A program made the position numbers and the translations under genes. A stretch of 64,000 bases of DNA from the NCBI RefSeq assembly GCF_900129905.1, contig NZ_FQXG01000003.1:177771-241770 (forward strand), read 5' to 3'. This DNA comes from Ferrimonas marina. GTDB taxonomy: Bacteria > Pseudomonadota > Gammaproteobacteria > Enterobacterales > Shewanellaceae. Under the pieces are notes generated by a model. That model saw only the letters and a program-made list of their open reading frames with translations, made no database searches and was not told where the DNA came from. Positions 1 to 64,000 of this stretch are shown here, piece after piece (the first letter of the stretch is position 1; every line of letters starts with the position of its first letter).

Positions 1-150
1 GAGCGGGTGCGGTGACGGTGGCCTGGGGTGTTGGGGCTGGTGCCCATCTGGGCAAGCGGGTGCGGTGACGGAGGCCTAGGATGCTGGGCTGGTGCTGTCC
101 TGGGCGAGCGGGTGCGGTGACGGTGACCTGGGATGGGTGCTTGATGTTAC
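1..150. repeat. Direct tandem repeat, about 53 bp unit, at the window edge
   Basis: Three consecutive copies start at 1, 54 and 106, each opening with the same core GCGGGTGCGGTGACGG and continuing with a GCCTGGG-like and GCTGGTG-like segment; the third copy decays after about 40 bp. Units are 53 and 52 bp. The array probably continues to the left of the window. It lies upstream of the first gene; no function can be assigned. Confidence 0.8.
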
Positions 151-223
151 TGGCAACTCAGGTAAGGCTATGGGTGTGCCTTGCGCGGCTTCGGGCATGT
201 ATTTGGTTAGTGATGGTGGGGTT

Positions 224-685
224 ATGTTTGCAGATATCGTCTTCAATCTGAGGCGCTGGTTTCTCGGCATTCGGGCTCAGGATGAGTCTCTGATGCTGCC
301 GGCTTTAATTGAGTTGGTTCGACTGGGTGAGGTGGTGGGGTTCTCTGCTGCCACCTTGTCGGTTATTCATGCGCTATCGGAGCGTCTTCAGGCCACTGGG
401 TGCGATATTGGCCTGGCTCTGCCGGTCACGGGGCCAGGTGGCGAACAGAGCCCGGTTGAGCGGGTAAGCTTTGTGCTGGCACCGGGGCAGCGAATGCCGG
501 CACTGAAGGATCCGGATGCTCGGTTTCTGGCTGAGTCCTTTGGCCCATGGCGCCGTGTGCAGGTGCAGTTGGGCGAGGCGGTATTGGTCGATTACGGTAG
601 GGGCTTTCCTGCAGTGCATTCCAGGGTCTCCGGCCTGCTGTTTGAGGATGCTGGTGCTGATGGGGTCGTACTGATGCTTCATTAG
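224..685 (+). CDS. Hypothetical protein, 153 aa
   Basis: I do not recognise this protein. The open frame begins further upstream inside the tandem repeat, but the ATG at 224 gives a more natural N-terminus (MFADIVFNLRRW) and excludes the repeat-encoded residues. The product looks soluble, with a hydrophobic helix-rich first half and a second half rich in V, G and short strands; no signal peptide, Cys cluster or catalytic motif is visible. It is followed on the same strand by another unrecognised gene about 110 bp downstream. The start is uncertain because no strong ribosome binding site precedes 224. Confidence 0.55.
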   Translation: MFADIVFNLRRWFLGIRAQDESLMLPALIELVRLGEVVGFSAATLSVIHALSERLQATGCDIGLALPVTGPGGEQSPVERVSFVLAPGQRMPALKDPDARFLAESFGPWRRVQVQLGEAVLVDYGRGFPAVHSRVSGLLFEDAGADGVVLMLH

Positions 686-796
686 TCAGTTTACGGTTGT
701 GGTTGTAACACTCGTCGGGCAAACTGGCTTAGTTATTAATTATTTGGGTCGCCTTGAGGTTTGCTGTGGTGGCCAGAGTATGGAGCATGTGACGGC

Positions 797-1225
797 ATGA
801 AGGACGTTAGCGGTTTCGAAAGCCAGGTGTTAGACCTGCTGGGAGATGTGGCAGGCGCCGATCCTATGGATGTGCTGGAGACCATAGCCTGTTTGCGCTC
901 CATCGAGGCCAGGCTGGTAGATCGCTTGCAGCAGGTGGAGTTGGAAGCTCAGAGGACCGTCGAGGTTGAGGCTGGATCTGATGGCGTATCGTCAGGCCCG
1001 GCTGTCTTTGTTGCCCTAGACGCTGATGGCAAGAGCTTGGGCGCTGAGCTTGCCTACACGCTCCCTTGGGCATCTTACCGCCTGCGCTCTGAGGCCGCTT
1101 ACCGGGGCGAGTCCGTTGCCTCTATTGTTGCAGACAGCGATGCTCCACAGCCTGGGGGCGGTGACTGCCCAGATGATGCGGCCGGGGCCCTGGGTTCCCT
1201 TGCTGCGCTCGCTTCACTACAGTAA
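797..1225 (+). CDS. Hypothetical acidic protein, 142 aa
   Basis: Unrecognised. The start at 797 (MKDVSGFESQVLDLLGD) is preferred over an in-frame upstream start because the preceding residues are Trp/Tyr/Cys-rich and unlike a coding N-terminus. Residues 1-60 look like an amphipathic helical segment (LETIACLRSIEARLVDRLQQVELEAQ, split across a likely coiled coil); the tail is acidic and low in complexity. A TATAC-type palindrome begins immediately after its stop codon. Confidence 0.5.
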   Translation: MKDVSGFESQVLDLLGDVAGADPMDVLETIACLRSIEARLVDRLQQVELEAQRTVEVEAGSDGVSSGPAVFVALDADGKSLGAELAYTLPWASYRLRSEAAYRGESVASIVADSDAPQPGGGDCPDDAAGALGSLAALASLQ

Positions 1226-1239
1226 TATACTATCGTATA
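1226..1239 (+). promoter_or_regulatory. TATAC palindrome, copy 1
   Basis: TATAC-TATC-GTATA with perfect 5-bp arms, right after the stop of the preceding gene and about 610 bp before the PilV-like gene. It matches the consensus of the family described under the findings. Confidence 0.6.
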
Positions 1240-1849
1240 CCACTGCGTCGGTCAACACTTTTGTGCCGTTAAGTTGCTGGCCTGAGGCCGGGGCGGCTTA
1301 CCCGCCTGGTTGCCCCCGCGCTGCGACGATAGGTTTCCCTGGTCTCTGGCCCAGGCGGCCTTGGCTTCGGGTCCCTGTGCCGGGCCCAGGGCGGCCCCCT
1401 TGGCCGGCTTTACGCCTCCCCCGTTGCGCCTCTGGGGGGTCAGGCATCGTGCCTCGTCAGGCTTGCCGTCGGTCCGTTGCCTTGGTCAGTATCATGTTCC
1501 CTCTCCAACTCCTCACCCTTAAATATACAATAATATATCAGCAGTCAGGATGCAAGCTTTTCTTGCGTTAAAGCATCGAATTCATTCACTTTTTTTGTGC
1601 TGTGCGCTAGGTTGTCCAGGCTTCTTCGACGCTGGTTCACTTTTCTTTTGCGGTTACTAAACCGTCTATGTGTACTATTTTTCATCGCTTTTTCCATTCT
1701 GTTAACTTCGTCACCTTAACGCCTGCCCTGGGTCTCGTCAACCTGGTGGTGGCGAGGGTGGTGTTGTGGTGATCGGTGTTATTTCGCAACACAGCGAGTG
1801 GGACCGTTTAAAATGGGGTGTGGAAACTACCGTTTAGGCCGGGGTTATT
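1240..1849. other. Noncoding interval before the PilV-like gene
   Basis: About 600 bp without a convincing gene. Open frames here are G/C- and Pro-rich and look like noise. It holds a weaker TATAC-type element at 1524-1537 (TATAC-AATA-ATATA) and a locally A+T-rich stretch from about 1510 to 1700, suitable for promoters; no terminator or RNA gene is recognisable. Confidence 0.5.
1524..1537 (+). promoter_or_regulatory. TATAC palindrome, copy 2 (imperfect)
   Basis: TATAC-AATA-ATATA, one arm mismatch, about 310 bp upstream of the PilV-like start. Same family as the palindromes at operon heads elsewhere in the window. Confidence 0.45.
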
Positions 1850-3604
1850 ATGCGAAGGATAAGGTGGCAGCGTGGTTTTACGCTGCTGGAGATGATGTTG
1901 GTGTTTGCCCTGGCGTCCATTTGGGCTGTGGGAACGCTCAACGCAAAGCGGCTTGAAGAAGATCAGGCTCAGGCGCGGCGTGTCGGTTCTCATCTCTACC
2001 AGTACAGCCAATCGCTCAGGAAGTACCTGTCCAATGAGGGTACGGGCATTGCCGTGGGTACGCATACCTACTCAGGTATCGACTGGCTCAAGGCAGAGAG
2101 CTACATGGATGGTGGTGGTGCTACGGTCCAGTATCTGAGCCAGTACGTCCCTAATGAGGTGCGCTTTGGTGGCCTGCGCTGGGAGACGGAGATTGTTAAG
2201 GCAGGTACTTCATTCACCACCAGGGTGCTGCTTCATACTGTCTTGATGGACAAAGACGGGGCGCCTGGCACCGGCTTCGTAGTCAATGGCCGTAGTCGTG
2301 GTGATCTCGCCGGTTTGGCTGCCCTGGCCGCCAGCGGTGTCGATTTCATGGGGGGTATGGACTCATCTCACGGTGCTCTGACCGATGCCGCCATCGTTTA
2401 CTGTATCCCTGGCATTGCCTATGACCCTACCCATATGTGCTCAGGCTCCGTTAACGGTGTCTCAGCCTCTGGCGCGGTGATTATGGAGATTGCCAGCGCC
2501 TCCTTCGATATCTGGTTGCGCACGGATGGCTCCAACACCATGAATTCAGACATCGTGTTCCAAACGGCTGCTGGGTTTAATCCGGCGATTAAGGGGCTGA
2601 GTGCGATCAATGATTTCGAGAGTGGGTTGCTCACGATTGGTAGTGCGGCAGATTCAAATCTGGTGATGATGGCTGATCAGGTTCAGGCAATGGCTGCTAC
2701 CAGCGTAGGCATTTCAGCCCCGGATATTACCCTCACTGGCCAAACTACCCTGGCGGGTAACGTAGAGGCCCGGGGGAACATGGTGTTTACCACGCCCAAC
2801 GCCACCCTGGCGGTAGACAATGTTGTTGCTGGTAGTGGTCAGTTTAACCTGATCTCCAGTAATGGTACGACTGGCAGGGTGGCTGATGCTTACCTGGGTT
2901 CGGTTGAGGCTAGCTTTGTCGATGCAGACAGGATCTACTCACCGGATGCTGAGTTTGATGACGTTACGATTAACGACAGCATGACCCTGGCCAATGACCT
3001 GGATGTGGGCCGTGATGCGACCGTGGGGCGGGATCTTGATGTGGGCCGTGATGTGCTGGTTTCGGGGGACGTGGATGCGTTCCGTGTTTACGCTGATGAG
3101 GTCATTGATGCATCTGGTGGCACGGTGTGGACTGGTGGTACTCAGTACCAGCGAAAGATTGACTGGGATGGTATTTCGGCGATTAACCGATTGCATGCTT
3201 GGACGTTAGAAGCTGGCGCGGTGAATGTGGATAGGCTCAGTTCTGCCAGTGGCAGTGGTATTGAGGTGTTGGAGAACATGTATGTTGGGGGTGGGTCTGC
3301 CACGTCAGCGTCATTAGCAGATCGGCTGAATTTGCATGATGGTCTGATCTGGAACATGGGGTTGACAGTAACAGACCGTGATCTTGAGTTTCCGACAAAT
3401 GTGTGTCCCAACGGCCCTGGCACAAGGGATGCCTTCGCTATTCCGGTGGTGGCGCTACCAGAGACCTATTCTGTATTCCCATATTTGCAGAACAATTCAT
3501 CCAATGTGCTACAAATTAGGCTTTACAGGCACAACGGGAGCGATTGGGTTCGGGACACGACCTCATTGCCTCAGTCGGTGGTATATGTAATGAAGTGTCG
3601 ATAA
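1850..3604 (+). CDS. pilV: PilV-like type IV pilin tip adhesin (shufflon N-terminal family)
   Basis: 584 aa. Residues 8-30 form a class III signal/prepilin helix (RGFTLLEMMLVFALASIWAV: Gly-Phe cleavage site, Glu at +5, then a hydrophobic stretch), so the product should be processed by a prepilin peptidase and assembled into a type IV pilus. Residues about 40-180 resemble the N-terminal domain of conjugative PilV adhesins. Residues about 300-430 carry short near-repeats of the form DVGRD-x-TVGRDLDVGRD-VLVSGDV, suggesting a beta-solenoid shaft. In IncI-type plasmids PilV is the tip adhesin of the thin pilus and decides recipient binding; that role here is inference. No other pil genes lie in the window, and no 19-bp shufflon recombination sites or shufflase are visible. 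A bidirectional terminator follows directly. Confidence 0.7.
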   Translation: MRRIRWQRGFTLLEMMLVFALASIWAVGTLNAKRLEEDQAQARRVGSHLYQYSQSLRKYLSNEGTGIAVGTHTYSGIDWLKAESYMDGGGATVQYLSQYVPNEVRFGGLRWETEIVKAGTSFTTRVLLHTVLMDKDGAPGTGFVVNGRSRGDLAGLAALAASGVDFMGGMDSSHGALTDAAIVYCIPGIAYDPTHMCSGSVNGVSASGAVIMEIASASFDIWLRTDGSNTMNSDIVFQTAAGFNPAIKGLSAINDFESGLLTIGSAADSNLVMMADQVQAMAATSVGISAPDITLTGQTTLAGNVEARGNMVFTTPNATLAVDNVVAGSGQFNLISSNGTTGRVADAYLGSVEASFVDADRIYSPDAEFDDVTINDSMTLANDLDVGRDATVGRDLDVGRDVLVSGDVDAFRVYADEVIDASGGTVWTGGTQYQRKIDWDGISAINRLHAWTLEAGAVNVDRLSSASGSGIEVLENMYVGGGSATSASLADRLNLHDGLIWNMGLTVTDRDLEFPTNVCPNGPGTRDAFAIPVVALPETYSVFPYLQNNSSNVLQIRLYRHNGSDWVRDTTSLPQSVVYVMKCR

Positions 3605-3634
3605 AAAAGCAGGCCTTTCGGCCTGCTTTTGTTT
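3604..3634. terminator. Bidirectional Rho-independent terminator
   Basis: A-run, then AGCAGGCC-TTTC-GGCCTGCT, then TTTTG. The stem is perfect and flanked by A and T tracts, so it can stop both the rightward pilV-like gene and the leftward protease gene that converge here. Confidence 0.9.
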
Positions 3635-5048
3635 ATTGGCGGGTTCTGCGCAGTAGCAATAGAGCAAGGAGGCTGAGGAGTCCCATGGAGCCGCCGCTAG
3701 AACCTTTCTTTTCAGGGGCGGTGGGTTCTGTGGGCTTGTTCTCTTCGGTTTCTTCCTCTTCGTTGCCCTCGTTACCTTCGTTGGTATCTTCGCCATCAGT
3801 GCCCTCCTCAGTGGGAATTGCTTCGATGTTGATGGTGAGCATCCCGACTTCACCAACTGTGCCATTGTCAGAGCTGATTTCAACAAAGGCCGTCTGAGCG
3901 GTTTCTGCTGCTGTGACGCTTAATGTGAATACTGCCTCGGTTTGCCCCACCTTAAATGCAACTGAATTCGTAGCTGTAGTGACTCCAGCACCGCTCACGT
4001 TGATGTTTAGGGTTTCTTCGGTCTCACTGCCCTCGGTGCGCAGAACAACAACCTCAAAACCGGTCATATCATGCTCAATCTGAACCTGTGCCTCACCGAA
4101 GTTGAATACGCCACGAGCTTTGGGTTGCGCGTTGTATACGGTGTAGTCGTAAAGCTCATGCGACTGATTCGAGATCTTCCACTCGGAAAAATCTGCAGGC
4201 ATGATCATTGTGCAAACGTCAGCGGGTTCTAGTGTATCTGGGCACGTGCCAGCACCAGTGAGGTTGAGGGGGATGGTCTCAAGACTCAGGTTCTGAATCT
4301 CGATAGCCGCGCCCGGGAGGGCCAGACCGGGGTAAGCGAGGCCGTCTACCTCAATGAGGAAGTATTCTTTAGTCACATCGCCGTAGAAGCTAACGCCTAC
4401 AGGCTCGTTGCCGCCACCTACCATCAATCCGAAAATGCGTCCATCGTTACTGATGAGTGTCGATCCACTATCGCCGCCTGTTGTCCATCCTAGGGTGGGT
4501 GTGATGAAGGTGAGCCAAACGGGACTCTGTGTGCCCAGCTCGTTTTCTAGTAAGCCGTCAAAGCAGTCGGGGGCGGAAAAATCCGGGTCACAACCAGCAG
4601 CAAGCATGTTTTGGTAATTGCTCACGGTTCCTTCAAGCTTTGAAAGATGGCCTGGAGTTCCGCCGTAACCGAGGTACTTGAACTCGTGACCCGCTTCGGG
4701 AGGGGTGTCGTCGAACTTGATTGGGTTAAAGTCTTTTGCTCGCAGGGGATCGTGTTTGGCTACAGATGTGTAGCTGGATCGGCCTTCTGACCCGTTAACG
4801 ACTTCGGTGTAGGGTGTGTCGAGGTTGAAGTAGTGCACCTCCTTGTCCCCATACAGCACTGTAGGCTCACCGCAGTGGTTGGCAGTGATGCTCACGTAGG
4901 GATTGAGCAGGGTCGCGGTGCAGTATTGCCCTTCGGCAGTCCACATCACGAAGTTAGAGCCTTCGCCCTCGGCGACCGGGCCACCGTCGGTAACGGCAAA
5001 GGCCTGTGCGGCAAAGAGGGTGGCTGCGAGAATCAGGGTCTTTTTCAT
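3633..5048 (-). CDS. Secreted trypsin-like serine protease with GlyGly-CTERM tail
   Basis: 471 aa from the ATG at 5048, which begins a clear Sec signal peptide (MKKTLILAATLFAAQAFA). The catalytic triad of the S1 family is visible: ITANHCG (His), an Asp region near FKYLGYGG, and TGGDSGSTL (Ser). Residues about 240-430 form Ig-like beta-rich modules. The C-terminus has an acidic linker (EGTDGEDTNEGNEGNEEEE) followed by GSSGGSMGLLSLLALLLLRRTRQ-type GlyGly-CTERM sorting tail: Gly/Ser motif, one transmembrane helix, basic end. In that family the tail is cut by rhombosortase and the protein is exported by type II secretion; the sorting enzyme must be elsewhere in the genome. A perfect TATAC palindrome (5083-5100) sits 35 bp upstream, linking it to the window-wide regulon. 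Confidence 0.88.
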   Translation of the reverse strand: MKKTLILAATLFAAQAFAVTDGGPVAEGEGSNFVMWTAEGQYCTATLLNPYVSITANHCGEPTVLYGDKEVHYFNLDTPYTEVVNGSEGRSSYTSVAKHDPLRAKDFNPIKFDDTPPEAGHEFKYLGYGGTPGHLSKLEGTVSNYQNMLAAGCDPDFSAPDCFDGLLENELGTQSPVWLTFITPTLGWTTGGDSGSTLISNDGRIFGLMVGGGNEPVGVSFYGDVTKEYFLIEVDGLAYPGLALPGAAIEIQNLSLETIPLNLTGAGTCPDTLEPADVCTMIMPADFSEWKISNQSHELYDYTVYNAQPKARGVFNFGEAQVQIEHDMTGFEVVVLRTEGSETEETLNINVSGAGVTTATNSVAFKVGQTEAVFTLSVTAAETAQTAFVEISSDNGTVGEVGMLTINIEAIPTEEGTDGEDTNEGNEGNEEEETEENKPTEPTAPEKKGSSGGSMGLLSLLALLLLRRTRQ

Positions 5049-5082
5049 TTCGGGCATCCTTGCTGATTACTGTATGAACAAT

Positions 5083-5100
5083 AATATACCAATGTATATT
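5083..5100 (-). promoter_or_regulatory. TATAC palindrome, copy 3, protease promoter
   Basis: AATATAC-CAAT-GTATATT, perfect 7-bp arms with a 4-bp spacer. It lies 35 bp before the protease start codon at 5048, where a -10 box or operator would be expected. Confidence 0.75.
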
Positions 5101-5184
5101 GCAAAGTCCATAGTCAATTGCCGCTAATTTGCACAAATCTCTAGTGAATTCGTACACTTAAATCTGTCACAATCCGCCAGCAGC

Positions 5185-5451
5185 CTAGCCTGGGCTGGCG
5201 TCTTGGTGGTTTTCGCTGGCCCATAGCTGCCGTGCGATTCTTGAAACCTGTTCGCAAGTGATGGTGCCGCATACCATGCCGCCAGCAGTCACCAGGGCTT
5301 CAATCGTGGTGCACTGGCCGGTGGCCAGGGCAAGCACCAGCAGGCTCAGTACGGTGCCAGCAGCGGTAAAGCGGCTGTTCTGGTAGGTAGCCATGACCAG
5401 AAGTTGCGCCAGAGCACCGAGAGCCAGTCCTTTGATGATCAGTTCTTCCAT
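5185..5451 (-). CDS. Small hydrophobic membrane protein, 88 aa
   Basis: Two probable transmembrane segments (residues about 4-20 and 31-46, the second being AAGTVLSLLVLALATGQ) and a short hydrophilic tail. A good Shine-Dalgarno (AAGGAAC) precedes the ATG at 5451. It is the last gene of a three-gene leftward operon with the zinc-ribbon protein and the gene that starts at 6948. No family is recognised. Confidence 0.65.
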   Translation of the reverse strand: MEELIIKGLALGALAQLLVMATYQNSRFTAAGTVLSLLVLALATGQCTTIEALVTAGGMVCGTITCEQVSRIARQLWASENHQDASPG

Positions 5452-5507
5452 GATCGCTGTTCCTTTGGTTGGGCCGGGCCGCTGTGGTGGCCACCCGGCG
5501 CTGAGGG

Positions 5508-6062
5508 TTATTCCAGGGGCAGGCGCACAACCAGTTCGCCGGTTTCCTTGTCGAGGGTGGCAGCTTCCAGGCCAGTGCGCAGCGTGTCAATCGAGCTGAA
5601 TGACTGGTAACTGCCGGTGGTCTCTTTGCTCAGCTCATCAGCCAGTTCTTCCGGTACGTCATCGGGGCTGCCCCAATTGTCGTAGTCTGCCACCAGGTGG
5701 GCGGTTTCGGGTTGGTTCTTGTGGGCGCGAACCAGGCTATCAATGTCGTCTTTCAGCGAGGTTTCCAGCAGGACCGAAAGCCCATTCTCAGCAATCCCCA
5801 TCGCTGTGATCAGCTTGCTCTGGGTCTTGGCCACTTTGAACTCCTGGGTGTCCATCTGAAACTGGCCAGCTTTGCCGTCAAAATCACACTCCATGCAGCG
5901 GCAGGAGCTGTCGTTGTCCCAATAGGTGTCAGTGGGGTGGCCGTCGCTACCATCGTCGCTCATCAGCACCTCGTATTGGGCGGTCACTACGAGCTTGAAT
6001 GGGCCTGCGTGTCCACACTTAGGGCATTCCATGCCTTCAAGGCAATTTACGTTCTTGTTCAT
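5508..6062 (-). CDS. Zinc-ribbon hypothetical protein, 184 aa
   Basis: Start at 6062 (MNKNVNCLEGMECPKCGHAG) is set by a GGAGAG ribosome binding site; the longer frame is an overlap with the upstream gene. Two Cys pairs, ECPKCGH near residue 12 and CRCMEC near residue 50, form a probable four-Cys zinc ribbon. The remainder is acidic and helical and ends DKETGELVVRLPLE. Zinc ribbons of this layout bind nucleic acid or proteins; which applies here is unknown. Middle gene of a three-gene operon. Confidence 0.72.
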   Translation of the reverse strand: MNKNVNCLEGMECPKCGHAGPFKLVVTAQYEVLMSDDGSDGHPTDTYWDNDSSCRCMECDFDGKAGQFQMDTQEFKVAKTQSKLITAMGIAENGLSVLLETSLKDDIDSLVRAHKNQPETAHLVADYDNWGSPDDVPEELADELSKETTGSYQSFSSIDTLRTGLEAATLDKETGELVVRLPLE

Positions 6063-6114
6063 GTCGCTCTCCGTGTCCGCCAGCACCGGCCCGGTGCCGA
6101 TGCTGGCCAGTGGC

Positions 6115-6948
6115 TTAATGGATGTTGGCGGCTGTGGGCTCTGCTTTGCCGCCAGTGGCGGATTCATAGGCTTCGTATTCCATTTGGTCAAAGTCCATGC
6201 TGCAGGTCTGGGCCAGCACTTTGGCCTGAATGAACAGGTCGTGCTGGCTATCGCCGACGTTTCCAAAGTCTAAGCCCTGTTCCTGGCGGTACTTGGTCCA
6301 TGCCTCAGTGACGGTCTTGCCTCGCTTGGCGCCAGCATCGTTTTTACCGCTGTGGTACTCGGCGAGATACGCTTTGGTCACGTCGGTCAGGAATGAGGTC
6401 AGTGCCTCAGTGGGGCAGAGTGGCTTTACTTCGTAACTGAACTCTGTCGCAGCAACGCAGTGCTGTTTGACGATCTGCACCAGTTTTTTGAGGGTGGCGT
6501 TTTCTGCGTCGGCGCTCAGTTCCGGGAGAATGGGGCCGTCAAGGAAGATGACCGCCAGCACTTGGTAGCTGCCGGTCTCGGGGGTGTACTCTTTCGCGCT
6601 GTCGCTAGCGGCGTTATTGGCGCTCACGTTCTCGCCAACGCAGTGGGTGATGGGCTGACCACCGGTGTACTCGACATAGCGCTTCTCGGAGTGGGTGAAC
6701 CCCAGGGTGATGGCGGTCTGTCGAGCTGTGTGGCTGAGCGAGCGGTCAAACCGACGACTGTAGCTGATCTGGGTGTGCTCAGGGCAAATCCAGAGCTCCA
6801 GGTGGGTGACAAAGCTGTCGTGGACGGTAACTTCCTCCACCTGGCACTTAAGCTCATTGGCCAGCACGGCCAGGGCGAACTTGTGGTCGCCTTGGGCGAA
6901 GGTGATGTGGTTCTTCCCGTGGGCAGACCCAGTGATGACGGTGTACAT
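6115..6948 (-). CDS. Hypothetical protein, 277 aa, first gene of operon
   Basis: The start at 6948 (MYTVITGSAHGKNHITFAQGD) follows an AAGGAC ribosome binding site; an in-frame extension upstream would translate the promoter palindrome and is rejected. The protein is mixed alpha/beta with scattered His and Cys but no motif I can name. It heads a three-gene leftward operon driven by the TATAC palindrome at 6986-6999. Residues 150-277 are mainly helical and charged. Function unknown. Confidence 0.7.
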   Translation of the reverse strand: MYTVITGSAHGKNHITFAQGDHKFALAVLANELKCQVEEVTVHDSFVTHLELWICPEHTQISYSRRFDRSLSHTARQTAITLGFTHSEKRYVEYTGGQPITHCVGENVSANNAASDSAKEYTPETGSYQVLAVIFLDGPILPELSADAENATLKKLVQIVKQHCVAATEFSYEVKPLCPTEALTSFLTDVTKAYLAEYHSGKNDAGAKRGKTVTEAWTKYRQEQGLDFGNVGDSQHDLFIQAKVLAQTCSMDFDQMEYEAYESATGGKAEPTAANIH

Positions 6949-6985
6949 AGTGTGTCCTTTCACTTCAAACTCAACACCCTCAATA

Positions 6986-6999
6986 TATACTTTCATATA
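6986..6999 (-). promoter_or_regulatory. TATAC palindrome, copy 4, operon head
   Basis: Read on the minus strand: TATAT-GAAA-GTATA, followed by TATTGAGG and then the conserved leader GTGTTGAGTT, then the ribosome binding site of the gene starting at 6948. Confidence 0.75.
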
Positions 7000-7034
7000 T
7001 CGAGGGGTCAAGTCTTTTCCACCCGCCAGCGCGT

Positions 7035-7691
7035 TTATTCCGTATTGAAGATCTGCACCAGAATCTCCTGCCCTGGTGCGCCAGCCGGGTATTGGGCGCG
7101 GCACGCTTCGATGATGGCCTGCCAGATGGGGGTGGGGAGGATGTCACTGGCATCGCCATCTCCGTTAAGGGAGCCGTCTACCTTGACGTACACATCGCTG
7201 CCCTCGTTTGGCTTGGGGCCGGGCGTATGGCAGCGTGCAAGGCCGTTGCCGGGGTTATTGAGGGCCGCTAAGAAGCCTTCGTTCTTGTACCACTTTGGCG
7301 CGTAAATCTGCACGAAGGGGGTCCGGGATGAGGTCACGTAGCTTGGCTTGTCTGCTGCCGTGGGGGCAGGGGTTTGGGCCTTGTCTTGCAGCTTGCGCAA
7401 CCATTGGTCGTCGGCGGCGTCGTTCCAGGGGTTGGCCGGGTCAAAGTTGCCGATGTACTCGGGGGCTGCACTGGGGGTGGTGCAGATGAACTTGGCGCAG
7501 GGAATGCCGACATCCGTTTGCGGGTCATTGCGCAGCAGCACGCCGTTACTTGCCTCGAACTCTGCCAGTTGCTGGCCAACGAATTGGGTCGTGTTGTTCA
7601 GCATGGCCAGCAGGGCGCTTTTGCGGTCCTCTGGCATGGGTGACAGGGCTACAGCTGCCGCCAGCCGGGTGGGTGTTAGTGTCTTCGCCAT
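7035..7691 (-). CDS. Hypothetical protein, 218 aa
   Basis: Start at 7691 (MAKTLTPTRLAAAVALSPMPEDR) has an AAGGAAC site. The sequence is Pro/Ala-rich in the middle (QTPAPTAADKPSY) with an aromatic segment VQIYAPKWYKNEGFLAALN. No family recognised. Last of the four-gene leftward operon that starts at the promoter near 9183; the gene ends 35 bp before the next operon's palindrome. Confidence 0.68.
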   Translation of the reverse strand: MAKTLTPTRLAAAVALSPMPEDRKSALLAMLNNTTQFVGQQLAEFEASNGVLLRNDPQTDVGIPCAKFICTTPSAAPEYIGNFDPANPWNDAADDQWLRKLQDKAQTPAPTAADKPSYVTSSRTPFVQIYAPKWYKNEGFLAALNNPGNGLARCHTPGPKPNEGSDVYVKVDGSLNGDGDASDILPTPIWQAIIEACRAQYPAGAPGQEILVQIFNTE

Positions 7692-7707
7692 GATCGTTCC
7701 TTGGTCT

Positions 7708-8202
7708 TTATGGTTGAGAGTTAAGTGCCTGAACCTCAGCGCACTCCTTGAGCCAGGCCTGTTCATCGCCGTCGTACAGGTCGTTGACGTAAAGCAGCCA
7801 TCCCCGGTCGTCTTTGCTGGCCGGGTAGCGGTAGGGCAGGCCGTCGTCCAACTCCGCCAGTTCCTCGGGTGGGACTGCGCGGTAGCTGTCAATGCAGTCG
7901 GACCAAATGGCGAGGGTATCCGCTGGCCAGTCAAAGCCCTTGGGGTCCGTGCTAATGACAAAGCCGGTTCCTTTGGACGTTAACTCGTCGGGGTCGAATG
8001 TGCTGCTTAGCCACATGATCGGGGTCATTGGCCGGTCGGTGCGGAACCCGCTTGTGTCGATCTCCGCCTCGATGATGACGTTGCCGTACCGGCGAGCGAC
8101 GTTGGGGCTAGCCGTAAAGAACATCATGGCCGGGTGGTCGGAGTGGCCGCCATCGGGCCGCCAGCCCCCGAAGTGTTCCTGTGTGCCGTGATAAACCTTC
8201 AT
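7708..8202 (-). CDS. Possible ADP-ribosyltransferase-fold protein, 164 aa
   Basis: The N-terminus MKVYHGTQEHFGGW followed by MMFFTASPNVARRYGNVI is the pattern of small ADP-ribosyltransferase-like proteins: a YHGT strand, an FTxSxxxAxxYG helix start, then beta strands with VIIEAEID. The HGT and the Tyr are plausible H and Y positions of an H-Y-E type site; the Glu is not assigned with certainty. If active it would modify host or invader targets, which is inference only. GAGGGAC precedes the ATG. It sits third in a four-gene TATAC-headed operon. Confidence 0.6.
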   Translation of the reverse strand: MKVYHGTQEHFGGWRPDGGHSDHPAMMFFTASPNVARRYGNVIIEAEIDTSGFRTDRPMTPIMWLSSTFDPDELTSKGTGFVISTDPKGFDWPADTLAIWSDCIDSYRAVPPEELAELDDGLPYRYPASKDDRGWLLYVNDLYDGDEQAWLKECAEVQALNSQP

Positions 8203-8227
8203 GGTGTCCCTCGCCGGTACGTTGGGG

Positions 8228-8734
8228 CTAAGCTTGGGCCGGGTAAAGCATCTGGTGGTACAGGGCGTCTTGTTCTTCCCAGTCCATCAGTTCGTGGGCT
8301 TTCACCAGGTCTTGTACCGCCGCCAGCGGGTTCTTGCTTTTCAGTGCCTCCTGGATGGTGGCCAGGGGTACTGCCGTTTCAGACGAATCCAAAACCGGGT
8401 GGTGCTGGTTTTTGACCTGGATGCTGCCACCCACTACCTGCAGCCACTGGGTGTCGTTATAGGCTTCACCGTCGCCACTGGGGCCGCAATGCTTCTCAAA
8501 AGGCAGGTTCAGCGCCGCCAGCGTGCTCTCGATGCCTAACGCGCCGTACTTGATGCCTTCAAACTCGATCTCTACAGCTGCGCCGTCGTTGCTGGTCACG
8601 TTACCGCCGAAGGGGTAGGTCCGGTATTCCTGGTCGAGGTCGATATCGTTGCCTGCACTCTGTAGCGCTGCATTCAGTGCGGTGAGGCAGGTCTTGAGCA
8701 GGGTCAGGGTTACGTTGCAATCGTGATCGCTCAT
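8228..8734 (-). CDS. Hypothetical protein, 168 aa
   Basis: Well-placed start at 8734 (AAGGACACAG before ATG). Residues 1-40 are helical (TLTLLKTCLTALNAALQ), residues 40-110 beta-rich, the rest helical and acidic (LVKAHELMDWEEQDALY). No family recognised. Second gene of the operon headed by the secreted protein at 9141. Confidence 0.68.
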   Translation of the reverse strand: MSDHDCNVTLTLLKTCLTALNAALQSAGNDIDLDQEYRTYPFGGNVTSNDGAAVEIEFEGIKYGALGIESTLAALNLPFEKHCGPSGDGEAYNDTQWLQVVGGSIQVKNQHHPVLDSSETAVPLATIQEALKSKNPLAAVQDLVKAHELMDWEEQDALYHQMLYPAQA

Positions 8735-8745
8735 GGTCTGTGTCC

Positions 8746-9141
8746 TTACAGGTGGTTGATATGGGGGGTCAGGTAGCGCTCTACGTGGTTGGTGACAAAG
8801 GCCACCAACTCCGCTTCGGGGATGCAGTCGCGGAAGTCGCGGACCCGGTTGGTCTTGGGGTGGCTAGTAGAAATGAATCGGCTATGGCCGTTCACACTGT
8901 CACGCAGGCTGATATGACAGGTGGTGCCGCCCTCAACGATGCCGAAGATGACGTGGTGGGTGTCGCCAAAGAAGATGGCTTTGCTCAGCGACGGGGTGCC
9001 GGTGGAGCGCTCGTAGCGGCTCTGGGCTAGGATGCGGTCGGACAGGTCTTGAGCCTGGGCGGGTGCTACTGTCGCCGTGGCGATCAGGGCCAGTGCCAAG
9101 GTCTTGCTGGCTCGGGCCGCCAGCTTGGAAAGCATTTCCAT
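8746..9141 (-). CDS. Predicted periplasmic or secreted protein, 131 aa
   Basis: Residues 1-31 are a Sec signal peptide: basic start, hydrophobic core TLALALIATATVAP and AQA cleavage site before QDLSD. The mature part has two Cys (TTCHISL and RDCIPEAE) able to form a disulfide, which fits an envelope location. First gene of a four-gene leftward operon with a TATAC palindrome 35 bp upstream. No family recognised. Confidence 0.7.
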   Translation of the reverse strand: MEMLSKLAARASKTLALALIATATVAPAQAQDLSDRILAQSRYERSTGTPSLSKAIFFGDTHHVIFGIVEGGTTCHISLRDSVNGHSRFISTSHPKTNRVRDFRDCIPEAELVAFVTNHVERYLTPHINHL

Positions 9142-9175
9142 TGCCTCACTCCATCAATCAACTCAACACCATCAG

Positions 9176-9189
9176 TATATAAAAGTATA
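9176..9189 (-). promoter_or_regulatory. TATAC palindrome, copy 5, operon head
   Basis: Minus strand: TATAC-TTTT-ATATA, followed by CTGATG and the conserved GTGTTGAGTT leader before the gene starting at 9141. Confidence 0.75.
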
Positions 9190-9231
9190 TTAAAAGGTTC
9201 AAGTTTTTGTTGGTGTGGAGTGTGTCTTGAG

Positions 9232-9270
9232 GCGAAAGCCATGATGCCCCTGGGGCATCATGGCTTTCTT
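9232..9270 (-). terminator. Hairpin terminator between two leftward operons
   Basis: GAAAGCCATGATGCCCC and its inverted copy form a 17-bp perfect stem with no real loop at 9234-9268. It follows the stop of the gene ending at 9282 and precedes the next promoter palindrome, so it most likely insulates the two operons. The T tract is weak. Confidence 0.7.
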
Positions 9271-9281
9271 GGCCTATGCGG

Positions 9282-9758
9282 TTAACCGTCAGGTTGCGTT
9301 ACTTCTTGAACGAAGTCCGCGAAAGCGGCTCGGATGAGTGCTTTGTTGTTCTGCCCAAGGTATCGGGCCAGTTGGCCACATTGGCGTGCATAGTGGTGGA
9401 TGGGTTCATCTTCTGGTTTGATCTCTGAAACCAGTGCCTCCATGGACTCTTTGAACCAACGGGCGCGATTTTGGTTCGACTTGCTTAGATCGTATTCAGT
9501 GCCTAACCCACTCTGGTGGTGGTAATAGTGGAACAGGTTGCACATAGCATCGCAAATAGTCTGGGCTACAGGTTCATTGGGTGAGTCTTCGATTTTACTG
9601 AGCGCCTGAAGCATGTGGGTCGTGGCTTGCAAGTCCTTCTGGACAGCGGCGGGGGTTGGGTCGTTTGAGGGACCAGAGTCTGGCTTTTGGGTGCAGAATA
9701 ATTGCGTGATGGTTTCTGCGAAAGCGGTCATCTCTGGTGCTGCTTTGATGGTGATCAT
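9282..9758 (-). CDS. Hypothetical helical protein, 158 aa
   Basis: Start at 9758 (MITIKAAPEMTAFAETI) chosen because the upstream part of the frame overlaps the preceding gene and an AAGGAAC site lies just before it. Mostly alpha-helical, with a His-rich segment LFHYYHHQSGLG near residue 80. No family recognised. Last of five genes in the operon starting at 11869. Confidence 0.65.
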   Translation of the reverse strand: MITIKAAPEMTAFAETITQLFCTQKPDSGPSNDPTPAAVQKDLQATTHMLQALSKIEDSPNEPVAQTICDAMCNLFHYYHHQSGLGTEYDLSKSNQNRARWFKESMEALVSEIKPEDEPIHHYARQCGQLARYLGQNNKALIRAAFADFVQEVTQPDG

Positions 9759-9817
9759 AGCTTTGGGTTCCTTGCTAGTTGGAAGGGTAGGGCAACTCAA
9801 TGAGCCGCCCTGGTGGG

Positions 9818-10537
9818 TTACTTGATATTGGGAATGATGATCCGGTTCAGTTCCCAGCGGTGGCCGCAATCCAGACACTCCATTTCCAGGGTGGTGCGTT
9901 CATCGCCGTCATGGTCAGTGTCGGGGCTACCACACTCAGGACACTCCTTGTCGGTTTCAATGGTGATCGGGCTTTTGGTGTCCAGTGGCGTAAGCGCTGT
10001 TACGGCCTGTGCCGCTTCACCCAAGGCTGACAGCAAGTTAGTCGCTGCACCTGTGGCTCGGTTAGGTGAGCCGGTCATGGTGGCTTTTGTGGCCAGGTCG
10101 TTGGCTGTTTGGAGCAGTTCCGCCAGCACTTTAACAATCTCTCGGTGATTGGCATCGGCCAGCACGGTCATGGGCGAGCTTGGCTGGACAACGGCACCGC
10201 CAGGCTCTTGAGGTAATACGCACATCGCGGCCAGTTCGGTCGGGTCCAGGGCGCGATAGTCGAAGGTCAGGGCGATCTCCTGGTCCAGTCTCATCACAAC
10301 GTACTGCAGGCGAAGCTGGTCCATGTTCGGGGCGCTGTGGTGCTCCATAATCTGGTTCCACATATGCAGGCGCTGGCCTTGGCTGGGAACGTCCGGGCTG
10401 TCGCTGTGCTCGTAGTGGATAAAGCCACACCAGGGACAGGCGTCGTAACGAAGCAGGGTTGTTGAGCCGGTGTTTTGCTTCACCAGCACCGGGTTGCTGC
10501 AGCAGGGGCATTGTGAGCCGTAGGATTCGGTATCCAT
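9818..10537 (-). CDS. Protein with two zinc ribbons, 239 aa
   Basis: Four Cys pairs are visible: QCPCCSN and ACPWCGF at residues 9-40, then ECPECGSPD and ECLDCGHRW near the C-terminus (residues about 198-228). That gives two four-Cys ribbons flanking a helical core. The C-terminal ribbon with CGHRW resembles ribbons in transcription-associated proteins, but no family can be named. CAGGAG precedes the ATG. Fourth gene of a five-gene TATAC-headed operon. Confidence 0.72.
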   Translation of the reverse strand: MDTESYGSQCPCCSNPVLVKQNTGSTTLLRYDACPWCGFIHYEHSDSPDVPSQGQRLHMWNQIMEHHSAPNMDQLRLQYVVMRLDQEIALTFDYRALDPTELAAMCVLPQEPGGAVVQPSSPMTVLADANHREIVKVLAELLQTANDLATKATMTGSPNRATGAATNLLSALGEAAQAVTALTPLDTKSPITIETDKECPECGSPDTDHDGDERTTLEMECLDCGHRWELNRIIIPNIK

Positions 10538-10559
10538 GGTCTTTCTCCTGGGTAGGGGC

Positions 10560-11177
10560 TTAGCCGCGTGAAGTCACTTCGGCTTCATTGATGGTGATCC
10601 CGCTGACAGTGAGGGCGTTAGCCTCCTGCAATTTGGAGATCTCGGCCTGTAGGTTCTCGCAAAGGGAGTCGGGGCAAATCACGCCGCCGTCGCTCGATAC
10701 TCGCAACGTCACTTCAAACACCAGCGGTTGGCTAACGAACTGATCAAACTGTTCACTGTTGTGCTGACGCAGGTGCTCAATCATCTTGACGTAGATGGGG
10801 CGTCCGGCCTTGGCCTTGGCCATGGCTTCTCGCGCCTGGCTGGCAGTGACGTTCAGCTTTACCAGTTCACCGTCTTCCCAGGCCACGACAATCCCTTCCT
10901 TCGCCAGAAATTCGCACTCTTCGTCTGTCAGGGGGCCGTTGAGGTGGGTGTCGAAGCCCTCTAGGGTGCCGCGTGTTCTGGTTCCATTTCTTGCGCAGTC
11001 CTGGCAAGCGGCGGGGCTGTTTCCGCTGTACTGGGGGTTTTCGCTGTCCACCGCGTTAACGGCTGGTGTCAGGGTAGCATGGTCGCCATTCTGCTCAATC
11101 AGCATCAGCTTGGTGGTTTCCACTGCGATCTTGGTTGAGCCGCACATGGGGCAGCGGTAACGGGGCAAAAGTGACAT
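10560..11177 (-). CDS. Zinc-ribbon hypothetical protein, 205 aa
   Basis: Cys pairs RCPMCGST (residues 8-15) and ACQDCARN (residue about 58) make a split zinc ribbon at the N-terminus; the rest is helical with an acidic middle. Start at 11177 has an AAGGAAAC site. Third gene of the same operon as the two-ribbon protein, so zinc-ribbon proteins lie next to each other. Function unknown. Confidence 0.72.
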   Translation of the reverse strand: MSLLPRYRCPMCGSTKIAVETTKLMLIEQNGDHATLTPAVNAVDSENPQYSGNSPAACQDCARNGTRTRGTLEGFDTHLNGPLTDEECEFLAKEGIVVAWEDGELVKLNVTASQAREAMAKAKAGRPIYVKMIEHLRQHNSEQFDQFVSQPLVFEVTLRVSSDGGVICPDSLCENLQAEISKLQEANALTVSGITINEAEVTSRG

Positions 11178-11188
11178 AGCGTGTTTCC

Positions 11189-11494
11189 TTACAGAAGTTG
11201 CTGCAGCTCTTTCAACCCTTTGACCAGGGCGAGGGCTGACACGAACATTTTAAAGATGGTCCAGATGGTCTGGGCATCCGCTTGGCGGGTTTCCGCCTTG
11301 GTTTTCTGGATCTGGCTGAGCAATTGCTGGTGCTGCACCCTTAGGTGTTCAAGCTCCTGCTCCGCCAGCACCGCTTGGGCGTTCTCCTTCCGCGCCTGGG
11401 CCAGTTTGAAGCGTGTGTGGGCCTCAAGCTCCCTGGCTCGGGCCAGCGCCACCGTATACAGCCAATGCAGCAGCGCCAGCTTCATTCGCTCCAT
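11189..11494 (-). CDS. Small coiled-coil protein, 101 aa
   Basis: Residues 15-75 are a long charged coiled coil (ARELEAHTRFKLAQARKEN and onward, heptad-like Leu/Gln spacing); the C-terminus IFKMFVSALALVKGL is amphipathic or membrane-associated. The start lies 4 bp after the previous stop, so translation is probably coupled. No family recognised. Confidence 0.65.
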   Translation of the reverse strand: MERMKLALLHWLYTVALARARELEAHTRFKLAQARKENAQAVLAEQELEHLRVQHQQLLSQIQKTKAETRQADAQTIWTIFKMFVSALALVKGLKELQQLL

Positions 11495-11497
11495 TGC

Positions 11498-11869
11498 TTA
11501 ACCCTGGGCCTGCTCTGGGGTCTTAACGCGATAGAGGAATTCAAAGGAATCGTTCGACATCTGGATATGCGCCCAATATTCATCGACGTTGTTCAGCTTC
11601 ACAAACTCTTTGATCACCTTGTCGATAACGGCGGCGCTACGGCGGGTGCCTTTGAGCGACAGGTAGGTGCGACGGGTGCGCTCGTCCTTCTTCCAGGGGG
11701 TCAACACTTTCTGGCTGAACGTGATGTAGGTGCCAAACATGCGATCAATGCAGTTGCGTTGCTGGGGATCGCCGTTACGCGGCAGGAACTCATCGGCTTT
11801 CGGGATACGCTGGCCCTCGATGGGGTTAAAGCGATAGCGCAGCGTGGTTTTGCAGTGCTTGGTAAGCAT
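11498..11869 (-). CDS. Hypothetical protein, 123 aa, operon head
   Basis: Start at 11869 (MLTKHCKTTLRYRFNP) follows a GGAGGCGAAA site with ideal spacing; an ATG 15 bp further upstream is possible. Basic protein, with KKDERTRRTYLSLKGTRRS near residue 65. No family recognised. First of five genes in the leftward operon reaching 9282, with a perfect TATAC palindrome upstream. Confidence 0.67.
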   Translation of the reverse strand: MLTKHCKTTLRYRFNPIEGQRIPKADEFLPRNGDPQQRNCIDRMFGTYITFSQKVLTPWKKDERTRRTYLSLKGTRRSAAVIDKVIKEFVKLNNVDEYWAHIQMSNDSFEFLYRVKTPEQAQG

Positions 11870-11898
11870 GGTTTTCGCCTCCATTTCTCAACCCTTTA

Positions 11899-11916
11899 AA
11901 TATACTAAAGTATATT
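11899..11916 (-). promoter_or_regulatory. TATAC palindrome, copy 6, operon head
   Basis: AATATAC-TAAA-GTATATT, perfect 7-bp arms and 4-bp spacer, 30 bp upstream of the gene at 11869. The leader is shorter than in other copies (AAAGGGTTGAG). Confidence 0.8.
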
Positions 11917-12036
11917 AATCGGAGCAAGCAAAAACATGGCTTTGCGGGTGGTTTTTTGGGCCTTTTGCGGCTTGCCCGTGCCGCCAGCGCCAGGTGGTAA
12001 AATTAAAGGGTCGGTGATGAATTTGGAGTGTGGCTA

Positions 12037-12561
12037 GTGGATGCGAACAAGATAGCCCAGGAAAGGTATCTCAGGGTACTCAATGACCTGGCTGATCATG
12101 GCTTTTGGGACTTTAACCGCTTGCTTGACCTGCATTACAGGAATGAGGCAATCACGCGGGACAGGTTCCCAAGGTTCGAGTCCTGCGAGGGGGTGCAAAG
12201 GTTTGCCGTGGGTGTAGAGGCTGATGTAGTTGAGCTGGGCTTTAGCCAAGGCCAATTGTGGCTAAAATCCATTCGCCTTAATGAGCGGGAGGGTGAGGAC
12301 CGCAAGGGGCGTGGGGTCGGTACCGAATTGCTTGAGACTCTTTGTGGTCTGTGTGATAAGCACCGGATCGAGATGAGTTTAACCGCTTCTCCTAAGCTGG
12401 GTAAGGGCTGGGGTGCGGAGGAATGTAAGCGCCTGGTCGGTTGGTACCAGCGCCATGGCTTTGTGGTGGATTTGGACTGGGAGCCGAATGATAGCAGTTA
12501 TGAGGACGGCATTCCTATGCGCCGCCCGGTGCAGCGCCGGGAGCTTGAGTTAAGCCGCTAG
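12037..12561 (+). CDS. GNAT-like N-acetyltransferase, 174 aa
   Basis: The central part matches the GNAT acetyl-CoA signature: a beta strand ending in a charged loop, then RKGRGVGTELLETL (the Q/RxxGxG/A pyrophosphate loop and helix), later CKRLVGWYQRHGFVVD, the typical final helix and strand. The N-terminal 90 residues are unrecognised. The GTG at 12037 is favoured by a TTGGAG site at good spacing; a GTG at 12028 is also open. Substrate unknown. It is the only rightward gene between two leftward operons and shares the terminator at 12578-12608 with the operon on its right. Confidence 0.65.
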   Translation: MDANKIAQERYLRVLNDLADHGFWDFNRLLDLHYRNEAITRDRFPRFESCEGVQRFAVGVEADVVELGFSQGQLWLKSIRLNEREGEDRKGRGVGTELLETLCGLCDKHRIEMSLTASPKLGKGWGAEECKRLVGWYQRHGFVVDLDWEPNDSSYEDGIPMRRPVQRRELELSR

Positions 12562-12577
12562 GGTGCGTCGAGCCAAA

Positions 12578-12609
12578 CAGAAAAAGCCTGGGGTGTCCCA
12601 GGCTTTTGC
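12578..12609. terminator. Bidirectional Rho-independent terminator
   Basis: AGAAAAAGCCTGGG-GTGT-CCCAGGCTTTTG: 9-bp stem, A tract on the left and T tract on the right, between the rightward GNAT gene and the leftward operon ending at 12631. Confidence 0.88.
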
Positions 12610-12630
12610 GTTCCGGTGCCTTGAGCGTGG

Positions 12631-12810
12631 TTAGTCCTGGGCGGTTGTGGCGGCGCTCTCGCAGTAATTACAGGTGAATTGGTCTGCTGCAATCTTGTCC
12701 GGGTTCTCGGCCACTTGACCGTTCTCGTCTACGGTTAGATTTACCGAGAATGACGGGCTTTCCGTGCCTTCGCAGTCACGGTTGGTGCATTGCAGTTTGC
12801 GTTTGCTCAT
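12631..12810 (-). CDS. Small zinc-ribbon protein, 59 aa
   Basis: A short frame starting at 12810 (MSKRKLQCTNRDCEGTE) with an AAGGAAG site. It has Cys pairs C-x4-C at residues 8-13 and FTCNYCES near residue 49, enough for one zinc ribbon. It is the last gene of a five-gene TATAC-headed operon and ends just before the terminator. The N-terminal KRKLQC suggests nucleic-acid or protein contact; function unknown. Confidence 0.72.
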   Translation of the reverse strand: MSKRKLQCTNRDCEGTESPSFSVNLTVDENGQVAENPDKIAADQFTCNYCESAATTAQD

Positions 12811-12864
12811 AGCTGGGCTTCCTTGTCAGTCTGTGCCGGGTCGGGCTATGCCGGGCTTGGTGGG

Positions 12865-13077
12865 TTATTTGACTTCGTGCGTGTCAAAGCATTCGCAGCA
12901 AGCGAGCAGTTGCTTATCGGTGAGTCCTTCGATTCTCTTGATCAGTGCTGCTCTGAGCATGTCGCCAGTGACATCTGTCGCCTGCTGGTTCTCAGATTCG
13001 ACTTCAAAACCGAAATCGAAAGCGTGGTTGTACTTGGCTGGAGTCTCTTGGGCCGGTGCGGGTGTTTGCTTGTTCAT
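12865..13077 (-). CDS. Small acidic hypothetical protein, 70 aa
   Basis: Start at 13077 (MNKQTPAPAQETPAKYN), AAGGAAG upstream. Pro/Gln-rich N-terminus, a hydrophobic-acidic middle (FDFGFEVESENQQATD) and a helical C-terminus with LLACCECFD. The three close Cys may bind metal. Fourth gene of the operon starting at 14628. No family recognised. Confidence 0.63.
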   Translation of the reverse strand: MNKQTPAPAQETPAKYNHAFDFGFEVESENQQATDVTGDMLRAALIKRIEGLTDKQLLACCECFDTHEVK

Positions 13078-13141
13078 AGCCTGTCTTCCTTGTCTGTAAG
13101 CGCCGCGCCTGCCTGTGGCCCGGCAACGTGAGGGTAAGGGG

Positions 13142-13726
13142 TTATTCTGGTTCCATTCCCGCATAGTGGGAGTAGTCCGTAGAAGCTACCACCGCTGCTT
13201 TATCTTCATCCGTTGGTGGGGCGAGCCAGTCGATATCAATGCGCTCATCACCAAACCGGATCGTTGCCTGACCAGTTTCCGGATCGCCGATGGCGTAATA
13301 ATCGCCGTCACTCCGAACCTGTTTGCCCTGCAGCATCACGCTCTGCCATGCGCCAGGCTGGGGCGCTGGCTGGGAGGTGCAGCTGTGGTCGAACATCTCT
13401 GCCAGAACTTGCTTGTGCTCCGGTTTCACCGGGGTATCCGCCAGCAATTGCTGCAGTTCCTCGGCGTGTTCTGGCAGGAATCGCACAACATCATCGATGG
13501 GGCAGGGGGCAGGCAACGGGTCCTGGTGAATGCAGATCCGGGTTTTGCTGGTGTCCCAGAACGAAAACGAAACCTTAAAGCGGCTCTTGGCAAGGGCAAG
13601 CAGGGCGACATGAATGGCCTTGGCCTCTGACGGGTCCACCAGGTACCGGGTCGGGTTTTCCGGGGTAAGCAGTCCTTGGTAGGTGGCCTTAATGTTGACT
13701 GCAATCTTGGCGGTGCGTGCTTCCAT
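13142..13726 (-). CDS. Hypothetical protein, 194 aa
   Basis: Start at 13726 (MEARTAKIAVNIKATYQGLL) with a CGGAG site. The sequence alternates strands and helices (FKVSFSFWDTSKTRICIHQD; DDVVRFLPEHAEELQQLLAD). No motif I recognise. Third gene of the five-gene operon starting at 14628. Confidence 0.66.
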   Translation of the reverse strand: MEARTAKIAVNIKATYQGLLTPENPTRYLVDPSEAKAIHVALLALAKSRFKVSFSFWDTSKTRICIHQDPLPAPCPIDDVVRFLPEHAEELQQLLADTPVKPEHKQVLAEMFDHSCTSQPAPQPGAWQSVMLQGKQVRSDGDYYAIGDPETGQATIRFGDERIDIDWLAPPTDEDKAAVVASTDYSHYAGMEPE

Positions 13727-13793
13727 GGCGAATGGCTCCGTGTTCGCTAGAGTAGGGCCGGTGGACCGGCCCTGGGTTTGGTAGGGGTTTTCG

Positions 13794-14105
13794 CTAATGA
13801 CACCGGACGCCAACTACCCTTACCTTAAAATCGATCTTCGCTTCGTCAAGCGCATACAAAACCGTTTCCGCAACCTCGTCAGCATCATCGAAGAACTGCA
13901 TGTCACCGGCTTGTTCAGTTTCGCAGAGCAGGATGGCCTTGCCAGGGTCGCGCCAAAGCCCGACTGTCACCTGGGGGAATTTTTTCGTCTTCTCTACAGC
14001 GGCCTTGATGCTTTGGCAGAGGCCAGTCGGGGATTGTTCGCCCTGTTGGGCGGTGTAGCCCATGGCGGCCAGTTGCTCGTCTGAGATACGCAGTGTGATT
14101 CGCAT
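13794..14105 (-). CDS. Hypothetical protein, 103 aa
   Basis: Start at 14105 (MRITLRISDEQLAAMGYTAQ) with an AAGGACGG site. A beta strand followed by a short helix at the N-terminus and an acidic C-terminal half (DDADEVAETVLYALDEAK). No family recognised. Second gene of the five-gene operon. Confidence 0.65.
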   Translation of the reverse strand: MRITLRISDEQLAAMGYTAQQGEQSPTGLCQSIKAAVEKTKKFPQVTVGLWRDPGKAILLCETEQAGDMQFFDDADEVAETVLYALDEAKIDFKVRVVGVRCH

Positions 14106-14157
14106 AATCCGTCCTTGGTTTGGTGGGGGGTAGGGCCGGTGTCCCGGCCCTTTGGGT

Positions 14158-14628
14158 TTACTGGGTGAGGGTTTCCAGGTGGCTGCGCAAGATCCCGTCC
14201 CAGCCCTGGGCCACCAGGTAGCGGATCTGGTGGTGGTGGTTGCCCATCCCGTTGGCATCGTAGGTGGCTTTATCCATGATCCCGGCCAGCGCTTCCTTAG
14301 CCTGTTCGGAATTGCCTGCCGCTTCTGCCTGATTCCAGAGGGCAAACAGCTCATCTTCCAGGTAATCACGGACTCGGTTTTGGTAAAAGCGGGAAACGTG
14401 CTTTGCGACAACCTCAAAACCTTCCGTCAGGTACATCATGGTAGAGCAGGTGCCGAACTTGAACTGGATGATGGCGGTACCCTCAGGGGCATTGCCCATC
14501 TGTGCCTCAAGGCATTCGCCGCAGGCTTTGATGTTCAGCATCTTGTCCAGCATGGGCCGGTAACTCACGCAGCCAATGAGTGCTTTGTCCTTGTCAAAAA
14601 ACAGCACTGCAATAACGGGGGTATCCAT
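14158..14628 (-). CDS. Hypothetical protein, 156 aa, operon head
   Basis: Start at 14628 (MDTPVIAVLFFDKDKALIG), AAGGAGTG upstream. The N-terminus is a hydrophobic beta strand; residues 30-60 hold KACGECLEAQ, a CxxC pair. The C-terminal part has MGNHHHQIRYLVAQGW. No family recognised. First gene of the leftward operon running to 12631. Confidence 0.66.
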   Translation of the reverse strand: MDTPVIAVLFFDKDKALIGCVSYRPMLDKMLNIKACGECLEAQMGNAPEGTAIIQFKFGTCSTMMYLTEGFEVVAKHVSRFYQNRVRDYLEDELFALWNQAEAAGNSEQAKEALAGIMDKATYDANGMGNHHHQIRYLVAQGWDGILRSHLETLTQ

Positions 14629-14662
14629 GTCTCTCACTCCTTGTCTCAACTCAACAACCCCA

Positions 14663-14678
14663 GTATATCAAAATATAC
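14663..14678 (-). promoter_or_regulatory. TATAC palindrome, copy 7, operon head
   Basis: Minus strand: GTATAT-TTTG-ATATAC, perfect 6-bp arms, followed by TGGGG and the conserved TTGTTGAGTT leader before the gene at 14628. Confidence 0.75.
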
Positions 14679-14750
14679 CTTGAGCACAATAAATATATAC
14701 CATAGCGCTTAGACCAAAAGGCGATAATACGGCACTTTCAAGCATACTTT

Positions 14751-14768
14751 AATATACATAAATATATT
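14751..14768 (+). promoter_or_regulatory. TATAC palindrome, copy 8 (one mismatch)
   Basis: AATATAC-ATAA-ATATATT. It lies in a 390-bp interval between the leftward operon head and the rightward zinc-ribbon gene at 15019, so it could serve the latter. Two further half-sites (14691-14700 and 14743-14748) lie nearby. Confidence 0.55.
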
Positions 14769-15018
14769 GATGCGGCAGGCATTGATTGGTAATATAGGGA
14801 TACTGGTTGAGAAAGTGGAGTGACGCTTATGAAGGCATAGAGATTGGATCAGGAAAGTTGACCCCTGGCGGTAAACTGGGCCGGTGTTGACCGGTCCCGG
14901 TAAACCTGGGGAGGTGGCTGGACAGTTTGTGGCCTGGCGCACGCCTGAGGGTGGCATTCAAAGCCGGATTGGGCCAACATGGGCCGCAATTACGGTAGCC
15001 AGCCTGTTGGGACGCACA

Positions 15019-15321
15019 ATGAAGTTCACCTCAAAGTCTTTTCCTGATCATCCTTTGTATTTTCGCTGCGTGGCCTGTGGCCGGATGGGCAAATACGAGG
15101 AAACCAACGTGATGTCGCAGTCAGTGCAGATGGGCCGGGCCAGTGGGCAGATCAATGCCGTGTACTGTCGTGACTCGGTACCCTGCGAGGCCGGGGCGAA
15201 GGAGTACCTGCGGGAGCAGGTGGCTAGCGTGCGTGAGTCCTGGGGTGAAGCCGAGGTGGTCTGGCCGAAGTCGTGCCAGGTGGCCCAGACTGCGGTGCCT
15301 GGGCCAAAGCACGAGGGTTAG
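15019..15321 (+). CDS. Zinc-ribbon hypothetical protein, 100 aa
   Basis: Start at 15019 (MKFTSKSFPDHPLYFRCVAC) with GGGA upstream. FRCVACGRMG and the later VYCRDSVPCEAG supply four Cys for a zinc site. The rest is polar. It converges on the YejK-like gene, overlapping its end by 4 bp. No family recognised. Confidence 0.6.
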   Translation: MKFTSKSFPDHPLYFRCVACGRMGKYEETNVMSQSVQMGRASGQINAVYCRDSVPCEAGAKEYLREQVASVRESWGEAEVVWPKSCQVAQTAVPGPKHEG

Positions 15322-16337
15322 GCGTTGGTACCGTTGCTGGCCAAGCGCTGCAGCTGATCGAGCAAGTTCGGCGGCACGCCCTGGATGGTCAGGGTGTCCC
15401 GTAGCGGGTCCCAGCGCACACGCTCTCCCAGGTGCTTGGCATCAAAGCTCAAGGTAACGCCGCCGCCACTGCCCTTGAAGGTGCGCAATTCATTCAAGGT
15501 GGCCTTGTCGCCCGGGAAGCCACCGTCGAGGGTATCATCATGCCCTTTAGCGAAGCTGATGAAGCCATCGAGGCCCCGATCCGCCAGCTCATCGCCAATC
15601 CCTTCTAGGGTGATGTCGTCACCAATCTTGATCTGCTGACTGCAGTAATCCAGCACCGCCCTGCGGCTTTCCTGTTTCTCGTCCCGGTCCAGACCCTGTG
15701 TGCTTAGGTACTCGTTGACGCTGCTCACCAGCTGCTTGGAGCTGGCTTTGGCGTCGATGGCCGGTACCGCACCAATGAAGTCCTGGAAGAAGTGGGTGGC
15801 CTTGAGCCCGGTACGGCCTTTCAGGAACAGGGTGTATTTATTTGAGCCGGGATTGGCCCGGTATTCGTTTAGGTTGATAGTGCAGGCGATCTGGATGTTG
15901 CTCAGGTCCAGCGACTCTGTGTCCATCACGTCCAATTCCTGGTTGACGCTCAAGGTGGCCTTGGGGCTGAGAATGGCGATCAGCAGGTACTCGGTGGTCA
16001 TCATGGTGAAGTGGCTGACCAGCAGGTAGCCGCCCCGCACCAGGTCATACTTGGCCAGCTCTAAGCTCGCACGTTTGCCAACATCAAAGCTCATCTCTAG
16101 GAACTGCACATCGTCCGCCAGCCACGCCTGAAACGTCTGCAGGAAGGGATTTACGTCTTCCTCGGCGGTCAGCATGCCGTAGGCCTTACGGGGCTTGCTG
16201 TGAAGGATTTGGGCCACCTGGAGGCACAACGCCTCGGTGGTATCGTCCTTGGGCAGGGTTTGGGTTTTGAGCCTGCAAGTGATCTGGCCGTCCGGTTCTT
16301 GGTTCAGTGTGTGGATCACGGCGTTATGGGTTTTCAT
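15318..16337 (-). CDS. yejK: Nucleoid-associated protein YejK/NdpA
   Basis: 339 aa, the usual family length. Family landmarks are clear along its whole length: KAYGMLTAEED near residue 50, LAKYDLVRGGYLLVSHF near 95, TTEYLLIAILS, a TINLNEYRANP segment, KYTLFLKGRTGLKATHFFQDF near 165-185, and the C-terminal GSGGGVTLSFDAKHLGERV with RWDPLRDTLTIQGVPPNL. In E. coli this protein associates with the nucleoid. Such proteins occur on large plasmids, where they may soften the impact on the host; that role here is inference. AAGGAC site before the ATG. No TATAC element upstream. Confidence 0.93.
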   Translation of the reverse strand: MKTHNAVIHTLNQEPDGQITCRLKTQTLPKDDTTEALCLQVAQILHSKPRKAYGMLTAEEDVNPFLQTFQAWLADDVQFLEMSFDVGKRASLELAKYDLVRGGYLLVSHFTMMTTEYLLIAILSPKATLSVNQELDVMDTESLDLSNIQIACTINLNEYRANPGSNKYTLFLKGRTGLKATHFFQDFIGAVPAIDAKASSKQLVSSVNEYLSTQGLDRDEKQESRRAVLDYCSQQIKIGDDITLEGIGDELADRGLDGFISFAKGHDDTLDGGFPGDKATLNELRTFKGSGGGVTLSFDAKHLGERVRWDPLRDTLTIQGVPPNLLDQLQRLASNGTNA

Positions 16338-16717
16338 CGCTACATCAGTCCTTTGAAGGGGATCAACGGGGTCATCCTAACCCACGGGTAAAACTTGGCA
16401 ATAGGGAGCCGCTGGCGGTGTTTCCGGGGGGTATTTGGGGTTATCGCTGCTGGCGGTGTGGAAGGGCCTTGATGCAGCTCTGCTGTTCACGTGGCGGAGG
16501 CCAGGCACAAAAAAGCCCGGGGTTAGCCGGGCTTCTCTGTCTTTCGTGTGTCTACCGGTGGGGGCTAATGCCCGCGTTTCCGGTAGCTCGCAGTTTGGGA
16601 GTATAGGGCCGCCATGGCGTGCGTCAATCCTGTTCAGTCTCCAGGGAGCCTATGTTCTGGCTTTGGCAAAGTGCTGGGCTGGCGGGGACGGCATAGCTCG
16701 AGGTGTTACGGGGGTGG
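16338..16717. other. Noncoding interval with terminator
   Basis: About 380 bp between YejK and the nucleotidyltransferase gene. It contains the hairpin at 16508-16536 and otherwise no convincing gene; open frames across it are shadow-like. Confidence 0.5.
16508..16536 (+). terminator. Rho-independent terminator-like hairpin
   Basis: A-run, then AGCCCGG-GGTTAG-CCGGGCT, then TCTCTGTCTTTC. The A tract on the left also allows function on the minus strand. The flanking genes both run leftward, so its natural target may be a short upstream transcript. Confidence 0.7.
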
Positions 16718-17716
16718 TTAGAGGTCCAGCTCATCAAGCTGTTGTGACTGTGCTGCTGGGAAGGCTTTGCGTATGGCCCGGCCACCGGGTAGGTCTGGCA
16801 TCTGTTCCGCCAGCAGGTTGGCCATTGCGCTCGCTTGTGCTTTGTCACGGATCTTCTTCTCTGGGCTTCTGTCTGGTTGCTTGCTCACATAGAGCTTGTG
16901 TAGGACGAACGCGCGGGGGTCGATCGTGTGCATGGTCACGGGCATGCCGCGCCCGTCAAATGCAGTGGCTGTAAACCGTGGCGAGGCGATCACCCATTTT
17001 AGTGTTGCGCTTCGTACAGGGATCAGGTCATCAGAGTCGAGTTGGCGCTCAAACTCGGTGGGTAGCATCTCATTGACCTGTCCCTGAGTGACAAAGTCCA
17101 CTTGATAGCCGCTGTCCGCTGAGGCGGAGAACTCATATCGTCCGCTCGTTCGTTTTACAAAAGTCTTATCGGCTTGCTGCAAGATGTTCAGGAGTCGATT
17201 TTGAGGGGCCTTGGAGATCACCTGCAGTGATTGCCTGGCATCAAAGAGCACGTCCAGATCGCCTGTGGCTAGCAGGGGTCCATCCATTAGGGCGCCAGCG
17301 CGGGACTCGTAGGCGTAAAGTGCGTTGGTGCCAATCACGCGATATGGGATGTCGTGCTTCTGTAGCGCCCTTAAAACCCTCGCTGCAGTAACAGGGAGGC
17401 GGTTGAGCCCGTTGGCGCGAACATAGGCGGCATGTGTTTTCAGGGTGTCCTCAAGTGATTCTTTGCGGCTGTCCCAATTGGCCTTACCTTCCTCAAACTG
17501 CTCTTTAAGTGCCTCGGTCTTCGCGCTCCTTCGGCCAAGGGATTTTGCGACCCTGCCAGAAACCGCCCGGTACAGGTACTCATGACCGCCGGACTTACGC
17601 CAGTGCATCGACCCAGCCACGGATGGCTTTCTCAATAGGTGGGCCTGGTACTGCTCAAAAAGCTGCAGGGCATCTACACGGGTTTTCGCCTGCTCTTCGT
17701 TTAATGGCAAATACAC
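16718..17716 (-). CDS. GSU2403-family nucleotidyltransferase-fold protein
   Basis: 332 aa. The diagnostic segment at residues about 125-155, VIGTNALYAYE followed by LATGDLDVLFDAR, is the GSU2403-type nucleotidyltransferase fold signature (GTxALxAYE then a D-x-D pair), as in domain family NTP_transf_8. The N-terminal 100 residues (Arg/Lys-rich helices, VSGRVAKSLGRRS) are also usual in that family. The DLD acidic pair is intact, so catalysis is possible; substrate unknown. Related nucleotidyltransferases occur as toxins of type IV toxin-antitoxin systems. A perfect 10-bp inverted repeat lies upstream (17739-17783) and may be its operator. Confidence 0.8.
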   Translation of the reverse strand: MYLPLNEEQAKTRVDALQLFEQYQAHLLRKPSVAGSMHWRKSGGHEYLYRAVSGRVAKSLGRRSAKTEALKEQFEEGKANWDSRKESLEDTLKTHAAYVRANGLNRLPVTAARVLRALQKHDIPYRVIGTNALYAYESRAGALMDGPLLATGDLDVLFDARQSLQVISKAPQNRLLNILQQADKTFVKRTSGRYEFSASADSGYQVDFVTQGQVNEMLPTEFERQLDSDDLIPVRSATLKWVIASPRFTATAFDGRGMPVTMHTIDPRAFVLHKLYVSKQPDRSPEKKIRDKAQASAMANLLAEQMPDLPGGRAIRKAFPAAQSQQLDELDL

Positions 17717-17738
17717 AATAAGCTCCTGTTTCTTTTGA

Positions 17739-17783
17739 GTTTATACACATTTTGGACAGAACTTTGGGCATTCGTGTATAAAC
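17739..17783 (-). promoter_or_regulatory. Long-spaced perfect inverted repeat upstream of the nucleotidyltransferase
   Basis: GTTTATACAC (17739-17748) and GTGTATAAAC (17774-17783) are exact reverse complements separated by 25 bp. They lie 23 bp upstream of the gene start, positioned like a repressor or looping operator. The sequence is unlike the TATAC-N4-GTATA family. Confidence 0.65.
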
Positions 17784-17978
17784 GTTGTATTTTCAGTTGC
17801 TTATATCAGATTAGCACAACTTACAAAGTGTGGGTGATCCTTATGCCTCGGGGCGGGGGTTTGTAGGTGCGGAGCACGATCGGTGGATCTTGAGAATACG
17901 GTGATCCGTTTGCTGAATGGTGCAGCTGGCGGTGGGTTGGTGTAAAGGCCCCGGACCTGTGAGGCCCGGGGCGGGGGC

Positions 17979-19388
17979 TTAGGCTGCCGCTGCGGTGAGG
18001 GCGCGGGGGGTGGTCAAGGCGGCCTGCGCGGCTTCAATGTGGCGTTTCAGCGCTGCCACAATGCGGCCATGCATGGGAACGTCGATGCTTTGGCCAATGA
18101 CCTCAGTAGCGGTCTCGTTGGTGAGCATCTCGGTGGTGAAGCTGGCGGGGATGCCCTGGAGCAGGCGCAGGATCTCCATGCTCGGCTTGTAGATGCGGTT
18201 GTCAGCGGTCTGGATGTAGACCGAATCCTTGGTGCCGCGATCCTGGCTCTTGGTCAGGGTGGGGGAGGTGGCGTCACCTTCCGCGATGACACGCAGGCGC
18301 GGGGTGCCGATGGCCTTCTGTACGGAGCTGTTCTCGGTCACGTCCTTGCACTGGTGCAGGCGGGGGGCCACCACGTCATTCCAAGCGTGCAGGGCGGAGG
18401 TGGCTTGCTCGGGCCAGTGGAACGGGGCCGCCAGCTTGGTGGCCACCAGATACCAGCGCTTGCGGGTAGTCAGGCCGGCTTGCTCCTTGCCAAGGCAAAC
18501 ATTCTGGTAGACGGTGTAACCCATGCGGCGCAGCTGGGTAGCGAAGGCAATGCCCAGCGGGCTGGAGCCGAAGCCTTCGACGTTCTCCACCATCAGGGTG
18601 GGGGCATCGATGTTGCGGATCAGGTCGATGGCCGGGAACACCATGTCCATGGTGGTGGCCAGCTCGTTAACGGCACGCTCACGCTCCTTCTTGCTCTTGA
18701 GCGGAGAGAAGTCATCGCACTGCAGGGACAGGTGCAGGTGGGCGATGTTCTCGCTGACCAGCTCAGCAATGCGCTGCATGTCGGCGTGGTAGATGTCCTC
18801 GTTGAACAGGTACTTGAGGTTGGAGGCGTTGGCCAGGGCGGACATGGCGCCGGTCTCGGTCTTGTCAACGCTGTCGCGCGCTTCCTGGGGGCGGTACTCC
18901 AGCACGGCACTGACCTCAAAGCCGTGTTGCTCCAGGCAGGCAACGTCCACGCCACCGGTGCAGGCCACGAAGGTGTTGAGGTTGGCGGGGGTGGCGGCTT
19001 CGCGCTCCACCGGCTCAATCAGTACCTCATTGCGGCGGAAGGTCACGCGAACGTGTGTGGCGTTGAGCAGCGCTTCTTGCAACAGGGCCTGCTTGCGGAT
19101 GTCGAACAGCGCTTCGTGCACGATGCCCTTGGCGCGGGTGTAGTCGCGCTGGTGCACCAGCTTGGCACCGGGCTGGTCGGCGCTGCAGCTGACAATGCGC
19201 ATGCCTTTGCCGGTACCCAGAGAGCCAACCTGGACGTGGGTGCCGGGCAGCATGCCGGTCATCAGGATGAGGTTGGTGCTGATCACCAGCTTACGCTTGG
19301 TCGGATCATCCTTGCGGATGCGCTGGACCTTGAGCGTTTTGGTGGCTACTTCCAGACCTTTTTCAATCTTGTTGCGAACCCAATCCAT
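17979..19388 (-). CDS. Divergent C5 cytosine-specific DNA methyltransferase
   Basis: 469 aa from the ATG at 19388; an in-frame extension would translate the promoter palindrome. Residues 1-125 are a unique N-terminal part. Then come the C5-methyltransferase motifs in order: motif I VACTGGVDVACLEQHGF, motif IV LSLQCDDFSPLK with the catalytic Cys, motif VI LMVENVEGFGSS, motif VIII TTRKRWYLVATK, and near the end EILRLLQGIPASF and IGQSIDVPMHG (motifs IX-X). The catalytic Cys is preceded by Gln rather than Pro, and motif I is degenerate, so activity or specificity may be altered. No restriction enzyme is adjacent, suggesting an orphan methylase for anti-restriction or gene control. Perfect TATAC palindrome upstream. 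Confidence 0.85.
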   Translation of the reverse strand: MDWVRNKIEKGLEVATKTLKVQRIRKDDPTKRKLVISTNLILMTGMLPGTHVQVGSLGTGKGMRIVSCSADQPGAKLVHQRDYTRAKGIVHEALFDIRKQALLQEALLNATHVRVTFRRNEVLIEPVEREAATPANLNTFVACTGGVDVACLEQHGFEVSAVLEYRPQEARDSVDKTETGAMSALANASNLKYLFNEDIYHADMQRIAELVSENIAHLHLSLQCDDFSPLKSKKERERAVNELATTMDMVFPAIDLIRNIDAPTLMVENVEGFGSSPLGIAFATQLRRMGYTVYQNVCLGKEQAGLTTRKRWYLVATKLAAPFHWPEQATSALHAWNDVVAPRLHQCKDVTENSSVQKAIGTPRLRVIAEGDATSPTLTKSQDRGTKDSVYIQTADNRIYKPSMEILRLLQGIPASFTTEMLTNETATEVIGQSIDVPMHGRIVAALKRHIEAAQAALTTPRALTAAAA

Positions 19389-19418
19389 GGTGTTTCCCCT
19401 TATCAAATCAACACCCTC

Positions 19419-19436
19419 AATATACCAAAGTATATT
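19419..19436 (-). promoter_or_regulatory. TATAC palindrome, copy 9, methyltransferase promoter
   Basis: AATATAC-CAAA-GTATATT, perfect 7-bp arms. Minus strand continues GAGGGTGTTGATTT, the conserved leader, then AAGGGGAAAC and the ATG at 19388. Confidence 0.82.
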
Positions 19437-19628
19437 TAAGATTGCCACTTTTAACGCCTTGATATTGAGAGAAAAATGCACTTTTTTCAATGCCACTTTG
19501 CCGGGTGGGCAGGGGATCGCCAGGGATCGGTTTGGGGCTGGTTCGATCCGCCAGCTGATCCTTTGGTCGAAGGGGTATTGTCGTTTTTCCGCTGACTGTG
19601 GTTACTATGGGTGTAGAGGGAGATATTT

Positions 19629-20306
19629 ATGCGTGTTGATGATGCGAAGGTGCTGTTGTCGCGCCTTCTGTTTAACCCTGAGAAATGGGATGCCGGCACG
19701 GTACGGCGGCTCTACCCGGACCTGGTGGAGCAAACCCAGGCGGTGGTGGGCGAAGTAGAGACGGTGTACCGGGTACTCTGCCTGCGGGATGTGACTGAGG
19801 CCATCGAGCCCCATAAAGCGTCGTCCTGCTCCCGTTCTCTGGCGTCGTGCATCGACATTGCCGACCAGATGCCTTCAGTGGTGTTCGCCGGCGGGGCCAT
19901 GGCTCGTCTTGATCGGCACTTTTTGGCTTTTCGCGTTTCTGGTGATCGGGTATTGCTGGACGTAGAGCAGGTGGTGTTGCCGGCGCTGGCGGACAAGCTC
20001 AAGAACGTCACCAATCACCGTATCGTCGGTAAAGGCCGTGAGCTGGTCCGGGTTGGCGATGCACTGCAGCTGATTGAGCAGGCCGGTGAGCAAGAGTTGG
20101 TGGTGGATCTGGAGGGCATCCGGCCACGGTGCCGGGCCAAGGTGGTCCCCAGCGTAGAGGGTAAGCGGATGCTGGCGGCGGCCAGTGCCGAGCTGCTTGG
20201 GCAGCACGATAAGTTTGTCGGGCCGGAGGAGGCAAAGCAGGCGAAGACCTGGCTGCGTCGGTTTGATGTGGGAGAGAGTAGCCGCGCAGAGCCGGCGTTA
20301 GCGTAA
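19629..20306 (+). CDS. Hypothetical protein, 225 aa, weakly ADP-ribosyltransferase-like
   Basis: Start at 19629, preceded by GAGGGAG. The order VYRVLCL (residue 46), SSCSRSLASCI (residue 66) and VLLDVEQVV (residue 108) recalls the R-S-E layout of ADP-ribosyltransferases (YR, SxS, ExE-like), but the Glu pair is incomplete, so this is only a suggestion. The C-terminus is basic and helical. It is followed 16 bp later by another small gene on the same strand. Confidence 0.6.
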   Translation: MRVDDAKVLLSRLLFNPEKWDAGTVRRLYPDLVEQTQAVVGEVETVYRVLCLRDVTEAIEPHKASSCSRSLASCIDIADQMPSVVFAGGAMARLDRHFLAFRVSGDRVLLDVEQVVLPALADKLKNVTNHRIVGKGRELVRVGDALQLIEQAGEQELVVDLEGIRPRCRAKVVPSVEGKRMLAAASAELLGQHDKFVGPEEAKQAKTWLRRFDVGESSRAEPALA

Positions 20307-20322
20307 CAGGAGGCCTAGGGCC

Positions 20323-20646
20323 ATGAAGAAGACTTGGGAATTCGCAGTGACGGGTAGTTCCTCCGAGGTGGTGACGGTGACCAATCACTGGTTGTTTGGG
20401 GCACGACTTTACGTTGGTGGGAAAAAGTTCGCCAGTAACTTCAATTTTGTCGATCTTGGCGGCAGTGTGAGCATGTACGCCCCTCTGCGGGATGGTTCCG
20501 CGCTGGAGGTCACTATGCAATCGGGCTTGTTCAGTGTTGAGGTGAGCGCAAATCGTATCCACGCTGAGTGGGGTGATTTGGTCCGGCAAGAGGTGTTCAA
20601 CTCCCGTTGGCGCGACGGCCGACAGGTAAAGCCCAGCAAGCCGTAG
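20323..20646 (+). CDS. Hypothetical beta-rich protein, 107 aa
   Basis: Good start: AGGAGGCC before the ATG at 20323. The sequence alternates short strands (VVTVTNHWLFGARLYVGGKKF; ALEVTMQSGLFSVEVSANRI) with a basic tail. Probably in an operon with the preceding gene. No family recognised. Confidence 0.68.
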   Translation: MKKTWEFAVTGSSSEVVTVTNHWLFGARLYVGGKKFASNFNFVDLGGSVSMYAPLRDGSALEVTMQSGLFSVEVSANRIHAEWGDLVRQEVFNSRWRDGRQVKPSKP

Positions 20647-20699
20647 GGTGTTGCCGGGGCAGTCTGGTAGGCCGCCAGCCGGCAGTGACCAGGTTCCTG

Positions 20700-21350
20700 C
20701 TAAACGGTGGCTTCGGCCGCCGTTTCTGTTTTCTGGCTGGGTGTGCCTTCCTGTGTGTTGTACAGGAAGCTATAGGGGTCCTCGCTGACCGGCACATTGC
20801 CGTACTTCTGTGCCCAGTCTTTGGGGTAGCCGGTGGCTTCAAAAAAGTGCTTGTCGTCAAAGCGGGCAAACAGCTCACGCAAGGCTTCTTCAAACTCGGT
20901 CCTGTTTTCGCACTGCCAGGCCTTGGACTTGCGGCGCAGGGTCTGTCGCGTCGTGCCTTCGGCACACCCAAGCCTTCGGCTGATATCGGCACTGGACATT
21001 CCGGTTACGGTCAGCAGGCAGATGGCCGTTTGCAGTGGGGTCAGCTCGTTGATGCGCTGGTAGTGCTCGGGGTTGATCATGTGGGCTGACTGGCTGAGCT
21101 TTCTGAGGTAGGCATTCATCTGGGCAAACTGACGCTGGAGTTTGGCGTATTCCTTTTTCAGCTGGGCGTGTTCTGCCTCCACCTTATCAACGCGAAGTTC
21201 AAGCGCCGCGTGCTTTTGTTCCAGGTTGGTCATCTTCTGGTGCGGGTCGACTGGTGCTTCACTACTGCTCATCTGCTCAATCCATCTCAAAGCCTCAATG
21301 CGTGACAATAGGATGCGAAATATGTCACGGCTAATCATGATCTTAGTCAT
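20700..21350 (-). CDS. Coiled-coil helix-turn-helix protein, 216 aa
   Basis: Residues about 40-85 form a coiled coil (NLEQKHAALELRVDKVEAEH onward), followed at 100-145 by a helix-turn-helix of sigma-70 region 4/LuxR type: LTPLQTAICLLTVTGMSSAD and ISRRLGCAEGTTRQTLRRK. It is therefore a probable DNA-binding regulator that forms oligomers through the coil. The start could also be an internal ATG at 21272. Its target is unknown; it is one of few candidate regulators in the window for the shared palindromes. Confidence 0.72.
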   Translation of the reverse strand: MTKIMISRDIFRILLSRIEALRWIEQMSSSEAPVDPHQKMTNLEQKHAALELRVDKVEAEHAQLKKEYAKLQRQFAQMNAYLRKLSQSAHMINPEHYQRINELTPLQTAICLLTVTGMSSADISRRLGCAEGTTRQTLRRKSKAWQCENRTEFEEALRELFARFDDKHFFEATGYPKDWAQKYGNVPVSEDPYSFLYNTQEGTPSQKTETAAEATV

Positions 21351-21486
21351 AGTGTTGAGTTTGGGTGGGGGCGGTAGCGGTGACGCTTGTATCGGTATTG
21401 GGATACAGAATGCGCCGGGGTGTATCTGATTTGGGATACACCACGGCGCTGCGTCGTCAGGATGGGGTCGATCGGGGGAGGATTGG

Positions 21487-22494
21487 CTACAGGCCCCAAA
21501 GTAGCGGAGTTGGGAGGTGGTAGCCGGTGATCGGCGGTTCGTTGGTGGGCTTAGCGTTGAGTGCCAGCCAAAGCCGGATGCGGGCCTGCTGCGGGGTGAG
21601 GCCTTCGTATCCCTGGAGTGTCAGGCCGTGCTGTTCGTACTTGCGCTGACTGCCCGGGTAGTAATGGGTGTCGTAGTTGTCACCGGTGAGGCAGCGGGTG
21701 GTGATCACCACAGGCTTACGGGTTTCCTGTCTCCAGTCCGCCAGCGCCCTGAGCATGTCGGCGGGAAGGGTGCCGGTACCCATGCCAGCGACAACCAGGC
21801 CGTCACAGTCGGTGAAGTGTGCGGGGTTGAACCGGGCACCGATGCTGCCGGTCAGGATCGGGATCTGGTGATCTTCTGGGGTGAGCTGGATCGGCAAGGA
21901 TCTGTGGCAGGGCAGGTTACCGTGCGGGAACTGGGGTCTGCCGGCTCTGATGTATCCAACCGGCCCTGCAGGCGACACGAAGGCGCTGAGGCGCTGTGAG
22001 TCGGCTTTGCGCAGCTGGCGGCCGAGGTGGATCTCTTCGTTCATCACCACCAGGGCGCCGGTGTGTTTCGCTATCGGGTGGCTGGCCACCAGAACGGCGT
22101 CGTGAAAGTTTCGCAGGCCGTCGTAACCCGGATCGGATTGTGGGCGCATGGCGCCGGTGATGATCAGTGGCTTGCCCAGTTCCATTGTGCTGTCCAGAAA
22201 GAACGCGACCTCCTCCATGGAATCGGTACCCATTAGCAGGATCACGGCATCAAAGTCCCGCTGCCAGCGCTCTATGGTGGCTTTGAGGTCCGCCAGCTGC
22301 AGCAGTGTCATGTCTGAGGCGGGCTGTTTGCCCAGCACGGAAACCTGGATCTCGTGGGATAGGTGTTCTGCCGCCAGCTTAAAGGCGGTGTGGTCTTCGT
22401 TGATAGAGCGGCCTGCTTGGCCGGCCACCTGGTGGATGGTGCCGGCGATGGAAATGACGTTGATGCGCATTGCGGGGTCCACGGTCTTTTTCAT
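21487..22494 (-). CDS. L-asparaginase family protein
   Basis: 335 aa. Family motifs: ISIAGTIHQ at residues 15-23 (the GGT motif with Ala for the first Gly but catalytic Thr kept), LMGTDSMEE near 87 (second catalytic Thr-Asp pair), ITGAMRPQS, LVVMNEEIH and the Lys in LRKADSQR. All residues needed for asparagine hydrolysis to aspartate and ammonia appear present. No signal peptide, so a cytoplasmic enzyme is likely. The start at 22494 has a weak ribosome site; 22470 is an alternative. A metabolic enzyme is unusual in this otherwise selfish-gene neighbourhood. Confidence 0.9.
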   Translation of the reverse strand: MKKTVDPAMRINVISIAGTIHQVAGQAGRSINEDHTAFKLAAEHLSHEIQVSVLGKQPASDMTLLQLADLKATIERWQRDFDAVILLMGTDSMEEVAFFLDSTMELGKPLIITGAMRPQSDPGYDGLRNFHDAVLVASHPIAKHTGALVVMNEEIHLGRQLRKADSQRLSAFVSPAGPVGYIRAGRPQFPHGNLPCHRSLPIQLTPEDHQIPILTGSIGARFNPAHFTDCDGLVVAGMGTGTLPADMLRALADWRQETRKPVVITTRCLTGDNYDTHYYPGSQRKYEQHGLTLQGYEGLTPQQARIRLWLALNAKPTNEPPITGYHLPTPLLWGL

Positions 22495-22640
22495 TAGGGT
22501 ACCGCGGCGTGCTGAAAACCTTGATAGCGGGCTGCTAACTAGGAGCTAGGCGCTAACTGTGCATAAAACTGCGCAAAATTGAAAAATCCTCGGGGATATA
22601 TCCGGCATTTTATTCATGAAGTGCATACCCGCTGCATATC

Positions 22641-22994
22641 TTACCGCAGTGCCTCTTGAGCGGCGGTCTGCTCCTGCTGCCTTACCGATCGCATGGCTGC
22701 CAGCGCTTTGTTCAGTCGGTGCACGTCGTCATCCACCAGCACCTGGAACTCCATAAACATGGGCCAGCCATCGACCCCTGCGGGTGAGGTCCGGTGCTTG
22801 CGCTTATCACCCAGGAACACGATGCTTTTGCCGTCTTTGGGCTGGGGCGGGTTGTCATCGAACATCAGGGGCATGAACACCAGGGGCAGCAGACTGGTAC
22901 CGCTGTGCTCAATCACCATATCGCTGGTGATGATGTGCCCGTCTAACAGGCCAGTGGCCAGGTCGATGATGGTTTCGTTGCTGATCGCACTCAT
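22641..22994 (-). CDS. Hypothetical protein, 117 aa
   Basis: Start at 22994 (MSAISNETIIDLATGLLDG) follows CAGGAACC. Pro-rich loop DDNPPQPKDGKS in the middle and a helical, Gln-rich C-terminus. No family recognised. It is the gene closest to the left edge of the replication region. Confidence 0.62.
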   Translation of the reverse strand: MSAISNETIIDLATGLLDGHIITSDMVIEHSGTSLLPLVFMPLMFDDNPPQPKDGKSIVFLGDKRKHRTSPAGVDGWPMFMEFQVLVDDDVHRLNKALAAMRSVRQQEQTAAQEALR

Positions 22995-23297
22995 GGTGGT
23001 TCCTGGTGGTGTAAGGCTGGCGGACACCAGCTCTGCCTGCATTGACTATAATCAGTGACGTTGGGTCTATCAACGCCATTGCTTGATGCTGCTAGACCGC
23101 TTTGTTTTCCAGTACCAAAAAGGCAACCAACCCTGCTACCTCTTGGGCTTAATAGAGATAATGAGGATCTCTTGGGGTTTATGGGTGAATGGGCAGATCA
23201 GGGTGTATTGTGGGATCTGGGTGATCGGCGGATCTGAGGGATCGGACGGATCTGGGGTTTTGCCTAAAGCCACTTGTGATAGGCCTTAGCACCCATC

Positions 23298-25610
23298 AAC
23301 TCTGTTCTTCTCTCTGTCTAACTCTGTTATTCGATCCGTGAAGTTCGGTTTTGCGATCCCTGCGCCACGGTTGAACGATCCCTGCGATCCCTTTGTTCGA
23401 TCCCTGGATTAAGGTTACTGGCACTGTCCTTTTGTGTTCGTGGCTCCGTGCAATGAGGTTACTGTATCTGTCGTAAGTGGTTAATAACCCTGTCAAAGTC
23501 AGCTCATGTATCCCTTTAACTGCGTTTATCTCCCTGTCCAACTGTGTTTATCTCTCTGTCCAAAAGCCCTCAACTAACACCTTAAGCACAGCTTGTGCAC
23601 AGGTTAAGAACAGCTTATCCCCAAGGGGTGGTTTGTGGGTTTGGGTGCTTGCTTGGGCTCGGGTGGGGCGATATTGAGCCTAACTCCATGATAGCAAATA
23701 ATAATTTGGTTGTGCTATCGGTGCTGAGTGGATTTCTGGTGGGGGTCGGCACGGTTTGCATGGTGGCGGGTGGTTAGCATGCGTCCCTGGTGCAGCTGTT
23801 GTCGTCGGCCAGGATCTATGCACTCAACTGTGTTGTTCGATCCGTCCCTAGGGCCGCAACTCTGTTGATCTCCCGGTACCTGCCGGGCCAACTGTGTTGT
23901 TCTCTCTGTGCCTCTCCCGTCCGGAATACCGGCTCCCCCGCGAACTCTGTTTATCAATCCGTTCTGGGGTTCGGGCGGCAATGGATTGGGGGGGCAATCG
24001 CCCAACTCTGTTTATCGATCCGTGCTCAGAGGCGTCTGGGGGCTGAGATTGAGGGTCCTAACCGGCGAACTGTGTTTATCGATCCGTGCTCAGGCGCTCA
24101 TGCCCGGGGGTTTGGGGCTTGTTGACCGGCTAACTCTGTTTATCGATCCCTATGCAGGCCCGTATGAGGACCGGGTTGAGGCGCCTAACCGGTGAACTCT
24201 GTTTATCGATCCGTCTGGTGGTGCTGGCTGACGGGTCCTGGGGGCTTGGGTAACCGGCGAACTGTGTTGTTCGATCCGTGGCTGTTGGTCCGTTTTGGGG
24301 CTGTCCCCGGGGCGTTGTGGGGCTAACTCTGTTTATCGATCCGTGCCATGGCTTGGCTACAGGGGCCTGTTTCTGCTGTTTGGGTGCCCCGATGGTGGGT
24401 GATTGTGCTGGGGTGGGTTGGTTTGTGGTCGATTATCGGGCTTGTGCGCCCAACTCTGTTCATCGATCCCTGTCTGGTTGGGGTAGGTGTTGCTGAGCGG
24501 CCGGGGCGATCTGCAGGGGTGAGCACCAGGTCTGAGGGGCTAACTCTGTTTATCGATCCGTGTTTGCGTAGCGTTTTGCCAGGGTAAGCGGGGCTGTAGC
24601 GGGGATGCTCCGTGGTTGCAGCGCGAACTCTGTTTATCGATCCCTGGAGGGCTGATTTGCCGGACCCGATCCAGATAGCAGCAGTAATGATGGGTATTTG
24701 CGCTGATATTGGCCGTTCTGTGGCCTTTGTCTGGCTAGTTAGGGCCGTTACTCTGTTGTTTTGTCCGTCCGTAGTGGAGGATCTGGCGAATCTGGCCGGC
24801 TAACTCTGTTTATCGATCCGTGCGGGGGAGTGGCCCGGGCGCCTTGCTGTGTTATTCGATCCCTGGTGAGAAGTGGTGGCTGTGATCGGGCCTATTAGGT
24901 TTGAGAGCGGTGGGTTTGGGCCCTAAATCTGTTTATAGATCCCTGCTGGCGGCATCGTCGGGCGGCGAACTCTGTTTATCGATCCCTGGTGGCGGCATCG
25001 TTGGGCGGCGAACTCTGTTTATCGATCCCTGCTTGTGGGCTTGGTTGATGGGCTAACTGTGTTTATCGATCCGTGGTCGGTGGCAAGGATGGGGTGTTAG
25101 AGGGCTAACTGTGTTGTTCGATCCGTGCTTTTGCTACGAACTCTGTTTATTGATCCGTGCTGACGGCCGGTATGCTTGATGATGGCGCATCTGTAGGTCT
25201 TCCCTTGGCCTAGAACAGAGGGGTTTTCTGCTCAACTGTGTTGTTCGATCCCTCTAAAGCGGTTTGTCAGGGGGGTTGATGCCGTAACTCTGTTTATCGA
25301 TCCCTGTTTGGGGGCCTAACTCTGTTCATCGATCCGTGGTGAGTGCTTGCATGGCGTCAGGGAAGCGCAGTGGGCGTTTAGGGGGGTCGGTACGGCAAGA
25401 TGCTGGGGTGATTGTTAAATCGGCAGATATTGTGTGTTTGTGCGTGCAGAATCGGCAGGTTTAGGTGAGGGCGCGGGTAACTGTGTTTTTGGCTCTGTCC
25501 TTGATGCCGTAACTGCGTTTATCTCTCTGTCGCTAAGGGGTCGCCAGGCAGTGGGGTAGAGGGCGCTTCTATGTTGTGAAGGAGTGGGGACAGAGAAAAC
25601 AACAGAGTTG
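23298..25610 (+). repeat. Putative plasmid origin: array of about 31 iteron-like repeats
   Basis: Direct copies start at 23298, 23320, 23518, 23540, 23826, 23858, 23890, 23943, 24004, 24068, 24132, 24195, 24260, 24325, 24452, 24542, 24626, 24749, 24802, 24844, 24925, 24968, 25011, 25055, 25107, 25139, 25234, 25286, 25318, 25479 and 25511, with one inverted copy ending at 25610. The main type is AACTSTGTTTATCGATCC plus STG and contains a GATC (Dam) site; the second type, AACTGYGTTTATCTCYCTGTC-like, lacks it and occurs only at the two flanks. The interval carries no convincing gene. It abuts the initiator-like gene, so it is most likely the origin and its copy-control region. Confidence 0.88.
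23593..23623 (+). promoter_or_regulatory. DnaA-box-like sites in the origin region
   Basis: TTGTGCACA (23593-23601) and TTATCCCCA (23615-23623) are each close to the TTATCCACA consensus and spaced 22 bp apart, within the left part of the iteron array. DnaA loading next to iterons is typical of plasmid origins. Confidence 0.6.
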
Positions 25611-25647
25611 GGAAGGCGCAGGTGTAAAGCCGGCGAACATCGCCAAC

Positions 25648-25676
25648 AAAAAGCCGCCTGCTGGCGGCTTCTGATT
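25648..25676 (-). terminator. Terminator of the initiator gene
   Basis: AAAAAGCCGCC-TGCT-GGCGGCTTCTG: 7-bp GC-rich stem immediately downstream of the leftward gene's stop at 25686; on the minus strand it ends in a T tract. Confidence 0.8.
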
Positions 25677-25685
25677 GCTGGGGTG

Positions 25686-27413
25686 TTAGACCCGGGACTC
25701 AATCGCTTCGCGGGATTGCTGCTGAATGGCCTTGAGGTTGGCAACAAACGACGCTGAGGCCTGCCACTCGAGGAAGATGTTAATGGCCCGACCTTCTTTA
25801 AGCTCGTGGATTTGCACCTGGTTATCCTTGGCGCAGTCACTGGTCTTGAGTCGATCCGCCAGCTCCTTGGCCTGCTTGCGCTTGGAGCGGATATCGGCGT
25901 TGATGTGCAGCTTGTCAAACTCAGCGTTGACGTCGATGGTGAGCAATTGGCCAACGGTGGCATTGTTGAAGTTGATCCACAGCCAGCGGTAGGTCTGGTC
26001 CACGAAGATAGACTTGGGCATGGCGCCATCGAGCAGGGTCACGGGCCGGTACTGAAGATCTAGGATGCCCCAGCTGAAATATTTGTGCAGCATCGCCTCG
26101 TAAGCCCAGGCGCTCTGGTCGTCTTCGCCTTCTGCACGACGGAACGACATGATGAACGTTCCGTCATAGGCTGCGTGCTTACCGGTGGTGTCCTCTACGG
26201 TCACTGGGGAGCGGTAAAGCACTTGCAGCGCGTCGCGGATGGTGGACGGGTCATAGGTGATCCCACGCATCTTGAGGTAATCCTCAATCTCGCCAATGGT
26301 GAACAGCAACTTAACGTGTTCATTCTCAACGGACATGCGACGTCCGCGGCGGGCTGCAATATAGAGTAGGGCATCGAACACGCGCATCTCCGTGGTGCCG
26401 GGATAGCCGTCATGGATGGTGCGCATCTTCTTGTTGCCCTCTTCGTCGAGCAACTCTTTGCGGTCCGGGCCGCGCATCGGGATCTCCACCTTAGACATGT
26501 AGATGGTGATATTGAGGTTACCGGACAGGCGGGTGCAGGAGCGGGCGTCCAGGTATTTCTTAGGCGTTTTTTTGGAAACCATGAAGAAAGAAGGCAGGCG
26601 GACCTTCATCAGTTCGTTGGTGTCCAAGGATTCGCTCGGGAAGGTGCTGAACATCTGCGCCTTGACGATGCTGGGCAGGTTGCGCGCCACAGATTCCAGG
26701 TCAGTTCGGCTTTGACGCTCAACGATGCCGGTCTTAACCAGGCCGGATTGGATCTCGTTCTGGTCAACCAGGTACTCGAAGTGCTCCAGATCAACGCCTT
26801 GTTCCAGGGCGCGCTTGAAGCCCATGTTTAGGTAGGACATCTCCTGGGGGCGGATCTTGTAGCGGTTGGAGTGCTTGTTGGGTCGGACGAAGGAGAAATC
26901 CTGGATCTGTACCGTGTCAGAACTGCTCAGGGAGTAATAGACCCGGCAAGGGATCTCGTACAGTACCGACTGCGCTTTGTCGCCCTGGCCTTTCTTGCCG
27001 GCGTACTTGAGGGTCACATAGCTGTGCAGGATCGGCAGCAGCTTGATCCGCATACTGTTGAGATCGCATTGGACGACGTTTGTCTTGTCCCACCCGCTGG
27101 CGGCGCAGGCCCGCAGGATACCGGGTAGGTAGGTGTGTATTACCCCCATGAAGTAGTTGTTGTTGGAGCCGTCTGCGGTTAACCCGCCCAGGTTGCGGAT
27201 GCCGGACATGCCGCTGAGCACCAGGCTTTTACCCCAGTCGACGTCAATGGCGTTGGTGTTGTCCTCCAGTTCTACCGGACTGCCGTCGGTATTGAAGCAC
27301 TCAAAACGGCTGTTTACGGGGACAGCATTGTTGATTGGGTTGTACGAAACACGCAGCAGGATGGAGGTGGCCTGGGAGGGCCAATAGAGCTCTACGATTT
27401 GAGTCGATGCCAT
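25686..27413 (-). CDS. Probable replication initiator protein, 575 aa
   Basis: No named Rep family is recognised with certainty. Its place, transcribed toward and adjoining a large iteron array, argues for an initiator. Residues about 345-440 look like a winged-helix unit of plasmid initiators (MRVFDALLYIAARRG, then LFTIGEIEDYLKMRGITYDP and IRDALQVLYRSPVTVED), followed by a second strand-helix region. Residues 1-120 are a separate beta-rich domain. At 575 aa it is far longer than RepA/Pi-type initiators (about 300 aa) and nearer in size to RctB of Vibrio chromosome 2 (about 660 aa). The ATG at 27413 has only a weak ribosome site. Confidence 0.72.
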   Translation of the reverse strand: MASTQIVELYWPSQATSILLRVSYNPINNAVPVNSRFECFNTDGSPVELEDNTNAIDVDWGKSLVLSGMSGIRNLGGLTADGSNNNYFMGVIHTYLPGILRACAASGWDKTNVVQCDLNSMRIKLLPILHSYVTLKYAGKKGQGDKAQSVLYEIPCRVYYSLSSSDTVQIQDFSFVRPNKHSNRYKIRPQEMSYLNMGFKRALEQGVDLEHFEYLVDQNEIQSGLVKTGIVERQSRTDLESVARNLPSIVKAQMFSTFPSESLDTNELMKVRLPSFFMVSKKTPKKYLDARSCTRLSGNLNITIYMSKVEIPMRGPDRKELLDEEGNKKMRTIHDGYPGTTEMRVFDALLYIAARRGRRMSVENEHVKLLFTIGEIEDYLKMRGITYDPSTIRDALQVLYRSPVTVEDTTGKHAAYDGTFIMSFRRAEGEDDQSAWAYEAMLHKYFSWGILDLQYRPVTLLDGAMPKSIFVDQTYRWLWINFNNATVGQLLTIDVNAEFDKLHINADIRSKRKQAKELADRLKTSDCAKDNQVQIHELKEGRAINIFLEWQASASFVANLKAIQQQSREAIESRV

Positions 27414-27618
27414 GGGGTGGGTCCGTTTTCTGCGCTACAGCCTGCATGAGTGAGTGTGATAGGTCATCCTAACATAGTCACCTGATATTGCGACGGATGT
27501 ATAGTTTGGTAGAGCTGTGGATCATGTTTTTGGGCCGTCAGCGCTGATCAGCTGGGAGCTTTGGGTGATTCTTGGCCAGTCACCTGGGGGCTGGTACTAG
27601 CGGTAGGTAGGCGAAAAC

Positions 27619-27641
27619 GCCTACATTGCTTTGATGTAGGC
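27619..27641. repeat. Perfect inverted repeat
   Basis: GCCTACAT and ATGTAGGC arms with a 7-bp spacer, followed by further GGCTACATG and GGCTACATC copies up to about 27690. A second inverted repeat with the same 8+7+8 geometry, CCTACACC and GGTGTAGG, lies at 27812-27834. Confidence 0.7.
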
Positions 27642-27649
27642 ATAAACGG

Positions 27650-27844
27650 CTACATGACACCTTTGTAGCGCTTTGTGGCTACATCGGCTCTGGGAAGGGT
27701 TGTCGCACTGGTGACCTTGGTACCAAGCAACTGGCAAATCCGAGCGATGGCGTCTGGGGTGGGTTGCTTGTACTCAACGGTAAGCTGGCCATGGGCCTGG
27801 GGGCCCTCCGCCTACACCGGCACCTGGTGTAGGTCCTTGGCCAT
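27650..27844 (-). pseudogene. Short gene interrupted by an in-frame TAG
   Basis: ATG at 27844, 3 bp after the stop of the preceding gene, starts MAKDLHQVPV, then a TAG, then an uninterrupted run in the same frame, AEGPQAHGQLTVEYKQPTPD followed by AIARICQLLGTKV, to a TAG at 27650. The residues after the stop look like real protein. Either a 64-residue gene has gained a nonsense mutation or the stop has a role. The stop codon lies inside an inverted repeat (27812-27834). Confidence 0.5.
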
Positions 27845-27847
27845 TGA

Positions 27848-28189
27848 TCAGCGTTCCATCTCTAGTGCGCCAGGCTCTGGGTACCCGTCCTCGATCCGCC
27901 AACGCTGCTCAAGCCTAATGGTTTGCTTGGTGGCGTAGGTGTTGCAGCAGACCCGGCTGCGATCGTGGTTGCCAGTGTAGAAGTGGTAGTCGGCCTGCCC
28001 GGGTTTGCCGGCGTAGGGTGCTTCAACGGCGATGCCACGCACGGCGTATTTGACCTGGCTTTGTCCATCTTTGAAGGTAGTCTCAAGTTGAAGCGCTAGG
28101 TAAACCTGTTTGCCTTCGTGCCCGTCGCGCTTGAGGCGCTTGGCCAGTTTGTCGATGTCGGGGAATTGTTCGTAGATCTTCACGGGCAT
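27848..28189 (-). CDS. Hypothetical protein, 113 aa
   Basis: MPVKIYEQFPDIDKLAKRLK start; basic N-terminal helix, then beta-rich sequence (VYLALQLETTFKDGQSQVKY) and a HFYTGNHDRSRVCC segment. No family recognised. It is translated divergently from hipA and its stop nearly touches the start of the interrupted gene. Confidence 0.62.
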   Translation of the reverse strand: MPVKIYEQFPDIDKLAKRLKRDGHEGKQVYLALQLETTFKDGQSQVKYAVRGIAVEAPYAGKPGQADYHFYTGNHDRSRVCCNTYATKQTIRLEQRWRIEDGYPEPGALEMER

Positions 28190-28258
28190 AGTCCGGTCTC
28201 AGGGGTCCTCCTTCTATGGTACCAGTGTGGCTCGGTAGACTGGGTTGGCACATGCTGC

Positions 28259-28353
28259 GCAAAAATTTGCATCATACTCCCTGGTGACCCTCAGGAAAGC
28301 GCAAAATTATGCACATATTTGAGCTTTGGTGATAAGATTAAGCAAATATTTGC
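28259..28353 (+). promoter_or_regulatory. Three phased operators upstream of hipA
   Basis: Palindromes GCAAAAATTTGC (28259-28270), GCAAAATTATGC (28301-28312) and GCAAATATTTGC (28342-28353), spaced 42 and 41 bp start to start (four helical turns). They lie directly upstream of the hipA start at 28386 and are the expected place for HipB autorepression. Confidence 0.78.
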
Positions 28354-28385
28354 ACAATTGGTTTGATAGTTAGAGGGGCGGACTA

Positions 28386-29717
28386 ATGGAAGAGATCACT
28401 ATTCAAACTAACTTGGATGGGGTGTGGCACGATGCGGCTACCTTGACCTTGCCGGACCTTGAGCAAGGTCGGCGGGGCGGGCTGCGCCTTAACTACGAGA
28501 TCGATTATTTCTTTGCAAACGATGGCGCTAAAGGGAGCGCAGCTCTGGGGGCTCATTACCCACTTAGCGACATTGTTGGCTATCAAGAATCCGTTTGGCC
28601 TGCTTTTTTGGACGACATTATGCCGGCGGGATATGCCCGTCGACATCTTGTAAGACAGGCTGGGCTTGGGGGGCTGGGCCCTGAGGAGCAGGATTGCCGG
28701 TTGTTGCGCAATCATACAATGGCTCCTGTTGGTAATCTGAGAGTCAAAGAATCGCTGCTTGAGCCGCGTCTTCCGGCATTGATGTTTGACAAGGATCGTG
28801 TGCTTGAGCGGCACATTGACTTCGTAGATCACGCGTATGAGCGCGGTGCTGCATCAGGTGGTGCCAGCGGCGCTGGTGGTGAGGCGCCGAAGTATTTGGT
28901 GCGAGAGACACCTGAAGGACAGATCTGGATTGACAGCTACCAGGATGAAGGCGGCTGTCTGGATCGGGGATACTTGGTTAAGTTTGCCAGAGGCCGGGGT
29001 CTGGTCCGTGACCGTCAAATTTTGGAGATGGAGTTTGCTTATTACCATCTGGCTACGCACCTGGGCTTTGACACCATACCAACGAAGGGCATGGCGCTGG
29101 AGCGGTACAGTAATGGGGATGCCCAAAAGTTGAGCCTGTGGCTTCCGCGGTTCGATATGAAGCCCGTGGATGGTGTGATGCATCGGTCTGGTCTTGAAAG
29201 CGTATATTCGCTGCTCAACGCTCAGCCTGGTTCCGATCAGCTGCATGTTGATGCCTTGGGAGCGATAGACAACTACTTGAGCGGGTTTGAAGGTTATGAC
29301 CGGCGTGCGGCAGTTGCTGAGTACCTGAGGCGGGATCTGCTCAATATTGTGTTGGGTAACTCTGACAATCATTGTCGGAACATTGCTGTGATTAAGACTG
29401 GCGAGGCGGCCGCTTTGGCGCCTGTCTATGACTTGGCGCCGATGCGGGCCGATGATGATGCGCCGCGGCGAACAACCCGGTGGGGGCAGTTGGAGCGCGG
29501 AGGCGAGTTCGACTTCGCGGGGATCTGTAACCTAGTCGGCGATAGGTTTGAGTTGGAACCTGAGTATCTGCTTGGGGTGTTGAGAGAATTAGCGGTCTCT
29601 TTGCGCGGGGCTCCAAGGTATTTGCGTGAATTTGGTGTTCCGTCAGAAATGCTCACGCTGCCAGTATTGGGCTTTGAGCACTTGGACAGCCGTTTGCAAC
29701 GATGGGGGTTGCTATGA
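28386..29717 (+). CDS. hipA: HipA-family serine/threonine kinase toxin
   Basis: 443 aa, the length of E. coli HipA. Landmarks: P-loop-like region GGEAPKYLVRE near 170, ATP-binding strand YLVKFARG, catalytic loop LLNIVLGNSDNHCRNIAVI near residue 325 with Asp and Asn kept, and LAPVYDLAPM (metal-binding Asp). HipA kinases phosphorylate a translation-related target (glutamyl-tRNA synthetase in E. coli) and arrest growth; the target here is unknown. The gene order is hipA then hipB, overlapping by 16 bp, reversed from E. coli hipBA. Its promoter carries three phased palindromes, probable HipB sites. Confidence 0.88.
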   Translation: MEEITIQTNLDGVWHDAATLTLPDLEQGRRGGLRLNYEIDYFFANDGAKGSAALGAHYPLSDIVGYQESVWPAFLDDIMPAGYARRHLVRQAGLGGLGPEEQDCRLLRNHTMAPVGNLRVKESLLEPRLPALMFDKDRVLERHIDFVDHAYERGAASGGASGAGGEAPKYLVRETPEGQIWIDSYQDEGGCLDRGYLVKFARGRGLVRDRQILEMEFAYYHLATHLGFDTIPTKGMALERYSNGDAQKLSLWLPRFDMKPVDGVMHRSGLESVYSLLNAQPGSDQLHVDALGAIDNYLSGFEGYDRRAAVAEYLRRDLLNIVLGNSDNHCRNIAVIKTGEAAALAPVYDLAPMRADDDAPRRTTRWGQLERGGEFDFAGICNLVGDRFELEPEYLLGVLRELAVSLRGAPRYLREFGVPSEMLTLPVLGFEHLDSRLQRWGLL

Positions 29718-30022
29718 TCCGGGGGCAGGCACTGCAAGAGGCCATTCAAGGCGTGCAAAGGCAACTGTTGCTTGGTGAGTTAAGTGTTGCGGATGCACTA
29801 CGGTATCTACGTCGGGACGTGCTCAAGATGAACCAGGCTGAGTTTGCCAGTAAAGTCGGGATCTCCAAGCGAACGTTGAGCAGTTTGGAGGGGGGTGGGG
29901 TTGACGGCATGTCAGTGTCGACCCTCAATCAGGTGTTTAAAATCTTTGATCTTGAGGTTGGCCTGGTGCCCATTCGGACATCGGTGCCGGGTTTGCTTGA
30001 GAGTGGCCGCCCGATTCAGTAG
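29702..30022 (+). CDS. hipB: HipB-like HTH antitoxin
   Basis: 106 aa. Residues about 40-90 are an Xre-type helix-turn-helix: MNQAEFASKVGISKRTLSSL then GVDGMSVSTLNQVFKIFDLE. It overlaps the end of hipA by 16 bp (ATG at 29702 or 29714), so the two are translationally coupled. It should neutralise HipA and repress the operon through the palindromes at 28259-28353. Confidence 0.85.
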   Translation: MGVAMIRGQALQEAIQGVQRQLLLGELSVADALRYLRRDVLKMNQAEFASKVGISKRTLSSLEGGGVDGMSVSTLNQVFKIFDLEVGLVPIRTSVPGLLESGRPIQ

Positions 30023-30128
30023 GTCGGCTGAGATAGGTCAGATCTGGTGGTAGGTTGTTTGGCGTTCTGGGGCCTCGTAACCGCACGGATGTATGGGTTG
30101 GTGCTGTGTTGTGCCTGGTAACGGGTTA

Positions 30129-30494
30129 TCAATCGTTGTCCCGCTTACTGGTGTGCTGGTGCCGTCGCTCATTGATGAATCGCCTTAGCTCTCTATATTC
30201 ATACATCACCCGGCGGCCCATCTTGATGTAGCGCAAGCTATATCGGTCGTTGGAGCGCCACACAGACAGCGTCCCTGGCGTCACGCCCAGCATGGCGCTG
30301 GCTTCTTTCGGCGTGAGGAGTTCCAGGGGGGTAGGGCTTTCGGTTGGGGTGGCTGCCGGTTTGGGGTCGGGCTCCTGGCTCAGCTGCTGTAGCTCTTCCA
30401 CTAGCAGGATGCACTCCGCCAGCTCAACCTGGATCTGAGCTACTTCATTGGAAAGCTTGGCCAGTTTGGCCCGGATGATCGAGATCTTGTCCAT
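30129..30494 (-). CDS. MerR/excisionase-like HTH protein, 121 aa
   Basis: Start at 30494 (MDKISIIRAKLAKLSNEVAQ): N-terminal coiled coil, Pro/Thr-rich linker, then residues 70-110 with LLTPKEASAMLGVTPGTLSV and WRSNDRYSLRYIKMGRRVMY, the pattern of the helix-turn-helix_17/excisionase domain that reads DNA in plasmid and phage regulators. The coil suggests dimers. Upstream in-frame sequence overlaps a rightward promoter and is not counted. Target unknown. Confidence 0.75.
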   Translation of the reverse strand: MDKISIIRAKLAKLSNEVAQIQVELAECILLVEELQQLSQEPDPKPAATPTESPTPLELLTPKEASAMLGVTPGTLSVWRSNDRYSLRYIKMGRRVMYEYRELRRFINERRHQHTSKRDND

Positions 30495-30568
30495 GCGCAA
30501 AGCGTAGTCGTTGCGGGGCTTTTGCGGTGGCTCCTGCGTACCACCGGGGTGGCGAGGCAGATTCTGCT

Positions 30569-30597
30569 TTACAAGATAAACATTTGTGGTATAGTGA
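30569..30597 (+). promoter_or_regulatory. Sigma-70-type promoter
   Basis: TTTACA, 16-bp spacer, TATAGT, about 90 bp upstream of the rightward three-gene operon at 30686. Confidence 0.6.
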
Positions 30598-30685
30598 GAA
30601 GATTGGTGTTTTTGCGCCTTTTTTCTTGTCATGCGCAATGCATGGCGGTACTCTCCTAGTCGTTGATTCGATTAGGAGACTTGTC

Positions 30686-30970
30686 ATGCCGCTGGATTAT
30701 GCCCCCCTCACCGCCGCTCTGAATCGTGCACTGATTCAGGCCGGACACAACGACATGTTGCTCGACCCCGCCTCTCGCATTTGCGACGTCCCTACGCACC
30801 GCCGCCAGCCCTGTATGTGGCAGAGTGCCTCGACTGCCTTGACCGTGGAGGCCTGCCTGCTGGAGGCATCCGCTGACTGTGGCTGGGGCGATGAGGTCGA
30901 TCCCATGCTTGCGGTGAACGAGCTGGAACGGGTTGGGGCAGTGGTGGTTGAGGTGGCGGCATGCGGGTGA
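30686..30970 (+). CDS. Hypothetical protein, 94 aa
   Basis: ATG at 30686 after TTAGGAGAC. Sequence MPLDYAPLTAALNRALIQAG with a Cys-bearing middle (RICDVPTHRRQPCMW). First of a three-gene operon; overlaps the next gene by 10 bp. No family recognised. Confidence 0.68.
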   Translation: MPLDYAPLTAALNRALIQAGHNDMLLDPASRICDVPTHRRQPCMWQSASTALTVEACLLEASADCGWGDEVDPMLAVNELERVGAVVVEVAACG

Positions 30971-31185
30971 GTGAATTTCAGATCGTTGGCGCCACGGCCC
31001 TGTTGGTCGCTCTGCTGAACATGGTGATCAACGCCGGCGTGCTGTACGTTGCCTATGGCCTGTTTGCCTGGCTGCGTCCAGAAGAGTTGCCGGAGTTGTC
31101 GTTTCTCCAGGCTTGGCTTTTGTGCCTGGTCGGCGGTGCGCTGATGGCGCGTTATAGCGTTTCGTTAAAGGTCGGGATGGGTTGA
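30961..31185 (+). CDS. Small membrane protein, 74 aa
   Basis: Two transmembrane helices (residues about 8-35, ATALLVALLNMVINAGVLYV, and 46-64). Overlaps the upstream gene and its TGA overlaps the region of the next ATG, indicating one operon. No family recognised. Confidence 0.7.
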   Translation: MRVSEFQIVGATALLVALLNMVINAGVLYVAYGLFAWLRPEELPELSFLQAWLLCLVGGALMARYSVSLKVGMG

Positions 31186-31186
31186 G

Positions 31187-32176
31187 ATGGGGGATCATGC
31201 GCGCCCCAGTTCTGGGTCTGGGCACTGGGTTTACCGGTTCCTGCGGGGGAGCGAGGAGGTTTACACGGGGATTACTGTGGACCTCAGGAACCGCTTTGCG
31301 CATCACCGCCGCGATGCGCCCTGGTGGGGCAAACACGACAGGATCTTGGTTGCACGGATTGAGGCGGGAGGCGGCAAAACCGCGGAAGAACTCGCCAGGT
31401 TGATTGAGCGGTTGCTGATTGCCCATAACCGGCCTGTGTATAACGGGACTCACAACCGGGAAGGGGGCGATGGCCTGGGTTGGCAGCGGTATGACGATGC
31501 AGGCAACCCCTTGGACAGGCCAGCAGAGAAAAAGCCCAAAACGCCACCGTTGCCCAAAGCATCCCCTGTTCCAGGGTGGGCCCGGTTGCCGGATTCGGAT
31601 GTGTATACGCTGTCGATGTTTGCGCAGCGGGCGGTGTGGGTCCCCGGCAAAGATGAGGTTTCACTCTTTGCGCGGCCGGAGTGGTTTGCAGATTTGCTCG
31701 GAATCGACGTCAGCGAAGGCTGGCTTGATCGGCTGGCTCGGCATGCCGTTGCGCGGAATTGTGTCTTTGACCCGGACGTGGTTGGCTTCAGGACAGCACA
31801 AAGCACCTTAAGCGGCCTCGGCGTCGTTGAGAAAGCCGATTTCAGTGGGTGGGAGACGCAAGAGCGCCCGTGTTCTGCGGGGGTTGATGTCGAGATTGGG
31901 GCCTATGGCTTCTATTGCCATCCAGAAGACCGGCGTCTGACGCCGCATGGCTCGGCATTGCCTGGGCGAATCGAGGTTCCGGGCCTGCGGTTGCTGTACA
32001 AGGGGCTTAGGCCAGACGGAGAGCCGCGGTTGATCGCTGTCGGGCATGATCCCCGCGTTACCTGGACGCACTGCGAATACCACCGGTGCCGATTGCTAAA
32101 AGGCTGTGGGGCATCAGGTAGGCCCACCTACATCTCAGTCAGCGCCAGCATTGAGCATAGGGATAGCCGCTGCTAA
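31187..32176 (+). CDS. GIY-YIG nuclease-domain protein, 329 aa
   Basis: Residues about 12-90 match the GIY-YIG endonuclease fold: WVYRF (GIY strand), EVYTGIT (YIG strand), LRNRFAHHRR with the conserved Arg, and RLIERLLIAHNRPVYN with the catalytic Glu and terminal Asn. The remaining 240 residues are unrecognised, with several Cys/His (YCHPEDRR; HCEYHRCRLLKGC) that may bind zinc. Such proteins cut or nick DNA in mobile elements and defence; the exact role is unknown. Third gene of the operon from 30686. Confidence 0.78.
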   Translation: MGDHARPSSGSGHWVYRFLRGSEEVYTGITVDLRNRFAHHRRDAPWWGKHDRILVARIEAGGGKTAEELARLIERLLIAHNRPVYNGTHNREGGDGLGWQRYDDAGNPLDRPAEKKPKTPPLPKASPVPGWARLPDSDVYTLSMFAQRAVWVPGKDEVSLFARPEWFADLLGIDVSEGWLDRLARHAVARNCVFDPDVVGFRTAQSTLSGLGVVEKADFSGWETQERPCSAGVDVEIGAYGFYCHPEDRRLTPHGSALPGRIEVPGLRLLYKGLRPDGEPRLIAVGHDPRVTWTHCEYHRCRLLKGCGASGRPTYISVSASIEHRDSRC

Positions 32177-32247
32177 CCGGCTTGCTGGTCTGTGGTTGCA
32201 GCAGGTCTTGGCACCCGGGCGGCCGCCAGCAGTGCTGGGGCTAAACC

Positions 32248-32595
32248 TCAGTGGATAAACAGGGGCACCACGGCCTGGGGATCTTGCTGAAGCCGTGCGC
32301 ACGCCAAGTTGAATCCTTTGGGTGCGTGGCGAAACACCAGGGCACAGGCTGCTTGCGGATCGGTACCGCGGTACAACTGCTCTCCCTTGGTAAAGGCGGT
32401 GCGCGGCGCGGCATCGGCCGGCAGCTTGTTTACCGTCAGGTTGAGCTGGCCTGCCCCGGGGGCGTTGATTACCTGGGGATCCAGATGGCGCAGGTCATTG
32501 GCGACGATCTGCAGTCGGTACTGCTTGCCGATGTAGGTCCATCGGCGGATTTTAGGGGCAGGCCGTTTGGCTCCGGGGTGTTGGGTTGCGTCCAT
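32248..32595 (-). CDS. Hypothetical protein, 115 aa
   Basis: Start at 32595 (MDATQHPGAKRPAPKIRRW) follows AAGGAGA. Basic N-terminus, then a mixed fold ending LQQDPQAVVPLFIH. No family recognised. Last gene of the leftward operon from 33924. Confidence 0.65.
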   Translation of the reverse strand: MDATQHPGAKRPAPKIRRWTYIGKQYRLQIVANDLRHLDPQVINAPGAGQLNLTVNKLPADAAPRTAFTKGEQLYRGTDPQAACALVFRHAPKGFNLACARLQQDPQAVVPLFIH

Positions 32596-32674
32596 GTTCG
32601 GGTCTCCTTGTGCTGAGTTGCCCTGGTTGGGTGCCTTGAGGGCCAGGGGGCGGCTGCCCCCTGGTGCGTCCGGG

Positions 32675-33178
32675 TTAAGCGGCTTGGTGGAGGGCCGCCG
32701 ACACGTCAGCGACCCTTTTGCGCAGTGCGTCAGCCTTGCTGGGGTCCTGGCGGAACAGGTTGGCAATCTCAGGATCGTGCTCGGTAACGAGGTCGAGGGT
32801 CTCGAGCAGGGTTTTGGGCTGCAGCTCTTTGTAGGCGGTGCCACTGATGGAGATGCCACTCGCCTCAATGAAGCCGTCTACGGTTGGGTTCGCATAGCCG
32901 CCGTAATAAGCGTCTCCATAGGCAAACCAGATGGCGTTGCGTTCTGGGAACAGCGAGAAGGTAAAGAGTGGGCTGTGCTCGTCATCCTCACTGGTTTGGT
33001 GGGGGGTGAACTCAAACAGCACCTCGACGCCGGCAGCTAACAGGCGTGCGTTCTTTGCGTATCTGCCATTAGTGTCGGCACGATGGCCCTGGGGCAAGCC
33101 GGCGAGTTGGTTCCAAAGCGCCTCGGGTAGGGCGCGGGTGTGCATCACCTGATGCCAAATCTGGTTGATTAAGTCCAT
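32675..33178 (-). CDS. Hypothetical protein, 167 aa
   Basis: Start at 33178 (MDLINQIWHQVMHTRALPEA), GGAGATCC before the ATG. Middle has FAYGDAYYGGYANPTVDGF, a Tyr/Gly-rich segment; the C-terminus is helical (ADALRKRVADVSAALHQ). No family recognised. Second gene of the operon. Confidence 0.67.
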   Translation of the reverse strand: MDLINQIWHQVMHTRALPEALWNQLAGLPQGHRADTNGRYAKNARLLAAGVEVLFEFTPHQTSEDDEHSPLFTFSLFPERNAIWFAYGDAYYGGYANPTVDGFIEASGISISGTAYKELQPKTLLETLDLVTEHDPEIANLFRQDPSKADALRKRVADVSAALHQAA

Positions 33179-33204
33179 GGGGATCTCCGCTTCGGTGAAT
33201 GTGG

Positions 33205-33924
33205 TTAAACCGCGATGTTGTCGAGCAGTCCGCGGATCTCGGCACTGCATCCCTTGAGCAACTCGGTCTCAATGAGGTTGTTGGGCAACAGGGCCAGTTG
33301 CTCAACACCCTTGTCAATGCTGGCGGCCGCACGGCCCAGGAAGTGCTGCATGACGTTGAGGCGCTGGAACTGTTGGGGTAGGCCGTGGCTGGCAGCGAGC
33401 ACCTGGTGGCGCACCTCAATCAGCTCGGGGACGCAGTCCTGAGTCTGCTTGTACACAATCTTGCTCAGAGGGCAGTCGCCACGAGCCAGTTTCTCAGCGC
33501 TTTTTGCGTGTAAGGCGTCGATGCGGTGGATCATGTTGGTGACGGCATCGGCAGCCCGGCCGTTGTTGATCACCTGGATGATGTCGGTGCCAAACTGGCG
33601 CCAGATCTGCTGGCCAATGCCCTTGGGTAGCAGGATGGAGGTTTGCTCGCCGGCCGGATTGCCGGGCAGGTTGCCGTCGACGAAGCGGCGACACCAGGTC
33701 AGGGCCCCCGATTTTTTGATAATCGGGATTTGCGCCTCGAAGGCGCGGATCTTGTTTTCAAGCTGGGCGGTTTCCCTCGTGAGCATCACCGGTTCCTCAA
33801 CGTCCTCGCCGCTGCGGGATTGCTGCACTTCGTTTTCCGTGGCGGCCAGGGTAGTGGCAACGGCGTCAAGGTGGCTCTGAAAATACGCCACCAGGGCGTT
33901 CTTGAGCTTATCGGCTGCGGTCAT
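33205..33924 (-). CDS. Hypothetical helical protein, 239 aa
   Basis: Start at 33924, AAGGAGGGG upstream. Residues 1-70 form helices with an acidic coiled coil; the rest is mostly alpha-helical (VINNGRAADAVTNMIHRIDA). No motif recognised. First gene of a three-gene operon with the TATAC palindrome at 34040 and a strong terminator of the previous operon just upstream. Confidence 0.68.
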   Translation of the reverse strand: MTAADKLKNALVAYFQSHLDAVATTLAATENEVQQSRSGEDVEEPVMLTRETAQLENKIRAFEAQIPIIKKSGALTWCRRFVDGNLPGNPAGEQTSILLPKGIGQQIWRQFGTDIIQVINNGRAADAVTNMIHRIDALHAKSAEKLARGDCPLSKIVYKQTQDCVPELIEVRHQVLAASHGLPQQFQRLNVMQHFLGRAAASIDKGVEQLALLPNNLIETELLKGCSAEIRGLLDNIAV

Positions 33925-34039
33925 GGGGTCCCCTCCTTGGGGTGGGCGCCGGCGGGCGTCCCGACAAAAACACTGCTGGGCACTTGGCCCTCAACGGGTG
34001 CGCAGCGTTCACTGCGACTGTGTTTATTAATTTACCAAG

Positions 34040-34053
34040 TATACGAAAGTATA
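34040..34053 (-). promoter_or_regulatory. TATAC palindrome, copy 10, operon head
   Basis: TATAC-GAAA-GTATA, perfect 5-bp arms, placed between the preceding operon's terminator and the gene starting at 33924. The leader here is long (about 115 bp). Confidence 0.75.
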
Positions 34054-34057
34054 TCAA

Positions 34058-34098
34058 GGAAAAGAGGCAGAAACTCGGTGGGTTTCTGCCTCTTTTCC
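34058..34098. terminator. Strong Rho-independent terminator
   Basis: AAAGAGGCAGAAAC (34061-34074) pairs perfectly with GTTTCTGCCTCTTT (34082-34095), 14 bp with a 7-nt loop and flanking A and T tracts. It ends the leftward operon 36003-34142 just before the next palindrome. Confidence 0.92.
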
Positions 34099-34141
34099 TC
34101 CGCCTGGCTGGCCGCTCTAATACGTCGTTGGAGTTGCCGGC

Positions 34142-34285
34142 TTACTCTTCGGTGAACGCGCGCTCACGGAGGGTGTTGGCGATGTCATCAGCGATGACTT
34201 CCCGTTTCTCAGCGTCGTTCAAATCCGCTTCGGGGTAGCCTTCCAGCACATCGGCGATGGCTTGAGTGAGGGGGTCCATGTCCAT
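34142..34285 (-). CDS. Small acidic protein, 47 aa
   Basis: Start at 34285 (MDMDPLTQAIADVLEGYPEA), GAGGAT site. One acidic helix followed by a basic-acidic helix. Last gene of a seven-gene operon and followed by the strong terminator. No family recognised. Confidence 0.6.
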   Translation of the reverse strand: MDMDPLTQAIADVLEGYPEADLNDAEKREVIADDIANTLRERAFTEE

Positions 34286-34384
34286 GATAAAGATCCTCTT
34301 TATTGGCGGTGCGGCGCAGGTATCCGCGCCGGGTTGTTGTCGGTGTGGGCTCTGTGAACCCACATCACCAGGGGATTGTGTCCG

Positions 34385-34678
34385 CTAACCGCCGGCTTGG
34401 CCGGATTCCAGGGCTGAGTAGTTGCACAGTTCGGACTTCTGCCAGTATTCGTTGTCCATCTCAAAGTCCGTACCGTCGACTTGGTCGTAACAGTCGCGTA
34501 CCAGATCCTCCATCGCGCTGGGGTTGTTGGCCAGGGCAGCGGGGACCTCAATCACCTCTTCGTAGGTGTGGCGGCTCTGGGCGGCCAGTTGAATGGAAAC
34601 CTTGACGGTTTCACCGCCGGTCAAGCCATGTGCGGTGGCCAGCTCGTTGGCGGCGTCTTGGCAGGGGGCTTTGCTCAT
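34385..34678 (-). CDS. Hypothetical protein, 97 aa
   Basis: ATG at 34678 after AAGGAAGG. MSKAPCQDAANELATAHGLT, then beta strands and an acidic tail (DQVDGTDFEMDNEYW). Sixth gene of the operon that starts at 36003. No family recognised. Confidence 0.65.
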   Translation of the reverse strand: MSKAPCQDAANELATAHGLTGGETVKVSIQLAAQSRHTYEEVIEVPAALANNPSAMEDLVRDCYDQVDGTDFEMDNEYWQKSELCNYSALESGQAGG

Positions 34679-34717
34679 GATCGTCCTTCCTTGTTGTTTG
34701 GTGGATGGCCAGGGGGA

Positions 34718-34936
34718 TTAAATGCGGTCCAGTGCATCTTGAACCCACTTGTCGGCTTGCTGCTCAGAACACTGGAGCTTGCCGTTTTGCAGTTCCTGCT
34801 TAGCTCTGGCGACGGCCTTTGCCAGGGCGGCGTCGCCGCCCTCGTCGTTGGCTGCACGAAACTGGTTGATCAGTAGCTCCAGCAGCTGGAATTTCAGCAG
34901 TGTCACGCGGCTCGGGTTAGGGGTTTGATGGCTCAT
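34718..34936 (-). CDS. Small helical protein, 72 aa
   Basis: ATG at 34936 after CGGGAGAA. Nearly all helical (LLKFQLLELLINQFRAAND; ALAKAVARAKQELQNGK). No family recognised. Fifth gene of the same operon. Confidence 0.65.
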   Translation of the reverse strand: MSHQTPNPSRVTLLKFQLLELLINQFRAANDEGGDAALAKAVARAKQELQNGKLQCSEQQADKWVQDALDRI

Positions 34937-34957
34937 GACGGTTCTCCCGGTCAGAAG

Positions 34958-35071
34958 TTAGGCCTGCGCATTGTGCTGGCCGGCGCGCTGGTAGGCGCCA
35001 AGCAGCTCTGCGTGGGAGACGTGGTAAAACTTCGGGTGCCGGCCGTGTTGAACGAATTCATCCACCGACAT
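34958..35071 (-). CDS. Very small protein, 37 aa
   Basis: A frame beginning at 35071, 3 bp after the previous stop, reading MSVDEFVQHGRHPKFYHVSH and ending at 34958. Tight coupling to the upstream gene and sensible codon use argue that it is real; nothing further can be said. Confidence 0.5.
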   Translation of the reverse strand: MSVDEFVQHGRHPKFYHVSHAELLGAYQRAGQHNAQA

Positions 35072-35074
35072 GGT

Positions 35075-35296
35075 CTAGGCGGCGTGGCGCTGCCCTGGTG
35101 GTTGAAAGATGTTCTGCCAATTGCCGGCTTCGTCCATGGCTTGAACAAAGGAATCCACCCGGGGCTGTGTCGCCAGCACCACGATTCGGGCCTGTTGCCC
35201 GTTAACGCGGGTGATGGTCTCGCAGTAGTTGCGGCCCAGGGTGCCAGTGGTGACGGTGTCGCCGTTGGCTTTCTGGATGGTGTTTTGCTCGGTCAT
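35075..35296 (-). CDS. Hypothetical protein, 73 aa
   Basis: ATG at 35296 after TAAGGATC. MTEQNTIQKANGDTVTTGTL with a beta-rich middle (NYCETITRVNGQQARIVVLA). Third gene of the operon from 36003. No family recognised. Confidence 0.63.
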   Translation of the reverse strand: MTEQNTIQKANGDTVTTGTLGRNYCETITRVNGQQARIVVLATQPRVDSFVQAMDEAGNWQNIFQPPGQRHAA

Positions 35297-35346
35297 AGCG
35301 CGATCCTTACGTTGGTACTCAGGTGGGGGCTAGGCCCCCGGGTCGG

Positions 35347-35790
35347 TTACAGGGTGCCAATCATCTCGAAGCCAAAACGATCGACCATGAATACCTCTCG
35401 CTCGCCACCGTCGACGGGGCGGACGATGATATCGCCAACGCTCATGCTGGTGTGCTGAAGGCCCTTGGCTCGGATAAGCTCCCGGGCTTCACCCTGCGGT
35501 GACCACATCTCGCCTTGCATCAGGTGGCAGATCTGGTGCAGTGGCGTTCGGCCATGCAGGGTGCCCAGCTCGATGTACTGAGCCTTGAGCAGCGTCGGAA
35601 TGTCGTCCAGGTGACCGCGCTTGCGGGCGACTTTCACGCCTTCGGCCAGGTCCTGTTGGATCTCTGTCATGCGGCCTTGCGGGGCCAGGCGTTCACAGCT
35701 GCGGTAGAAGATCTGAAAAGGCCGGGCGTTCTCGACGTTCGCCAGCGCCGCCAGTACCGGGGCATCACTCAGGTTTTTATAACAATTCAT
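35347..35790 (-). CDS. Hypothetical protein, 147 aa
   Basis: Start at 35790 (MNCYKNLSDAPVLAALANVE), AAGGACC upstream. Helical N-terminal half with a short HQICHLMQGEMW segment, beta-rich end (VGDIIVRPVDGGEREVFMVD). No family recognised. Second gene of the operon. Confidence 0.66.
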   Translation of the reverse strand: MNCYKNLSDAPVLAALANVENARPFQIFYRSCERLAPQGRMTEIQQDLAEGVKVARKRGHLDDIPTLLKAQYIELGTLHGRTPLHQICHLMQGEMWSPQGEARELIRAKGLQHTSMSVGDIIVRPVDGGEREVFMVDRFGFEMIGTL

Positions 35791-35865
35791 TTTGCGGTCC
35801 TTGCACTTAGTCAATCAACGGGTACAGCTTAGCGGATGGGGCTTGAGGCCCTGGCCTCTGGCGAC

Positions 35866-36003
35866 TTACTTGCCGTTCAGCAGGGAGTTGAGGTAGCGCT
35901 CCTCCGCGTCCAGCTTGGCCTTTAGGGCCTTGAGGTAGTCCTCATAGGCAGCGACGACCTTGGGGCTGTCCAGGGTTTTGTCTAGTTGTGATTTTGCAGA
36001 CAT
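35866..36003 (-). CDS. Small charged protein, 45 aa, operon head
   Basis: ATG at 36003 after GTAAGGATC; reads MSAKSQLDKTLDSPKVVAAY then a single charged helix ending NSLLNGK. First gene of the leftward seven-gene operon, 60 bp downstream of the TATAC palindrome at 36063. Confidence 0.68.
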   Translation of the reverse strand: MSAKSQLDKTLDSPKVVAAYEDYLKALKAKLDAEERYLNSLLNGK

Positions 36004-36062
36004 AGTGGATCCTTACTATTCGTTTCAACGGTGGTGTCACTCAACAAATACAGAATAACAAA

Positions 36063-36076
36063 TATACTTATGTATA
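36063..36076 (-). promoter_or_regulatory. TATAC palindrome, copy 11, operon head
   Basis: TATAC-TTAT-GTATA, extended arms AATATAC and GTATATC. Minus strand continues into TTTGTTGAGT, the conserved leader, then the ribosome site of the gene at 36003. Confidence 0.78.
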
Positions 36077-36121
36077 TCAAGGGTGGGACTGCATTTGCGC
36101 TATTTTTCTTGCAATGGGTTG

Positions 36122-36135
36122 TATATTTTCATATA
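36122..36135 (+). promoter_or_regulatory. TATAC palindrome, copy 12
   Basis: TATAT-TTTC-ATATA, then TTGAATGG on the plus strand. With copy 11 it makes a divergent pair: copy 11 serves the leftward operon and copy 12 the rightward gene at 36334. Confidence 0.68.
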
Positions 36136-36333
36136 TTGAATGGGCAGCCCGCTCCTTGGCATTGGCCCTGGCGTTGGTTGTGCGGTCTCTGCGCCGCGTT
36201 ACGCCCCGCCGGCACCGCCGGTTATGGCCAAGGCAGTGTAAGACCCAGCAACACCCCATTTTGACGCCAAACCTTGAATGGCGGCCTGATGGAACGGGGC
36301 AACATCGAAACGCCGCTGCAAAAGGATTGAGCG

Positions 36334-37104
36334 ATGAAGAAAGTGACTCTCTCCGGGCTGAGCCTGGAGCAACTGAAGCAAAACACCGCCGCCGCCTCCG
36401 AAGTCCTGGCCGGCAACCCGGTCGGTAAGGACCGGCTGATCAAGCAATTTCTCACCCGCCAGCTGGACCTGGACAATGAACACCAACTGACCACCGTGTT
36501 TGAGCATTCGCCAGCACGACTGCAGGTGCCGCAAGAGGGGCCCAGCCACTTCTTTGTCAGCAATGCAGACGTCTTCAATACGGCGCCCACGTTGAGAGCG
36601 GCGCTGGAAGGGGCCATTGAGCTGGGTCGGTATGACCGTGTGGCCTGTCCCAATCTCAAAGAATCGGATCTGCCGCCGGTCAAAGTCCGGCTGCGTATCT
36701 ATCGCGTAGCCGGTGCCTCGCGGAACTATGCGTTAGACGATGATTTCCGTCCTGTTGACGTGGACAAGGACTACCTGGGGGTGGAGACGATCTCGGTACC
36801 CGCCGCGTTCTTTGATAAAGGGTGTTGGTTGATCCAGGGGGTAGAGGATCTTGGCGACGTCACCTCCATTGAGGTGCATGGTGGCCACTCGACCAACGGC
36901 GTGACAGAGATCCGTTGTCGCCTTGAGGTGGAGCCGTACGATATCTGGGATTTCATGGCTGATCGGCAAGAGCGCAGCGGCCGTCAAGGTGAGCCGGTGG
37001 AGGACCTTAGCGGTTTGACGCCGAAGCAGTACCTGGGTTGGGTACGTTTGTGGGCCCAGACCAAGATGCCCGGGTTCCGGGCGGAGAAAATCGTGGTGCG
37101 CTGA
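36334..37104 (+). CDS. Hypothetical protein, 256 aa
   Basis: ATG at 36334, AAAGGATTGAG upstream. Residues 1-60 helical; 60-200 mixed alpha/beta with DVTSIEVHGGHSTNGVTEIR and RLEVEPYDIWDF. No motif recognised. Divergently transcribed from the operon at 36003 and ended by a hairpin at 37113. Confidence 0.72.
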   Translation: MKKVTLSGLSLEQLKQNTAAASEVLAGNPVGKDRLIKQFLTRQLDLDNEHQLTTVFEHSPARLQVPQEGPSHFFVSNADVFNTAPTLRAALEGAIELGRYDRVACPNLKESDLPPVKVRLRIYRVAGASRNYALDDDFRPVDVDKDYLGVETISVPAAFFDKGCWLIQGVEDLGDVTSIEVHGGHSTNGVTEIRCRLEVEPYDIWDFMADRQERSGRQGEPVEDLSGLTPKQYLGWVRLWAQTKMPGFRAEKIVVR

Positions 37105-37109
37105 GCGCG

Positions 37110-37137
37110 CTTAATGGCGGCCTTCGGGCCGCTTTTC
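37110..37137 (+). terminator. Rho-independent terminator
   Basis: GGCGGCC-TTCG-GGCCGC followed by TTTTCCTGTTTG: a UUCG tetraloop hairpin, just after the stop at 37104. Confidence 0.85.
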
Positions 37138-37163
37138 CTGTTTGTTGAGCGAGGGTGGTGTTT

Positions 37164-37463
37164 ATGGGCAAGGGCCTGGAAACTGTGAGTGCTGTTGTTA
37201 AGCCTGGCGATAACCGTGATCTGTTATTCGTTGGCGGAGCATGGCATGGCCAACGTCATCCGGTACCAGCGGGGGAATGTGAGGCGCAGGTGGAGGAAGC
37301 GGGTTCTGAGTATCACTATCACCAGGAAGTGTTCGGCAGGCCGGATTCTGGCGATGCCGAGGATGTGATGGTGTACGATTTTTTGGCACCCTGGGAGGCC
37401 AGAATTATGTACGAGCAGATCTGCGATGGCCGTGGCAAGGGAGGGCAATATGCCTCTGGTTGA
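37164..37463 (+). CDS. Hypothetical protein, 99 aa
   Basis: ATG at 37164 (MGKGLETVSAVVKPGDNRDL), GAGGGTGG upstream. Contains LLFVGGAWHGQRHPVPAG and an acidic C-terminus. The next gene starts inside it, so they form an operon. No family recognised. Confidence 0.66.
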   Translation: MGKGLETVSAVVKPGDNRDLLFVGGAWHGQRHPVPAGECEAQVEEAGSEYHYHQEVFGRPDSGDAEDVMVYDFLAPWEARIMYEQICDGRGKGGQYASG

Positions 37464-37722
37464 TTTGAAAGCGGACGTTTCCAGTGACGTGCACGGGATC
37501 CGCTCAAAAGAGACTTTGTTCATTCGTGGCGACCGCAAGGAAGTGCGGATGACCGTGGAGCCGGCCTATCGGTTTAATGGCACTCAGAACCATGATGGGT
37601 ACTTTCCACGCACCTATAAGCGTGCTCAGGATGCCAAAGCCGCCGCCACGCGTTACTTTGGTGTGGGCTTGGAGTGGGTCGAAAATGTCGGGGGTGAGTG
37701 CGACCACCCGGGGGTGATCTGA
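37450..37722 (+). CDS. Hypothetical protein, 90 aa
   Basis: ATG at 37450 after AAGGGAGGGC, overlapping the previous gene by 14 bp. RKEVRMTVEPAYRFNGTQNH and a basic helix follow. Its TGA overlaps the next ATG (TGATGG). No family recognised. Confidence 0.68.
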   Translation: MPLVDLKADVSSDVHGIRSKETLFIRGDRKEVRMTVEPAYRFNGTQNHDGYFPRTYKRAQDAKAAATRYFGVGLEWVENVGGECDHPGVI

Positions 37723-37946
37723 TGGTGGATCTGAGTAAAAAGGAAGATTGGGCCACGGCCAATGCGCGAAAAGCTTCTAAAGCGTACCGGGATGCGGGCC
37801 TCAAAGCCCGCATGACGGTGAGCCGCCAGCGTCACGACTCCTACGTCACCGTAACCGTTCGCAATGATGCGGAGCGTGAGTTGTTTGACTCCGTCAGGGC
37901 CCGGTTGCGCTCTGAGGGTCTCGACTATTCCTACCGGGTGGCGTAG
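37722..37946 (+). CDS. Hypothetical basic protein, 74 aa
   Basis: ATG at 37722 overlaps the upstream stop. KKEDWATANARKASKAYRDA, then a beta strand YVTVTVRNDAERELFDSVRA: a small alpha/beta protein of unknown family. Last of three overlapping genes. Confidence 0.66.
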   Translation: MVDLSKKEDWATANARKASKAYRDAGLKARMTVSRQRHDSYVTVTVRNDAERELFDSVRARLRSEGLDYSYRVA

Positions 37947-38042
37947 CGTCTAGCCAGGCGTTAACGGGGTTGCTGGCCTGGTTTGGTGGTCGCTCGTCGT
38001 TAGAGCGGGCCTGAGTGGTTGGTTGTATTGGAGTGGTGGATT

Positions 38043-38270
38043 ATGGAATGGATCAGCGTAAAAGAGGCTCTGCCGGCACCGGGCAAGATGGTCATGGTGT
38101 TTCGTCCCCAGGTGCTGGAGGCAGACCGTACCGATTTGCCGGTGCGGGAGTCGTACTACTGCGGCAGAACTGGCCGGTTCGCCTGCCATCACCAGCCCAC
38201 CATGTGGCTGGAGATTAAGGAGCCGCCAGGATTTACCGAGGCGATGCGGCAGCGGCAGTACCGCGGTTAA
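38043..38270 (+). CDS. DUF551-like small protein, 75 aa
   Basis: MEWISVKEALPAPGKMVMVF is the signature opening of the DUF551 family (WISVxDxLPxxGxxVLV), common in phages and plasmids; the rest (YYCGRTGRFACHHQPTMWLE) also fits its HxPTHW-like end. Function of the family is unknown. Confidence 0.75.
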   Translation: MEWISVKEALPAPGKMVMVFRPQVLEADRTDLPVRESYYCGRTGRFACHHQPTMWLEIKEPPGFTEAMRQRQYRG

Positions 38271-38288
38271 GGTTATGGGGGGAGCGGG

Positions 38289-38534
38289 ATGAAGGTTGAT
38301 TTGGGGAAGGCCATTGAGCTGGAGATGCCGCTGCGCGAGTTGCAGCGGATCATTGAGGCGGAGATCTGCAGGCTGGCCATTGCTAAGCACAAAACCAAAA
38401 GTGCTGCTGCTAAAGCCCTCAAAATCTCCGCTGATAATGTGCACCTGGATATCGCCTGGCGTGAATCCAAGGGGAAGCCTTCCAGGCGTGAAGAGATGGA
38501 AGCGCAGCGCAAAGCGGAGCATGGTGGGCAGTAA
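38289..38534 (+). CDS. Small HTH-like protein, 81 aa
   Basis: ATG at 38289 after GGGGAGCGGG. Helical throughout; residues 25-55, AIAKHKTKSAAAKALKISAD, look like a Fis-type helix-turn-helix, and the tail is charged. DNA binding is possible but not certain. Confidence 0.6.
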   Translation: MKVDLGKAIELEMPLRELQRIIEAEICRLAIAKHKTKSAAAKALKISADNVHLDIAWRESKGKPSRREEMEAQRKAEHGGQ

Positions 38535-38569
38535 CGCTGCAGGGGCCGAATTTTGCGGTGGGAGGGATG

Positions 38570-38839
38570 ATGACTGAATGGATGCGCCATCTGGATACGT
38601 TGGCGATGTTGTTGGGTTACCTGTTGATGGCTGGAGGCACGTTGGCGGCGCTGGTGTTGATGATCGGCCTGGTGGGCCGACGTGTGGTCAGAACGGGGCG
38701 CTGGGAGGTCAACTTGACCCTGTGGCTGGCGGTGGGCAAGCCGACCAAGAAAGAGATCATTGAGTACATGGCGCACCAGGGCCATAAGCGCAAGGAGAGC
38801 GGCAGCAGTCCCAGCCGCCGTGCGCGGCGTGGGTGCTGA
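38570..38839 (+). CDS. Small membrane protein, 89 aa
   Basis: ATG at 38570 (second of two tandem ATGs after GGGAGGG). One or two transmembrane helices, LAMLLGYLLMAGGTLAALVL and following, then a basic cytoplasmic tail ending SPSRRARRGC. No family recognised. Confidence 0.65.
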   Translation: MTEWMRHLDTLAMLLGYLLMAGGTLAALVLMIGLVGRRVVRTGRWEVNLTLWLAVGKPTKKEIIEYMAHQGHKRKESGSSPSRRARRGC

Positions 38840-38873
38840 GTCGGGCTCTGCGTGCGGGCCGGGGCTCGTGGGT

Positions 38874-39101
38874 TTAGCGCTGGCGCAGCGCCTTCGTTGT
38901 TTCTGCAATCTCCTGCTGGCGGTCGGCCAGCAGGTTCTCCAGATCAGCCCAGACGCCCTCTGGGATGGGCCGTTCACCGGCCATCCACTGGCGCACTCGA
39001 CGCGCGTCTGACAAGCCCAGGCCCTCGGCAAGGCGGGTCTGCCACTGCTTACCGTAGAGGGCGAGGCCGACCCGTTGAAGAAGTTCAGTCTTATTGGTCA
39101 C
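38874..39101 (-). CDS. Small HTH protein, 75 aa
   Basis: MTNKTELLQRVGLALYGKQW then LAEGLGLSDARRVRQWMAGE and an acidic helix: a small Cro/Xre-like helix-turn-helix protein, the recognition helix being SDARRVRQWMAG. It overlaps the end of the NinX-like gene by 11 bp and is probably co-transcribed with it. Confidence 0.68.
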   Translation of the reverse strand: MTNKTELLQRVGLALYGKQWQTRLAEGLGLSDARRVRQWMAGERPIPEGVWADLENLLADRQQEIAETTKALRQR

Positions 39102-39528
39102 GAGTGAAATACTCCGGTACGTCGATGTAATCCCCCTGCTGGCTCGCTACATAGGCTCGCATCAGGGCGATCTGTGGGGTGTCACCATGGGAGACGGTAC
39201 CGTCTTGAGCGGTGGCCTGCCAAAGGGTGCCGTCACTGTTGGGCGCCAGGGCGATGCGCTCCTGCTCTTGAATGGGGCCCGCTTGTTCCCAGCGGCGGGA
39301 GGGGGCGTAATCGTAGCCGATCAACAACGAGGTTTGGTTTAGCTTGCTGCTCCAAATCCAGAAGCCTGCCTGGCTCGACTTGGGGGCGTCGTTTTGAAAG
39401 CCAATCGGGTCGAAGAGGATCTCCGATTGGCGCTGTTCCAGCTTCTCTTGGGTCCAATGCAAGGTAGCTACGGCCCAGTCCAGGGCGGCGCCGGTGAGGT
39501 CGGAAACTTGCAGGCTTACGGTATTCAT
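39091..39528 (-). CDS. DUF2591/NinX-like protein, 145 aa
   Basis: Start at 39528 (MNTVSLQVSDLTGAALDWAV). The LTGAALDWAVA opening, the central WEQAGPI and the end ALMRAYVASQQGDYIDVPE match the phage NinX/DUF2591 family. That family is found in phages and plasmids; function not established. Confidence 0.78.
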   Translation of the reverse strand: MNTVSLQVSDLTGAALDWAVATLHWTQEKLEQRQSEILFDPIGFQNDAPKSSQAGFWIWSSKLNQTSLLIGYDYAPSRRWEQAGPIQEQERIALAPNSDGTLWQATAQDGTVSHGDTPQIALMRAYVASQQGDYIDVPEYFTRDQ

Positions 39529-39585
39529 GAGGTGTTCGTCCTTGATGACGTTAGGGTGGCCCCTTGGCCTTCCCGATAACACCAA

Positions 39586-39888
39586 TGTACCTAAAAATAG
39601 GTACGGGCCGCAAGCCTGTTATTAGGCCGTTTTGTTCTAAGACTAGGTAAGTTGTGGATATACTTTTATATATTTCTGGTTGCTTTATTGCCTGGGTTTG
39701 GTATCTTTGTAACTGCGGTAGGGCGTTGCACTGGATGCATTCGAACCCGCAGCCTGAGCGAGGCGGCCTCTCCCTGAAATAGGCAGTACGGATATCAATC
39801 TAACCCTTCTTCGCAATCTTTATCGGGTTGCTCTGAGACGGTAACGGGAGAAACCAGAGTAGAGCAGCCAAGAATAAGGATTTGCATC
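39586..39888. other. Intergenic region with promoter palindrome
   Basis: About 300 bp. It holds the TATAC palindrome at 39659 and otherwise no gene. Confidence 0.5.
39659..39672 (+). promoter_or_regulatory. TATAC palindrome, copy 13
   Basis: TATAC-TTTT-ATATA, about 215 bp upstream of the rightward gene at 39889 and 130 bp upstream of the leftward NinX-like gene, so it could serve either. Confidence 0.68.
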
Positions 39889-40818
39889 ATGGCTTATTTC
39901 GCTATCAACACCCTGTCCGATCTGGAAACCTTCTACCAGAACTACAAGCGCCACCTGGCTGAGCAGCACAGCACCGAGTACAAGCACGACAATAAGTGTC
40001 GTAACCGGTTTGCTGACCTTTTTGGCCAGCCCAACTGGGCCACCCTGGCCGCGGTGGTTGAGCGGTCCCAGGCAGCGGTTACTGAGCAGCCGGATGATGA
40101 CTTGGCCCAGGTTAACGAAATCCCAACAGTTTACGTCCGCGATGATCTGATGGGCACCGTGCTGATTGACGGCATTGAGATTGATCGGGACCTCTTTGAT
40201 GACGGTGAAGTCGGGTACCGCCTGGTAGAGCGCGAGGACTATCTGACAAACCTGAAGGTTGAAATTGGTAAGGCTGCAAAGCCCGGTAGTCATAACCACG
40301 GTTGGCTGAGCGACATGGAGGCCGATCTTAGCGCTGCGAAAGGCGTCTCAGACCGCTATCTGTTCGAGTCAACGCGGGACAATGAGATCGTGATCGCCTC
40401 GATTAGCCCGGAGCGCTTTGCAGAGATCTGCAATGAGTTGCTGGCGGAGCAGGCCAAGCTCAATGCCCTCACTACTTTTTCAACCGAGCAGGAGCGTGAG
40501 TACCTGCTGGCGGTGATGGAAGAAAAGGAGTTTGACCCGATGACTCTGCCGGATCTTAACGGCGAGTTGCGCGAAGAGCTGAATGACGACATCCTGCGGC
40601 TCTTTGAGGAGAGGTTCGAAGAATTGGCCTTCCCGGAGCCAGACTGTGGTGCCGACTACAGCAAGCTGACGAATCAGGTGTTTGATCAGTTGTTGGACGT
40701 TCACCTGCGTGAAATCGGCAACGAAGCCATGTTGATGGTGGGTGATGCCTACGACATTCTCCGCGAGCACTTCAACAACGAGATCTTGGAACTGCATCAG
40801 CGCGGCTTGGAAGGCTAA
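39889..40818 (+). CDS. Acidic hypothetical protein, 309 aa, with glyoxalase-superfamily-like N-terminus
   Basis: The N-terminal 60 residues (FYQNYKRHLAEQHSTEYKHD then CRNRFADLFGQPNWATLAAV) resemble the short helical N-terminal segment seen in plasmid proteins labelled glyoxalase superfamily; a similar segment occurs in the protein at 59486. Residues 60-309 are strongly acidic and helical and not recognised. A TATAC palindrome lies upstream. Function unknown. Confidence 0.7.
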   Translation: MAYFAINTLSDLETFYQNYKRHLAEQHSTEYKHDNKCRNRFADLFGQPNWATLAAVVERSQAAVTEQPDDDLAQVNEIPTVYVRDDLMGTVLIDGIEIDRDLFDDGEVGYRLVEREDYLTNLKVEIGKAAKPGSHNHGWLSDMEADLSAAKGVSDRYLFESTRDNEIVIASISPERFAEICNELLAEQAKLNALTTFSTEQEREYLLAVMEEKEFDPMTLPDLNGELREELNDDILRLFEERFEELAFPEPDCGADYSKLTNQVFDQLLDVHLREIGNEAMLMVGDAYDILREHFNNEILELHQRGLEG

Positions 40819-40880
40819 GACCGGTATTGCGGGGCGCCCTAGTGGGGCCCCGCTTCTTGCAAATTAAGGGACGAAAAAAT

Positions 40881-41186
40881 ATGGACATCGCGTTTACCAC
40901 CAATCCGGACACCATGTATGCCGTGGCGAATATCGATAACAGTGAAGGTCTGATCAAGCTGATGGTGTACAACAACGGGCCCAAGTCCTCTGAGTTGTAT
41001 GGCCAGTTTTTCTTCGTCACCGGCGGTAAGATCTACACCCAGGCCCGTGATGGCGATGGATTTGTGGAGTTGGAAGGGCTTGCTGTGGCCTTTGCAGCAG
41101 TCTCTGAAACCCCGCAGTGGTGCGCTGAGTGCTTTGCGGTCGTCGTTGAGAACCACCTGGAGCAGAGCGCCGCCGTCCGGATGTAG
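40881..41186 (+). CDS. Hypothetical protein, 101 aa
   Basis: Start at 40881 (MDIAFTTNPDTMYAVANIDN), preceded by AAGGGACG. Beta-rich with a CAECFAVV segment near the end. Follows the acidic protein in the same direction and probably shares its transcript. No family recognised. Confidence 0.66.
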   Translation: MDIAFTTNPDTMYAVANIDNSEGLIKLMVYNNGPKSSELYGQFFFVTGGKIYTQARDGDGFVELEGLAVAFAAVSETPQWCAECFAVVVENHLEQSAAVRM

Positions 41187-41264
41187 GGTGATGGGTTGTG
41201 TAGCCCTGGCGCTCGCTGTATCCGGTACAGTGGTAGGTCAGCTAGCAATAAGGGGGTGGGTGAG

Positions 41265-41816
41265 GTGATCGGCTATTCATTTGCGCCGTTGGTGCTGAGG
41301 ATGCAGTTCTATGTGAGTGGCCTGGCCATGATGGTTATAGGCTGGGGTAAGCCGTTTGCAGGTTTGGCGCTGCCTTTAGGCGCGCTATTGATCGCGTGTG
41401 TTTGGTTTTCGGACCGATGGAACGCGTACCAGCAGCGAAAGGCAAACGCTGCCGCTGCAAAAGCGCTGGCCTGGCATGTCAATGTAGGGGTGATGCCGGA
41501 TTATCACCGTGTGAACGTTGAAAAAGCGGATGGGTCCATCGTCTGGAACGTGGCGCCCTCGGGTTTGAACTGGGATGTTGCAGATCATAACCCCATCGTG
41601 ACGTTTAAGCAGAGGCGCCCTAGAAAAACGCCGGGCGCGCCGTGCATTGGTCCAAGTTATGGGTTTTCGGGTATGGTTCTGGTTGGGCTAGTAAGGTACG
41701 GCCGCAGGCATTCGCTGGCGGCCGTTTCGGTTGGTTTATGCCTGTTGGAGTTGGCCCCAGGTCTGCTCGTCGATCACCACCGTGGCCAGGCCGCGTTTGC
41801 GGTTCTCAATGGCTGA
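41265..41816 (+). CDS. Putative membrane protein, 183 aa
   Basis: GTG at 41265 after AGGGGGTGGG; an ATG at 41301 is also possible. Residues about 12-50 make one or two transmembrane helices (FYVSGLAMMVIGWG; FAGLALPLGALLIACVWF), followed by a basic soluble part. The last 80 bp overlap the opposite-strand BRCT gene, so the C-terminal end may be artificial. Confidence 0.5.
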   Translation: MIGYSFAPLVLRMQFYVSGLAMMVIGWGKPFAGLALPLGALLIACVWFSDRWNAYQQRKANAAAAKALAWHVNVGVMPDYHRVNVEKADGSIVWNVAPSGLNWDVADHNPIVTFKQRRPRKTPGAPCIGPSYGFSGMVLVGLVRYGRRHSLAAVSVGLCLLELAPGLLVDHHRGQAAFAVLNG

Positions 41817-42620
41817 CTTGATCTTGAGTCCGTAGGTTGCGTACTTCCAATCTGCGGTGATGGTGCCGCCCACCACCAGAATATCCGTGGTTCTGTTCAT
41901 CCGTTTGGAGGGTATGGCGCCCAGCTGCCGGGCCTGGTGCTCTACGTGCTTGCGGTTGCCGGCCATGAAAGTGCCGGTGAAGCAGATCTGCTTTCCTTCC
42001 AGCCCATCACTGGGCAGCTCACCGAAAAAAGGGGTCAGTTGGGTGGTAGCTGCCTCCGCGTAGCCGGTGGCGAAGAACTGGTTGCCTCCCACCTGTTTGA
42101 CCAGATCCAGCAGTCCTTGGCGTTCCTCGTCGGTGATCACCTCGTCGGCGATGATCTGGTTTAACCGTGTCTCTACCTGCTCAACCGGCCAGTGATGGCG
42201 AAGATCCCGGCTCTGGCGCACCAGGTCCTGAAGTGACTGGATCTCTTTGTCGTTGAGTTGGTCATCGCAGGCAATCCCCTGGAGAAACCCCAGGAACGAA
42301 TTCACAAAGCAGGTCTCCGTCTGGGCCCGGTCGTCACCGTACTGGAGCACGTCAGCGGTCATCTGCTGCAGATCCGCCAGCTCTTCCGCCGTTACAGTGC
42401 CGTCGCTGAGGATATCGATAAGCAGATCTTCGATGTCCAGCACATCGCCTTCACGGGGCAGGTGGGGTTGCTCCGCCAGCCAGGCCTGAAGGTAAGTCGC
42501 TTCCTGTTCGGTGAGTTTGCCATCGGCATGGATCCCCTGGAGGGCACCTTGCAGCGCCATGAGGGCCTTGCGGGTGTTCTTGGACCGGTTGTATTGGGGA
42601 TAGAGTGAGGGTGTGGCCAT
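41736..42620 (-). CDS. BRCT-domain protein, 294 aa
   Basis: Residues about 205-290 are a BRCT domain: LEGKQICFTGTFMAGNRKHV, then RQLGAIPSKRMNRTTDILVV and the Trp-bearing last helix. BRCT domains bind phosphopeptides or DNA ends and occur in NAD-dependent ligase and in nucleases. Residues 1-200 are helical repeats (LNDKEIQSLQDLVRQ; VITDEERQGLLDLVKQ) with a TerB-like look but unnamed. No exonuclease or ligase domain accompanies it. ATG at 42620 after AAGGAC. Confidence 0.82.
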   Translation of the reverse strand: MATPSLYPQYNRSKNTRKALMALQGALQGIHADGKLTEQEATYLQAWLAEQPHLPREGDVLDIEDLLIDILSDGTVTAEELADLQQMTADVLQYGDDRAQTETCFVNSFLGFLQGIACDDQLNDKEIQSLQDLVRQSRDLRHHWPVEQVETRLNQIIADEVITDEERQGLLDLVKQVGGNQFFATGYAEAATTQLTPFFGELPSDGLEGKQICFTGTFMAGNRKHVEHQARQLGAIPSKRMNRTTDILVVGGTITADWKYATYGLKIKSAIENRKRGLATVVIDEQTWGQLQQA

Positions 42621-42730
42621 TGGTTTCCGTCCTTGGATACGTTGGTGAGTGCATCCATAAGAGCGGGTTTGTTAGGCCGGTGTCAACTGCATGGGCCCGC
42701 ATAGGGCGGGTCTTGTGGGGTCAACTGGCC

Positions 42731-42840
42731 GGACAAAGTGTGCCTGCACTACAAAAAGTGGTGGGACAAAGTGTATCTGCAGTACACAAAGTGGTGGGAG
42801 AAAGTGTGTGAAGTACGCACTAAGTGGTGGGACAAAGTGT
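42731..42840. repeat. Four direct repeats with exact 33-bp period
   Basis: GGACAAAGTGT (one copy GGAGAAAGTGT) starts at 42731, 42764, 42797 and 42830, each followed by a TGCACTACA-like and AAAGTGGTG segment. The period is exactly 33 bp, which is both 11 codons of the small opposite-strand frame and about three helical turns. Confidence 0.8.
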
Positions 42841-43093
42841 AGTTGGTCTTGTTGTTGTGGCGTGCAAGGGGGCTATGCGCTTGATTGAGCGAAAAGCTGA
42901 CAAAGCAATTTGTCTTAAGGGCTGGTCTTTCGTTGTCGCCTGGCTTACGCATGATGGCAAAAGCAGGTATGCCAAGGTCTAAGAAGTTGACCAGAATGGC
43001 GTTAATGGCCGCAGTGATTTCAATCCGTCTAGGGTTGCTGGCGGCGAAGCTTTGGGCGGCAATGATCGCGGTTTCTTTGGTGATGTAGTTCAC
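42749..43093 (-). CDS. Doubtful small protein, 114 aa, with repeat-encoded tail
   Basis: MNYITKETAIIAAQSFAASN start; residues 1-80 could be a real small protein, while the last 35 residues (YTLSHHLVRTS-type 11-residue repeats) merely translate the 33-bp DNA repeat. Whether the frame is expressed is uncertain. No family recognised. Confidence 0.35.
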   Translation of the reverse strand: MNYITKETAIIAAQSFAASNPRRIEITAAINAILVNFLDLGIPAFAIMRKPGDNERPALKTNCFVSFSLNQAHSPLARHNNKTNYTLSHHLVRTSHTFSHHFVYCRYTLSHHFL

Positions 43094-43198
43094 GACGCTG
43101 GGTTGCGACTTCGCGTTGTCCTGTGCCTGGTGTTTGGGGCCGGTGTTCTTGTCGTGAATAAGGGTGGTTTAGCCGTCAAGGTCCATTTCTGTTGCGTG

Positions 43199-43558
43199 TT
43201 AGTGCCTGGTCAGCTTATCCAGCGCGCTTAAGTCATCGTCGGAGTGTTCGCAAGCCTCAGGTTCCAGATCCTTCAGCCAGTCCAATCCGATGGGATCGCC
43301 AGCAGGGAACGACTCCATGCCTTCAAACAGAGAAGGCGGGCGCAGTCGTTGTTCGAGCGCTTCTTCGATCATGGCGTCCATCGCGACCTCTGAGGCCACA
43401 AAAAGGTTACCAAGGTCATGGTGCGTGACTTTGACGAGCTGCGGGTTGTTATGAGCGATTTGTGGCAGCTTGGCTAGGACATCTCCAGTGCTAAAGGAGA
43501 CCTCATCGCTGGTGTGGTTTTGAATGAACTGCTTGGCGGTTGCCTTGTCTTCTTTCAT
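43199..43558 (-). CDS. Acidic hypothetical protein, 119 aa
   Basis: MKEDKATAKQFIQNHTSDEV start at 43558; helical, with a strongly acidic C-terminus (LEPEACEHSDDDLSALDKL). No family recognised. Stands alone. Confidence 0.62.
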   Translation of the reverse strand: MKEDKATAKQFIQNHTSDEVSFSTGDVLAKLPQIAHNNPQLVKVTHHDLGNLFVASEVAMDAMIEEALEQRLRPPSLFEGMESFPAGDPIGLDWLKDLEPEACEHSDDDLSALDKLTRH

Positions 43559-43740
43559 GGCCGTGTCTCATGCCTTGGTTATTGCTCTGCTGTACAGTTT
43601 GGCAAATGAGAGTGACGTGAGTAAATCATAACCAGTTTGCCGGCCCGGCTGTCGGGTTGTGGGTGTATGTGTATGCGCTTGCTTGAGGGCAGGCTGTGCA
43701 GGGTTATATCTGAATAGGGAAGACCCCTCGGGAGGATGGC

Positions 43741-44190
43741 TTAGCTGTCTTCTTGTCGGGTAAGTTCACGCATCATGTCGCCTAGGGCGGTGTTCCTGGG
43801 GCCGATGATTTGCACGGCTGGGAAGACCAGGGTGATGCCGGCGCCAGGGTAGCCAGACAGTAAGCTACGCTCCGCTTGTTCGGCCGTGCCGTTAAGCACA
43901 AAGCAGAATCGAGGCTCCCCATCCTGGAACACCGTCACTCTGGTGATCGCGTACTGCGGTACCGGTTCAAGATCGAAGTTGAGCCGGCGGTGTTGCTCTT
44001 TCTGCTGTTCGGCCTGGCGGTAGGCGGCCCGGCTGGCGGCTATGGATGCTGGTTGCGGAGCAGCGGTAGTCGCCTCTTCTTCTTCGTCAGAGTAGAGCTC
44101 ATGGTCTGGATTGTTGTAATCCGCTGACCGGTAGTGCTCCCAGGTTGGGTTGAAGTGGTTGCTCCGGTCGTTGTTCGATCGGTTGGTCAT
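43741..44190 (-). CDS. Hypothetical protein, 149 aa
   Basis: Start at 44190 (MTNRSNNDRSNHFNPTWEHY). Low-complexity acidic region (ELYSDEEEEATT), coiled coil (YRQAEQQKEQHRRL), then a beta-rich end. No family recognised. Confidence 0.6.
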   Translation of the reverse strand: MTNRSNNDRSNHFNPTWEHYRSADYNNPDHELYSDEEEEATTAAPQPASIAASRAAYRQAEQQKEQHRRLNFDLEPVPQYAITRVTVFQDGEPRFCFVLNGTAEQAERSLLSGYPGAGITLVFPAVQIIGPRNTALGDMMRELTRQEDS

Positions 44191-44340
44191 GCCGGCTCCC
44201 ATGGTGCAGATTTCGCTCAGGCGTCTGTTCAGTTTCTAACCTAGTGCTCGATGTGGGTGAAGTCTAATTTTGTGCCGGTATTTGGTGTGGTGTTGAGTGC
44301 TTCGGCTGTTCGATTTTTGACCTGGTAGTTCAGCTAGGGC

Positions 44341-45360
44341 ATGTTGGGACTTCTCATGGAGGAGAGTGATTTATCGAGGGAAGGAGTCATGCTCAATAAG
44401 ATCGTTTACGCCTTTTATACGGATTCGGCCATTCGGGAAATGCTATCGCGAGCCAACACTGAAAGTTGCCTGGAGCTTATTGATGCGGTAGGCATCAGCA
44501 AAAAACTGAAAGTGGATCGCGCCTTTTACGGGTATTCCGTCCCAGAGAGGAATACGATCTACGAGGAGTGTGTGCTTGAACGGCGGATGGATTTGGTCGA
44601 AGAGTGCTTGAGGCGGGGGGCGAACGTTAATTTGGTGCGACCTTGGTATTTGCTGGATGGTCGAGTTGTAGGCACTCCGCTGACCTACTATGTTTGGCTG
44701 CATAAATATGACGCTGTGCTGACGTTGCTGAAATATCAGCCTGATGTGAGCATCCGCTGCGATTTGTATCACTTTGCGCTGGGGCTTACTAAATACCTTA
44801 TGTATTACGCTAGCCAGTCAGGTTCTGTGGTGCCTGAGAGCGAGTTGATGTTTGCGGGTGACAGAGCGATATCAGACTCCAGCTTTCGCAAGGAGCATCG
44901 CTTAGATCTCATTTATGGCTGCTTGAGACAAATGCTGGACCGAGGCGGTAGCCCTAATCAACTTGATTACTCAGATTATCGCGGTCAGCAGGGGCAGACG
45001 CTGGTGGATACGTTTGAGTATCTGGGCAGTGTGCCCGAGTTAAATGAGTTCCTGGTGGATTGGAATCGTTGCATGGGGGATTGTGCCGAGCTTTTAAGGA
45101 GCTACGGTGGCAGGCCTGGAAATGGCTACTATTGCGGTATTGAGAGTGATGCGGTCGAGGGTAAACCTCTGTGCAAGAGGCGATTCGACTCTGAGTTTTT
45201 CTTTTACCGCCAGGAGTTCGACCCTGATAGTCTTGATTTGTCGCCATTGGAGCATTACGACGTGCTTTGCGATCCGTCGAGCTACGCGAACTACAGCGAG
45301 AAGGTCTGGTGCAGGTTTCAATTGGCACTCCGTCCAATCAGTGCCGAAGTGGATGTGTGA
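44341..45360 (+). CDS. Ankyrin-repeat-like protein, 339 aa
   Basis: Two separate stretches show the ankyrin helix-loop-helix pattern: RMDLVEECLRRGANVNLV with TPLTYYVWLHKYDAVLTLL (residues about 80-135), and LDLIYGCLRQMLDRGGSPNQ onward with CAELLRSYGGRP. Four to six degenerate repeats are likely. Ankyrin arrays mediate protein-protein binding; partners unknown. The Cys-rich end is unlike its neighbours, and codon use is more A+T-rich than the surrounding genes. Confidence 0.7.
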   Translation: MLGLLMEESDLSREGVMLNKIVYAFYTDSAIREMLSRANTESCLELIDAVGISKKLKVDRAFYGYSVPERNTIYEECVLERRMDLVEECLRRGANVNLVRPWYLLDGRVVGTPLTYYVWLHKYDAVLTLLKYQPDVSIRCDLYHFALGLTKYLMYYASQSGSVVPESELMFAGDRAISDSSFRKEHRLDLIYGCLRQMLDRGGSPNQLDYSDYRGQQGQTLVDTFEYLGSVPELNEFLVDWNRCMGDCAELLRSYGGRPGNGYYCGIESDAVEGKPLCKRRFDSEFFFYRQEFDPDSLDLSPLEHYDVLCDPSSYANYSEKVWCRFQLALRPISAEVDV

Positions 45361-45499
45361 GGTTGGGCAGTGGAATTCTGCTAATACCATTCGTGCCCTG
45401 GGCCGACCCCTTTACGCTGTAACGCGGGCTGTTCGATTACGCTTGGGTGGTCCATGTACAGGGTAAAATAGAGATACCGATGTTCGTTGAGACAGTGCC

Positions 45500-46051
45500 G
45501 TGAGTATCTCTGAAAATCAGATGGTGGTGACTGCGTTTACCACAGGTTTAGTGCCCGCTGCTGTTGGTGTAGAGATGGTGGATGGGGCAGAGCCCAAGGC
45601 CGTGTTGGGTGCGCTGATCCGGCTAAGCCAATTGCCGGGCGCGGAGCGCTTATCCATCCAAAGCTCAGCAGAGGATTTCGTGTGGGAACCGCTGCGCTTA
45701 CCGGCGCTGCTGGAGGAAATGAAGTTCTATGCCCAGATCCCCAGGGCGCTTCTTCGGGCCTGTACTGCGCAGGATGAGCTGGAGATGCAAGTGCGCCATA
45801 GGCAACTGTGTGAAGGGGGGGACTCTGGATCTGCCCTTGAGGTACAGGGGGAGCGTGAGTTGATTGGTCGTACTGGCTCTATGCTCGCGCGGATCAAGGT
45901 CCGAATGGACGAAATTAACGCTGCCTATGATGCCCGTAGTGCTGGTCTTACTGGTGATCTCGACGGCGTTGCTGCCGTGGTTCAAGGGGGCGGCCGGCCA
46001 GCATCTGGCAGCGGGCAGGGACGGTTGATAGAGTCGAGCTTAGAGCGCTGA
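45500..46051 (+). CDS. Hypothetical protein, 183 aa
   Basis: GTG at 45500. Beta-rich first half (VTAFTTGLVPAAVGVEMVDG), helical second half and a low-complexity Gly/Ser tail. It precedes two small membrane proteins on the same strand. No family recognised. Confidence 0.6.
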   Translation: MSISENQMVVTAFTTGLVPAAVGVEMVDGAEPKAVLGALIRLSQLPGAERLSIQSSAEDFVWEPLRLPALLEEMKFYAQIPRALLRACTAQDELEMQVRHRQLCEGGDSGSALEVQGERELIGRTGSMLARIKVRMDEINAAYDARSAGLTGDLDGVAAVVQGGGRPASGSGQGRLIESSLER

Positions 46052-46075
46052 AAGTGATGGGGCGGAAGAGGGTAT

Positions 46076-46402
46076 ATGGAACTGTTTCTCGCCAATGTGG
46101 TTGTTCTGGTCTTTTTTGTCGCATTCGTTAGCTTCGTAGAAAGGCGGAAAATCATCGCTACGCAGGATGGCGCCATCAGGGCATTGGCGGTTGTCGCCGG
46201 TTTGCTGCTTGCATTGGTGGTGGCCGGCTCGGTGTTTGCGTTGCTCATTGGTTGGTTGCTTCCTGAGGTCTACCCTAAAGTCTTCGTGTACAAGGCCCCG
46301 TTCGTCGCCCTGGCTTTGGTGGTGTACTGGCTTGCAAAGGTGTTCAGGGGGCAGCTGGGTAAGGCTGGGCCTAATACGCTTGATGGGCGGAGGTGCAAAT
46401 GA
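46076..46402 (+). CDS. Small membrane protein, 108 aa
   Basis: Three hydrophobic helices (residues about 4-22, ALAVVAGLLLALVVAGSVFA, and FVALALVVYWLAKV). ATG at 46076. The next gene overlaps its stop by 4 bp, so the two are coupled. Confidence 0.7.
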   Translation: MELFLANVVVLVFFVAFVSFVERRKIIATQDGAIRALAVVAGLLLALVVAGSVFALLIGWLLPEVYPKVFVYKAPFVALALVVYWLAKVFRGQLGKAGPNTLDGRRCK

Positions 46403-46587
46403 CACTGGAGACAATTTGGCTGCTGGCGGGTTTGGCTGGCCTGATCGGCCTTTATGCAGTCTGGCGCTACTTCAGGTTGGATAAAGAGCACGAAGACTGG
46501 GTTGAGAACAAGCTCGGTCCGGCTCTAAAGGCCCTGCAAAAAACAGATAGCGCCTCGGAAGAGGGTGAGTCGGGCAAACAGGAGTAA
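46399..46587 (+). CDS. Small single-span membrane protein, 62 aa
   Basis: ATG at 46399 overlaps the preceding stop. One transmembrane helix (TIWLLAGLAGLIGLYAVW) and an acidic tail. Probably acts with the neighbouring membrane protein; function unknown. Confidence 0.68.
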   Translation: MTLETIWLLAGLAGLIGLYAVWRYFRLDKEHEDWVENKLGPALKALQKTDSASEEGESGKQE

Positions 46588-46732
46588 CGACTGACATTCC
46601 CTGCTCGGGCTATTCGCTCAGCATCCCGCCGCGCCTTGCCGCGGCATCTTTATGCCAGGCTGTGTGGCGCTTGCCGCAAATCACAATCAACCGGGTTCCC
46701 TGGGTCTGCGTCTGGGATGCCTGGACGTGGCT

Positions 46733-46955
46733 CGTGTACGTCCGGCCATAGTCATCGTGTAAGGCTGGCGTGTACGTCCGACCCTAGCAGTCGTGTAAGG
46801 CTGGCGTGTACGTCCGTGCCTGGACCTGGGTGAAAACGCGTGTACGTCCTACCCTGGAAGTCTTAAGCTGAGAACGTGTACGTCCGAGCCTTGGGGATGG
46901 GATCCATCGTGTACGTCCTACCCAGAGGCACCCTAGGTGTTAAACGTGTACGTCC
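46733..46955. repeat. Noncoding array of seven CGTGTACGTCC repeats
   Basis: CGTGTACGTCC begins at 46733, 46769, 46805, 46839, 46875, 46908 and 46945 (spacing 33-37 bp). Two CGTGTAAGGCTGG half-like copies lie between the first ones. The unit is far from the origin iterons in sequence. The surrounding 700 bp (46588-47299) hold no convincing gene. It could be a partition (parS-like) site, a second initiator-binding locus or a large operator. Confidence 0.82.
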
Positions 46956-47299
46956 GGCCTGTAGCCCAGTCTTGGTGCCTGTTGGTGCCGGTGGCGGGGC
47001 GGCTAGAGGGCTGTGATCGCGTGTGTGCTTCGGCCTTCCTGTGGCGTGTTGTGGCCTCGGGCGCCAGCGGCATTTGCTGTTACACGGTTACCTGGGAATT
47101 GGCCGGGTCAGGCTGTGCGGGCTAGGACGTCGGTACCAAGTCGGTTTACACCGGCGGGAATTCTTTGACGGGGGAGGAAAGGTGGGCTCGGACGTTTCGG
47201 TCGTGTCGTGTTACACGGGCAGGAAAACATTGCGATGCCAGTGATTGGGCCGTCGTTTCAGGGGCCTTGGCTCAGTGCAGCTTTTGCCCAGGGCGCCAC
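46956..47299. other. Noncoding interval after the CGTGTACGTCC array
   Basis: About 340 bp with no convincing gene. Three more TTACAC-type motifs occur (TGTTACACGG near 47081, GTTTACACCGG near 47144, GTGTTACACGGG near 47209), perhaps decayed relatives of the array or operators. Confidence 0.45.
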
Positions 47300-47656
47300 T
47301 TATGGGTTGTGGTTGTTTGAGGCGTGGTTGAGGGCCGCCAGCGCGTCGGGAAAGTCGGCGTGCAGCTGGCCCGGCCGTTCTTTATGGATCCGCATGCCAC
47401 GGAGCAGAACCAACGCGGCGAGGAATCCCTCGTCATCGAGGTTGGCCAGCTGCTCAATGCAGGGCAGGGGGGCGCCAGGTTGGTCCAGGGCTAGCAGTAG
47501 TCGGCCAGCAGCAGGGTAGGTGGTGCTCAGCTTGATCAGGGCCCTGACAGCGTTAATGGTATGAAGTCTCGAGACGAATAAGCGCTGGCGCCGTTCCTGA
47601 GTGCGGCGTAGGTTGCTGCTGGCGGCATAGTTACCGATGGTGTCGTCGTTGCTCAC
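47300..47656 (-). CDS. Hypothetical helical protein, 118 aa
   Basis: GTG at 47656 (VSNDDTIGNYAASSNLRRTQ) with GGGAGCG upstream. Mostly helical with Leu-rich segments; no motif recognised. Confidence 0.6.
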   Translation of the reverse strand: MSNDDTIGNYAASSNLRRTQERRQRLFVSRLHTINAVRALIKLSTTYPAAGRLLLALDQPGAPLPCIEQLANLDDEGFLAALVLLRGMRIHKERPGQLHADFPDALAALNHASNNHNP

Positions 47657-47740
47657 GGTGCGCTCCCTACCAGTGCTTATGTGTTCCCAGTCTAGTCTTT
47701 GCAAGCGAGGGACCACGTTGCCCTGCTTGTTGGCGGGGCT

Positions 47741-48673
47741 TTATCGCTGCAGGACCTGTGGCAGTTCTTCCAGCGGGCCAAGCTCACTAAGTGCAAACAG
47801 GGCCTCGGGTTTGAAGCACTCGGTGTGCCCGCCCCAGGGTTCTGCGATGCTGCGGATCCAATACTGAGAGTTGCTGGTGCCCCTGCCTAGATGGGCATGT
47901 AAGCGCCTCTCTAGTGCCAGTGCCTCTTGGCGACTGCTCACTGTCCATGTGTGGATGATCCGAACGGGATGGCCGCTATCTCGCTGTATAGCGCCAAACC
48001 GCTGCTGTTCGATGTCCTTGCGCGTGATGCCGATTTTAAGCAGGCCGCCAACGGCGACGGCATAGACCGTGTGGGCTTGGCCGGCGCCATTGATAGGTGG
48101 TGTGGTGGACCTGGTGTACCCGTTTGCCTGGGCAATCGCGCCCGAAAACCATGTGCCGGAGAGCCAATTGCCGCCATACCAAACGCCGGATACCCAGTCG
48201 CCGCTTCGCCAGGTCTCTCCACAGAAGTTGCCGGAGAGCCACTGGCCATCGTGCCAGTCAGCAAAGAACCATCCGTTATGCCAGGTGCCATGGTGCCAAG
48301 TGCCAGAGGCAAACTGTCCGCTGTGCCAGGTACCAGAGCGCCAAACCCCGTGCTCCCAGTTGCCATTGAGCCACTCGCCGCTGACCCACTCCCCATAGAG
48401 CCAAGTGCCCCCTCGCCATGTGCCGTTGAGCCATTGCCCGTTGTGCCACTCACCGGTCTCCCAGGTGCCGCCATGCCAGGTACCGCTGAGCCATGTGCCA
48501 GAGCGCCACTCGCCAGTCACCCAAACGCCACCCTCCCAGGTTCCCTCTATCCAGGTGCCAGATTTCCAGAGAATAGTGTCAGCGCCATTGTGCCTGGTCA
48601 TGGCCACATCAGCGTTTAGTGTCTTTGCTTCTAGCAGCCACCTTGGGGGGTTGGGGAGTTCTGAAATCTTCAT
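47741..48673 (-). CDS. Tryptophan-pentapeptide repeat protein fused to a GIY-YIG (T5orf172/Mug113) domain
   Basis: 310 aa. Residues about 38-177 are some 27 tandem five-residue units of the form [S/N/G]-G-x-W-x (SGTWL, NGQWL, GGTWR and so on), with one four-residue slip; this should fold as a right-handed beta solenoid with stacked Trp. Residues about 200-290 match the T5orf172/Mug113 branch of the GIY-YIG nuclease fold: VYAVAV, LLKIGIT, the Arg after it, and EALALERRLHAHLG with the catalytic Glu. Such a fusion is new to me. A plausible reading is a DNA-mimic or surface-binding solenoid that places a nuclease. Convergent with nothing; stands alone. Confidence 0.82.
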   Translation of the reverse strand: MKISELPNPPRWLLEAKTLNADVAMTRHNGADTILWKSGTWIEGTWEGGVWVTGEWRSGTWLSGTWHGGTWETGEWHNGQWLNGTWRGGTWLYGEWVSGEWLNGNWEHGVWRSGTWHSGQFASGTWHHGTWHNGWFFADWHDGQWLSGNFCGETWRSGDWVSGVWYGGNWLSGTWFSGAIAQANGYTRSTTPPINGAGQAHTVYAVAVGGLLKIGITRKDIEQQRFGAIQRDSGHPVRIIHTWTVSSRQEALALERRLHAHLGRGTSNSQYWIRSIAEPWGGHTECFKPEALFALSELGPLEELPQVLQR

Positions 48674-48824
48674 GGGCGCAATCGGCTAGTTTTTCGTCAG
48701 GGTGTGTGGTTCTCAGTAAAGGGATCCTGGTTGTCTGGGTCAAGCGATCTGTGAGGGTGGTGGATAAAGTAGGTGAAGTCAGGGGCAACATTTCACTCCT
48801 GAGGATTCGGCTCGGATTGGGCTG

Positions 48825-49211
48825 ATGGCTAAGCTTTGGTTAGTTTCGAGTTTTAAGGATCTGGGTATGGAAATGCGTGACATGCTGCAGTTCGTTGCGG
48901 TGCTACTAGCCCTTATTTCTCTTGTATGGCAGCAGCGGAGATTGGTGTTGGAGGGGGACAGAAAAGAGAAGAGGGTTGAGACTAAGCTGCGTATTTTCTA
49001 TGTGCTGTCTGGCGCTTCTGGTGATTTGACCGAGGACCAGATAATTAAGGAGTTGGAACGGGGTCATCCACTGAGGGATGTGGATAGGATAGAGATCCGC
49101 AAGTCTCTGTATGAGATGCTCAAGGACGAAACTATCCGGTTTACCAGGGCGAAAAAATACAAGCCGCGGCGCCGGTCATGCACTGGGGGAGACGAAAACA
49201 GTAGTGGTTAG
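48825..49211 (+). CDS. Hypothetical membrane-anchored winged-helix-like protein, 128 aa
   Basis: One hydrophobic helix (DMLQFVAVLLALISLVWQQ, residues about 19-37) followed by a basic linker and residues 60-110 with LTEDQIIKELERGHPLRDVD and IEIRKSLYEMLKDE, which look like a small winged helix. An ATG at 48867 is an alternative start. Its 3' end overlaps the opposite AbiEi-like gene by 36 bp. Confidence 0.55.
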   Translation: MAKLWLVSSFKDLGMEMRDMLQFVAVLLALISLVWQQRRLVLEGDRKEKRVETKLRIFYVLSGASGDLTEDQIIKELERGHPLRDVDRIEIRKSLYEMLKDETIRFTRAKKYKPRRRSCTGGDENSSG

Positions 49212-49733
49212 CATTTCTTCGTCTACCATGTGCAGGTTCCTGCCAACGCGCTTTAAGTCCCGCCACGCCACTTGCTTGGTTGCGATCTTCAATGGCCGCC
49301 CGGTATCAACAGCTCCTTGAAGCAGCTGTGCCAAGGGGCGGTTGGTGTGCACAAACTCAATGGTCCCAAAGGGAGTCTTGTATTCTCCGCTGCGCCCGGT
49401 AGTCATCACTGTAATGCGGCCCATCGGGATTTGAGAGATAACCCCGTACTCCGATAAAGCTGACTCCAAGCTAATATAATTATACTCCCCGCGGCGCATC
49501 GAGCGCGCAACATACTCCAGCGTGTGCAGGCCAAAGGACTTGGATTTGGTGAACACGTACACACCTTTAACGGCACGCGTTAATACACCGGTTTTTACCA
49601 GTGCATTAATTTTAGTCTGCAGGTGCCGGGGCCGGTGTTCGCCAAGGACCATGCCAAGGTCACGTTTGGTGTAGACATGGCGGCCGTGCTTATCGAACTG
49701 GGCCAGGCGGGTCCAGCTGTCAGTTGTGGTCAT
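49176..49733 (-). CDS. AbiEi-like antitoxin/transcriptional repressor, 185 aa
   Basis: The N-terminal 70 residues are a winged helix of the type IV antitoxin AbiEi pattern (LQTKINALVKTGVLTRAVKG then VYVF), followed by YNYISLESALSEYGVISQIP and ITVMTTGRSGEYKTPFGTIE, which also match the family. AbiEi proteins repress their operon and neutralise a nucleotidyltransferase toxin AbiEii. No AbiEii gene is adjacent; the nucleotidyltransferase at 16718-17716 is 32 kb away. Four 22-bp repeats lie upstream (49888-49965), a probable binding site. Confidence 0.8.
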   Translation of the reverse strand: MTTTDSWTRLAQFDKHGRHVYTKRDLGMVLGEHRPRHLQTKINALVKTGVLTRAVKGVYVFTKSKSFGLHTLEYVARSMRRGEYNYISLESALSEYGVISQIPMGRITVMTTGRSGEYKTPFGTIEFVHTNRPLAQLLQGAVDTGRPLKIATKQVAWRDLKRVGRNLHMVDEEMLTTTVFVSPSA

Positions 49734-50070
49734 CGTGTATCCCTATCTGTACACAAAGACACCATAGCAATGTCTTTCTGTAGAGTTAAAGTGTGTTGCA
49801 CAAGGTCACAAGCGCATCGTGAGGCCCCTGGGGTCCCTAGTTGGGATGTGTGTGATGTACCCATCATAACTGGTGGCGGAGTTGCATAACGGATAGTGGT
49901 CATGATGATCACGGATAGCGCCGGTGTGATAACGGATAACGGGGGTGGTGATCACGGATAGCGGGGGGGGACGTGGAGAGTGGGGGGGGAACGCGGAGAG
50001 TGGGGGGGGCGTGCCCCGGTTACTGTCGCGCGTTCAGTCTGCTGTCGGGCTTCGTTTGCTGGGTTGGGTC
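49734..50070. other. Noncoding interval with two repeat types
   Basis: About 340 bp holding the 22-bp ACGGATA repeats and, after them, two 20-bp copies of ACGYGGAGAGTGGGGGGG (49971 and 49991). No gene. Confidence 0.6.
49888..49965. promoter_or_regulatory. Four 22-bp ACGGATA repeats upstream of the AbiEi-like gene
   Basis: Copies of ACGGATA start at 49889, 49911, 49932 and 49954 (22, 21, 22 bp apart, two helical turns), each within a TGATMACGGATARCG-like unit. The array lies about 155 bp upstream of the leftward AbiEi-like start, suited to repressor binding. Confidence 0.72.
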
Positions 50071-50904
50071 CTAACCTTGAATGTTGATGCCCAGGTACAG
50101 GGCGACTATCAGGCCCACCACAAAAGCGATGCTGATGGAGGCAAAGGTGCCGGCCATTACGTACTCCGTAAATCGGCGATCGTGCTTGTCTCTTAAGTCA
50201 CCAAAGCGGAAGACCGACTTAGCTGCCAACACAAAGCCGACACCGGCCAGTTGATTGGCCAGTATGAAGGTGACGATGAGTCCACGCTCCATGTAGCCGA
50301 TGTATTCACCGGCAGATTCCAGGGAGTGGCTGGCCTCCGCGTTTGGCTCCGCCGCTGGTTCGGCGCCGGCCGCCACCTGCGGCGTGTTGGTTTCTGTTTC
50401 GCCTGGTGCCTTATTTGACTCCAGGGCGGCTGACCATCGGTCGAGCATGGTGGCGATCAGTACAGAGGCGGGTTTGAGCACCAGCAGGTAGCCGATAAAG
50501 ATGGTGATGAATTTGGCGTCCACTTTGGCCAATAGTGCCTTTACGACCTGTAGCGACGATTGCTCTGTGAGTAGGGCCCAAAGGACGAACAACACGAGCA
50601 GATGAACCGCCTGGTCTATCAGGAGCCAAAGCAGCGGTTTGCCAATTTGATGGGACTTGATGACATCCATGACAAAGTGCGTCACGACCACTGCCAGGAC
50701 AGCAAATGCGGTGGCCGGAACCGTTCCGATGTACAGGGCAACGATGGTGCCGGTTAGCGCCCCGTGGACCGCCACGTGGGCCAAAAGCCATTTGGACTGT
50801 GCGTTGTGCTCATTGCGGTCATCAACCCACCGTTTGGGCTGCAGGTAATAGTCACCAACGATGTGGCCTATCACCAGCCAGAGCAGCAGCATCGGTTCAC
50901 TCAT
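50071..50904 (-). CDS. DUF3307 membrane protein, 277 aa
   Basis: The N-terminus LLWLVIGHIVGDYYLQPKRW and the following HAVxH-like segment (LLAHVAVHGALTGT) are the DUF3307 signature with its conserved Gly-His, Asp and Gln. Several transmembrane helices follow, a central acidic linker (PGETETNTPQ), then more helices. It overlaps the SatD-like gene by 8 bp; this pairing is found in many genomes, but the function is unknown. Confidence 0.86.
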   Translation of the reverse strand: MSEPMLLLWLVIGHIVGDYYLQPKRWVDDRNEHNAQSKWLLAHVAVHGALTGTIVALYIGTVPATAFAVLAVVVTHFVMDVIKSHQIGKPLLWLLIDQAVHLLVLFVLWALLTEQSSLQVVKALLAKVDAKFITIFIGYLLVLKPASVLIATMLDRWSAALESNKAPGETETNTPQVAAGAEPAAEPNAEASHSLESAGEYIGYMERGLIVTFILANQLAGVGFVLAAKSVFRFGDLRDKHDRRFTEYVMAGTFASISIAFVVGLIVALYLGINIQG

Positions 50905-51571
50905 CGGTGGCCTCCCCGGCCGGCGTGCCGGCCCAGAAAATGGGGTTCATAAGTTGCCGTTGGTACAGGGCCAGGGTGGCATCAATGAGGTGGGCATCTG
51001 CTCTGCGTAGTGCTTGAGAGACGCCGCTGCGGCTGAGGTCCAGGTTTTTTCCCAGTTCTTCGTGGGTCAGGTTGGGGTGCATCAATCGCTCCAGCATCAC
51101 CTTGGCGGCTTTGGTTTTCAAATTGCTGATCAGCAGGTCCAGGTGACTCAGTGTCACTGAAAAAATCTCTTCCAGATCCGGTGAGCTGCAGGCAAATGCC
51201 AGTCGTTCGGCGTCCATTGCATCCAGGGCTCTGCCGGACAGAACGAACACAGCACCCTGGCTGCTGCCCACGGTCTCATCTAAGGCAGCGCCTTCCCCAA
51301 CAGCGAGTGCCAAGCGGGCGTCGCTTTGGCCGTTCTGCGTTTTGAGCGAACGCAGCGCGAGTCGGAACAGTACACTGATGACCAGCCCGTCTCTCGGGTT
51401 AGGACAGTGGAGCTGGAAGGAATCGCCCCGGCTGAGCTCACCAAAGGTGTTGTAGCGCTCCTGGCAGTGAGCAATGACGCGTTTGAGTGTGCTCAGTACC
51501 GTGCCGCTGTCTTCGGGGCTCAGGGACTGAGACCGTACAACATCGCCGGTGATGACGGCTGAGATGGCCAT
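50897..51571 (-). CDS. satD: SatD-family protein, 224 aa
   Basis: MAISAVITGDVVRSQSLSPE is the typical SatD opening (ITGDIVxSR), followed by a nucleotide-cyclase-like core (ELSRGDSFQLHC). Residues 160-205 are a helix-turn-helix (LTHEELGKNLDLSRSGVSQA), so it may bind its own promoter. It is translationally coupled to DUF3307. Two 18-bp palindromes lie upstream (51593-51639). Role in the host unknown; SatD was named from Streptococcus acid tolerance genes. Confidence 0.83.
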   Translation of the reverse strand: MAISAVITGDVVRSQSLSPEDSGTVLSTLKRVIAHCQERYNTFGELSRGDSFQLHCPNPRDGLVISVLFRLALRSLKTQNGQSDARLALAVGEGAALDETVGSSQGAVFVLSGRALDAMDAERLAFACSSPDLEEIFSVTLSHLDLLISNLKTKAAKVMLERLMHPNLTHEELGKNLDLSRSGVSQALRRADAHLIDATLALYQRQLMNPIFWAGTPAGEATDE

Positions 51572-51592
51572 GGTATCTCCCTATGATGGCAG

Positions 51593-51639
51593 GTGATGCT
51601 TTTACATCACATAGTGGGATTGTGACATAAAAGCGTCAC
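51593..51639 (-). promoter_or_regulatory. Paired 18-bp operators upstream of satD
   Basis: GTGATGCTTTTACATCAC (51593-51610) and GTGACATAAAAGCGTCAC (51622-51639): palindromic, 29 bp apart start to start, directly before the satD start at 51571. The same pair with the same spacing occurs at 57129-57175. Confidence 0.82.
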
Positions 51640-51767
51640 GTCGCTCAACCAGGTGCCCTTTCTCGGTGGCCGGAAGCGGGATCTTTTGTTGCCTCACTAG
51701 TCCCTTGCGGATAGTCTCGGTGTGTTGATTGTTGGCCGCCTGGTTGCGGCTGCGCAGGGAGTGAGTG

Positions 51768-52199
51768 ATGGAACAGGGAATTCGGCCGTGTCCGATCCCG
51801 CAGTGCGGAAGCGTGGATGTGGTGATCAGGCGGAGCCTGTGCGGGGATGCATGGGTGGTCTGCGATGGCTGTGGCTCAACAGGCCCGGTGGTTGAGTACA
51901 GCCAGGTGTTGTGCAATGCGCGTGTCCGCCAGCTGGCGGTCGAACGCTGGGCCGCAGTGGGGGATCTGATCGCAGCCAACAATCGCATCGACATAGAGCA
52001 GGGCTGGGTTCAGCAAGCGCGTCAATTGCTGATGGGCCCGGAACTGCGGGATGCATCCGAAGAGATGCGCAAACTGCTGTTGCTGACAGTGGCAGCCGGT
52101 GTCCAGGGGATGACGTTGGATGATGTTGCCGATGCCCTGGGCGTAACGCCGGAATTAAAGAACCAGATCTTGGGCGAACAAGAAGGAGAATTACAGTGA
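51768..52199 (+). CDS. Lar-like zinc-ribbon protein 1, 143 aa
   Basis: Residues 6-45, CPIPQCGSVDVVIR then WVVCDGCGSTGPVVEY, follow the Lar restriction-alleviation ribbon layout (CPxCGx with WVxCxxCGxxGP). Lar proteins of lambdoid prophages modify type I restriction-modification behaviour. The C-terminal 100 residues are helical with an HTH-like TLDDVADALGVTPELKNQIL. GTG at 51765 or ATG at 51768. Overlaps its paralogue by 4 bp. Confidence 0.72.
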   Translation: MEQGIRPCPIPQCGSVDVVIRRSLCGDAWVVCDGCGSTGPVVEYSQVLCNARVRQLAVERWAAVGDLIAANNRIDIEQGWVQQARQLLMGPELRDASEEMRKLLLLTVAAGVQGMTLDDVADALGVTPELKNQILGEQEGELQ

Positions 52200-52555
52200 G
52201 CGCCAAGCCAACGATTGCACCGTGTTTTGTGCCGGGCTGCGAAAGCGACCGGGTTGATCTGCAGGTCAACAATGAGGGGGGTACCTGGGTGGCCTGCCAA
52301 AGTTGTGGCTGTATGGGCCCGATGGTTTACGAGGATGAGGCCTTTGAGGGGATCACTGGTGCTGAGAGGGCAGCCGGCGAGTGGGCGCAATATCGGGCGC
52401 GGGCCCTGGCGGTAATGCAGGACCCTCAGCTAATGCACGGTCTGCTGCAGGTCGGCGTTGCGGCCAATGCAAGCTCGGTCAGCGTTCTCGACCTGCTGAT
52501 GGGCTGGGCTGAGAGTGAGCAGGGCAAGGACCATATTGTCAGGCTTCTGGGGTGA
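52196..52555 (+). CDS. Lar-like zinc-ribbon protein 2, 119 aa
   Basis: Same ribbon as the preceding gene: CFVPGCESDRVDLQ then TWVACQSCGCMGPMVYED, indicating tandem duplication and divergence. The remainder is helical. Start overlaps the previous stop (GTGAGC), so the two are coupled. Anti-restriction activity is inference from the ribbon alone. Confidence 0.72.
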   Translation: MSAKPTIAPCFVPGCESDRVDLQVNNEGGTWVACQSCGCMGPMVYEDEAFEGITGAERAAGEWAQYRARALAVMQDPQLMHGLLQVGVAANASSVSVLDLLMGWAESEQGKDHIVRLLG

Positions 52556-52560
52556 CCGTC

Positions 52561-52917
52561 ATGGAAGAGTTTGACGCTAAGCAGGTGGTGGTGGATGCCA
52601 TTGACCGGGAGATCCAGGCCCGGGTTCTGAGGCTGTGCCGGGTCAATGAGGACTTAGATCTGCTCCAGTTGCCGGTCGTGGGTGGTGATGTGGACGCCTT
52701 GATGGCCTGTGTGCCAGCCGCCAAAGAGTCGCTAGGGGTTTCTGAGGCTTTGGCGGCGACTGCCGTGGCGGGTAGTGAGTTGGAGCAGCATCGTGACGAA
52801 GAAGAGGCCGAATTGGTGCAGGGCCGCGACCGGTTGATGCAAGAGATCGGGCTGCTGCAGACGGAGCGGATGCTAATAGCGCAGCGCTACGCAGAACAGG
52901 CTATCTCATACGACTAG
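52561..52917 (+). CDS. Hypothetical coiled-coil protein, 118 aa
   Basis: MEEFDAKQVVVDAIDREIQA; largely helical, coiled coil at residues 75-110 (QHRDEEEAELVQGRDRLMQE). Third gene of the operon with the two Lar-like proteins. No family recognised. Confidence 0.65.
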   Translation: MEEFDAKQVVVDAIDREIQARVLRLCRVNEDLDLLQLPVVGGDVDALMACVPAAKESLGVSEALAATAVAGSELEQHRDEEEAELVQGRDRLMQEIGLLQTERMLIAQRYAEQAISYD

Positions 52918-52934
52918 GCTGCTCAGTTCCTGGG

Positions 52935-53963
52935 TTAGATCGGGACCGCCTCGAAAGTAAGCATGGCTTTGGCTCGGCTGTTGAAGCAACTGAGAACGGC
53001 CTCGACATGTTCGAGTGGCATAAAAGAGTCGCGGTAGGTTTGCTCAATGAGGTCCCGCTTGCTGATCAGGGCCTGAATCTGCGCCTTTATTAGTGCTGGT
53101 TTCAGGCCAAGGCCCTCGCCGAACTCAATAAAGTCGGCGCCTATGTACTGCCCAAACTCGGTGTTGAACCCTGAGGCCAGCTCTTTTCCGCCTTCCTCTT
53201 TGATAAGGAGGGGGAGCGCCAGGTAGCAGGATTGGAAGTACTCTGGGTAGGGTGCAACACTGACGAAGTCGTAGACAGGCGCGAGGCGGTCTCTGGGGCC
53301 TTCGAGGATCCCAAAGTTACGCAGGTGAGCGTCATTGTTGCCTAGCAAATAGGACAGCGCTACTCGCCCGAAGTAATCCAGGCGGCTTTTTATTCCACGG
53401 TCGACATGCTCCATGATGAACTGGCCAACTTGCTCATAGCTGACGTACTGCTCTCCGTCGTCCCGGGTTTTCCCAAACTTCTCCTTGATGCCCATGCTGC
53501 CGTCCATTTGGACCTGGTGCAGCGGCTTACCCTGATCGTCCCTGTCGTAGCGCTTAATCACGTAGGTCAGTTCGACGGCTTGCTCATCGACCGGTGGGAA
53601 TTCAAGGAGGCCGTTGGGGGGTACCTCAAAGCCCAGCCGGTGCATCACCACCATGGTGGCGTGTTCGTTCTCGGCTAGGTGGGGAAAGTCTTTCGGTGAG
53701 GGCTTGAGGATGTGGGACCCCTGACTCTTGATCACGTTAAAGCGGTCGTCATCAACCACCAGCTGCAGCTTGGGCTGGAATCCGGAGATACTCATTCCGG
53801 TGGTTTCTTTTGGCAGTTGGTGCTCGAAGGCCCGTTGGTCAAACGGAAGGCGTGGCGAAACACCGGCCTTGCCCGCCAGTGTCTTCAGCGCCTTATTGGA
53901 GTACCCAGCCTGTTGTTCTGCGGGTTTGGTCAGTGGGTCAAGGGTGATTTTACAGTGGCTCAC
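52935..53963 (-). CDS. hipT: HipT kinase toxin of a HipBST system
   Basis: 342 aa from GTG 53963 (GGGGAGCG upstream), lacking the N-terminal subdomain of full HipA. GMSISGFQPKLQLVVD at residues 56-70 is the Gly-rich loop with the SIS motif (Ser58 and Ser60) known for autophosphorylation in E. coli HipT. Catalytic loop VALSYLLGNNDAHLRNFGIL and LAPVYDFVSV are intact, so an active kinase is expected. E. coli HipT phosphorylates tryptophanyl-tRNA synthetase; the target here is inferred only. The start overlaps hipS by 14 bp; operon order hipB-hipS-hipT as in E. coli O127. Confidence 0.9.
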   Translation of the reverse strand: MSHCKITLDPLTKPAEQQAGYSNKALKTLAGKAGVSPRLPFDQRAFEHQLPKETTGMSISGFQPKLQLVVDDDRFNVIKSQGSHILKPSPKDFPHLAENEHATMVVMHRLGFEVPPNGLLEFPPVDEQAVELTYVIKRYDRDDQGKPLHQVQMDGSMGIKEKFGKTRDDGEQYVSYEQVGQFIMEHVDRGIKSRLDYFGRVALSYLLGNNDAHLRNFGILEGPRDRLAPVYDFVSVAPYPEYFQSCYLALPLLIKEEGGKELASGFNTEFGQYIGADFIEFGEGLGLKPALIKAQIQALISKRDLIEQTYRDSFMPLEHVEAVLSCFNSRAKAMLTFEAVPI

Positions 53964-54279
53964 GTTGTTCGCTCCCCAGTGGCCGCAGCTGTACGGCGCC
54001 AATCAAGTTTTCGCCATTGGCCAAAAGCAGGCCAAGCAGGTCTCGTTCGTCGATGCGCTGATGGGCGCTGTAGCGCTTCTTCAGCCATCCTTCGGGCGCC
54101 AGGGAGCTGAAGTAAGGGAACAGCTCTGACGATTCAAACCGGCCCGTTTCGACGGGTAGGCTGATGGCGATAGGCCGGCCGCGGTAACCTGGCGAGTATT
54201 CGAAGGTGAAGCGCTCGTCGGTTTGAGAGAGTTTGCCGACAACGTGGCCGTGCAAAAGAACTTCTATTTCACGATGCAT
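53950..54279 (-). CDS. hipS: HipS antitoxin subunit
   Basis: 109 aa, equal to the N-subdomain 1 that HipT lacks: EVLLHGHVVGKLSQTDERFT, FEYSPGYRGRPIAISLPVET and FSSLAPEGWLKKRYSAHQRI, RDLLGLLLANGENLIGAVQL. In characterised HipBST systems HipS is the antitoxin that inhibits HipT. It overlaps hipB upstream by 16 bp and hipT downstream by 14 bp. Confidence 0.9.
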   Translation of the reverse strand: MHREIEVLLHGHVVGKLSQTDERFTFEYSPGYRGRPIAISLPVETGRFESSELFPYFSSLAPEGWLKKRYSAHQRIDERDLLGLLLANGENLIGAVQLRPLGSEQREPL

Positions 54280-54614
54280 ATTTTAAGGCCCAGCTCTGTG
54301 GCTATGGAGTGCAGGTTGCCGAATTTGGCACTGTCCGGATCTTTGATGATCCGACTCAGGGTCCTGCCGGGGATTTCGGTCTGCAGCGACAGCAGGCTTG
54401 ATTCAATACTGTCCTCTTCCATTCGCTCTTTGAGCAGTTGCCGAAGGTGGTCACCTGATTCGATCTCAACGAGGTTCTTGCTGGCAGAGGCCATGAAGTC
54501 GAGGTTGGACAGTGCTGTCCGTAGCGTATGCGCCTGGCTCTCGAGTTCCTGGAGCAGAGCCTGAGCCTTTTTGATGTCGTCAGTCTCGGGGCTTGGGAAT
54601 CTGCTTCTGGACAT
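54264..54614 (-). CDS. hipB: HipB-like HTH protein of HipBST
   Basis: 116 aa from the ATG at 54614 (GGAGGTCAC upstream). N-terminal coiled coil (KKAQALLQELESQAHTLRTA); residues 70-115 carry a helix-turn-helix (IPGRTLSRIIKDPDSAKFGN). In HipBST this protein boosts HipS and represses the operon. Six GCCA-N4-TGGC palindromes lie upstream. Confidence 0.82.
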   Translation of the reverse strand: MSRSRFPSPETDDIKKAQALLQELESQAHTLRTALSNLDFMASASKNLVEIESGDHLRQLLKERMEEDSIESSLLSLQTEIPGRTLSRIIKDPDSAKFGNLHSIATELGLKICIVK

Positions 54615-54627
54615 GTGACCTCCATGA

Positions 54628-54822
54628 GCCATTAATGGCGGGTTAAGGGTGCAGAAAGTAATTTAGCGCCAGAAATGGCTGATATCAACATCATAACGCC
54701 ATTTGTGGCGGTCTTGGCATGTTTTCATGATACAGGAAGCCATAAATGGCCAGCATGACACTGCGATAAGCCATAAGTGGCCGGGTGGTGTGCAATTGAG
54801 CTCTAAGTGCGCCACTTCTGGC
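54628..54822 (-). promoter_or_regulatory. Six phased GCCA-N4-TGGC operators of hipBST
   Basis: Palindromes GCCATTAATGGC (54628), GCCAGAAATGGC (54668), GCCATTTGTGGC (54698), GCCATAAATGGC (54739), GCCATAAGTGGC (54770) and GCCACTTCTGGC (54811). Start-to-start spacing alternates 40, 30, 41, 31, 41 bp, that is four and three helical turns, so all face the same side of the DNA. Confidence 0.88.
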
Positions 54823-55011
54823 ATTTAGCTTTGCGTGGTTAGAGTTTTTTTCTGCCTTGGGGGCTCAGGGTGGGTCTTGTGACTGCGGTCTATTGGGGGT
54901 CGCTTTGGGGGGAGGTTGCATGGTGGTAAGGTCTAGTAGGTGTGTATTTACAGAATCTTGCTGGGTTGCCGGCTTACTGTTTGGTAATGAGGCTTGTGGG
55001 GTGAGCTATTT

Positions 55012-56586
55012 ATGGGATTGAGGCCGGAGCACATTGGCAAGATTGGGGAGGCGGAGTTCGCTTCCTGGTGTGCTGAAGAGGGGATGACCTTTAACGGGTC
55101 TGTAATGGATGAGATGGGGTGGGACTACCTCGTTGAATACTATGGCGATGCATCCGCGGAGATCCATGATCGTTGTCGGCAGTTCAAGGTTCAGGTTAAA
55201 GCGAGCAGCGAACTGAAAGGGTCCATCCCGATCAAAGTCAGTAACCTCCATGCCCTGGCGTCAGATCCTTTGCCTGCTTTCATCGCTGTAATGCGGATCG
55301 GCGATAGCCGGCAGGTTGATCTTGCGTACCTGTTACACATAGACAGCGAGTTGGTCTCAAAGATTCTTGAGCGTTCCATGGGTTTGGAGGTGGCGGGTAA
55401 GCCGCTGAACAAAAGCACCCTGAGCTTGCCTTTGGTGGAGTCAGACAGGCTATCGGAAGTGGGTGGCGACTGTTTTAAGGGTGTGGTGGAGCGGGCAGTG
55501 GGCCCTTCCTTTTCTGACTACGTGAAGGCGAAGCAGCAGTGGTGCAGTCAGGCGGGTTTTGAGGAGGGTAGTGCATCTGTAGAACTGAAGGTGGAGGGGG
55601 AAGAGTTTTGCGCACAGTTGGTGGAAATGACGCTGGGCCATCATCGGGAGATCCGGTTTAGTGGTTCAGAGATGTCCAAGGTGCGTTTCGGACACAAATA
55701 TGAATCTCAGGGCAAGGGCCCGGGTGTGCTATCAATGGGGCGCGTTGCGCCATCGGGGCATGGGACTGTAAAACTAAAGTGTGGATACTCCCCGATGTCT
55801 GTTCCGGCCGACCTGTATGTGTCAACGATTGCGGGCGCTGATAGGCTAGCGTATCGAATTGATGGTCATTTCTTCGAGCTGGAGTCCAATCCGGCGAGAG
55901 GGAGCACTGGCCAAGGTTCGTTTACCGTCAAGGGGGACAACTCGGTACTGACTTTGCAGCAGCTGAAAACTGCTGTGCGGTTTACTTCCCGGTTGTGTGC
56001 CGGGCAGCGAAAATTGAGTTTTCGGGGTGGTAAGGGCGGGGAGGCGATTAGCTTTGACCTTGATCTGGCATCCGATCCGGTTGATTTCTCACACTGTACT
56101 GCGCGATTGGATGCATACCAGATCATCTTGGATCAGGCGGACGTCGACATGGAGCCGAGGTTCTCGCTAGATGATGCGTTTGGCCAATCGGTGTTGCCTG
56201 CAGCAGTGGCGGAACTGCTGTCCGGTGACGGTCGAGAGATCAAGTGTTCATTCTCTGTGGATGGTCAAGCGAGCACGCGGTTTGTCGGCAAAAGGGTTAA
56301 TTGTATCCATCGTTCGTCCTGTGATTTCGGCACTGCTGAGCTGGTCGTGGTGTTTGTGGTGACGGGAATTGCTGAGCAGGATGGTGCTAGTGGTTTGGTT
56401 GTTAAAGACAGGCGCGCACAGTTACTGGCTTGTTTGGTGCGTAGCGAAGTTTCAGGGGCTGTGCTGGAAGAACTCAAGGCAGTGGTTTCTGAGCGTATGG
56501 CGGACCTAAGCGGCGATTTGGTGGTCGATGGGGACCTGCAGAGTTGGACGGAGCAGGATGGTGAGCAGGCGGCAGCAGTCGGTTAA
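55012..56586 (+). CDS. PD-(D/E)XK nuclease-like protein, 524 aa
   Basis: Start at 55012. Residues 8-80 match a DUF4365-type nuclease fold: IGKIGEAEFASWCAEEGMTF, then EMGWDYLVEY with the acidic residue, and CRQFKVQVKASSE, the Q-x-K pair that closes the PD-(D/E)XK site. The rest (residues 100-524) is beta-rich and unrecognised. DUF4365 domains occur in defence genes; that function is inference. It follows the HipBST operators and diverges from hipB. Confidence 0.75.
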   Translation: MGLRPEHIGKIGEAEFASWCAEEGMTFNGSVMDEMGWDYLVEYYGDASAEIHDRCRQFKVQVKASSELKGSIPIKVSNLHALASDPLPAFIAVMRIGDSRQVDLAYLLHIDSELVSKILERSMGLEVAGKPLNKSTLSLPLVESDRLSEVGGDCFKGVVERAVGPSFSDYVKAKQQWCSQAGFEEGSASVELKVEGEEFCAQLVEMTLGHHREIRFSGSEMSKVRFGHKYESQGKGPGVLSMGRVAPSGHGTVKLKCGYSPMSVPADLYVSTIAGADRLAYRIDGHFFELESNPARGSTGQGSFTVKGDNSVLTLQQLKTAVRFTSRLCAGQRKLSFRGGKGGEAISFDLDLASDPVDFSHCTARLDAYQIILDQADVDMEPRFSLDDAFGQSVLPAAVAELLSGDGREIKCSFSVDGQASTRFVGKRVNCIHRSSCDFGTAELVVVFVVTGIAEQDGASGLVVKDRRAQLLACLVRSEVSGAVLEELKAVVSERMADLSGDLVVDGDLQSWTEQDGEQAAAVG

Positions 56587-56993
56587 TGGGCTGGTAGCCG
56601 GTCCCCCCTGGTTTCACCGGGAACTGCGGCGGTGGGTATCGGGGTCTTAAGTATGTCCACCAGCCACCCAGGTATTGTCGGAACGTGGATCTTCTGGCCG
56701 ACATGGCCGGTTTCTCCCAACTTACCAATCCTGCCGTGCGATGCCTCATTGCCGAGCCAGTAACGAATCCTATAATCCCAAACGATGGCGTCACCTGCCT
56801 CGTACAGTACCAGCCAGTAGTGATGGGGAATGCTGCCGTGCTGATCGCAGTGGTATTGACCGCAGTAACTGTCAAAGTCCTTGCCTGCAACGTAGCCCGC
56901 CTCAGTCAGGGCACCCACAGACAATTGGAGAAGGCCGTCGCACTCCACTGGGGCCGAGTCCAAGGCTTCCAGGATCTGTTCGGCTTTTCGCAT
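56583..56993 (-). CDS. Hypothetical protein, 136 aa
   Basis: MRKAEQILEALDSAPVECDG start at 56993; centre has CGQYHCDQHGSIPHHYWLVL, aromatic and His-rich (possible metal site), and a beta-rich end. Its promoter region contains the satD-type paired operators. Its last 4 bp overlap the stop of the opposite-strand nuclease gene. No family recognised. Confidence 0.65.
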   Translation of the reverse strand: MRKAEQILEALDSAPVECDGLLQLSVGALTEAGYVAGKDFDSYCGQYHCDQHGSIPHHYWLVLYEAGDAIVWDYRIRYWLGNEASHGRIGKLGETGHVGQKIHVPTIPGWLVDILKTPIPTAAVPGETRGDRLPAH

Positions 56994-57128
56994 AAATTAC
57001 TCACTTATTTCCTTCAGTCTGCCAGCATCTTAGCGGGTACAGACCTGGCAAAATGGGCTCTAGGTGCGGTTTACCACACAGGGTCGTCAGGCTGGGTGGG
57101 TGGCGGGTTTGTTGCTGCGCTCAGCCAG

Positions 57129-57175
57129 GTGACGTAAATGCGTCACACCGGCCAGATGTGATGCTTTTCCGTCAC
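57129..57175. promoter_or_regulatory. Second pair of satD-type operators
   Basis: GTGACGTAAATGCGTCAC (57129-57146) and GTGATGCTTTTCCGTCAC (57158-57175), again 29 bp apart start to start. They lie between the divergent genes at 56993 (leftward) and 57261 (rightward). Confidence 0.8.
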
Positions 57176-57260
57176 AACTGGGGTAAGTGGCATTTGGGGA
57201 TTATCTCCTTGGTACTGAGGCTGCGCTTTGGCATGATGCGAGGACATTGGGCGAAACACG

Positions 57261-57473
57261 GTGGAGCAGATGGAGAAGGCGAAGGGGATGAGTCGGGAGC
57301 AGATGGCGGAGCTGGCCCAAGGCGTGTACCGCAAAGGTGGGCCACTGAGGGTGCTTGGCATTAGTGATGAGGTACAGCAGCGCCTGGTGGCGCAGGAGTT
57401 GCCGTCAGCGATCCTGGGAGGTTCTGAATCGCCTGGGTGGTGCCACAAAGGCAATAAGGCCGAGAGCCAATAG
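57261..57473 (+). CDS. Small hypothetical protein, 70 aa
   Basis: GTG at 57261 or ATG at 57270: MEKAKGMSREQMAELAQGVY then a basic-hydrophobic middle. Helical N-terminal half. Downstream of the paired operators. No family recognised. Confidence 0.5.
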   Translation: MEQMEKAKGMSREQMAELAQGVYRKGGPLRVLGISDEVQQRLVAQELPSAILGGSESPGWCHKGNKAESQ

Positions 57474-57490
57474 CTTGTGTGCGGACCGCC

Positions 57491-58027
57491 TCACTCGTCA
57501 CTGCTGGCGGTTGGTTCGCTGTATTGGTTGGTCGCCATCTGTTGGTTGCGCAGGGTCTTGTTGATCTGCTCCAGTGCCATTGCCTCATCCAGCTTATGCT
57601 CCGGGCCTAGCTTGTGCTTGACCATCCAGGCCGCGACGTCGACCAGGTACCACTGTGAGCTTCGCCGGCCAGAGGAAAATGCCGCGGCCGGGAAGTTGCC
57701 GGGGCCACGCTCTCCGCTTTGGTAGCGCTGGATCGTCATGCGCGAAACCTTGAAGAAATCGGCAACCTCAGACAGTGAGGCCAGCGGGGAGGGGGTGACG
57801 CCGACCACCAGGGCGCCAGTGGTCTCCTGCAGTTGGGTGATTGCGTTCTCAATTGCGGTTCCGGGCTTTTCAGCGGTTTTGGTGCAATCCACATTCAGGT
57901 AGGAGTAATGGAATCCTACCAGGCTGTCACCGAAGCCGGCCTCATACAGGCGCTCGGACATCGCCACCTGCTCTTCTTCGTCAGTGATGGCCAGGTTGGT
58001 GGCCAATTCAAAGTTGTACTTTTGCAT
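57491..58027 (-). CDS. HTH_17-like DNA-binding protein, 178 aa
   Basis: Residues about 100-150 contain LASLSEVADFFKVSRMTIQR and YQSGERGPGNFPAAAF, then WYLVDVAAWMVKHKL: a helix-turn-helix of MerR/excisionase kind with the wing. The N-terminal 90 residues are mixed alpha/beta. AGGGACC precedes the ATG at 58027. Likely regulator; target unknown. Confidence 0.75.
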   Translation of the reverse strand: MQKYNFELATNLAITDEEEQVAMSERLYEAGFGDSLVGFHYSYLNVDCTKTAEKPGTAIENAITQLQETTGALVVGVTPSPLASLSEVADFFKVSRMTIQRYQSGERGPGNFPAAAFSSGRRSSQWYLVDVAAWMVKHKLGPEHKLDEAMALEQINKTLRNQQMATNQYSEPTASSDE

Positions 58028-58043
58028 GGAGGTCCCTCTGCTT

Positions 58044-58241
58044 TTAGCGGCGGTCGTTCTGATCGCGGTCGGACGTACGCGGTCTTGTCACGTAGGCAAC
58101 GAACAGCGACACGGCGATGATGGGCACCGCGGTGTAGGTGATCTTCACGCCGACGTAATCCAGGAAGTAAATCAACAGTCCATACCCAATTAGCGTGACC
58201 AGGAAAATTCGCTCAGCCCAGTTGTGGATCCATTCGCGCAC
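58044..58241 (-). CDS. Small membrane protein, 65 aa
   Basis: GTG at 58241 after AGAGGCA. Two transmembrane helices (residues about 12-28 and 32-50, VKITYTAVPIIAVSLFVAYV) and a basic tail (RPRTSDRDQNDRR). Upstream partner of the HTH protein in one operon. No family recognised. Confidence 0.68.
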   Translation of the reverse strand: MREWIHNWAERIFLVTLIGYGLLIYFLDYVGVKITYTAVPIIAVSLFVAYVTRPRTSDRDQNDRR

Positions 58242-58434
58242 GACTGCCTCTTTATTATTTAAGTTTACTGCCTAGTGGTTACAACTGTAACCGCGTAGGC
58301 TGGTGGTGTCAACCCGGCCCTGGTGAGCCGAGCTGCTTACTCGCTGGGCCTTGAGAAGGAGGCGGGTACCGCGCCTTCCCGTTGCGCCGACGGCCGTGGT
58401 AGGATTCGCCGTGTTTTAACTCTCTGTTGTTGCG

Positions 58435-59169
58435 ATGAATTCCTTTCCAAAAGACCTGTGGGCTTACACCAAGTCCCACCCTCAATTGGTGCTGCTTAGC
58501 GCCTCGGTGGGGACCCTAAACCACATCCTGTTTTTCCAAGCACCCACCCTGGGCCTGGCCATCGTTATCCATGTGGCCCTTACCATCGGTTTGCTGAAGA
58601 CCCTGTTGCTGCAAGAGCGCGGGGTAGCAAACGTGGTGAGGCAGGGGTTGTCTCCGGCACATTGGCCAAAGGGTAACCTCGTTCGGTTACTGCGGTTTAC
58701 CCTGGCCTATTATGCGGGGATCTACCTGTCTTATCTGATAGGGGGTAGTGGCGGCGAGTCAGGCGGTGGATCCGGTGAGGCGGGGATGGATTTGGGTATG
58801 GCCGCCTTTGGCGTTGCCGTTGTGCTCTTTGCCACGTTCGTCATGCGCTTCCTGTGCACCTGGTTTGCTGCTTGTGCCGTGGCTAACGCAATTTGCGGGG
58901 TCTCGGACGTACAGCCACAGACCTTTAGCTATCTCGTTTCCAAGCTACACAGGCCAATGCTGAAACGGCTTAGCAAGATCGACATGTGGGTGTGGCCGCT
59001 GTGTGCGTTGACCCTCATAACCCCAGTCAACGCCCTCTACCTGCTAGGGCCGGCGTTTGGGATTTTCACCTGGTCCTACACTGTCTTTGCGGTGATCGAG
59101 CTGTACGGGATGAAGCCCCCGAAGGAGAAGGTTACTGCCAAGGTGGGCGCGCCAGTGCTGGAGGCGTGA
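58435..59169 (+). CDS. Multi-span inner membrane protein, 244 aa
   Basis: Five to six transmembrane helices: residues about 18-38 (VLLSASVGTLNHILFFQ), 40-58 (LAIVIHVALTIGLLKTLL), 90-108, 125-150 (AAFGVAVVLFATFVMRFL), 185-205 and 210-230. A Gly/Ser-rich loop sits near residue 110. No family recognised; weak ribosome site. Confidence 0.7.
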   Translation: MNSFPKDLWAYTKSHPQLVLLSASVGTLNHILFFQAPTLGLAIVIHVALTIGLLKTLLLQERGVANVVRQGLSPAHWPKGNLVRLLRFTLAYYAGIYLSYLIGGSGGESGGGSGEAGMDLGMAAFGVAVVLFATFVMRFLCTWFAACAVANAICGVSDVQPQTFSYLVSKLHRPMLKRLSKIDMWVWPLCALTLITPVNALYLLGPAFGIFTWSYTVFAVIELYGMKPPKEKVTAKVGAPVLEA

Positions 59170-59485
59170 TCCGCGCCCCGGGAGAGGGTATTCGTTGTCA
59201 TCTGGATGTCCTGGGACCGGCGGCTGAGGTGATGGGGCGCTACCTGGTGTGATTAATGGCGGCCATAGACACTTGGCCTGGTCGTGATAAGCCCAGCTAT
59301 TCCGCCATTTGGGCTTGAATTGGGTGGTGGGGTGCGGGTAGTCTCTGACCTGGGGCAGCGCGGCCCGGCCAGTCCACAGGCAAAGCATCATTGTAGCGCC
59401 CTCGTTTTTGACTAAGGTTTGCCCAGGCATCGTGGCTTTTGCACGGTCTTGCGTAACTGTGGACCGCAAGATCTGGAGTCATCGC
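59170..59485. other. Intergenic region
   Basis: About 315 bp without a convincing gene. It contains an inverted repeat AATGGCGG (59255-59262) and CCGCCATT (59302-59309) that could be a hairpin or an operator. Confidence 0.45.
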
Positions 59486-60727
59486 ATGAACCGCTACCCC
59501 ACCCGGGTTGAGGCTAAACACCTTACCCGTCACCTCCGTGATCACCTCTCTCTCACGCTGTGTCAGGCACAGCGCAAACTGGCCTGGATGTATGGATGCC
59601 CGAGCTGGACACTGCTCAAGCAGTGTTTCGGTAAGCCTGCACCGGATGACCATGCTGCCTTCCCTGGACTTTACCACCTTGACAGTCCACGCCAGCGTCT
59701 AGAGCGCTGCATCGAGCCGCAGCGGTCAGAGCTGCAGTTAGCGCTGAAGCGGTGGCACCCGTCACCCATCGGGCCTGACTCAATGGTTGCTCAAATATTG
59801 GCAGGAAACACCCTGCTGATATCCGATGAAGAGATCCTGGAGCTGTTCGATGGCGGTTATGGCGACATTGAGCAGGTGAGTGGTACCGAGGTGGTTCAAT
59901 GTCTGCTGCGCATGCCCCTTCATTTGGACCATATGCTCGCGCAACCACATCGGTTTCCCATGCGGAGGGGGTTGGTGCCGAGTTCAAGGCGCCGTGACGG
60001 TACCGGAGGTTGGTTGCGGTTTCCGGCGCTGGATCAGCGGGTCTACGTTGGCTGTGTGTTCGAGGGCCGGCGTGTGGGGGTTCAAATCAAAGAGTGGGAC
60101 ACATATTCTCGTTCAGTGCATCCAGACGACGGCCGTCTTCAGCCCTATCGTGACCTGGCTGAGGGTTGGGGTGTTATCGCCATGTTGGGCTTCCTTAGGC
60201 ACCTGATCCGGCAATCTCAATTGATAGGCTATGAACCTGTCCTCTACATCGGCAAGATCCGTGATCTGCGGGTGTCGCAAATAGAGATGTCGGGGCCAAG
60301 GTGGGTGCAGACACCGATCCTTACGCCCCATGCAAATTCATACATGGATAGTGAGTATCCAGAGTCCGTTGCCAAATTTAGTCGCCGGTTGAAAGCGAGC
60401 ACCGATGAAGCGATCCGTCGTGGTGGCTTGGCTTCGGTGGGTGAGGCTAAGTACGAGGCAGGGGAGGCGCTGAGGCAGCTTGAATATAGGCAGATTTGCT
60501 GGGGGTATCGTGCGACTGATAGGGGTTCGGTGGACTGTGTAGGGATCAGCGGGTTACATAAGCTGGTTGAGGTTTTGGTCGACGCCGGAGCAGTGCGGGT
60601 GGCTGATTTCGCTGGTGGTGTTGCCGGCATTGGGCGGGATTTAGAGGCGGAAGAGGCCATGCCAATTGGCGGTGGGCTTCGGATCACTCCGGCCGATGTG
60701 GATGCAGCCTTGGCGGGTGGGCAATGA
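59486..60727 (+). CDS. Hypothetical protein, 413 aa, with glyoxalase-superfamily-like N-terminus
   Basis: Start at 59486 (MNRYPTRVEAKHLTRHLRDH). Residues 20-50, LCQAQRKLAWMYGCPSWTLL, share the pattern of the N-terminal part of the protein at 39889. The centre and C-terminal part are unrecognised, with a short ALRQLEYRQICWGYRATDR segment. It overlaps the next gene by 4 bp. Confidence 0.68.
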   Translation: MNRYPTRVEAKHLTRHLRDHLSLTLCQAQRKLAWMYGCPSWTLLKQCFGKPAPDDHAAFPGLYHLDSPRQRLERCIEPQRSELQLALKRWHPSPIGPDSMVAQILAGNTLLISDEEILELFDGGYGDIEQVSGTEVVQCLLRMPLHLDHMLAQPHRFPMRRGLVPSSRRRDGTGGWLRFPALDQRVYVGCVFEGRRVGVQIKEWDTYSRSVHPDDGRLQPYRDLAEGWGVIAMLGFLRHLIRQSQLIGYEPVLYIGKIRDLRVSQIEMSGPRWVQTPILTPHANSYMDSEYPESVAKFSRRLKASTDEAIRRGGLASVGEAKYEAGEALRQLEYRQICWGYRATDRGSVDCVGISGLHKLVEVLVDAGAVRVADFAGGVAGIGRDLEAEEAMPIGGGLRITPADVDAALAGGQ

Positions 60728-61536
60728 ACCGGGTAAAGCGTGAGGCGGTGAAGAAGCTGGGCCTATTGCCGGTGTCTGAGCAGCGGGTTTGGACCGCGAT
60801 GGTGTCGGCAGGAGATAAGCTCTGTCGTTTTGCCAGTGCCTATGAGCATCAGTTCGGCTGCCCGGTCCGTACTGTCGATGCCTATCTGGCCTGGCGCCTG
60901 CCTGAGTATATCTCTATGCAATCGGCCACGGGGCCGCGGGTTCCGTTCATGAAGAGCGGGGATGATCGCTGCTTCGAGCGGGAGGCATTGATGGTCCCCA
61001 CCGGTCGGTTTCAGCTGGGGGTCGATGGGTTTTACCACCCAGAGTACATTCAGCGCGAGGTCAGGCGTCGGTACCGCGATGTGGTGTTGAGGGCGGCAAA
61101 GGTCCGGATGGAAAAGAGTTGGGCCGACGTGTATGACCGACTGTCCGGGGGGCAATCCTACCAGGGGGTGGGCCTAACCGGTGTCTGGTGTGCCGATCCG
61201 GCGTTGGGCACCGATGGGCAGCACGTCTATTTTGCCCTGGACCGCCAGCGTGGACAGGTGAAGATCGGGGTGTCAGCGGATGTTGCAAGACGGCTTAAGC
61301 GGGTTGAGCGGCGATATGGCCGGCAAGATCTGCAGCTGCTGGCGGTGATCCCCTACGGTGGGAGAGCGTCGGAGTCTGCCCTGCATCAGACCTTCCGCAG
61401 GCTCAGGTGCCAGGGTGGGGGCGAAGGGCGCGAGTGGTTCCGGGTGACCCGTGACCTGATGGGGTATGTGTTGAAGCTCAATCGGGTTGTCGAGAAGCGG
61501 GATCTGGTATTTGGGGGTGCTACGCTACCGGGCTAA
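60724..61536 (+). CDS. T5orf172/Mug113-type GIY-YIG protein, 270 aa
   Basis: Residues about 160-250 match the T5orf172 branch of GIY-YIG: HVYFALDRQRGQVKIGVSAD, the Arg in VARRLKRVERRYG, SESALHQTFRRLRCQG with the Glu, and REWFRV. The N-terminal 150 residues carry a basic, Tyr-rich domain. It may act on DNA together with the preceding gene, with which it overlaps. Confidence 0.8.
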   Translation: MNRVKREAVKKLGLLPVSEQRVWTAMVSAGDKLCRFASAYEHQFGCPVRTVDAYLAWRLPEYISMQSATGPRVPFMKSGDDRCFEREALMVPTGRFQLGVDGFYHPEYIQREVRRRYRDVVLRAAKVRMEKSWADVYDRLSGGQSYQGVGLTGVWCADPALGTDGQHVYFALDRQRGQVKIGVSADVARRLKRVERRYGRQDLQLLAVIPYGGRASESALHQTFRRLRCQGGGEGREWFRVTRDLMGYVLKLNRVVEKRDLVFGGATLPG

Positions 61537-61633
61537 CCTGTCGGTTCGTGGGTGGGCTGGAGTGGTACCTTGGTCTATCAAAGGGTCCTAATACCGCTCA
61601 TACTGACTCTATGAGGGGCTGTGTGGGGCATCT

Positions 61634-62191
61634 ATGCACGACAAGACACGAGGTGGCAGGGGAATTGTTAGCCGGGCAGGTTCTTGCGTTGGTGATCTAG
61701 GTCAGTTGGGGCGGCTGCTTGGGGCAGATGACGTCGTTGAGGCCTTTGGGGTGCGAGGCAGCAATCACCACCAGGGGGTGTGTCACTTGTTGGAATGGGG
61801 CCTGCTTTTGTCAGTAGAAGTGGATGGAGGTGAGGTCTATCCGGCTTTTCAGTTTGATGAGCAGGGTGAAGTGTTCCCTGAGCTTGTGGAACTGCTAAAG
61901 CTTGCGGCCAAGTGTTCCTTGTCATCAGGTGATGTCTGTTTTTGGCTGACAACTAGGCAACGCATCACAATCAAGCAGTTCCGTTACCCCAGTCGGGCTT
62001 TAGTGGGCAAGCCAAATGCAGAGCGAATGAGGCTGATGGCCAAAGCTGAGGCGAAGCGTGAAGAGGTGGAAATGATGCCAGTTGAGTTACTTCGCTCGTC
62101 CTTTCGCAGACATTTTCCTGCGGTTGTTGAGCGGTGGCTGGCGCCGGACCAGGCTTCGGTGACTACTGAATTGCTAGAGTGGGAGGGGTGA
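61634..62191 (+). CDS. Xre/MbcA/ParS-like antitoxin-fold protein, 185 aa
   Basis: ADDVVEAFGVRGSNHHQGVC, then EVYPAFQFDEQGEVFPELVE and later SRALVGKPN recall the C-terminal toxin-binding domain of Xre-type antitoxins (YPAFQFD is characteristic). No RES-type toxin lies next to it. It could be an orphan antitoxin or a regulator. ATG at 61634. Confidence 0.6.
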   Translation: MHDKTRGGRGIVSRAGSCVGDLGQLGRLLGADDVVEAFGVRGSNHHQGVCHLLEWGLLLSVEVDGGEVYPAFQFDEQGEVFPELVELLKLAAKCSLSSGDVCFWLTTRQRITIKQFRYPSRALVGKPNAERMRLMAKAEAKREEVEMMPVELLRSSFRRHFPAVVERWLAPDQASVTTELLEWEG

Positions 62192-62302
62192 GCGCCGGTC
62201 GAGAATGCTCGGTCTTTATTAGTGCTGGTCTCAGCCTATGGCCTCTGCGCGGTGGGGTTTTGGCATTACCCCTTCCATTTGGTATTGAGGGGTGGAGTCG
62301 TC

Positions 62303-62629
62303 TTATTGCTGGAACAGAAGCAGCAACGTATTGACTAGGGTCAGTATCAAAATAGCGTTGAGTTTGCGGTTGATGGAGTCGAGGTCACTGCGCATCTTCT
62401 GTATCAGGTTGTGGATGTCCCTGACTTGAGTGCGCGTATCTCTGATGATCAGTGCTATGTCGTTGAACATTGGCTGAGGTGAGGCGACCAGGCTTGATGG
62501 TCGCGGTTTGGGCAGGGTCAGTTGGCGGGCAGCCATGACTTGTAAGATCGCCTCCACCATTGCCCTGGCTTCCCGCTCTGGGGCGCCAGTTCTCTCCACA
62601 AAATTCCGTACCAGATGCTCTTTGTCCAT
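62303..62629 (-). CDS. Small coiled-coil membrane protein, 108 aa
   Basis: ATG at 62629 (MDKEHLVRNFVERTGAPERE). Helical N-terminal half, coiled coil at residues 70-90 (IHNLIQKMRSDLDSINRKLN), and a C-terminal transmembrane helix (AILILTLVNTLLLLFQQ): a tail-anchored shape. It lies downstream of hipA on the same strand. Confidence 0.68.
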   Translation of the reverse strand: MDKEHLVRNFVERTGAPEREARAMVEAILQVMAARQLTLPKPRPSSLVASPQPMFNDIALIIRDTRTQVRDIHNLIQKMRSDLDSINRKLNAILILTLVNTLLLLFQQ

Positions 62630-62695
62630 TGCAATCACCATGCATGGTTTGTTTCACCATAGCAGTGGTGGGGCGGCAGATCCTGTTTGCCTTGC

Positions 62696-64000
62696 TCAGA
62701 GCAGGGCCGACATCTCCATGATGTTGGCGGCCTCGGTGGCCAGTAGGTGGCAGGATGCACTGATCACCTGCTGGCAAACGGCCAGGTGATCACGTTCTGC
62801 TTGAGTCAACGGCAGTTGCTGGCATTGGGCCACCGTAGGTCCAAGGGCCTGCTCGATGCGACTGGTGATGCTCAGGGCCCACTGCTGCATGGTTTCGGCC
62901 GGTATGCCGAATTCGTCGGCGTAGTCCGCCAGCATTAGTGCGGTGACCGGTGGCTGAAAGTTACCAGTAGTGTTCGGGTGGTGATCTCCAATGGACATGG
63001 GGAGGGTCATCGGTGTGCTGTTGCTTCGGTGATCCGCGGTGTGGCCCGTACCATCCAGGTTGAGGGCGCCAATGCAGACCAGGTCATACGCCGGTGCCAG
63101 GCGCAGCCCTGCGTGATCGACAAAGTAGCTCAGGTTCTTGCCATGCAGGTCCGTGTTGGTGACGGCCGCGTTGAATAGCATGCGTAGGGCCAGCTGGTGG
63201 GTGTGCTGTTCGGGGTTGGCCACCGGGACCTGGTGCAGCAAAGAGAAGGAGACTCCGTCGCGGCAGTGGCGAACGTCTGGCCCGTCACCAAATTGCCGCT
63301 CGTACTTATGGCTGCTGGGAAGCCCTGTGGCCTGGCATCCGTCGATGACATGTCGGCGTAGCACCTGCCGTTGGTCTGGGTCCCAGTAGCGGTCAAAGCG
63401 GTCAACGCAAAGCGTTGGTATGCCGTCGAGGTAGAGGCGCTGCACCGGTGCCACTTCAAAACCCACTGCCCTGGCCAGCTCCATGGTCAGCAGCTCGTTA
63501 ATGACGATGTTGGGGACCCGGCCGGTTTCCGGCTTAAAGATCCGGTTGGAGCACAGCTGGCCGTCCCCAAACCCAAGAGTGCCGTCGGGCAGCTGCAGCA
63601 GGTTGATCTTGTCCTGCACGCCGGCCACGGATAGCCGGATCTGCCCGCCCCAGGTGGTGAGGCCCGCGGCCAGGTCAATGTGCTGGCGTATGCGGCCAGC
63701 GAGTTCTTGCTCTGGCAGGGGGGTAAACGACCTCTTTGCCGGCTGCGTGCCTGCGGGTACGAAGATCAGGGCGCCAGCGGTGTCTTCGCCAATCAGCTCC
63801 AGCAGGCCAAGTGCGTCACCGCGCTGCAGGGTGCCGCGGCTTAGGATCTCATCCAGCGCAGGCCCCTCGGGCAGCAGGTTCTCTAGGTAGTGCTTCGCCG
63901 CCAGCGACGGGATCTCGCCGGTGAGCTGAAGGTGCGGCGATACGGCGAAGCCGGTTTGGGCCCACGTGTCCAAGTACCGCCAGCGGAACTCGTCGGACCG
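62696..64000 (-). CDS. hipA: HipA-family kinase toxin, cut by window edge
   Basis: At least 434 aa; the frame is open to 64000, so the N-terminus is missing. PHLQLTGEIPSLAAKHYLEN and LLPEGPALDEILSR are the N-subdomain; LSVAGVQDKINLL is the P-loop with Gln-Asp-Lys; LFNAAVTNTDLHGKNLSYF is the catalytic loop; LAPAYDLVCI the metal site. All catalytic residues appear kept. An antitoxin gene would be expected just beyond the window; none is seen here. Different in detail from the hipA at 28386 and from hipT. Confidence 0.9.
   Translation of the reverse strand, partial: RSDEFRWRYLDTWAQTGFAVSPHLQLTGEIPSLAAKHYLENLLPEGPALDEILSRGTLQRGDALGLLELIGEDTAGALIFVPAGTQPAKRSFTPLPEQELAGRIRQHIDLAAGLTTWGGQIRLSVAGVQDKINLLQLPDGTLGFGDGQLCSNRIFKPETGRVPNIVINELLTMELARAVGFEVAPVQRLYLDGIPTLCVDRFDRYWDPDQRQVLRRHVIDGCQATGLPSSHKYERQFGDGPDVRHCRDGVSFSLLHQVPVANPEQHTHQLALRMLFNAAVTNTDLHGKNLSYFVDHAGLRLAPAYDLVCIGALNLDGTGHTADHRSNSTPMTLPMSIGDHHPNTTGNFQPPVTALMLADYADEFGIPAETMQQWALSITSRIEQALGPTVAQCQQLPLTQAERDHLAVCQQVISASCHLLATEAANIMEMSALL

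Follow-up and report, generated by a model that had tools for sequence, protein, structure and literature searches.

Features of the locus

The window analysed here, a 64-kb stretch of the 576-kb contig C10 in a 4.98-Mb genome, carries 13 copies of the palindrome AATATAC-N4-GTATATT. They are listed below with the genes they accompany, in window positions; distances run from the site centre to gene starts predicted by a simple gene finder.

1224..1241, no strand: site AATATACTATCGTATACC (24.1 bits), no predicted start within 250 b
1522..1539, no strand: site AATATACAATAATATATC (27.4 bits), no predicted start within 250 b
3633..5048, minus: site-headed trypsin-like protease (weak Pfam match, below cut-off)
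5083..5100, minus: site AATATACCAATGTATATT, perfect arms, 44 b ahead of the protease-like gene
6115..6948, minus: site-headed gene without Pfam match
6984..7001, minus: site TATATACTTTCATATATC, 44 b ahead of 6948
7035..9141, minus: site-headed unit of four small genes; the first, the one searched, without Pfam match
9174..9191, minus: site AGTATATAAAAGTATATT, 42 b ahead of 9141
9282..11869, minus: site-headed unit of five small genes; weak zinc-ribbon matches in one, no Pfam match for the first
11899..11916, no strand: site AATATACTAAAGTATATT, perfect arms, between divergent 11869 (minus, 38 b) and 12037 (plus)
12037..12561, plus: divergent gene, 130 b from site 11899..11916
12631..14628, minus: site-headed unit of five small genes; the first, the one searched, without Pfam match
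14662..14679, minus: weaker site AGTATATCAAAATATACC (18.3 bits)
14751..14768, minus: site AATATACATAAATATATT, 132 b ahead of 14628
17979..19388, minus: site-headed C5-cytosine DNA methyltransferase (PF00145, E 3.6e-10)
19419..19436, no strand: site AATATACCAAAGTATATT, perfect arms, 40 b ahead of the C5-methyltransferase; 19629 (plus) is divergent
19629..20306, plus: divergent gene, 202 b from site 19419..19436, without Pfam match
32248..33924, minus: site-headed unit of three genes; two searched, both without Pfam match
34038..34055, minus: site AGTATACGAAAGTATATC, 122 b ahead of 33924
34385..36003, minus: site-headed unit of six small genes
36061..36078, no strand: site AATATACTTATGTATATC, 66 b ahead of 36003
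36120..36137, no strand: second, weaker site TGTATATTTTCATATATT (20.0 bits)
36334..37104, plus: divergent gene, about 205 b from the weaker site 36120..36137, without Pfam match
38874..39528, minus: site-headed two-gene unit with its own palindrome; the last gene encodes a 75-aa HTH protein
39657..39674, no strand: site GATATACTTTTATATATT, 138 b ahead of 39528 (minus) and 224 b ahead of 39889 (plus)
39889..40818, plus: divergent gene, 224 b from site 39657..39674, without Pfam match

The initial annotation had counted 13 copies, and a symmetric 18-bp matrix returns the same number at 12 bits or more. The three copies with perfect 7-bp arms lie where it had put them, and the sites it had reported ahead of six leftward units, the protease-like gene and the C5-methyltransferase were all recovered at the distances listed. 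With at most one mismatch, TATACNNNNGTATA occurs 11 times in the window, against a mean of 0.25 and a maximum of 2 in 100 dinucleotide shuffles.

A palindrome confined to one replicon

Beyond the window edges, the examined part of C10 holds 30 perfect and 25 one-mismatch copies and, at 12 bits or more, 62 merged sites, of which 61 are intergenic. The 55 copies with no more than one mismatch score highly by construction, because the matrix was trained on them; the shuffle control was scored with the same matrix as the real sequence, and Markov-shuffled intergenic C10 sequence gave an expectation of 0.45 sites against the 62 found (20 shuffles, largest 1). No perfect copy is among the matches listed for the rest of the genome, and the scan of relatives that the initial annotation had recommended shows no comparable pile-up in the 512 related genomes compared. 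The regulon-like element it had suspected of heading many units is therefore real and restricted to one replicon. The site, in four spellings, was not found in the literature searched, and a PLSDB near-identity search using the window's first 50 kb gave no match. A profile search of genome contigs with a VirB4-like alignment returned two distant relatives.

The right arm, GTATATT, is -10-like, and the palindrome could be an AT-rich consensus of plasmid promoters that serves no dedicated regulator. We consider this improbable: conservation extends to the columns flanking the search pattern on either side (A at 1.7 bits on the left, T at 0.97 bits on the right, the columns inside the pattern being partly fixed by site selection), and the chromosome, served by the same polymerase, has no perfect copy among the matches listed. 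The sites might instead serve DNA maintenance, as a centromere, in nucleoid or membrane anchoring or in methylation, with their promoter position secondary. Their spread across hundreds of kilobases, with 55 of the 62 lying right of 178 kb on C10, would suit such a role, but they are tied strongly to start codons, and a different repeat on C10, TGTATC-N5-GATACA, is parS-like, with seven of its eight copies near a ParA-like gene. We regard maintenance as a marginally poorer explanation than a bare promoter consensus.

Position relative to promoters

A start lies within 250 b of 56 C10 sites, and 41 of these are centred 24-70 b ahead of it; five of the 62 have no start within that distance, and one lies inside a predicted gene. 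Centres this close to the start leave too little room for a whole promoter downstream of the site. From these distances we infer that the right arm falls near the -10 element at most sites. Five-of-six matches to TTGACA, spaced 14-20 from the right arm, occur at 9 of the 56 sites (mean 1.7 and largest 7 in 200 shuffles; 3 in reverse orientation). A looser -35 test, at four or more of six, was not enriched (20 of 56 against a shuffled mean of 14.1, largest 24; 29 in reverse orientation). Headed leaders also carry the hexamer TGTTGA, picked after the fact as the top hexamer of all, in 15 of 56 cases against 1.1 expected from 484 other leaders; in 14 of 21 occurrences it follows the site centre by 14-23 b.

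Gene content of the headed units

Up to 69 units on C10 are headed by the palindrome, comprising up to 123 of 537 predicted genes. They include recA (site 42 b upstream), ssb (44 b), a YfbR-like nucleotidase, two C5-methyltransferases, two divergent DndB/DndC-like pairs and many unknowns; an exonuclease gene at C10 354753-355358, 272 b from a site and so beyond the 250-b limit, was left out of the count. The two dndB-like starts have sites 24 and 32 b upstream. Both DndB-like proteins pass the Pfam DndB and NCBIfam DGQHR cut-offs; against the DndB equivalog one reaches 34.5 bits (cut-off 328) and the other is not among the matches listed. Their large divergent partners are related to plasmid PAPS-reductase-family proteins. 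All 35 genes found conserved across three related megaplasmids, for the most part with transfer and replication functions, lie outside the headed units (Fisher p=1.1e-4). Of the anti-host or transfer-related functions first proposed for these units, the anti-host part is thus plausible, given the methyltransferases, DndB/DndC-like pairs, ssb and recA, and the transfer part is not supported, this backbone being excluded.

Headed recA and ssb genes would also be expected of a plasmid SOS-like regulon, with a LexA-type box as the site and DNA damage as the inducing signal. This seems very improbable: both Peptidase_S24 (LexA-type) matches in the genome are on other contigs and none is on examined C10, methyltransferases and many of the unknowns are not SOS genes, and no perfect copy outside C10 is among the matches listed.

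A putative repressor of establishment genes

We suggest, at somewhat better than even confidence, that a repressor encoded by the plasmid uses the palindrome as its operator and governs an establishment regulon of the zygotic-induction kind. A dimeric, plasmid-encoded DNA-binding protein would control about 60 promoters of one conjugative megaplasmid. A repressor appears the most likely type of regulator because, with the right arm over or beside the -10 element, the bound protein would block RNA polymerase. In an established host it would keep the headed units down; on entry into a cell without repressor, a burst of expression from the units would provide DNA methylation, DndB/DndC-like proteins, SSB and RecA along with further establishment functions, and this burst would end as repressor accumulates. 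The establishment role rests on a minority of the headed genes, since most lack an assigned function.

The protein bound at the palindrome may instead turn the units on, as an activator or an alternative polymerase factor encoded by the plasmid, for example upon damage or mating. The headed recA and ssb genes are compatible with this, near-consensus -35 elements are confined to a minority of sites (the 9 of 56 above), as activator-dependent promoters would show, and in the related Vibrio megaplasmid a palindrome just upstream of TTGAC, seen by eye, occupies an activator or UP-element position. We nevertheless think it unlikely, though the strongest of the alternatives to a repressor: the geometry puts the site over or beside the -10 element, a poor spot for a classical activator, and in R388, as far as the available text of PMC3937220 goes, every regulator identified was a repressor in a negative feedback loop, ArdK repressing the promoters of ssb, ardC, orf7, orf12 and orf14.

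One operator over about 60 promoters would make a very large plasmid-encoded regulon, common control would cover more than 100 genes, mostly unknown, and the regulon would flag which of them act at establishment, in anti-restriction or DNA protection.

Candidate regulators

Among named candidates for the regulator, a DndB-like protein is the best: each of the two dndB-like genes has a site in front of it, and DndB has been described as a repressor that binds palindromes and acts on its own promoter. We hold this identification doubtful, and a protein not recognised here, possibly encoded outside the examined part of C10, is likelier. In the excerpts available of PMC4507180, the palindromes bound by DndB at the dndB promoter read TACG-N10-CGTA, and ten other Salmonella enterica genes with that motif do not respond to dndB deletion. 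This site differs from TATAC-N4-GTATA in both sequence and spacing, which counts against DndB. Of the four nearest dndB relatives looked at, a single one, that of Vibrio SCSIO 43139, shows exact 5-4-5 palindromes at each of the two divergent promoters. In 12 upstream regions sampled from 49 plasmid records with a dndB-like match (a thirteenth, from an Alteromonas plasmid, was left out as its dndB is cut by the stretch), dndB-like genes have other palindromes or none; 4-b spacers are only mildly enriched (8 against 3.45 expected, a count reached in 13 of 300 shuffles), and spacers of 6 b are as frequent.

The initial annotation had put forward as binders three HTH proteins, none of which is headed by a site. 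One, at window 20700-21350, has two TGTATC-N8-GATACA copies just upstream, with no exact copies of them elsewhere on examined C10, and was set aside; that at 30129-30494 matches HTH_17, and that at 57491-58027 has no Pfam match. A matrix built from HTH segments listed candidates. An HTH_3 protein at C10 242758-243390 was set aside, having no nearby TATAC-type site and, by eye, GTTATCA-N6-TGATAAC upstream. Also set aside was the 75-aa HTH protein at window 38874-39101 (Aca2_YdiL match, below cut-off), which lies in a site-headed unit that bears its own GTACCT-N6-AGGTAC. By eye, this palindrome also stands ahead of homologous operons in two Klebsiella plasmids. A DUF6088-like protein at window 49176-49733 (below cut-off), common to all four megaplasmids, looks like an antitoxin that we take to be of the AbiEi type, and has a toxin-like neighbour in the other three. 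A seven-member multi-HTH family has only one weak match in those three as read. Its proteins count among the candidates, as do the third genes of the two modules with a DndB-like protein (C10 276358-276840 and 319321-319788). The KorA/TrfB family (PF16509) has no match over its cut-off in the genome; one sub-threshold match is on another contig, and none is on examined C10.

Related megaplasmids

The regulation of megaplasmids is, to our knowledge, little explored. Replicon-specific operators may be general, because related megaplasmids bear their own, different promoter palindromes: TTTAAT-N-ATTAAA in the Vibrio megaplasmid, TATTGACA-N3-TGTCAATA in FeN3W, and AGTATAG-N5-CTATACT in pMPPla107, where it stands ahead of two annotated ssb genes. 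A bolder proposal, which we offer tentatively, is that each megaplasmid with pMPPla107-like conjugation has a private, replicon-wide promoter-zone palindrome over overlapping establishment genes, turnover giving each its own repressor immunity. If each does have its own operator, coexistence and entry of these plasmids might be predictable from sequence. Comparison with the Vibrio megaplasmid at eight threshold and distance settings gave Fisher p values of 0.006 to 0.048, uncorrected; its recA and ssb site matches are weak (10.1 and 13.5 bits) and are lost at 14 bits. In FeN3W and pMPPla107, no reciprocal-best pair is headed in both replicons (44 and 43 pairs, with 2 headed in C10 each).

Several other repeats were rejected as operators. 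TTTTG-N4-CAAAA has 10 of 17 copies within genes in pMPPla107 and 8 of 16 in FeN3W (first 400 kb), with few near starts; its intergenic copies exceed expectation in both (12 against 0.69 and 17 against 1.19, respectively). GTTAGG-N2-CCTAAC in the Vibrio record was dropped for what we presume to be a resemblance to attC arrays, and GTTTCCATGGAAAC in FeN3W looks like a centromere, 10 of its 13 copies being clustered. Neither GTTTT-N5-AAAAC in Vibrio SCSIO 43139 nor TTTTTC-N-GAAAAA in Aliivibrio is a promoter operator (6 of 27 and 6 of 29 copies with a start within 150 b), and a Shewanella aestuarii repeat is a tandem array.

Comparison with known systems

The IncP-1 KorA/KorB system is a global repressor network whose palindromic operators stand at many promoters on a single replicon and control replication, partition and transfer. 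C10 resembles it in that layout but differs in that its palindrome heads none of the 35 conserved backbone genes. With the LexA/SOS regulon C10 shares the headed recA and ssb, whereas no S24 peptidase was found on examined C10 and the gene content differs. Autorepression of dndBCDE by DndB in Salmonella enterica has a parallel in the palindromes at the C10 dndB-like promoters; there the site published in PMC4507180, so far as its excerpts go, is TACG-N10-CGTA and not TATAC-N4-GTATA, and a wide gap separates the C10 proteins from the DndB equivalog.

Also close are the CUP-ArdK systems of IncN and IncW plasmids (R388, pKM101). According to the portions available of PMC3937220 and PMC6289460, they combine plasmid-encoded control of several promoters, including those of ssb and anti-restriction genes in R388, with repeated conserved upstream sequences, those of IncN being bound by ArdK. 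A repeated element at several plasmid promoters, that of ssb included, is likewise present on C10. The differences are of scale, with about 62 sites against the five promoters named for ArdK in that text on R388, and of regulator, ArdK being of the TrfB/KorA type and the C10 genome having no match over that family's cut-off. We read the C10 regulon as analogous to CUP-ArdK, though of greater size and with no ArdK/KorA homologue detected.

A replicon-wide regulon

We conclude that the palindrome AATATAC-N4-GTATATT (hereafter the site) defines a genuine replicon-wide regulon, with the site as its putative operator, on C10, the 576,248-base contig (one of 18 in a 4.98-Mb genome) that holds the window (G000:C10:177771-241770). 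The initial annotation had proposed a hidden regulon that shuffling and a whole-replicon matrix scan could check, and both bore out the element's excess. The window contains 11 copies of TATACNNNNGTATA with at most one mismatch, far more than shuffles yield (mean 0.25, never above 2). The analysed part of C10 (hereafter the analysed C10) carries 30 perfect and 25 one-mismatch copies, and a symmetric 18-bp matrix built from these recovers 62 distinct sites of at least 12 bits (overlaps merged), 61 of them between genes; shuffled intergenic sequence yields 0.45.

Across the whole genome, the site pattern occurs 63 times with at most one mismatch and its reversed control 17 times; among the matches listed, all 30 perfect copies fall on C10. 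ATATACN4GTATAT is present in this genome alone among 14 of the genus, and 20 times here and once or twice in 29 others among 152 genomes of the family, while AATATACN4GTATATT is found 11 times here and once each in 11 others among 394 genomes of the order (the three sets overlap, totalling 513 genomes with this one). Perfect TATACN4GTATA is absent from six related megaplasmids; three copies occur in a single one of a further nine records or genomes (control there, two). No title or abstract found in our literature search describes the site or such a plasmid-wide palindromic regulon, and the site's spelling appeared in none of the papers searched.

C10 is a predicted conjugative megaplasmid, or part of one, because it encodes a VirB4-like conjugation ATPase with megaplasmid relatives, DnaE-like and topoisomerase-like proteins whose pMPPla107 orthologues bear the same annotations, and a putative ribonucleotide reductase-like protein. 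The eight best plasmid relatives of the ATPase (37-40% identity) are megaplasmids of 0.88-1.17 Mb: FeN3W, pMPPla107, P. silesiensis pPL1, pBASL58 and four Vibrio records. G+C per 20 kb is 50-59% on the analysed C10 versus 56-62% in ten stretches sampled from other contigs. The conjugation orthologues occupy roughly 142-181 kb of C10, and 55 of the 62 sites lie right of 178 kb. Additionally, C10 has eight TGTATC-N5-GATACA palindromes (C10 125787-127672 and 317895), seven of which cluster near a ParA-like gene and are likely the megaplasmid centromere.

Promoter geometry

A predicted start lies within 250 bases of 56 sites (on both flanks of 22); five sites lack one and one falls within a predicted gene. 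In 41 of the 56, the site centre is 24-70 bases from the nearest start, most commonly 38-48. Judged from this distance, so little room is left between site and start that the right arm, GTATATT, would have to lie over or right beside the -10 element. TTGACA matched at five of six positions, at suitable spacing, accompanies 9 of 56 sites, with 3 in the reverse orientation and a shuffled mean of 1.7 (maximum 7 in 200 runs). The excess disappears when four of six positions suffice (20 of 56 versus 14.1 shuffled, maximum 24; reverse orientation 29). Thus, near-consensus -35 boxes mark just a subset of site promoters. The top enriched leader hexamer, TGTTGA, occurs in 15 of 56 headed leaders against 1.1 expected, and 14 of its 21 occurrences are 14-23 bases downstream of the site centre, for example before window 9141 and 19388, approximately where we infer transcription to start.

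Genes under the site

Taking every start located within 250 bases to the left or right of a site and adding genes on the same strand across gaps of up to 80 bases, we obtain 69 headed units with 123 of 537 predicted C10 genes, an upper estimate that includes both sides of divergent pairs and relies on a simple in-house gene finder.

Headed genes identified, and divergent partners of the dndB-like genes
RecA, SSB and a YfbR-like nucleotidase: headed
Window 17979-19388: headed C5-methyltransferase
C10 270253-271680: headed C5-methyltransferase
Two DndB/DGQHR proteins, a 373-aa PAPS-reductase-domain protein and a DUF4942 protein: headed
C10 319788-323207: large divergent partner; its plasmid relatives carry a PAPS-reductase family annotation
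C10 276854-280249: large divergent partner, 40% identical to the product of C10 319788-323207 over 492 residues

Both dndB-like genes stand divergent to a large gene. Because one partner relates to PAPS-reductase-family proteins and the other resembles the first, we call both putatively DndC-like; the C10 276854-280249 product had no Pfam match across the 1048 residues searched. None of seven headed window genes searched matched Pfam, in a search where three unheaded proteins did.

The initial annotation had also suggested anti-host or transfer-related functions for the regulon, and a transfer role is not supported: none of the 35 C10 genes whose reciprocal-best orthologues occur in each of the three compared megaplasmids, largely conjugation and replication genes, is headed (p=1.1e-4). 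Orthologues in at least two of the three are found for 43 genes, of which three are headed. Two of the three megaplasmids were covered in part (FeN3W, 800 of 910 kb; pMPPla107, 660 of 972 kb).

Candidate regulators

Among the headed proteins identified, a published palindrome-binding repressor was found for the DndB-like family alone: in Salmonella, the dndB promoter contains two TACG-N10-CGTA boxes to which DndB itself binds (PMC4507180). The divergent dndB/dndC-like pairs of marine plasmids vary. In Vibrio SCSIO 43139 both promoters of the pair bear GTTAA-N4-TTAAC, which the rest of that plasmid lacks; the pair of V. nigripulchritudo has one exact copy (with one elsewhere), that of Shewanella aestuarii a single TGATA-N4-TATCA, and that of Aliivibrio no such palindrome. 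Across 12 dndB-like upstream regions, palindromes with 4-base spacers are in mild excess (8 versus 3.45; 13 of 300 shuffles as high), equalled by those with 6-base spacers (8 versus 3.44; 5 of 300). Against DndB mastery stands the sharing of one operator by two dissimilar DndB-like proteins of C10, an arrangement that fits common-regulon membership as well.

Neither KorA/TrfB nor S24/LexA proteins were found on the analysed C10. HTH proteins at window 20700-21350, window 38874-39101 and C10 242758-243390 (the last by eye) have their own, different palindromes. Just upstream of the first, a coiled-coil/HTH gene, are two TGTATC-N8-GATACA copies (window 21388-21440), with no further exact copy on the analysed C10; they share the half-site of the parS-like TGTATC-N5-GATACA repeats at another spacing. 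GTACCT-N6-AGGTAC (window 39587-39604), single on the analysed C10, belongs to the two-gene unit at window 38874-39528, whose small HTH protein has homologues on 693 plasmid records, mostly of Klebsiella and Acinetobacter (best matches 54-55% identical); in two of these records the same palindrome precedes the homologous operon, with a C5-methyltransferase nearby. Seven paralogous proteins with HTH-like units (C10 248022-254116, 304449-304916, 375696-376736 and 378509-379381) have one weak match across the three other megaplasmids compared. The window also holds about 20 diverged AACTCTGTTTATCGATCCGT copies at 23321-25347, in an extended region where few genes are predicted.

Other megaplasmids and known systems

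When enriched palindromes are sought independently of genes, the C10 motif is recovered, and other megaplasmids yield different ones: TTTAAT-N-ATTAAA in a Vibrio parahaemolyticus megaplasmid, mostly 60-100 bases before starts and immediately upstream of TTGAC; TATTGACA-N3-TGTCAATA in the same 800 kb of FeN3W (25 intergenic copies of at least 14 bits versus 1.0); and AGTATAG-N5-CTATACT in the same 660 kb of pMPPla107 (7 versus 0.3), a motif lying 69 and 67 bases ahead of two genes annotated as ssb and 228 bases ahead of an MvaT-family gene. The comparison of C10 with Vibrio yields 72 orthologue pairs, 12 of which have the C10 member headed. At the loosest setting, 6 of these 12 are headed in Vibrio versus 10 of the 60 others (p=0.02), and at the strictest 4 of 12 versus 2 of 60 (p=0.006); the eight settings give uncorrected p values of 0.006 to 0.048, in a Vibrio record whose 37% G+C makes chance matches common. 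The strict shared set includes the C5-methyltransferase; recA and ssb are no more than weak matches. No orthologue pair is headed in both C10 and either FeN3W or pMPPla107. These comparisons hint, short of proof, that megaplasmids may hold overlapping regulons under unlike operators.

Separately, TTTTG-N4-CAAAA is over-represented intergenically in pMPPla107 (12 versus 0.69) and FeN3W (17 versus 1.19), and also occurs inside genes. Shewanella aestuarii plasmid NZ_CP050315.1 carries about 50 copies of the GTTGAACATGTTCAAC palindrome at 194611-197814, some 64 bases apart.

PMC11541004 describes methyltransferases and ssb as leading-region genes. By the regulator family tested on the analysed C10, KorA/TrfB, the C10 regulon is not a member of the ArdK/CUP system, the regulon encoded by IncN/IncW plasmids; in outline, however, it would work in a similar way to that system as described in PMC3937220 and PMC6289460.
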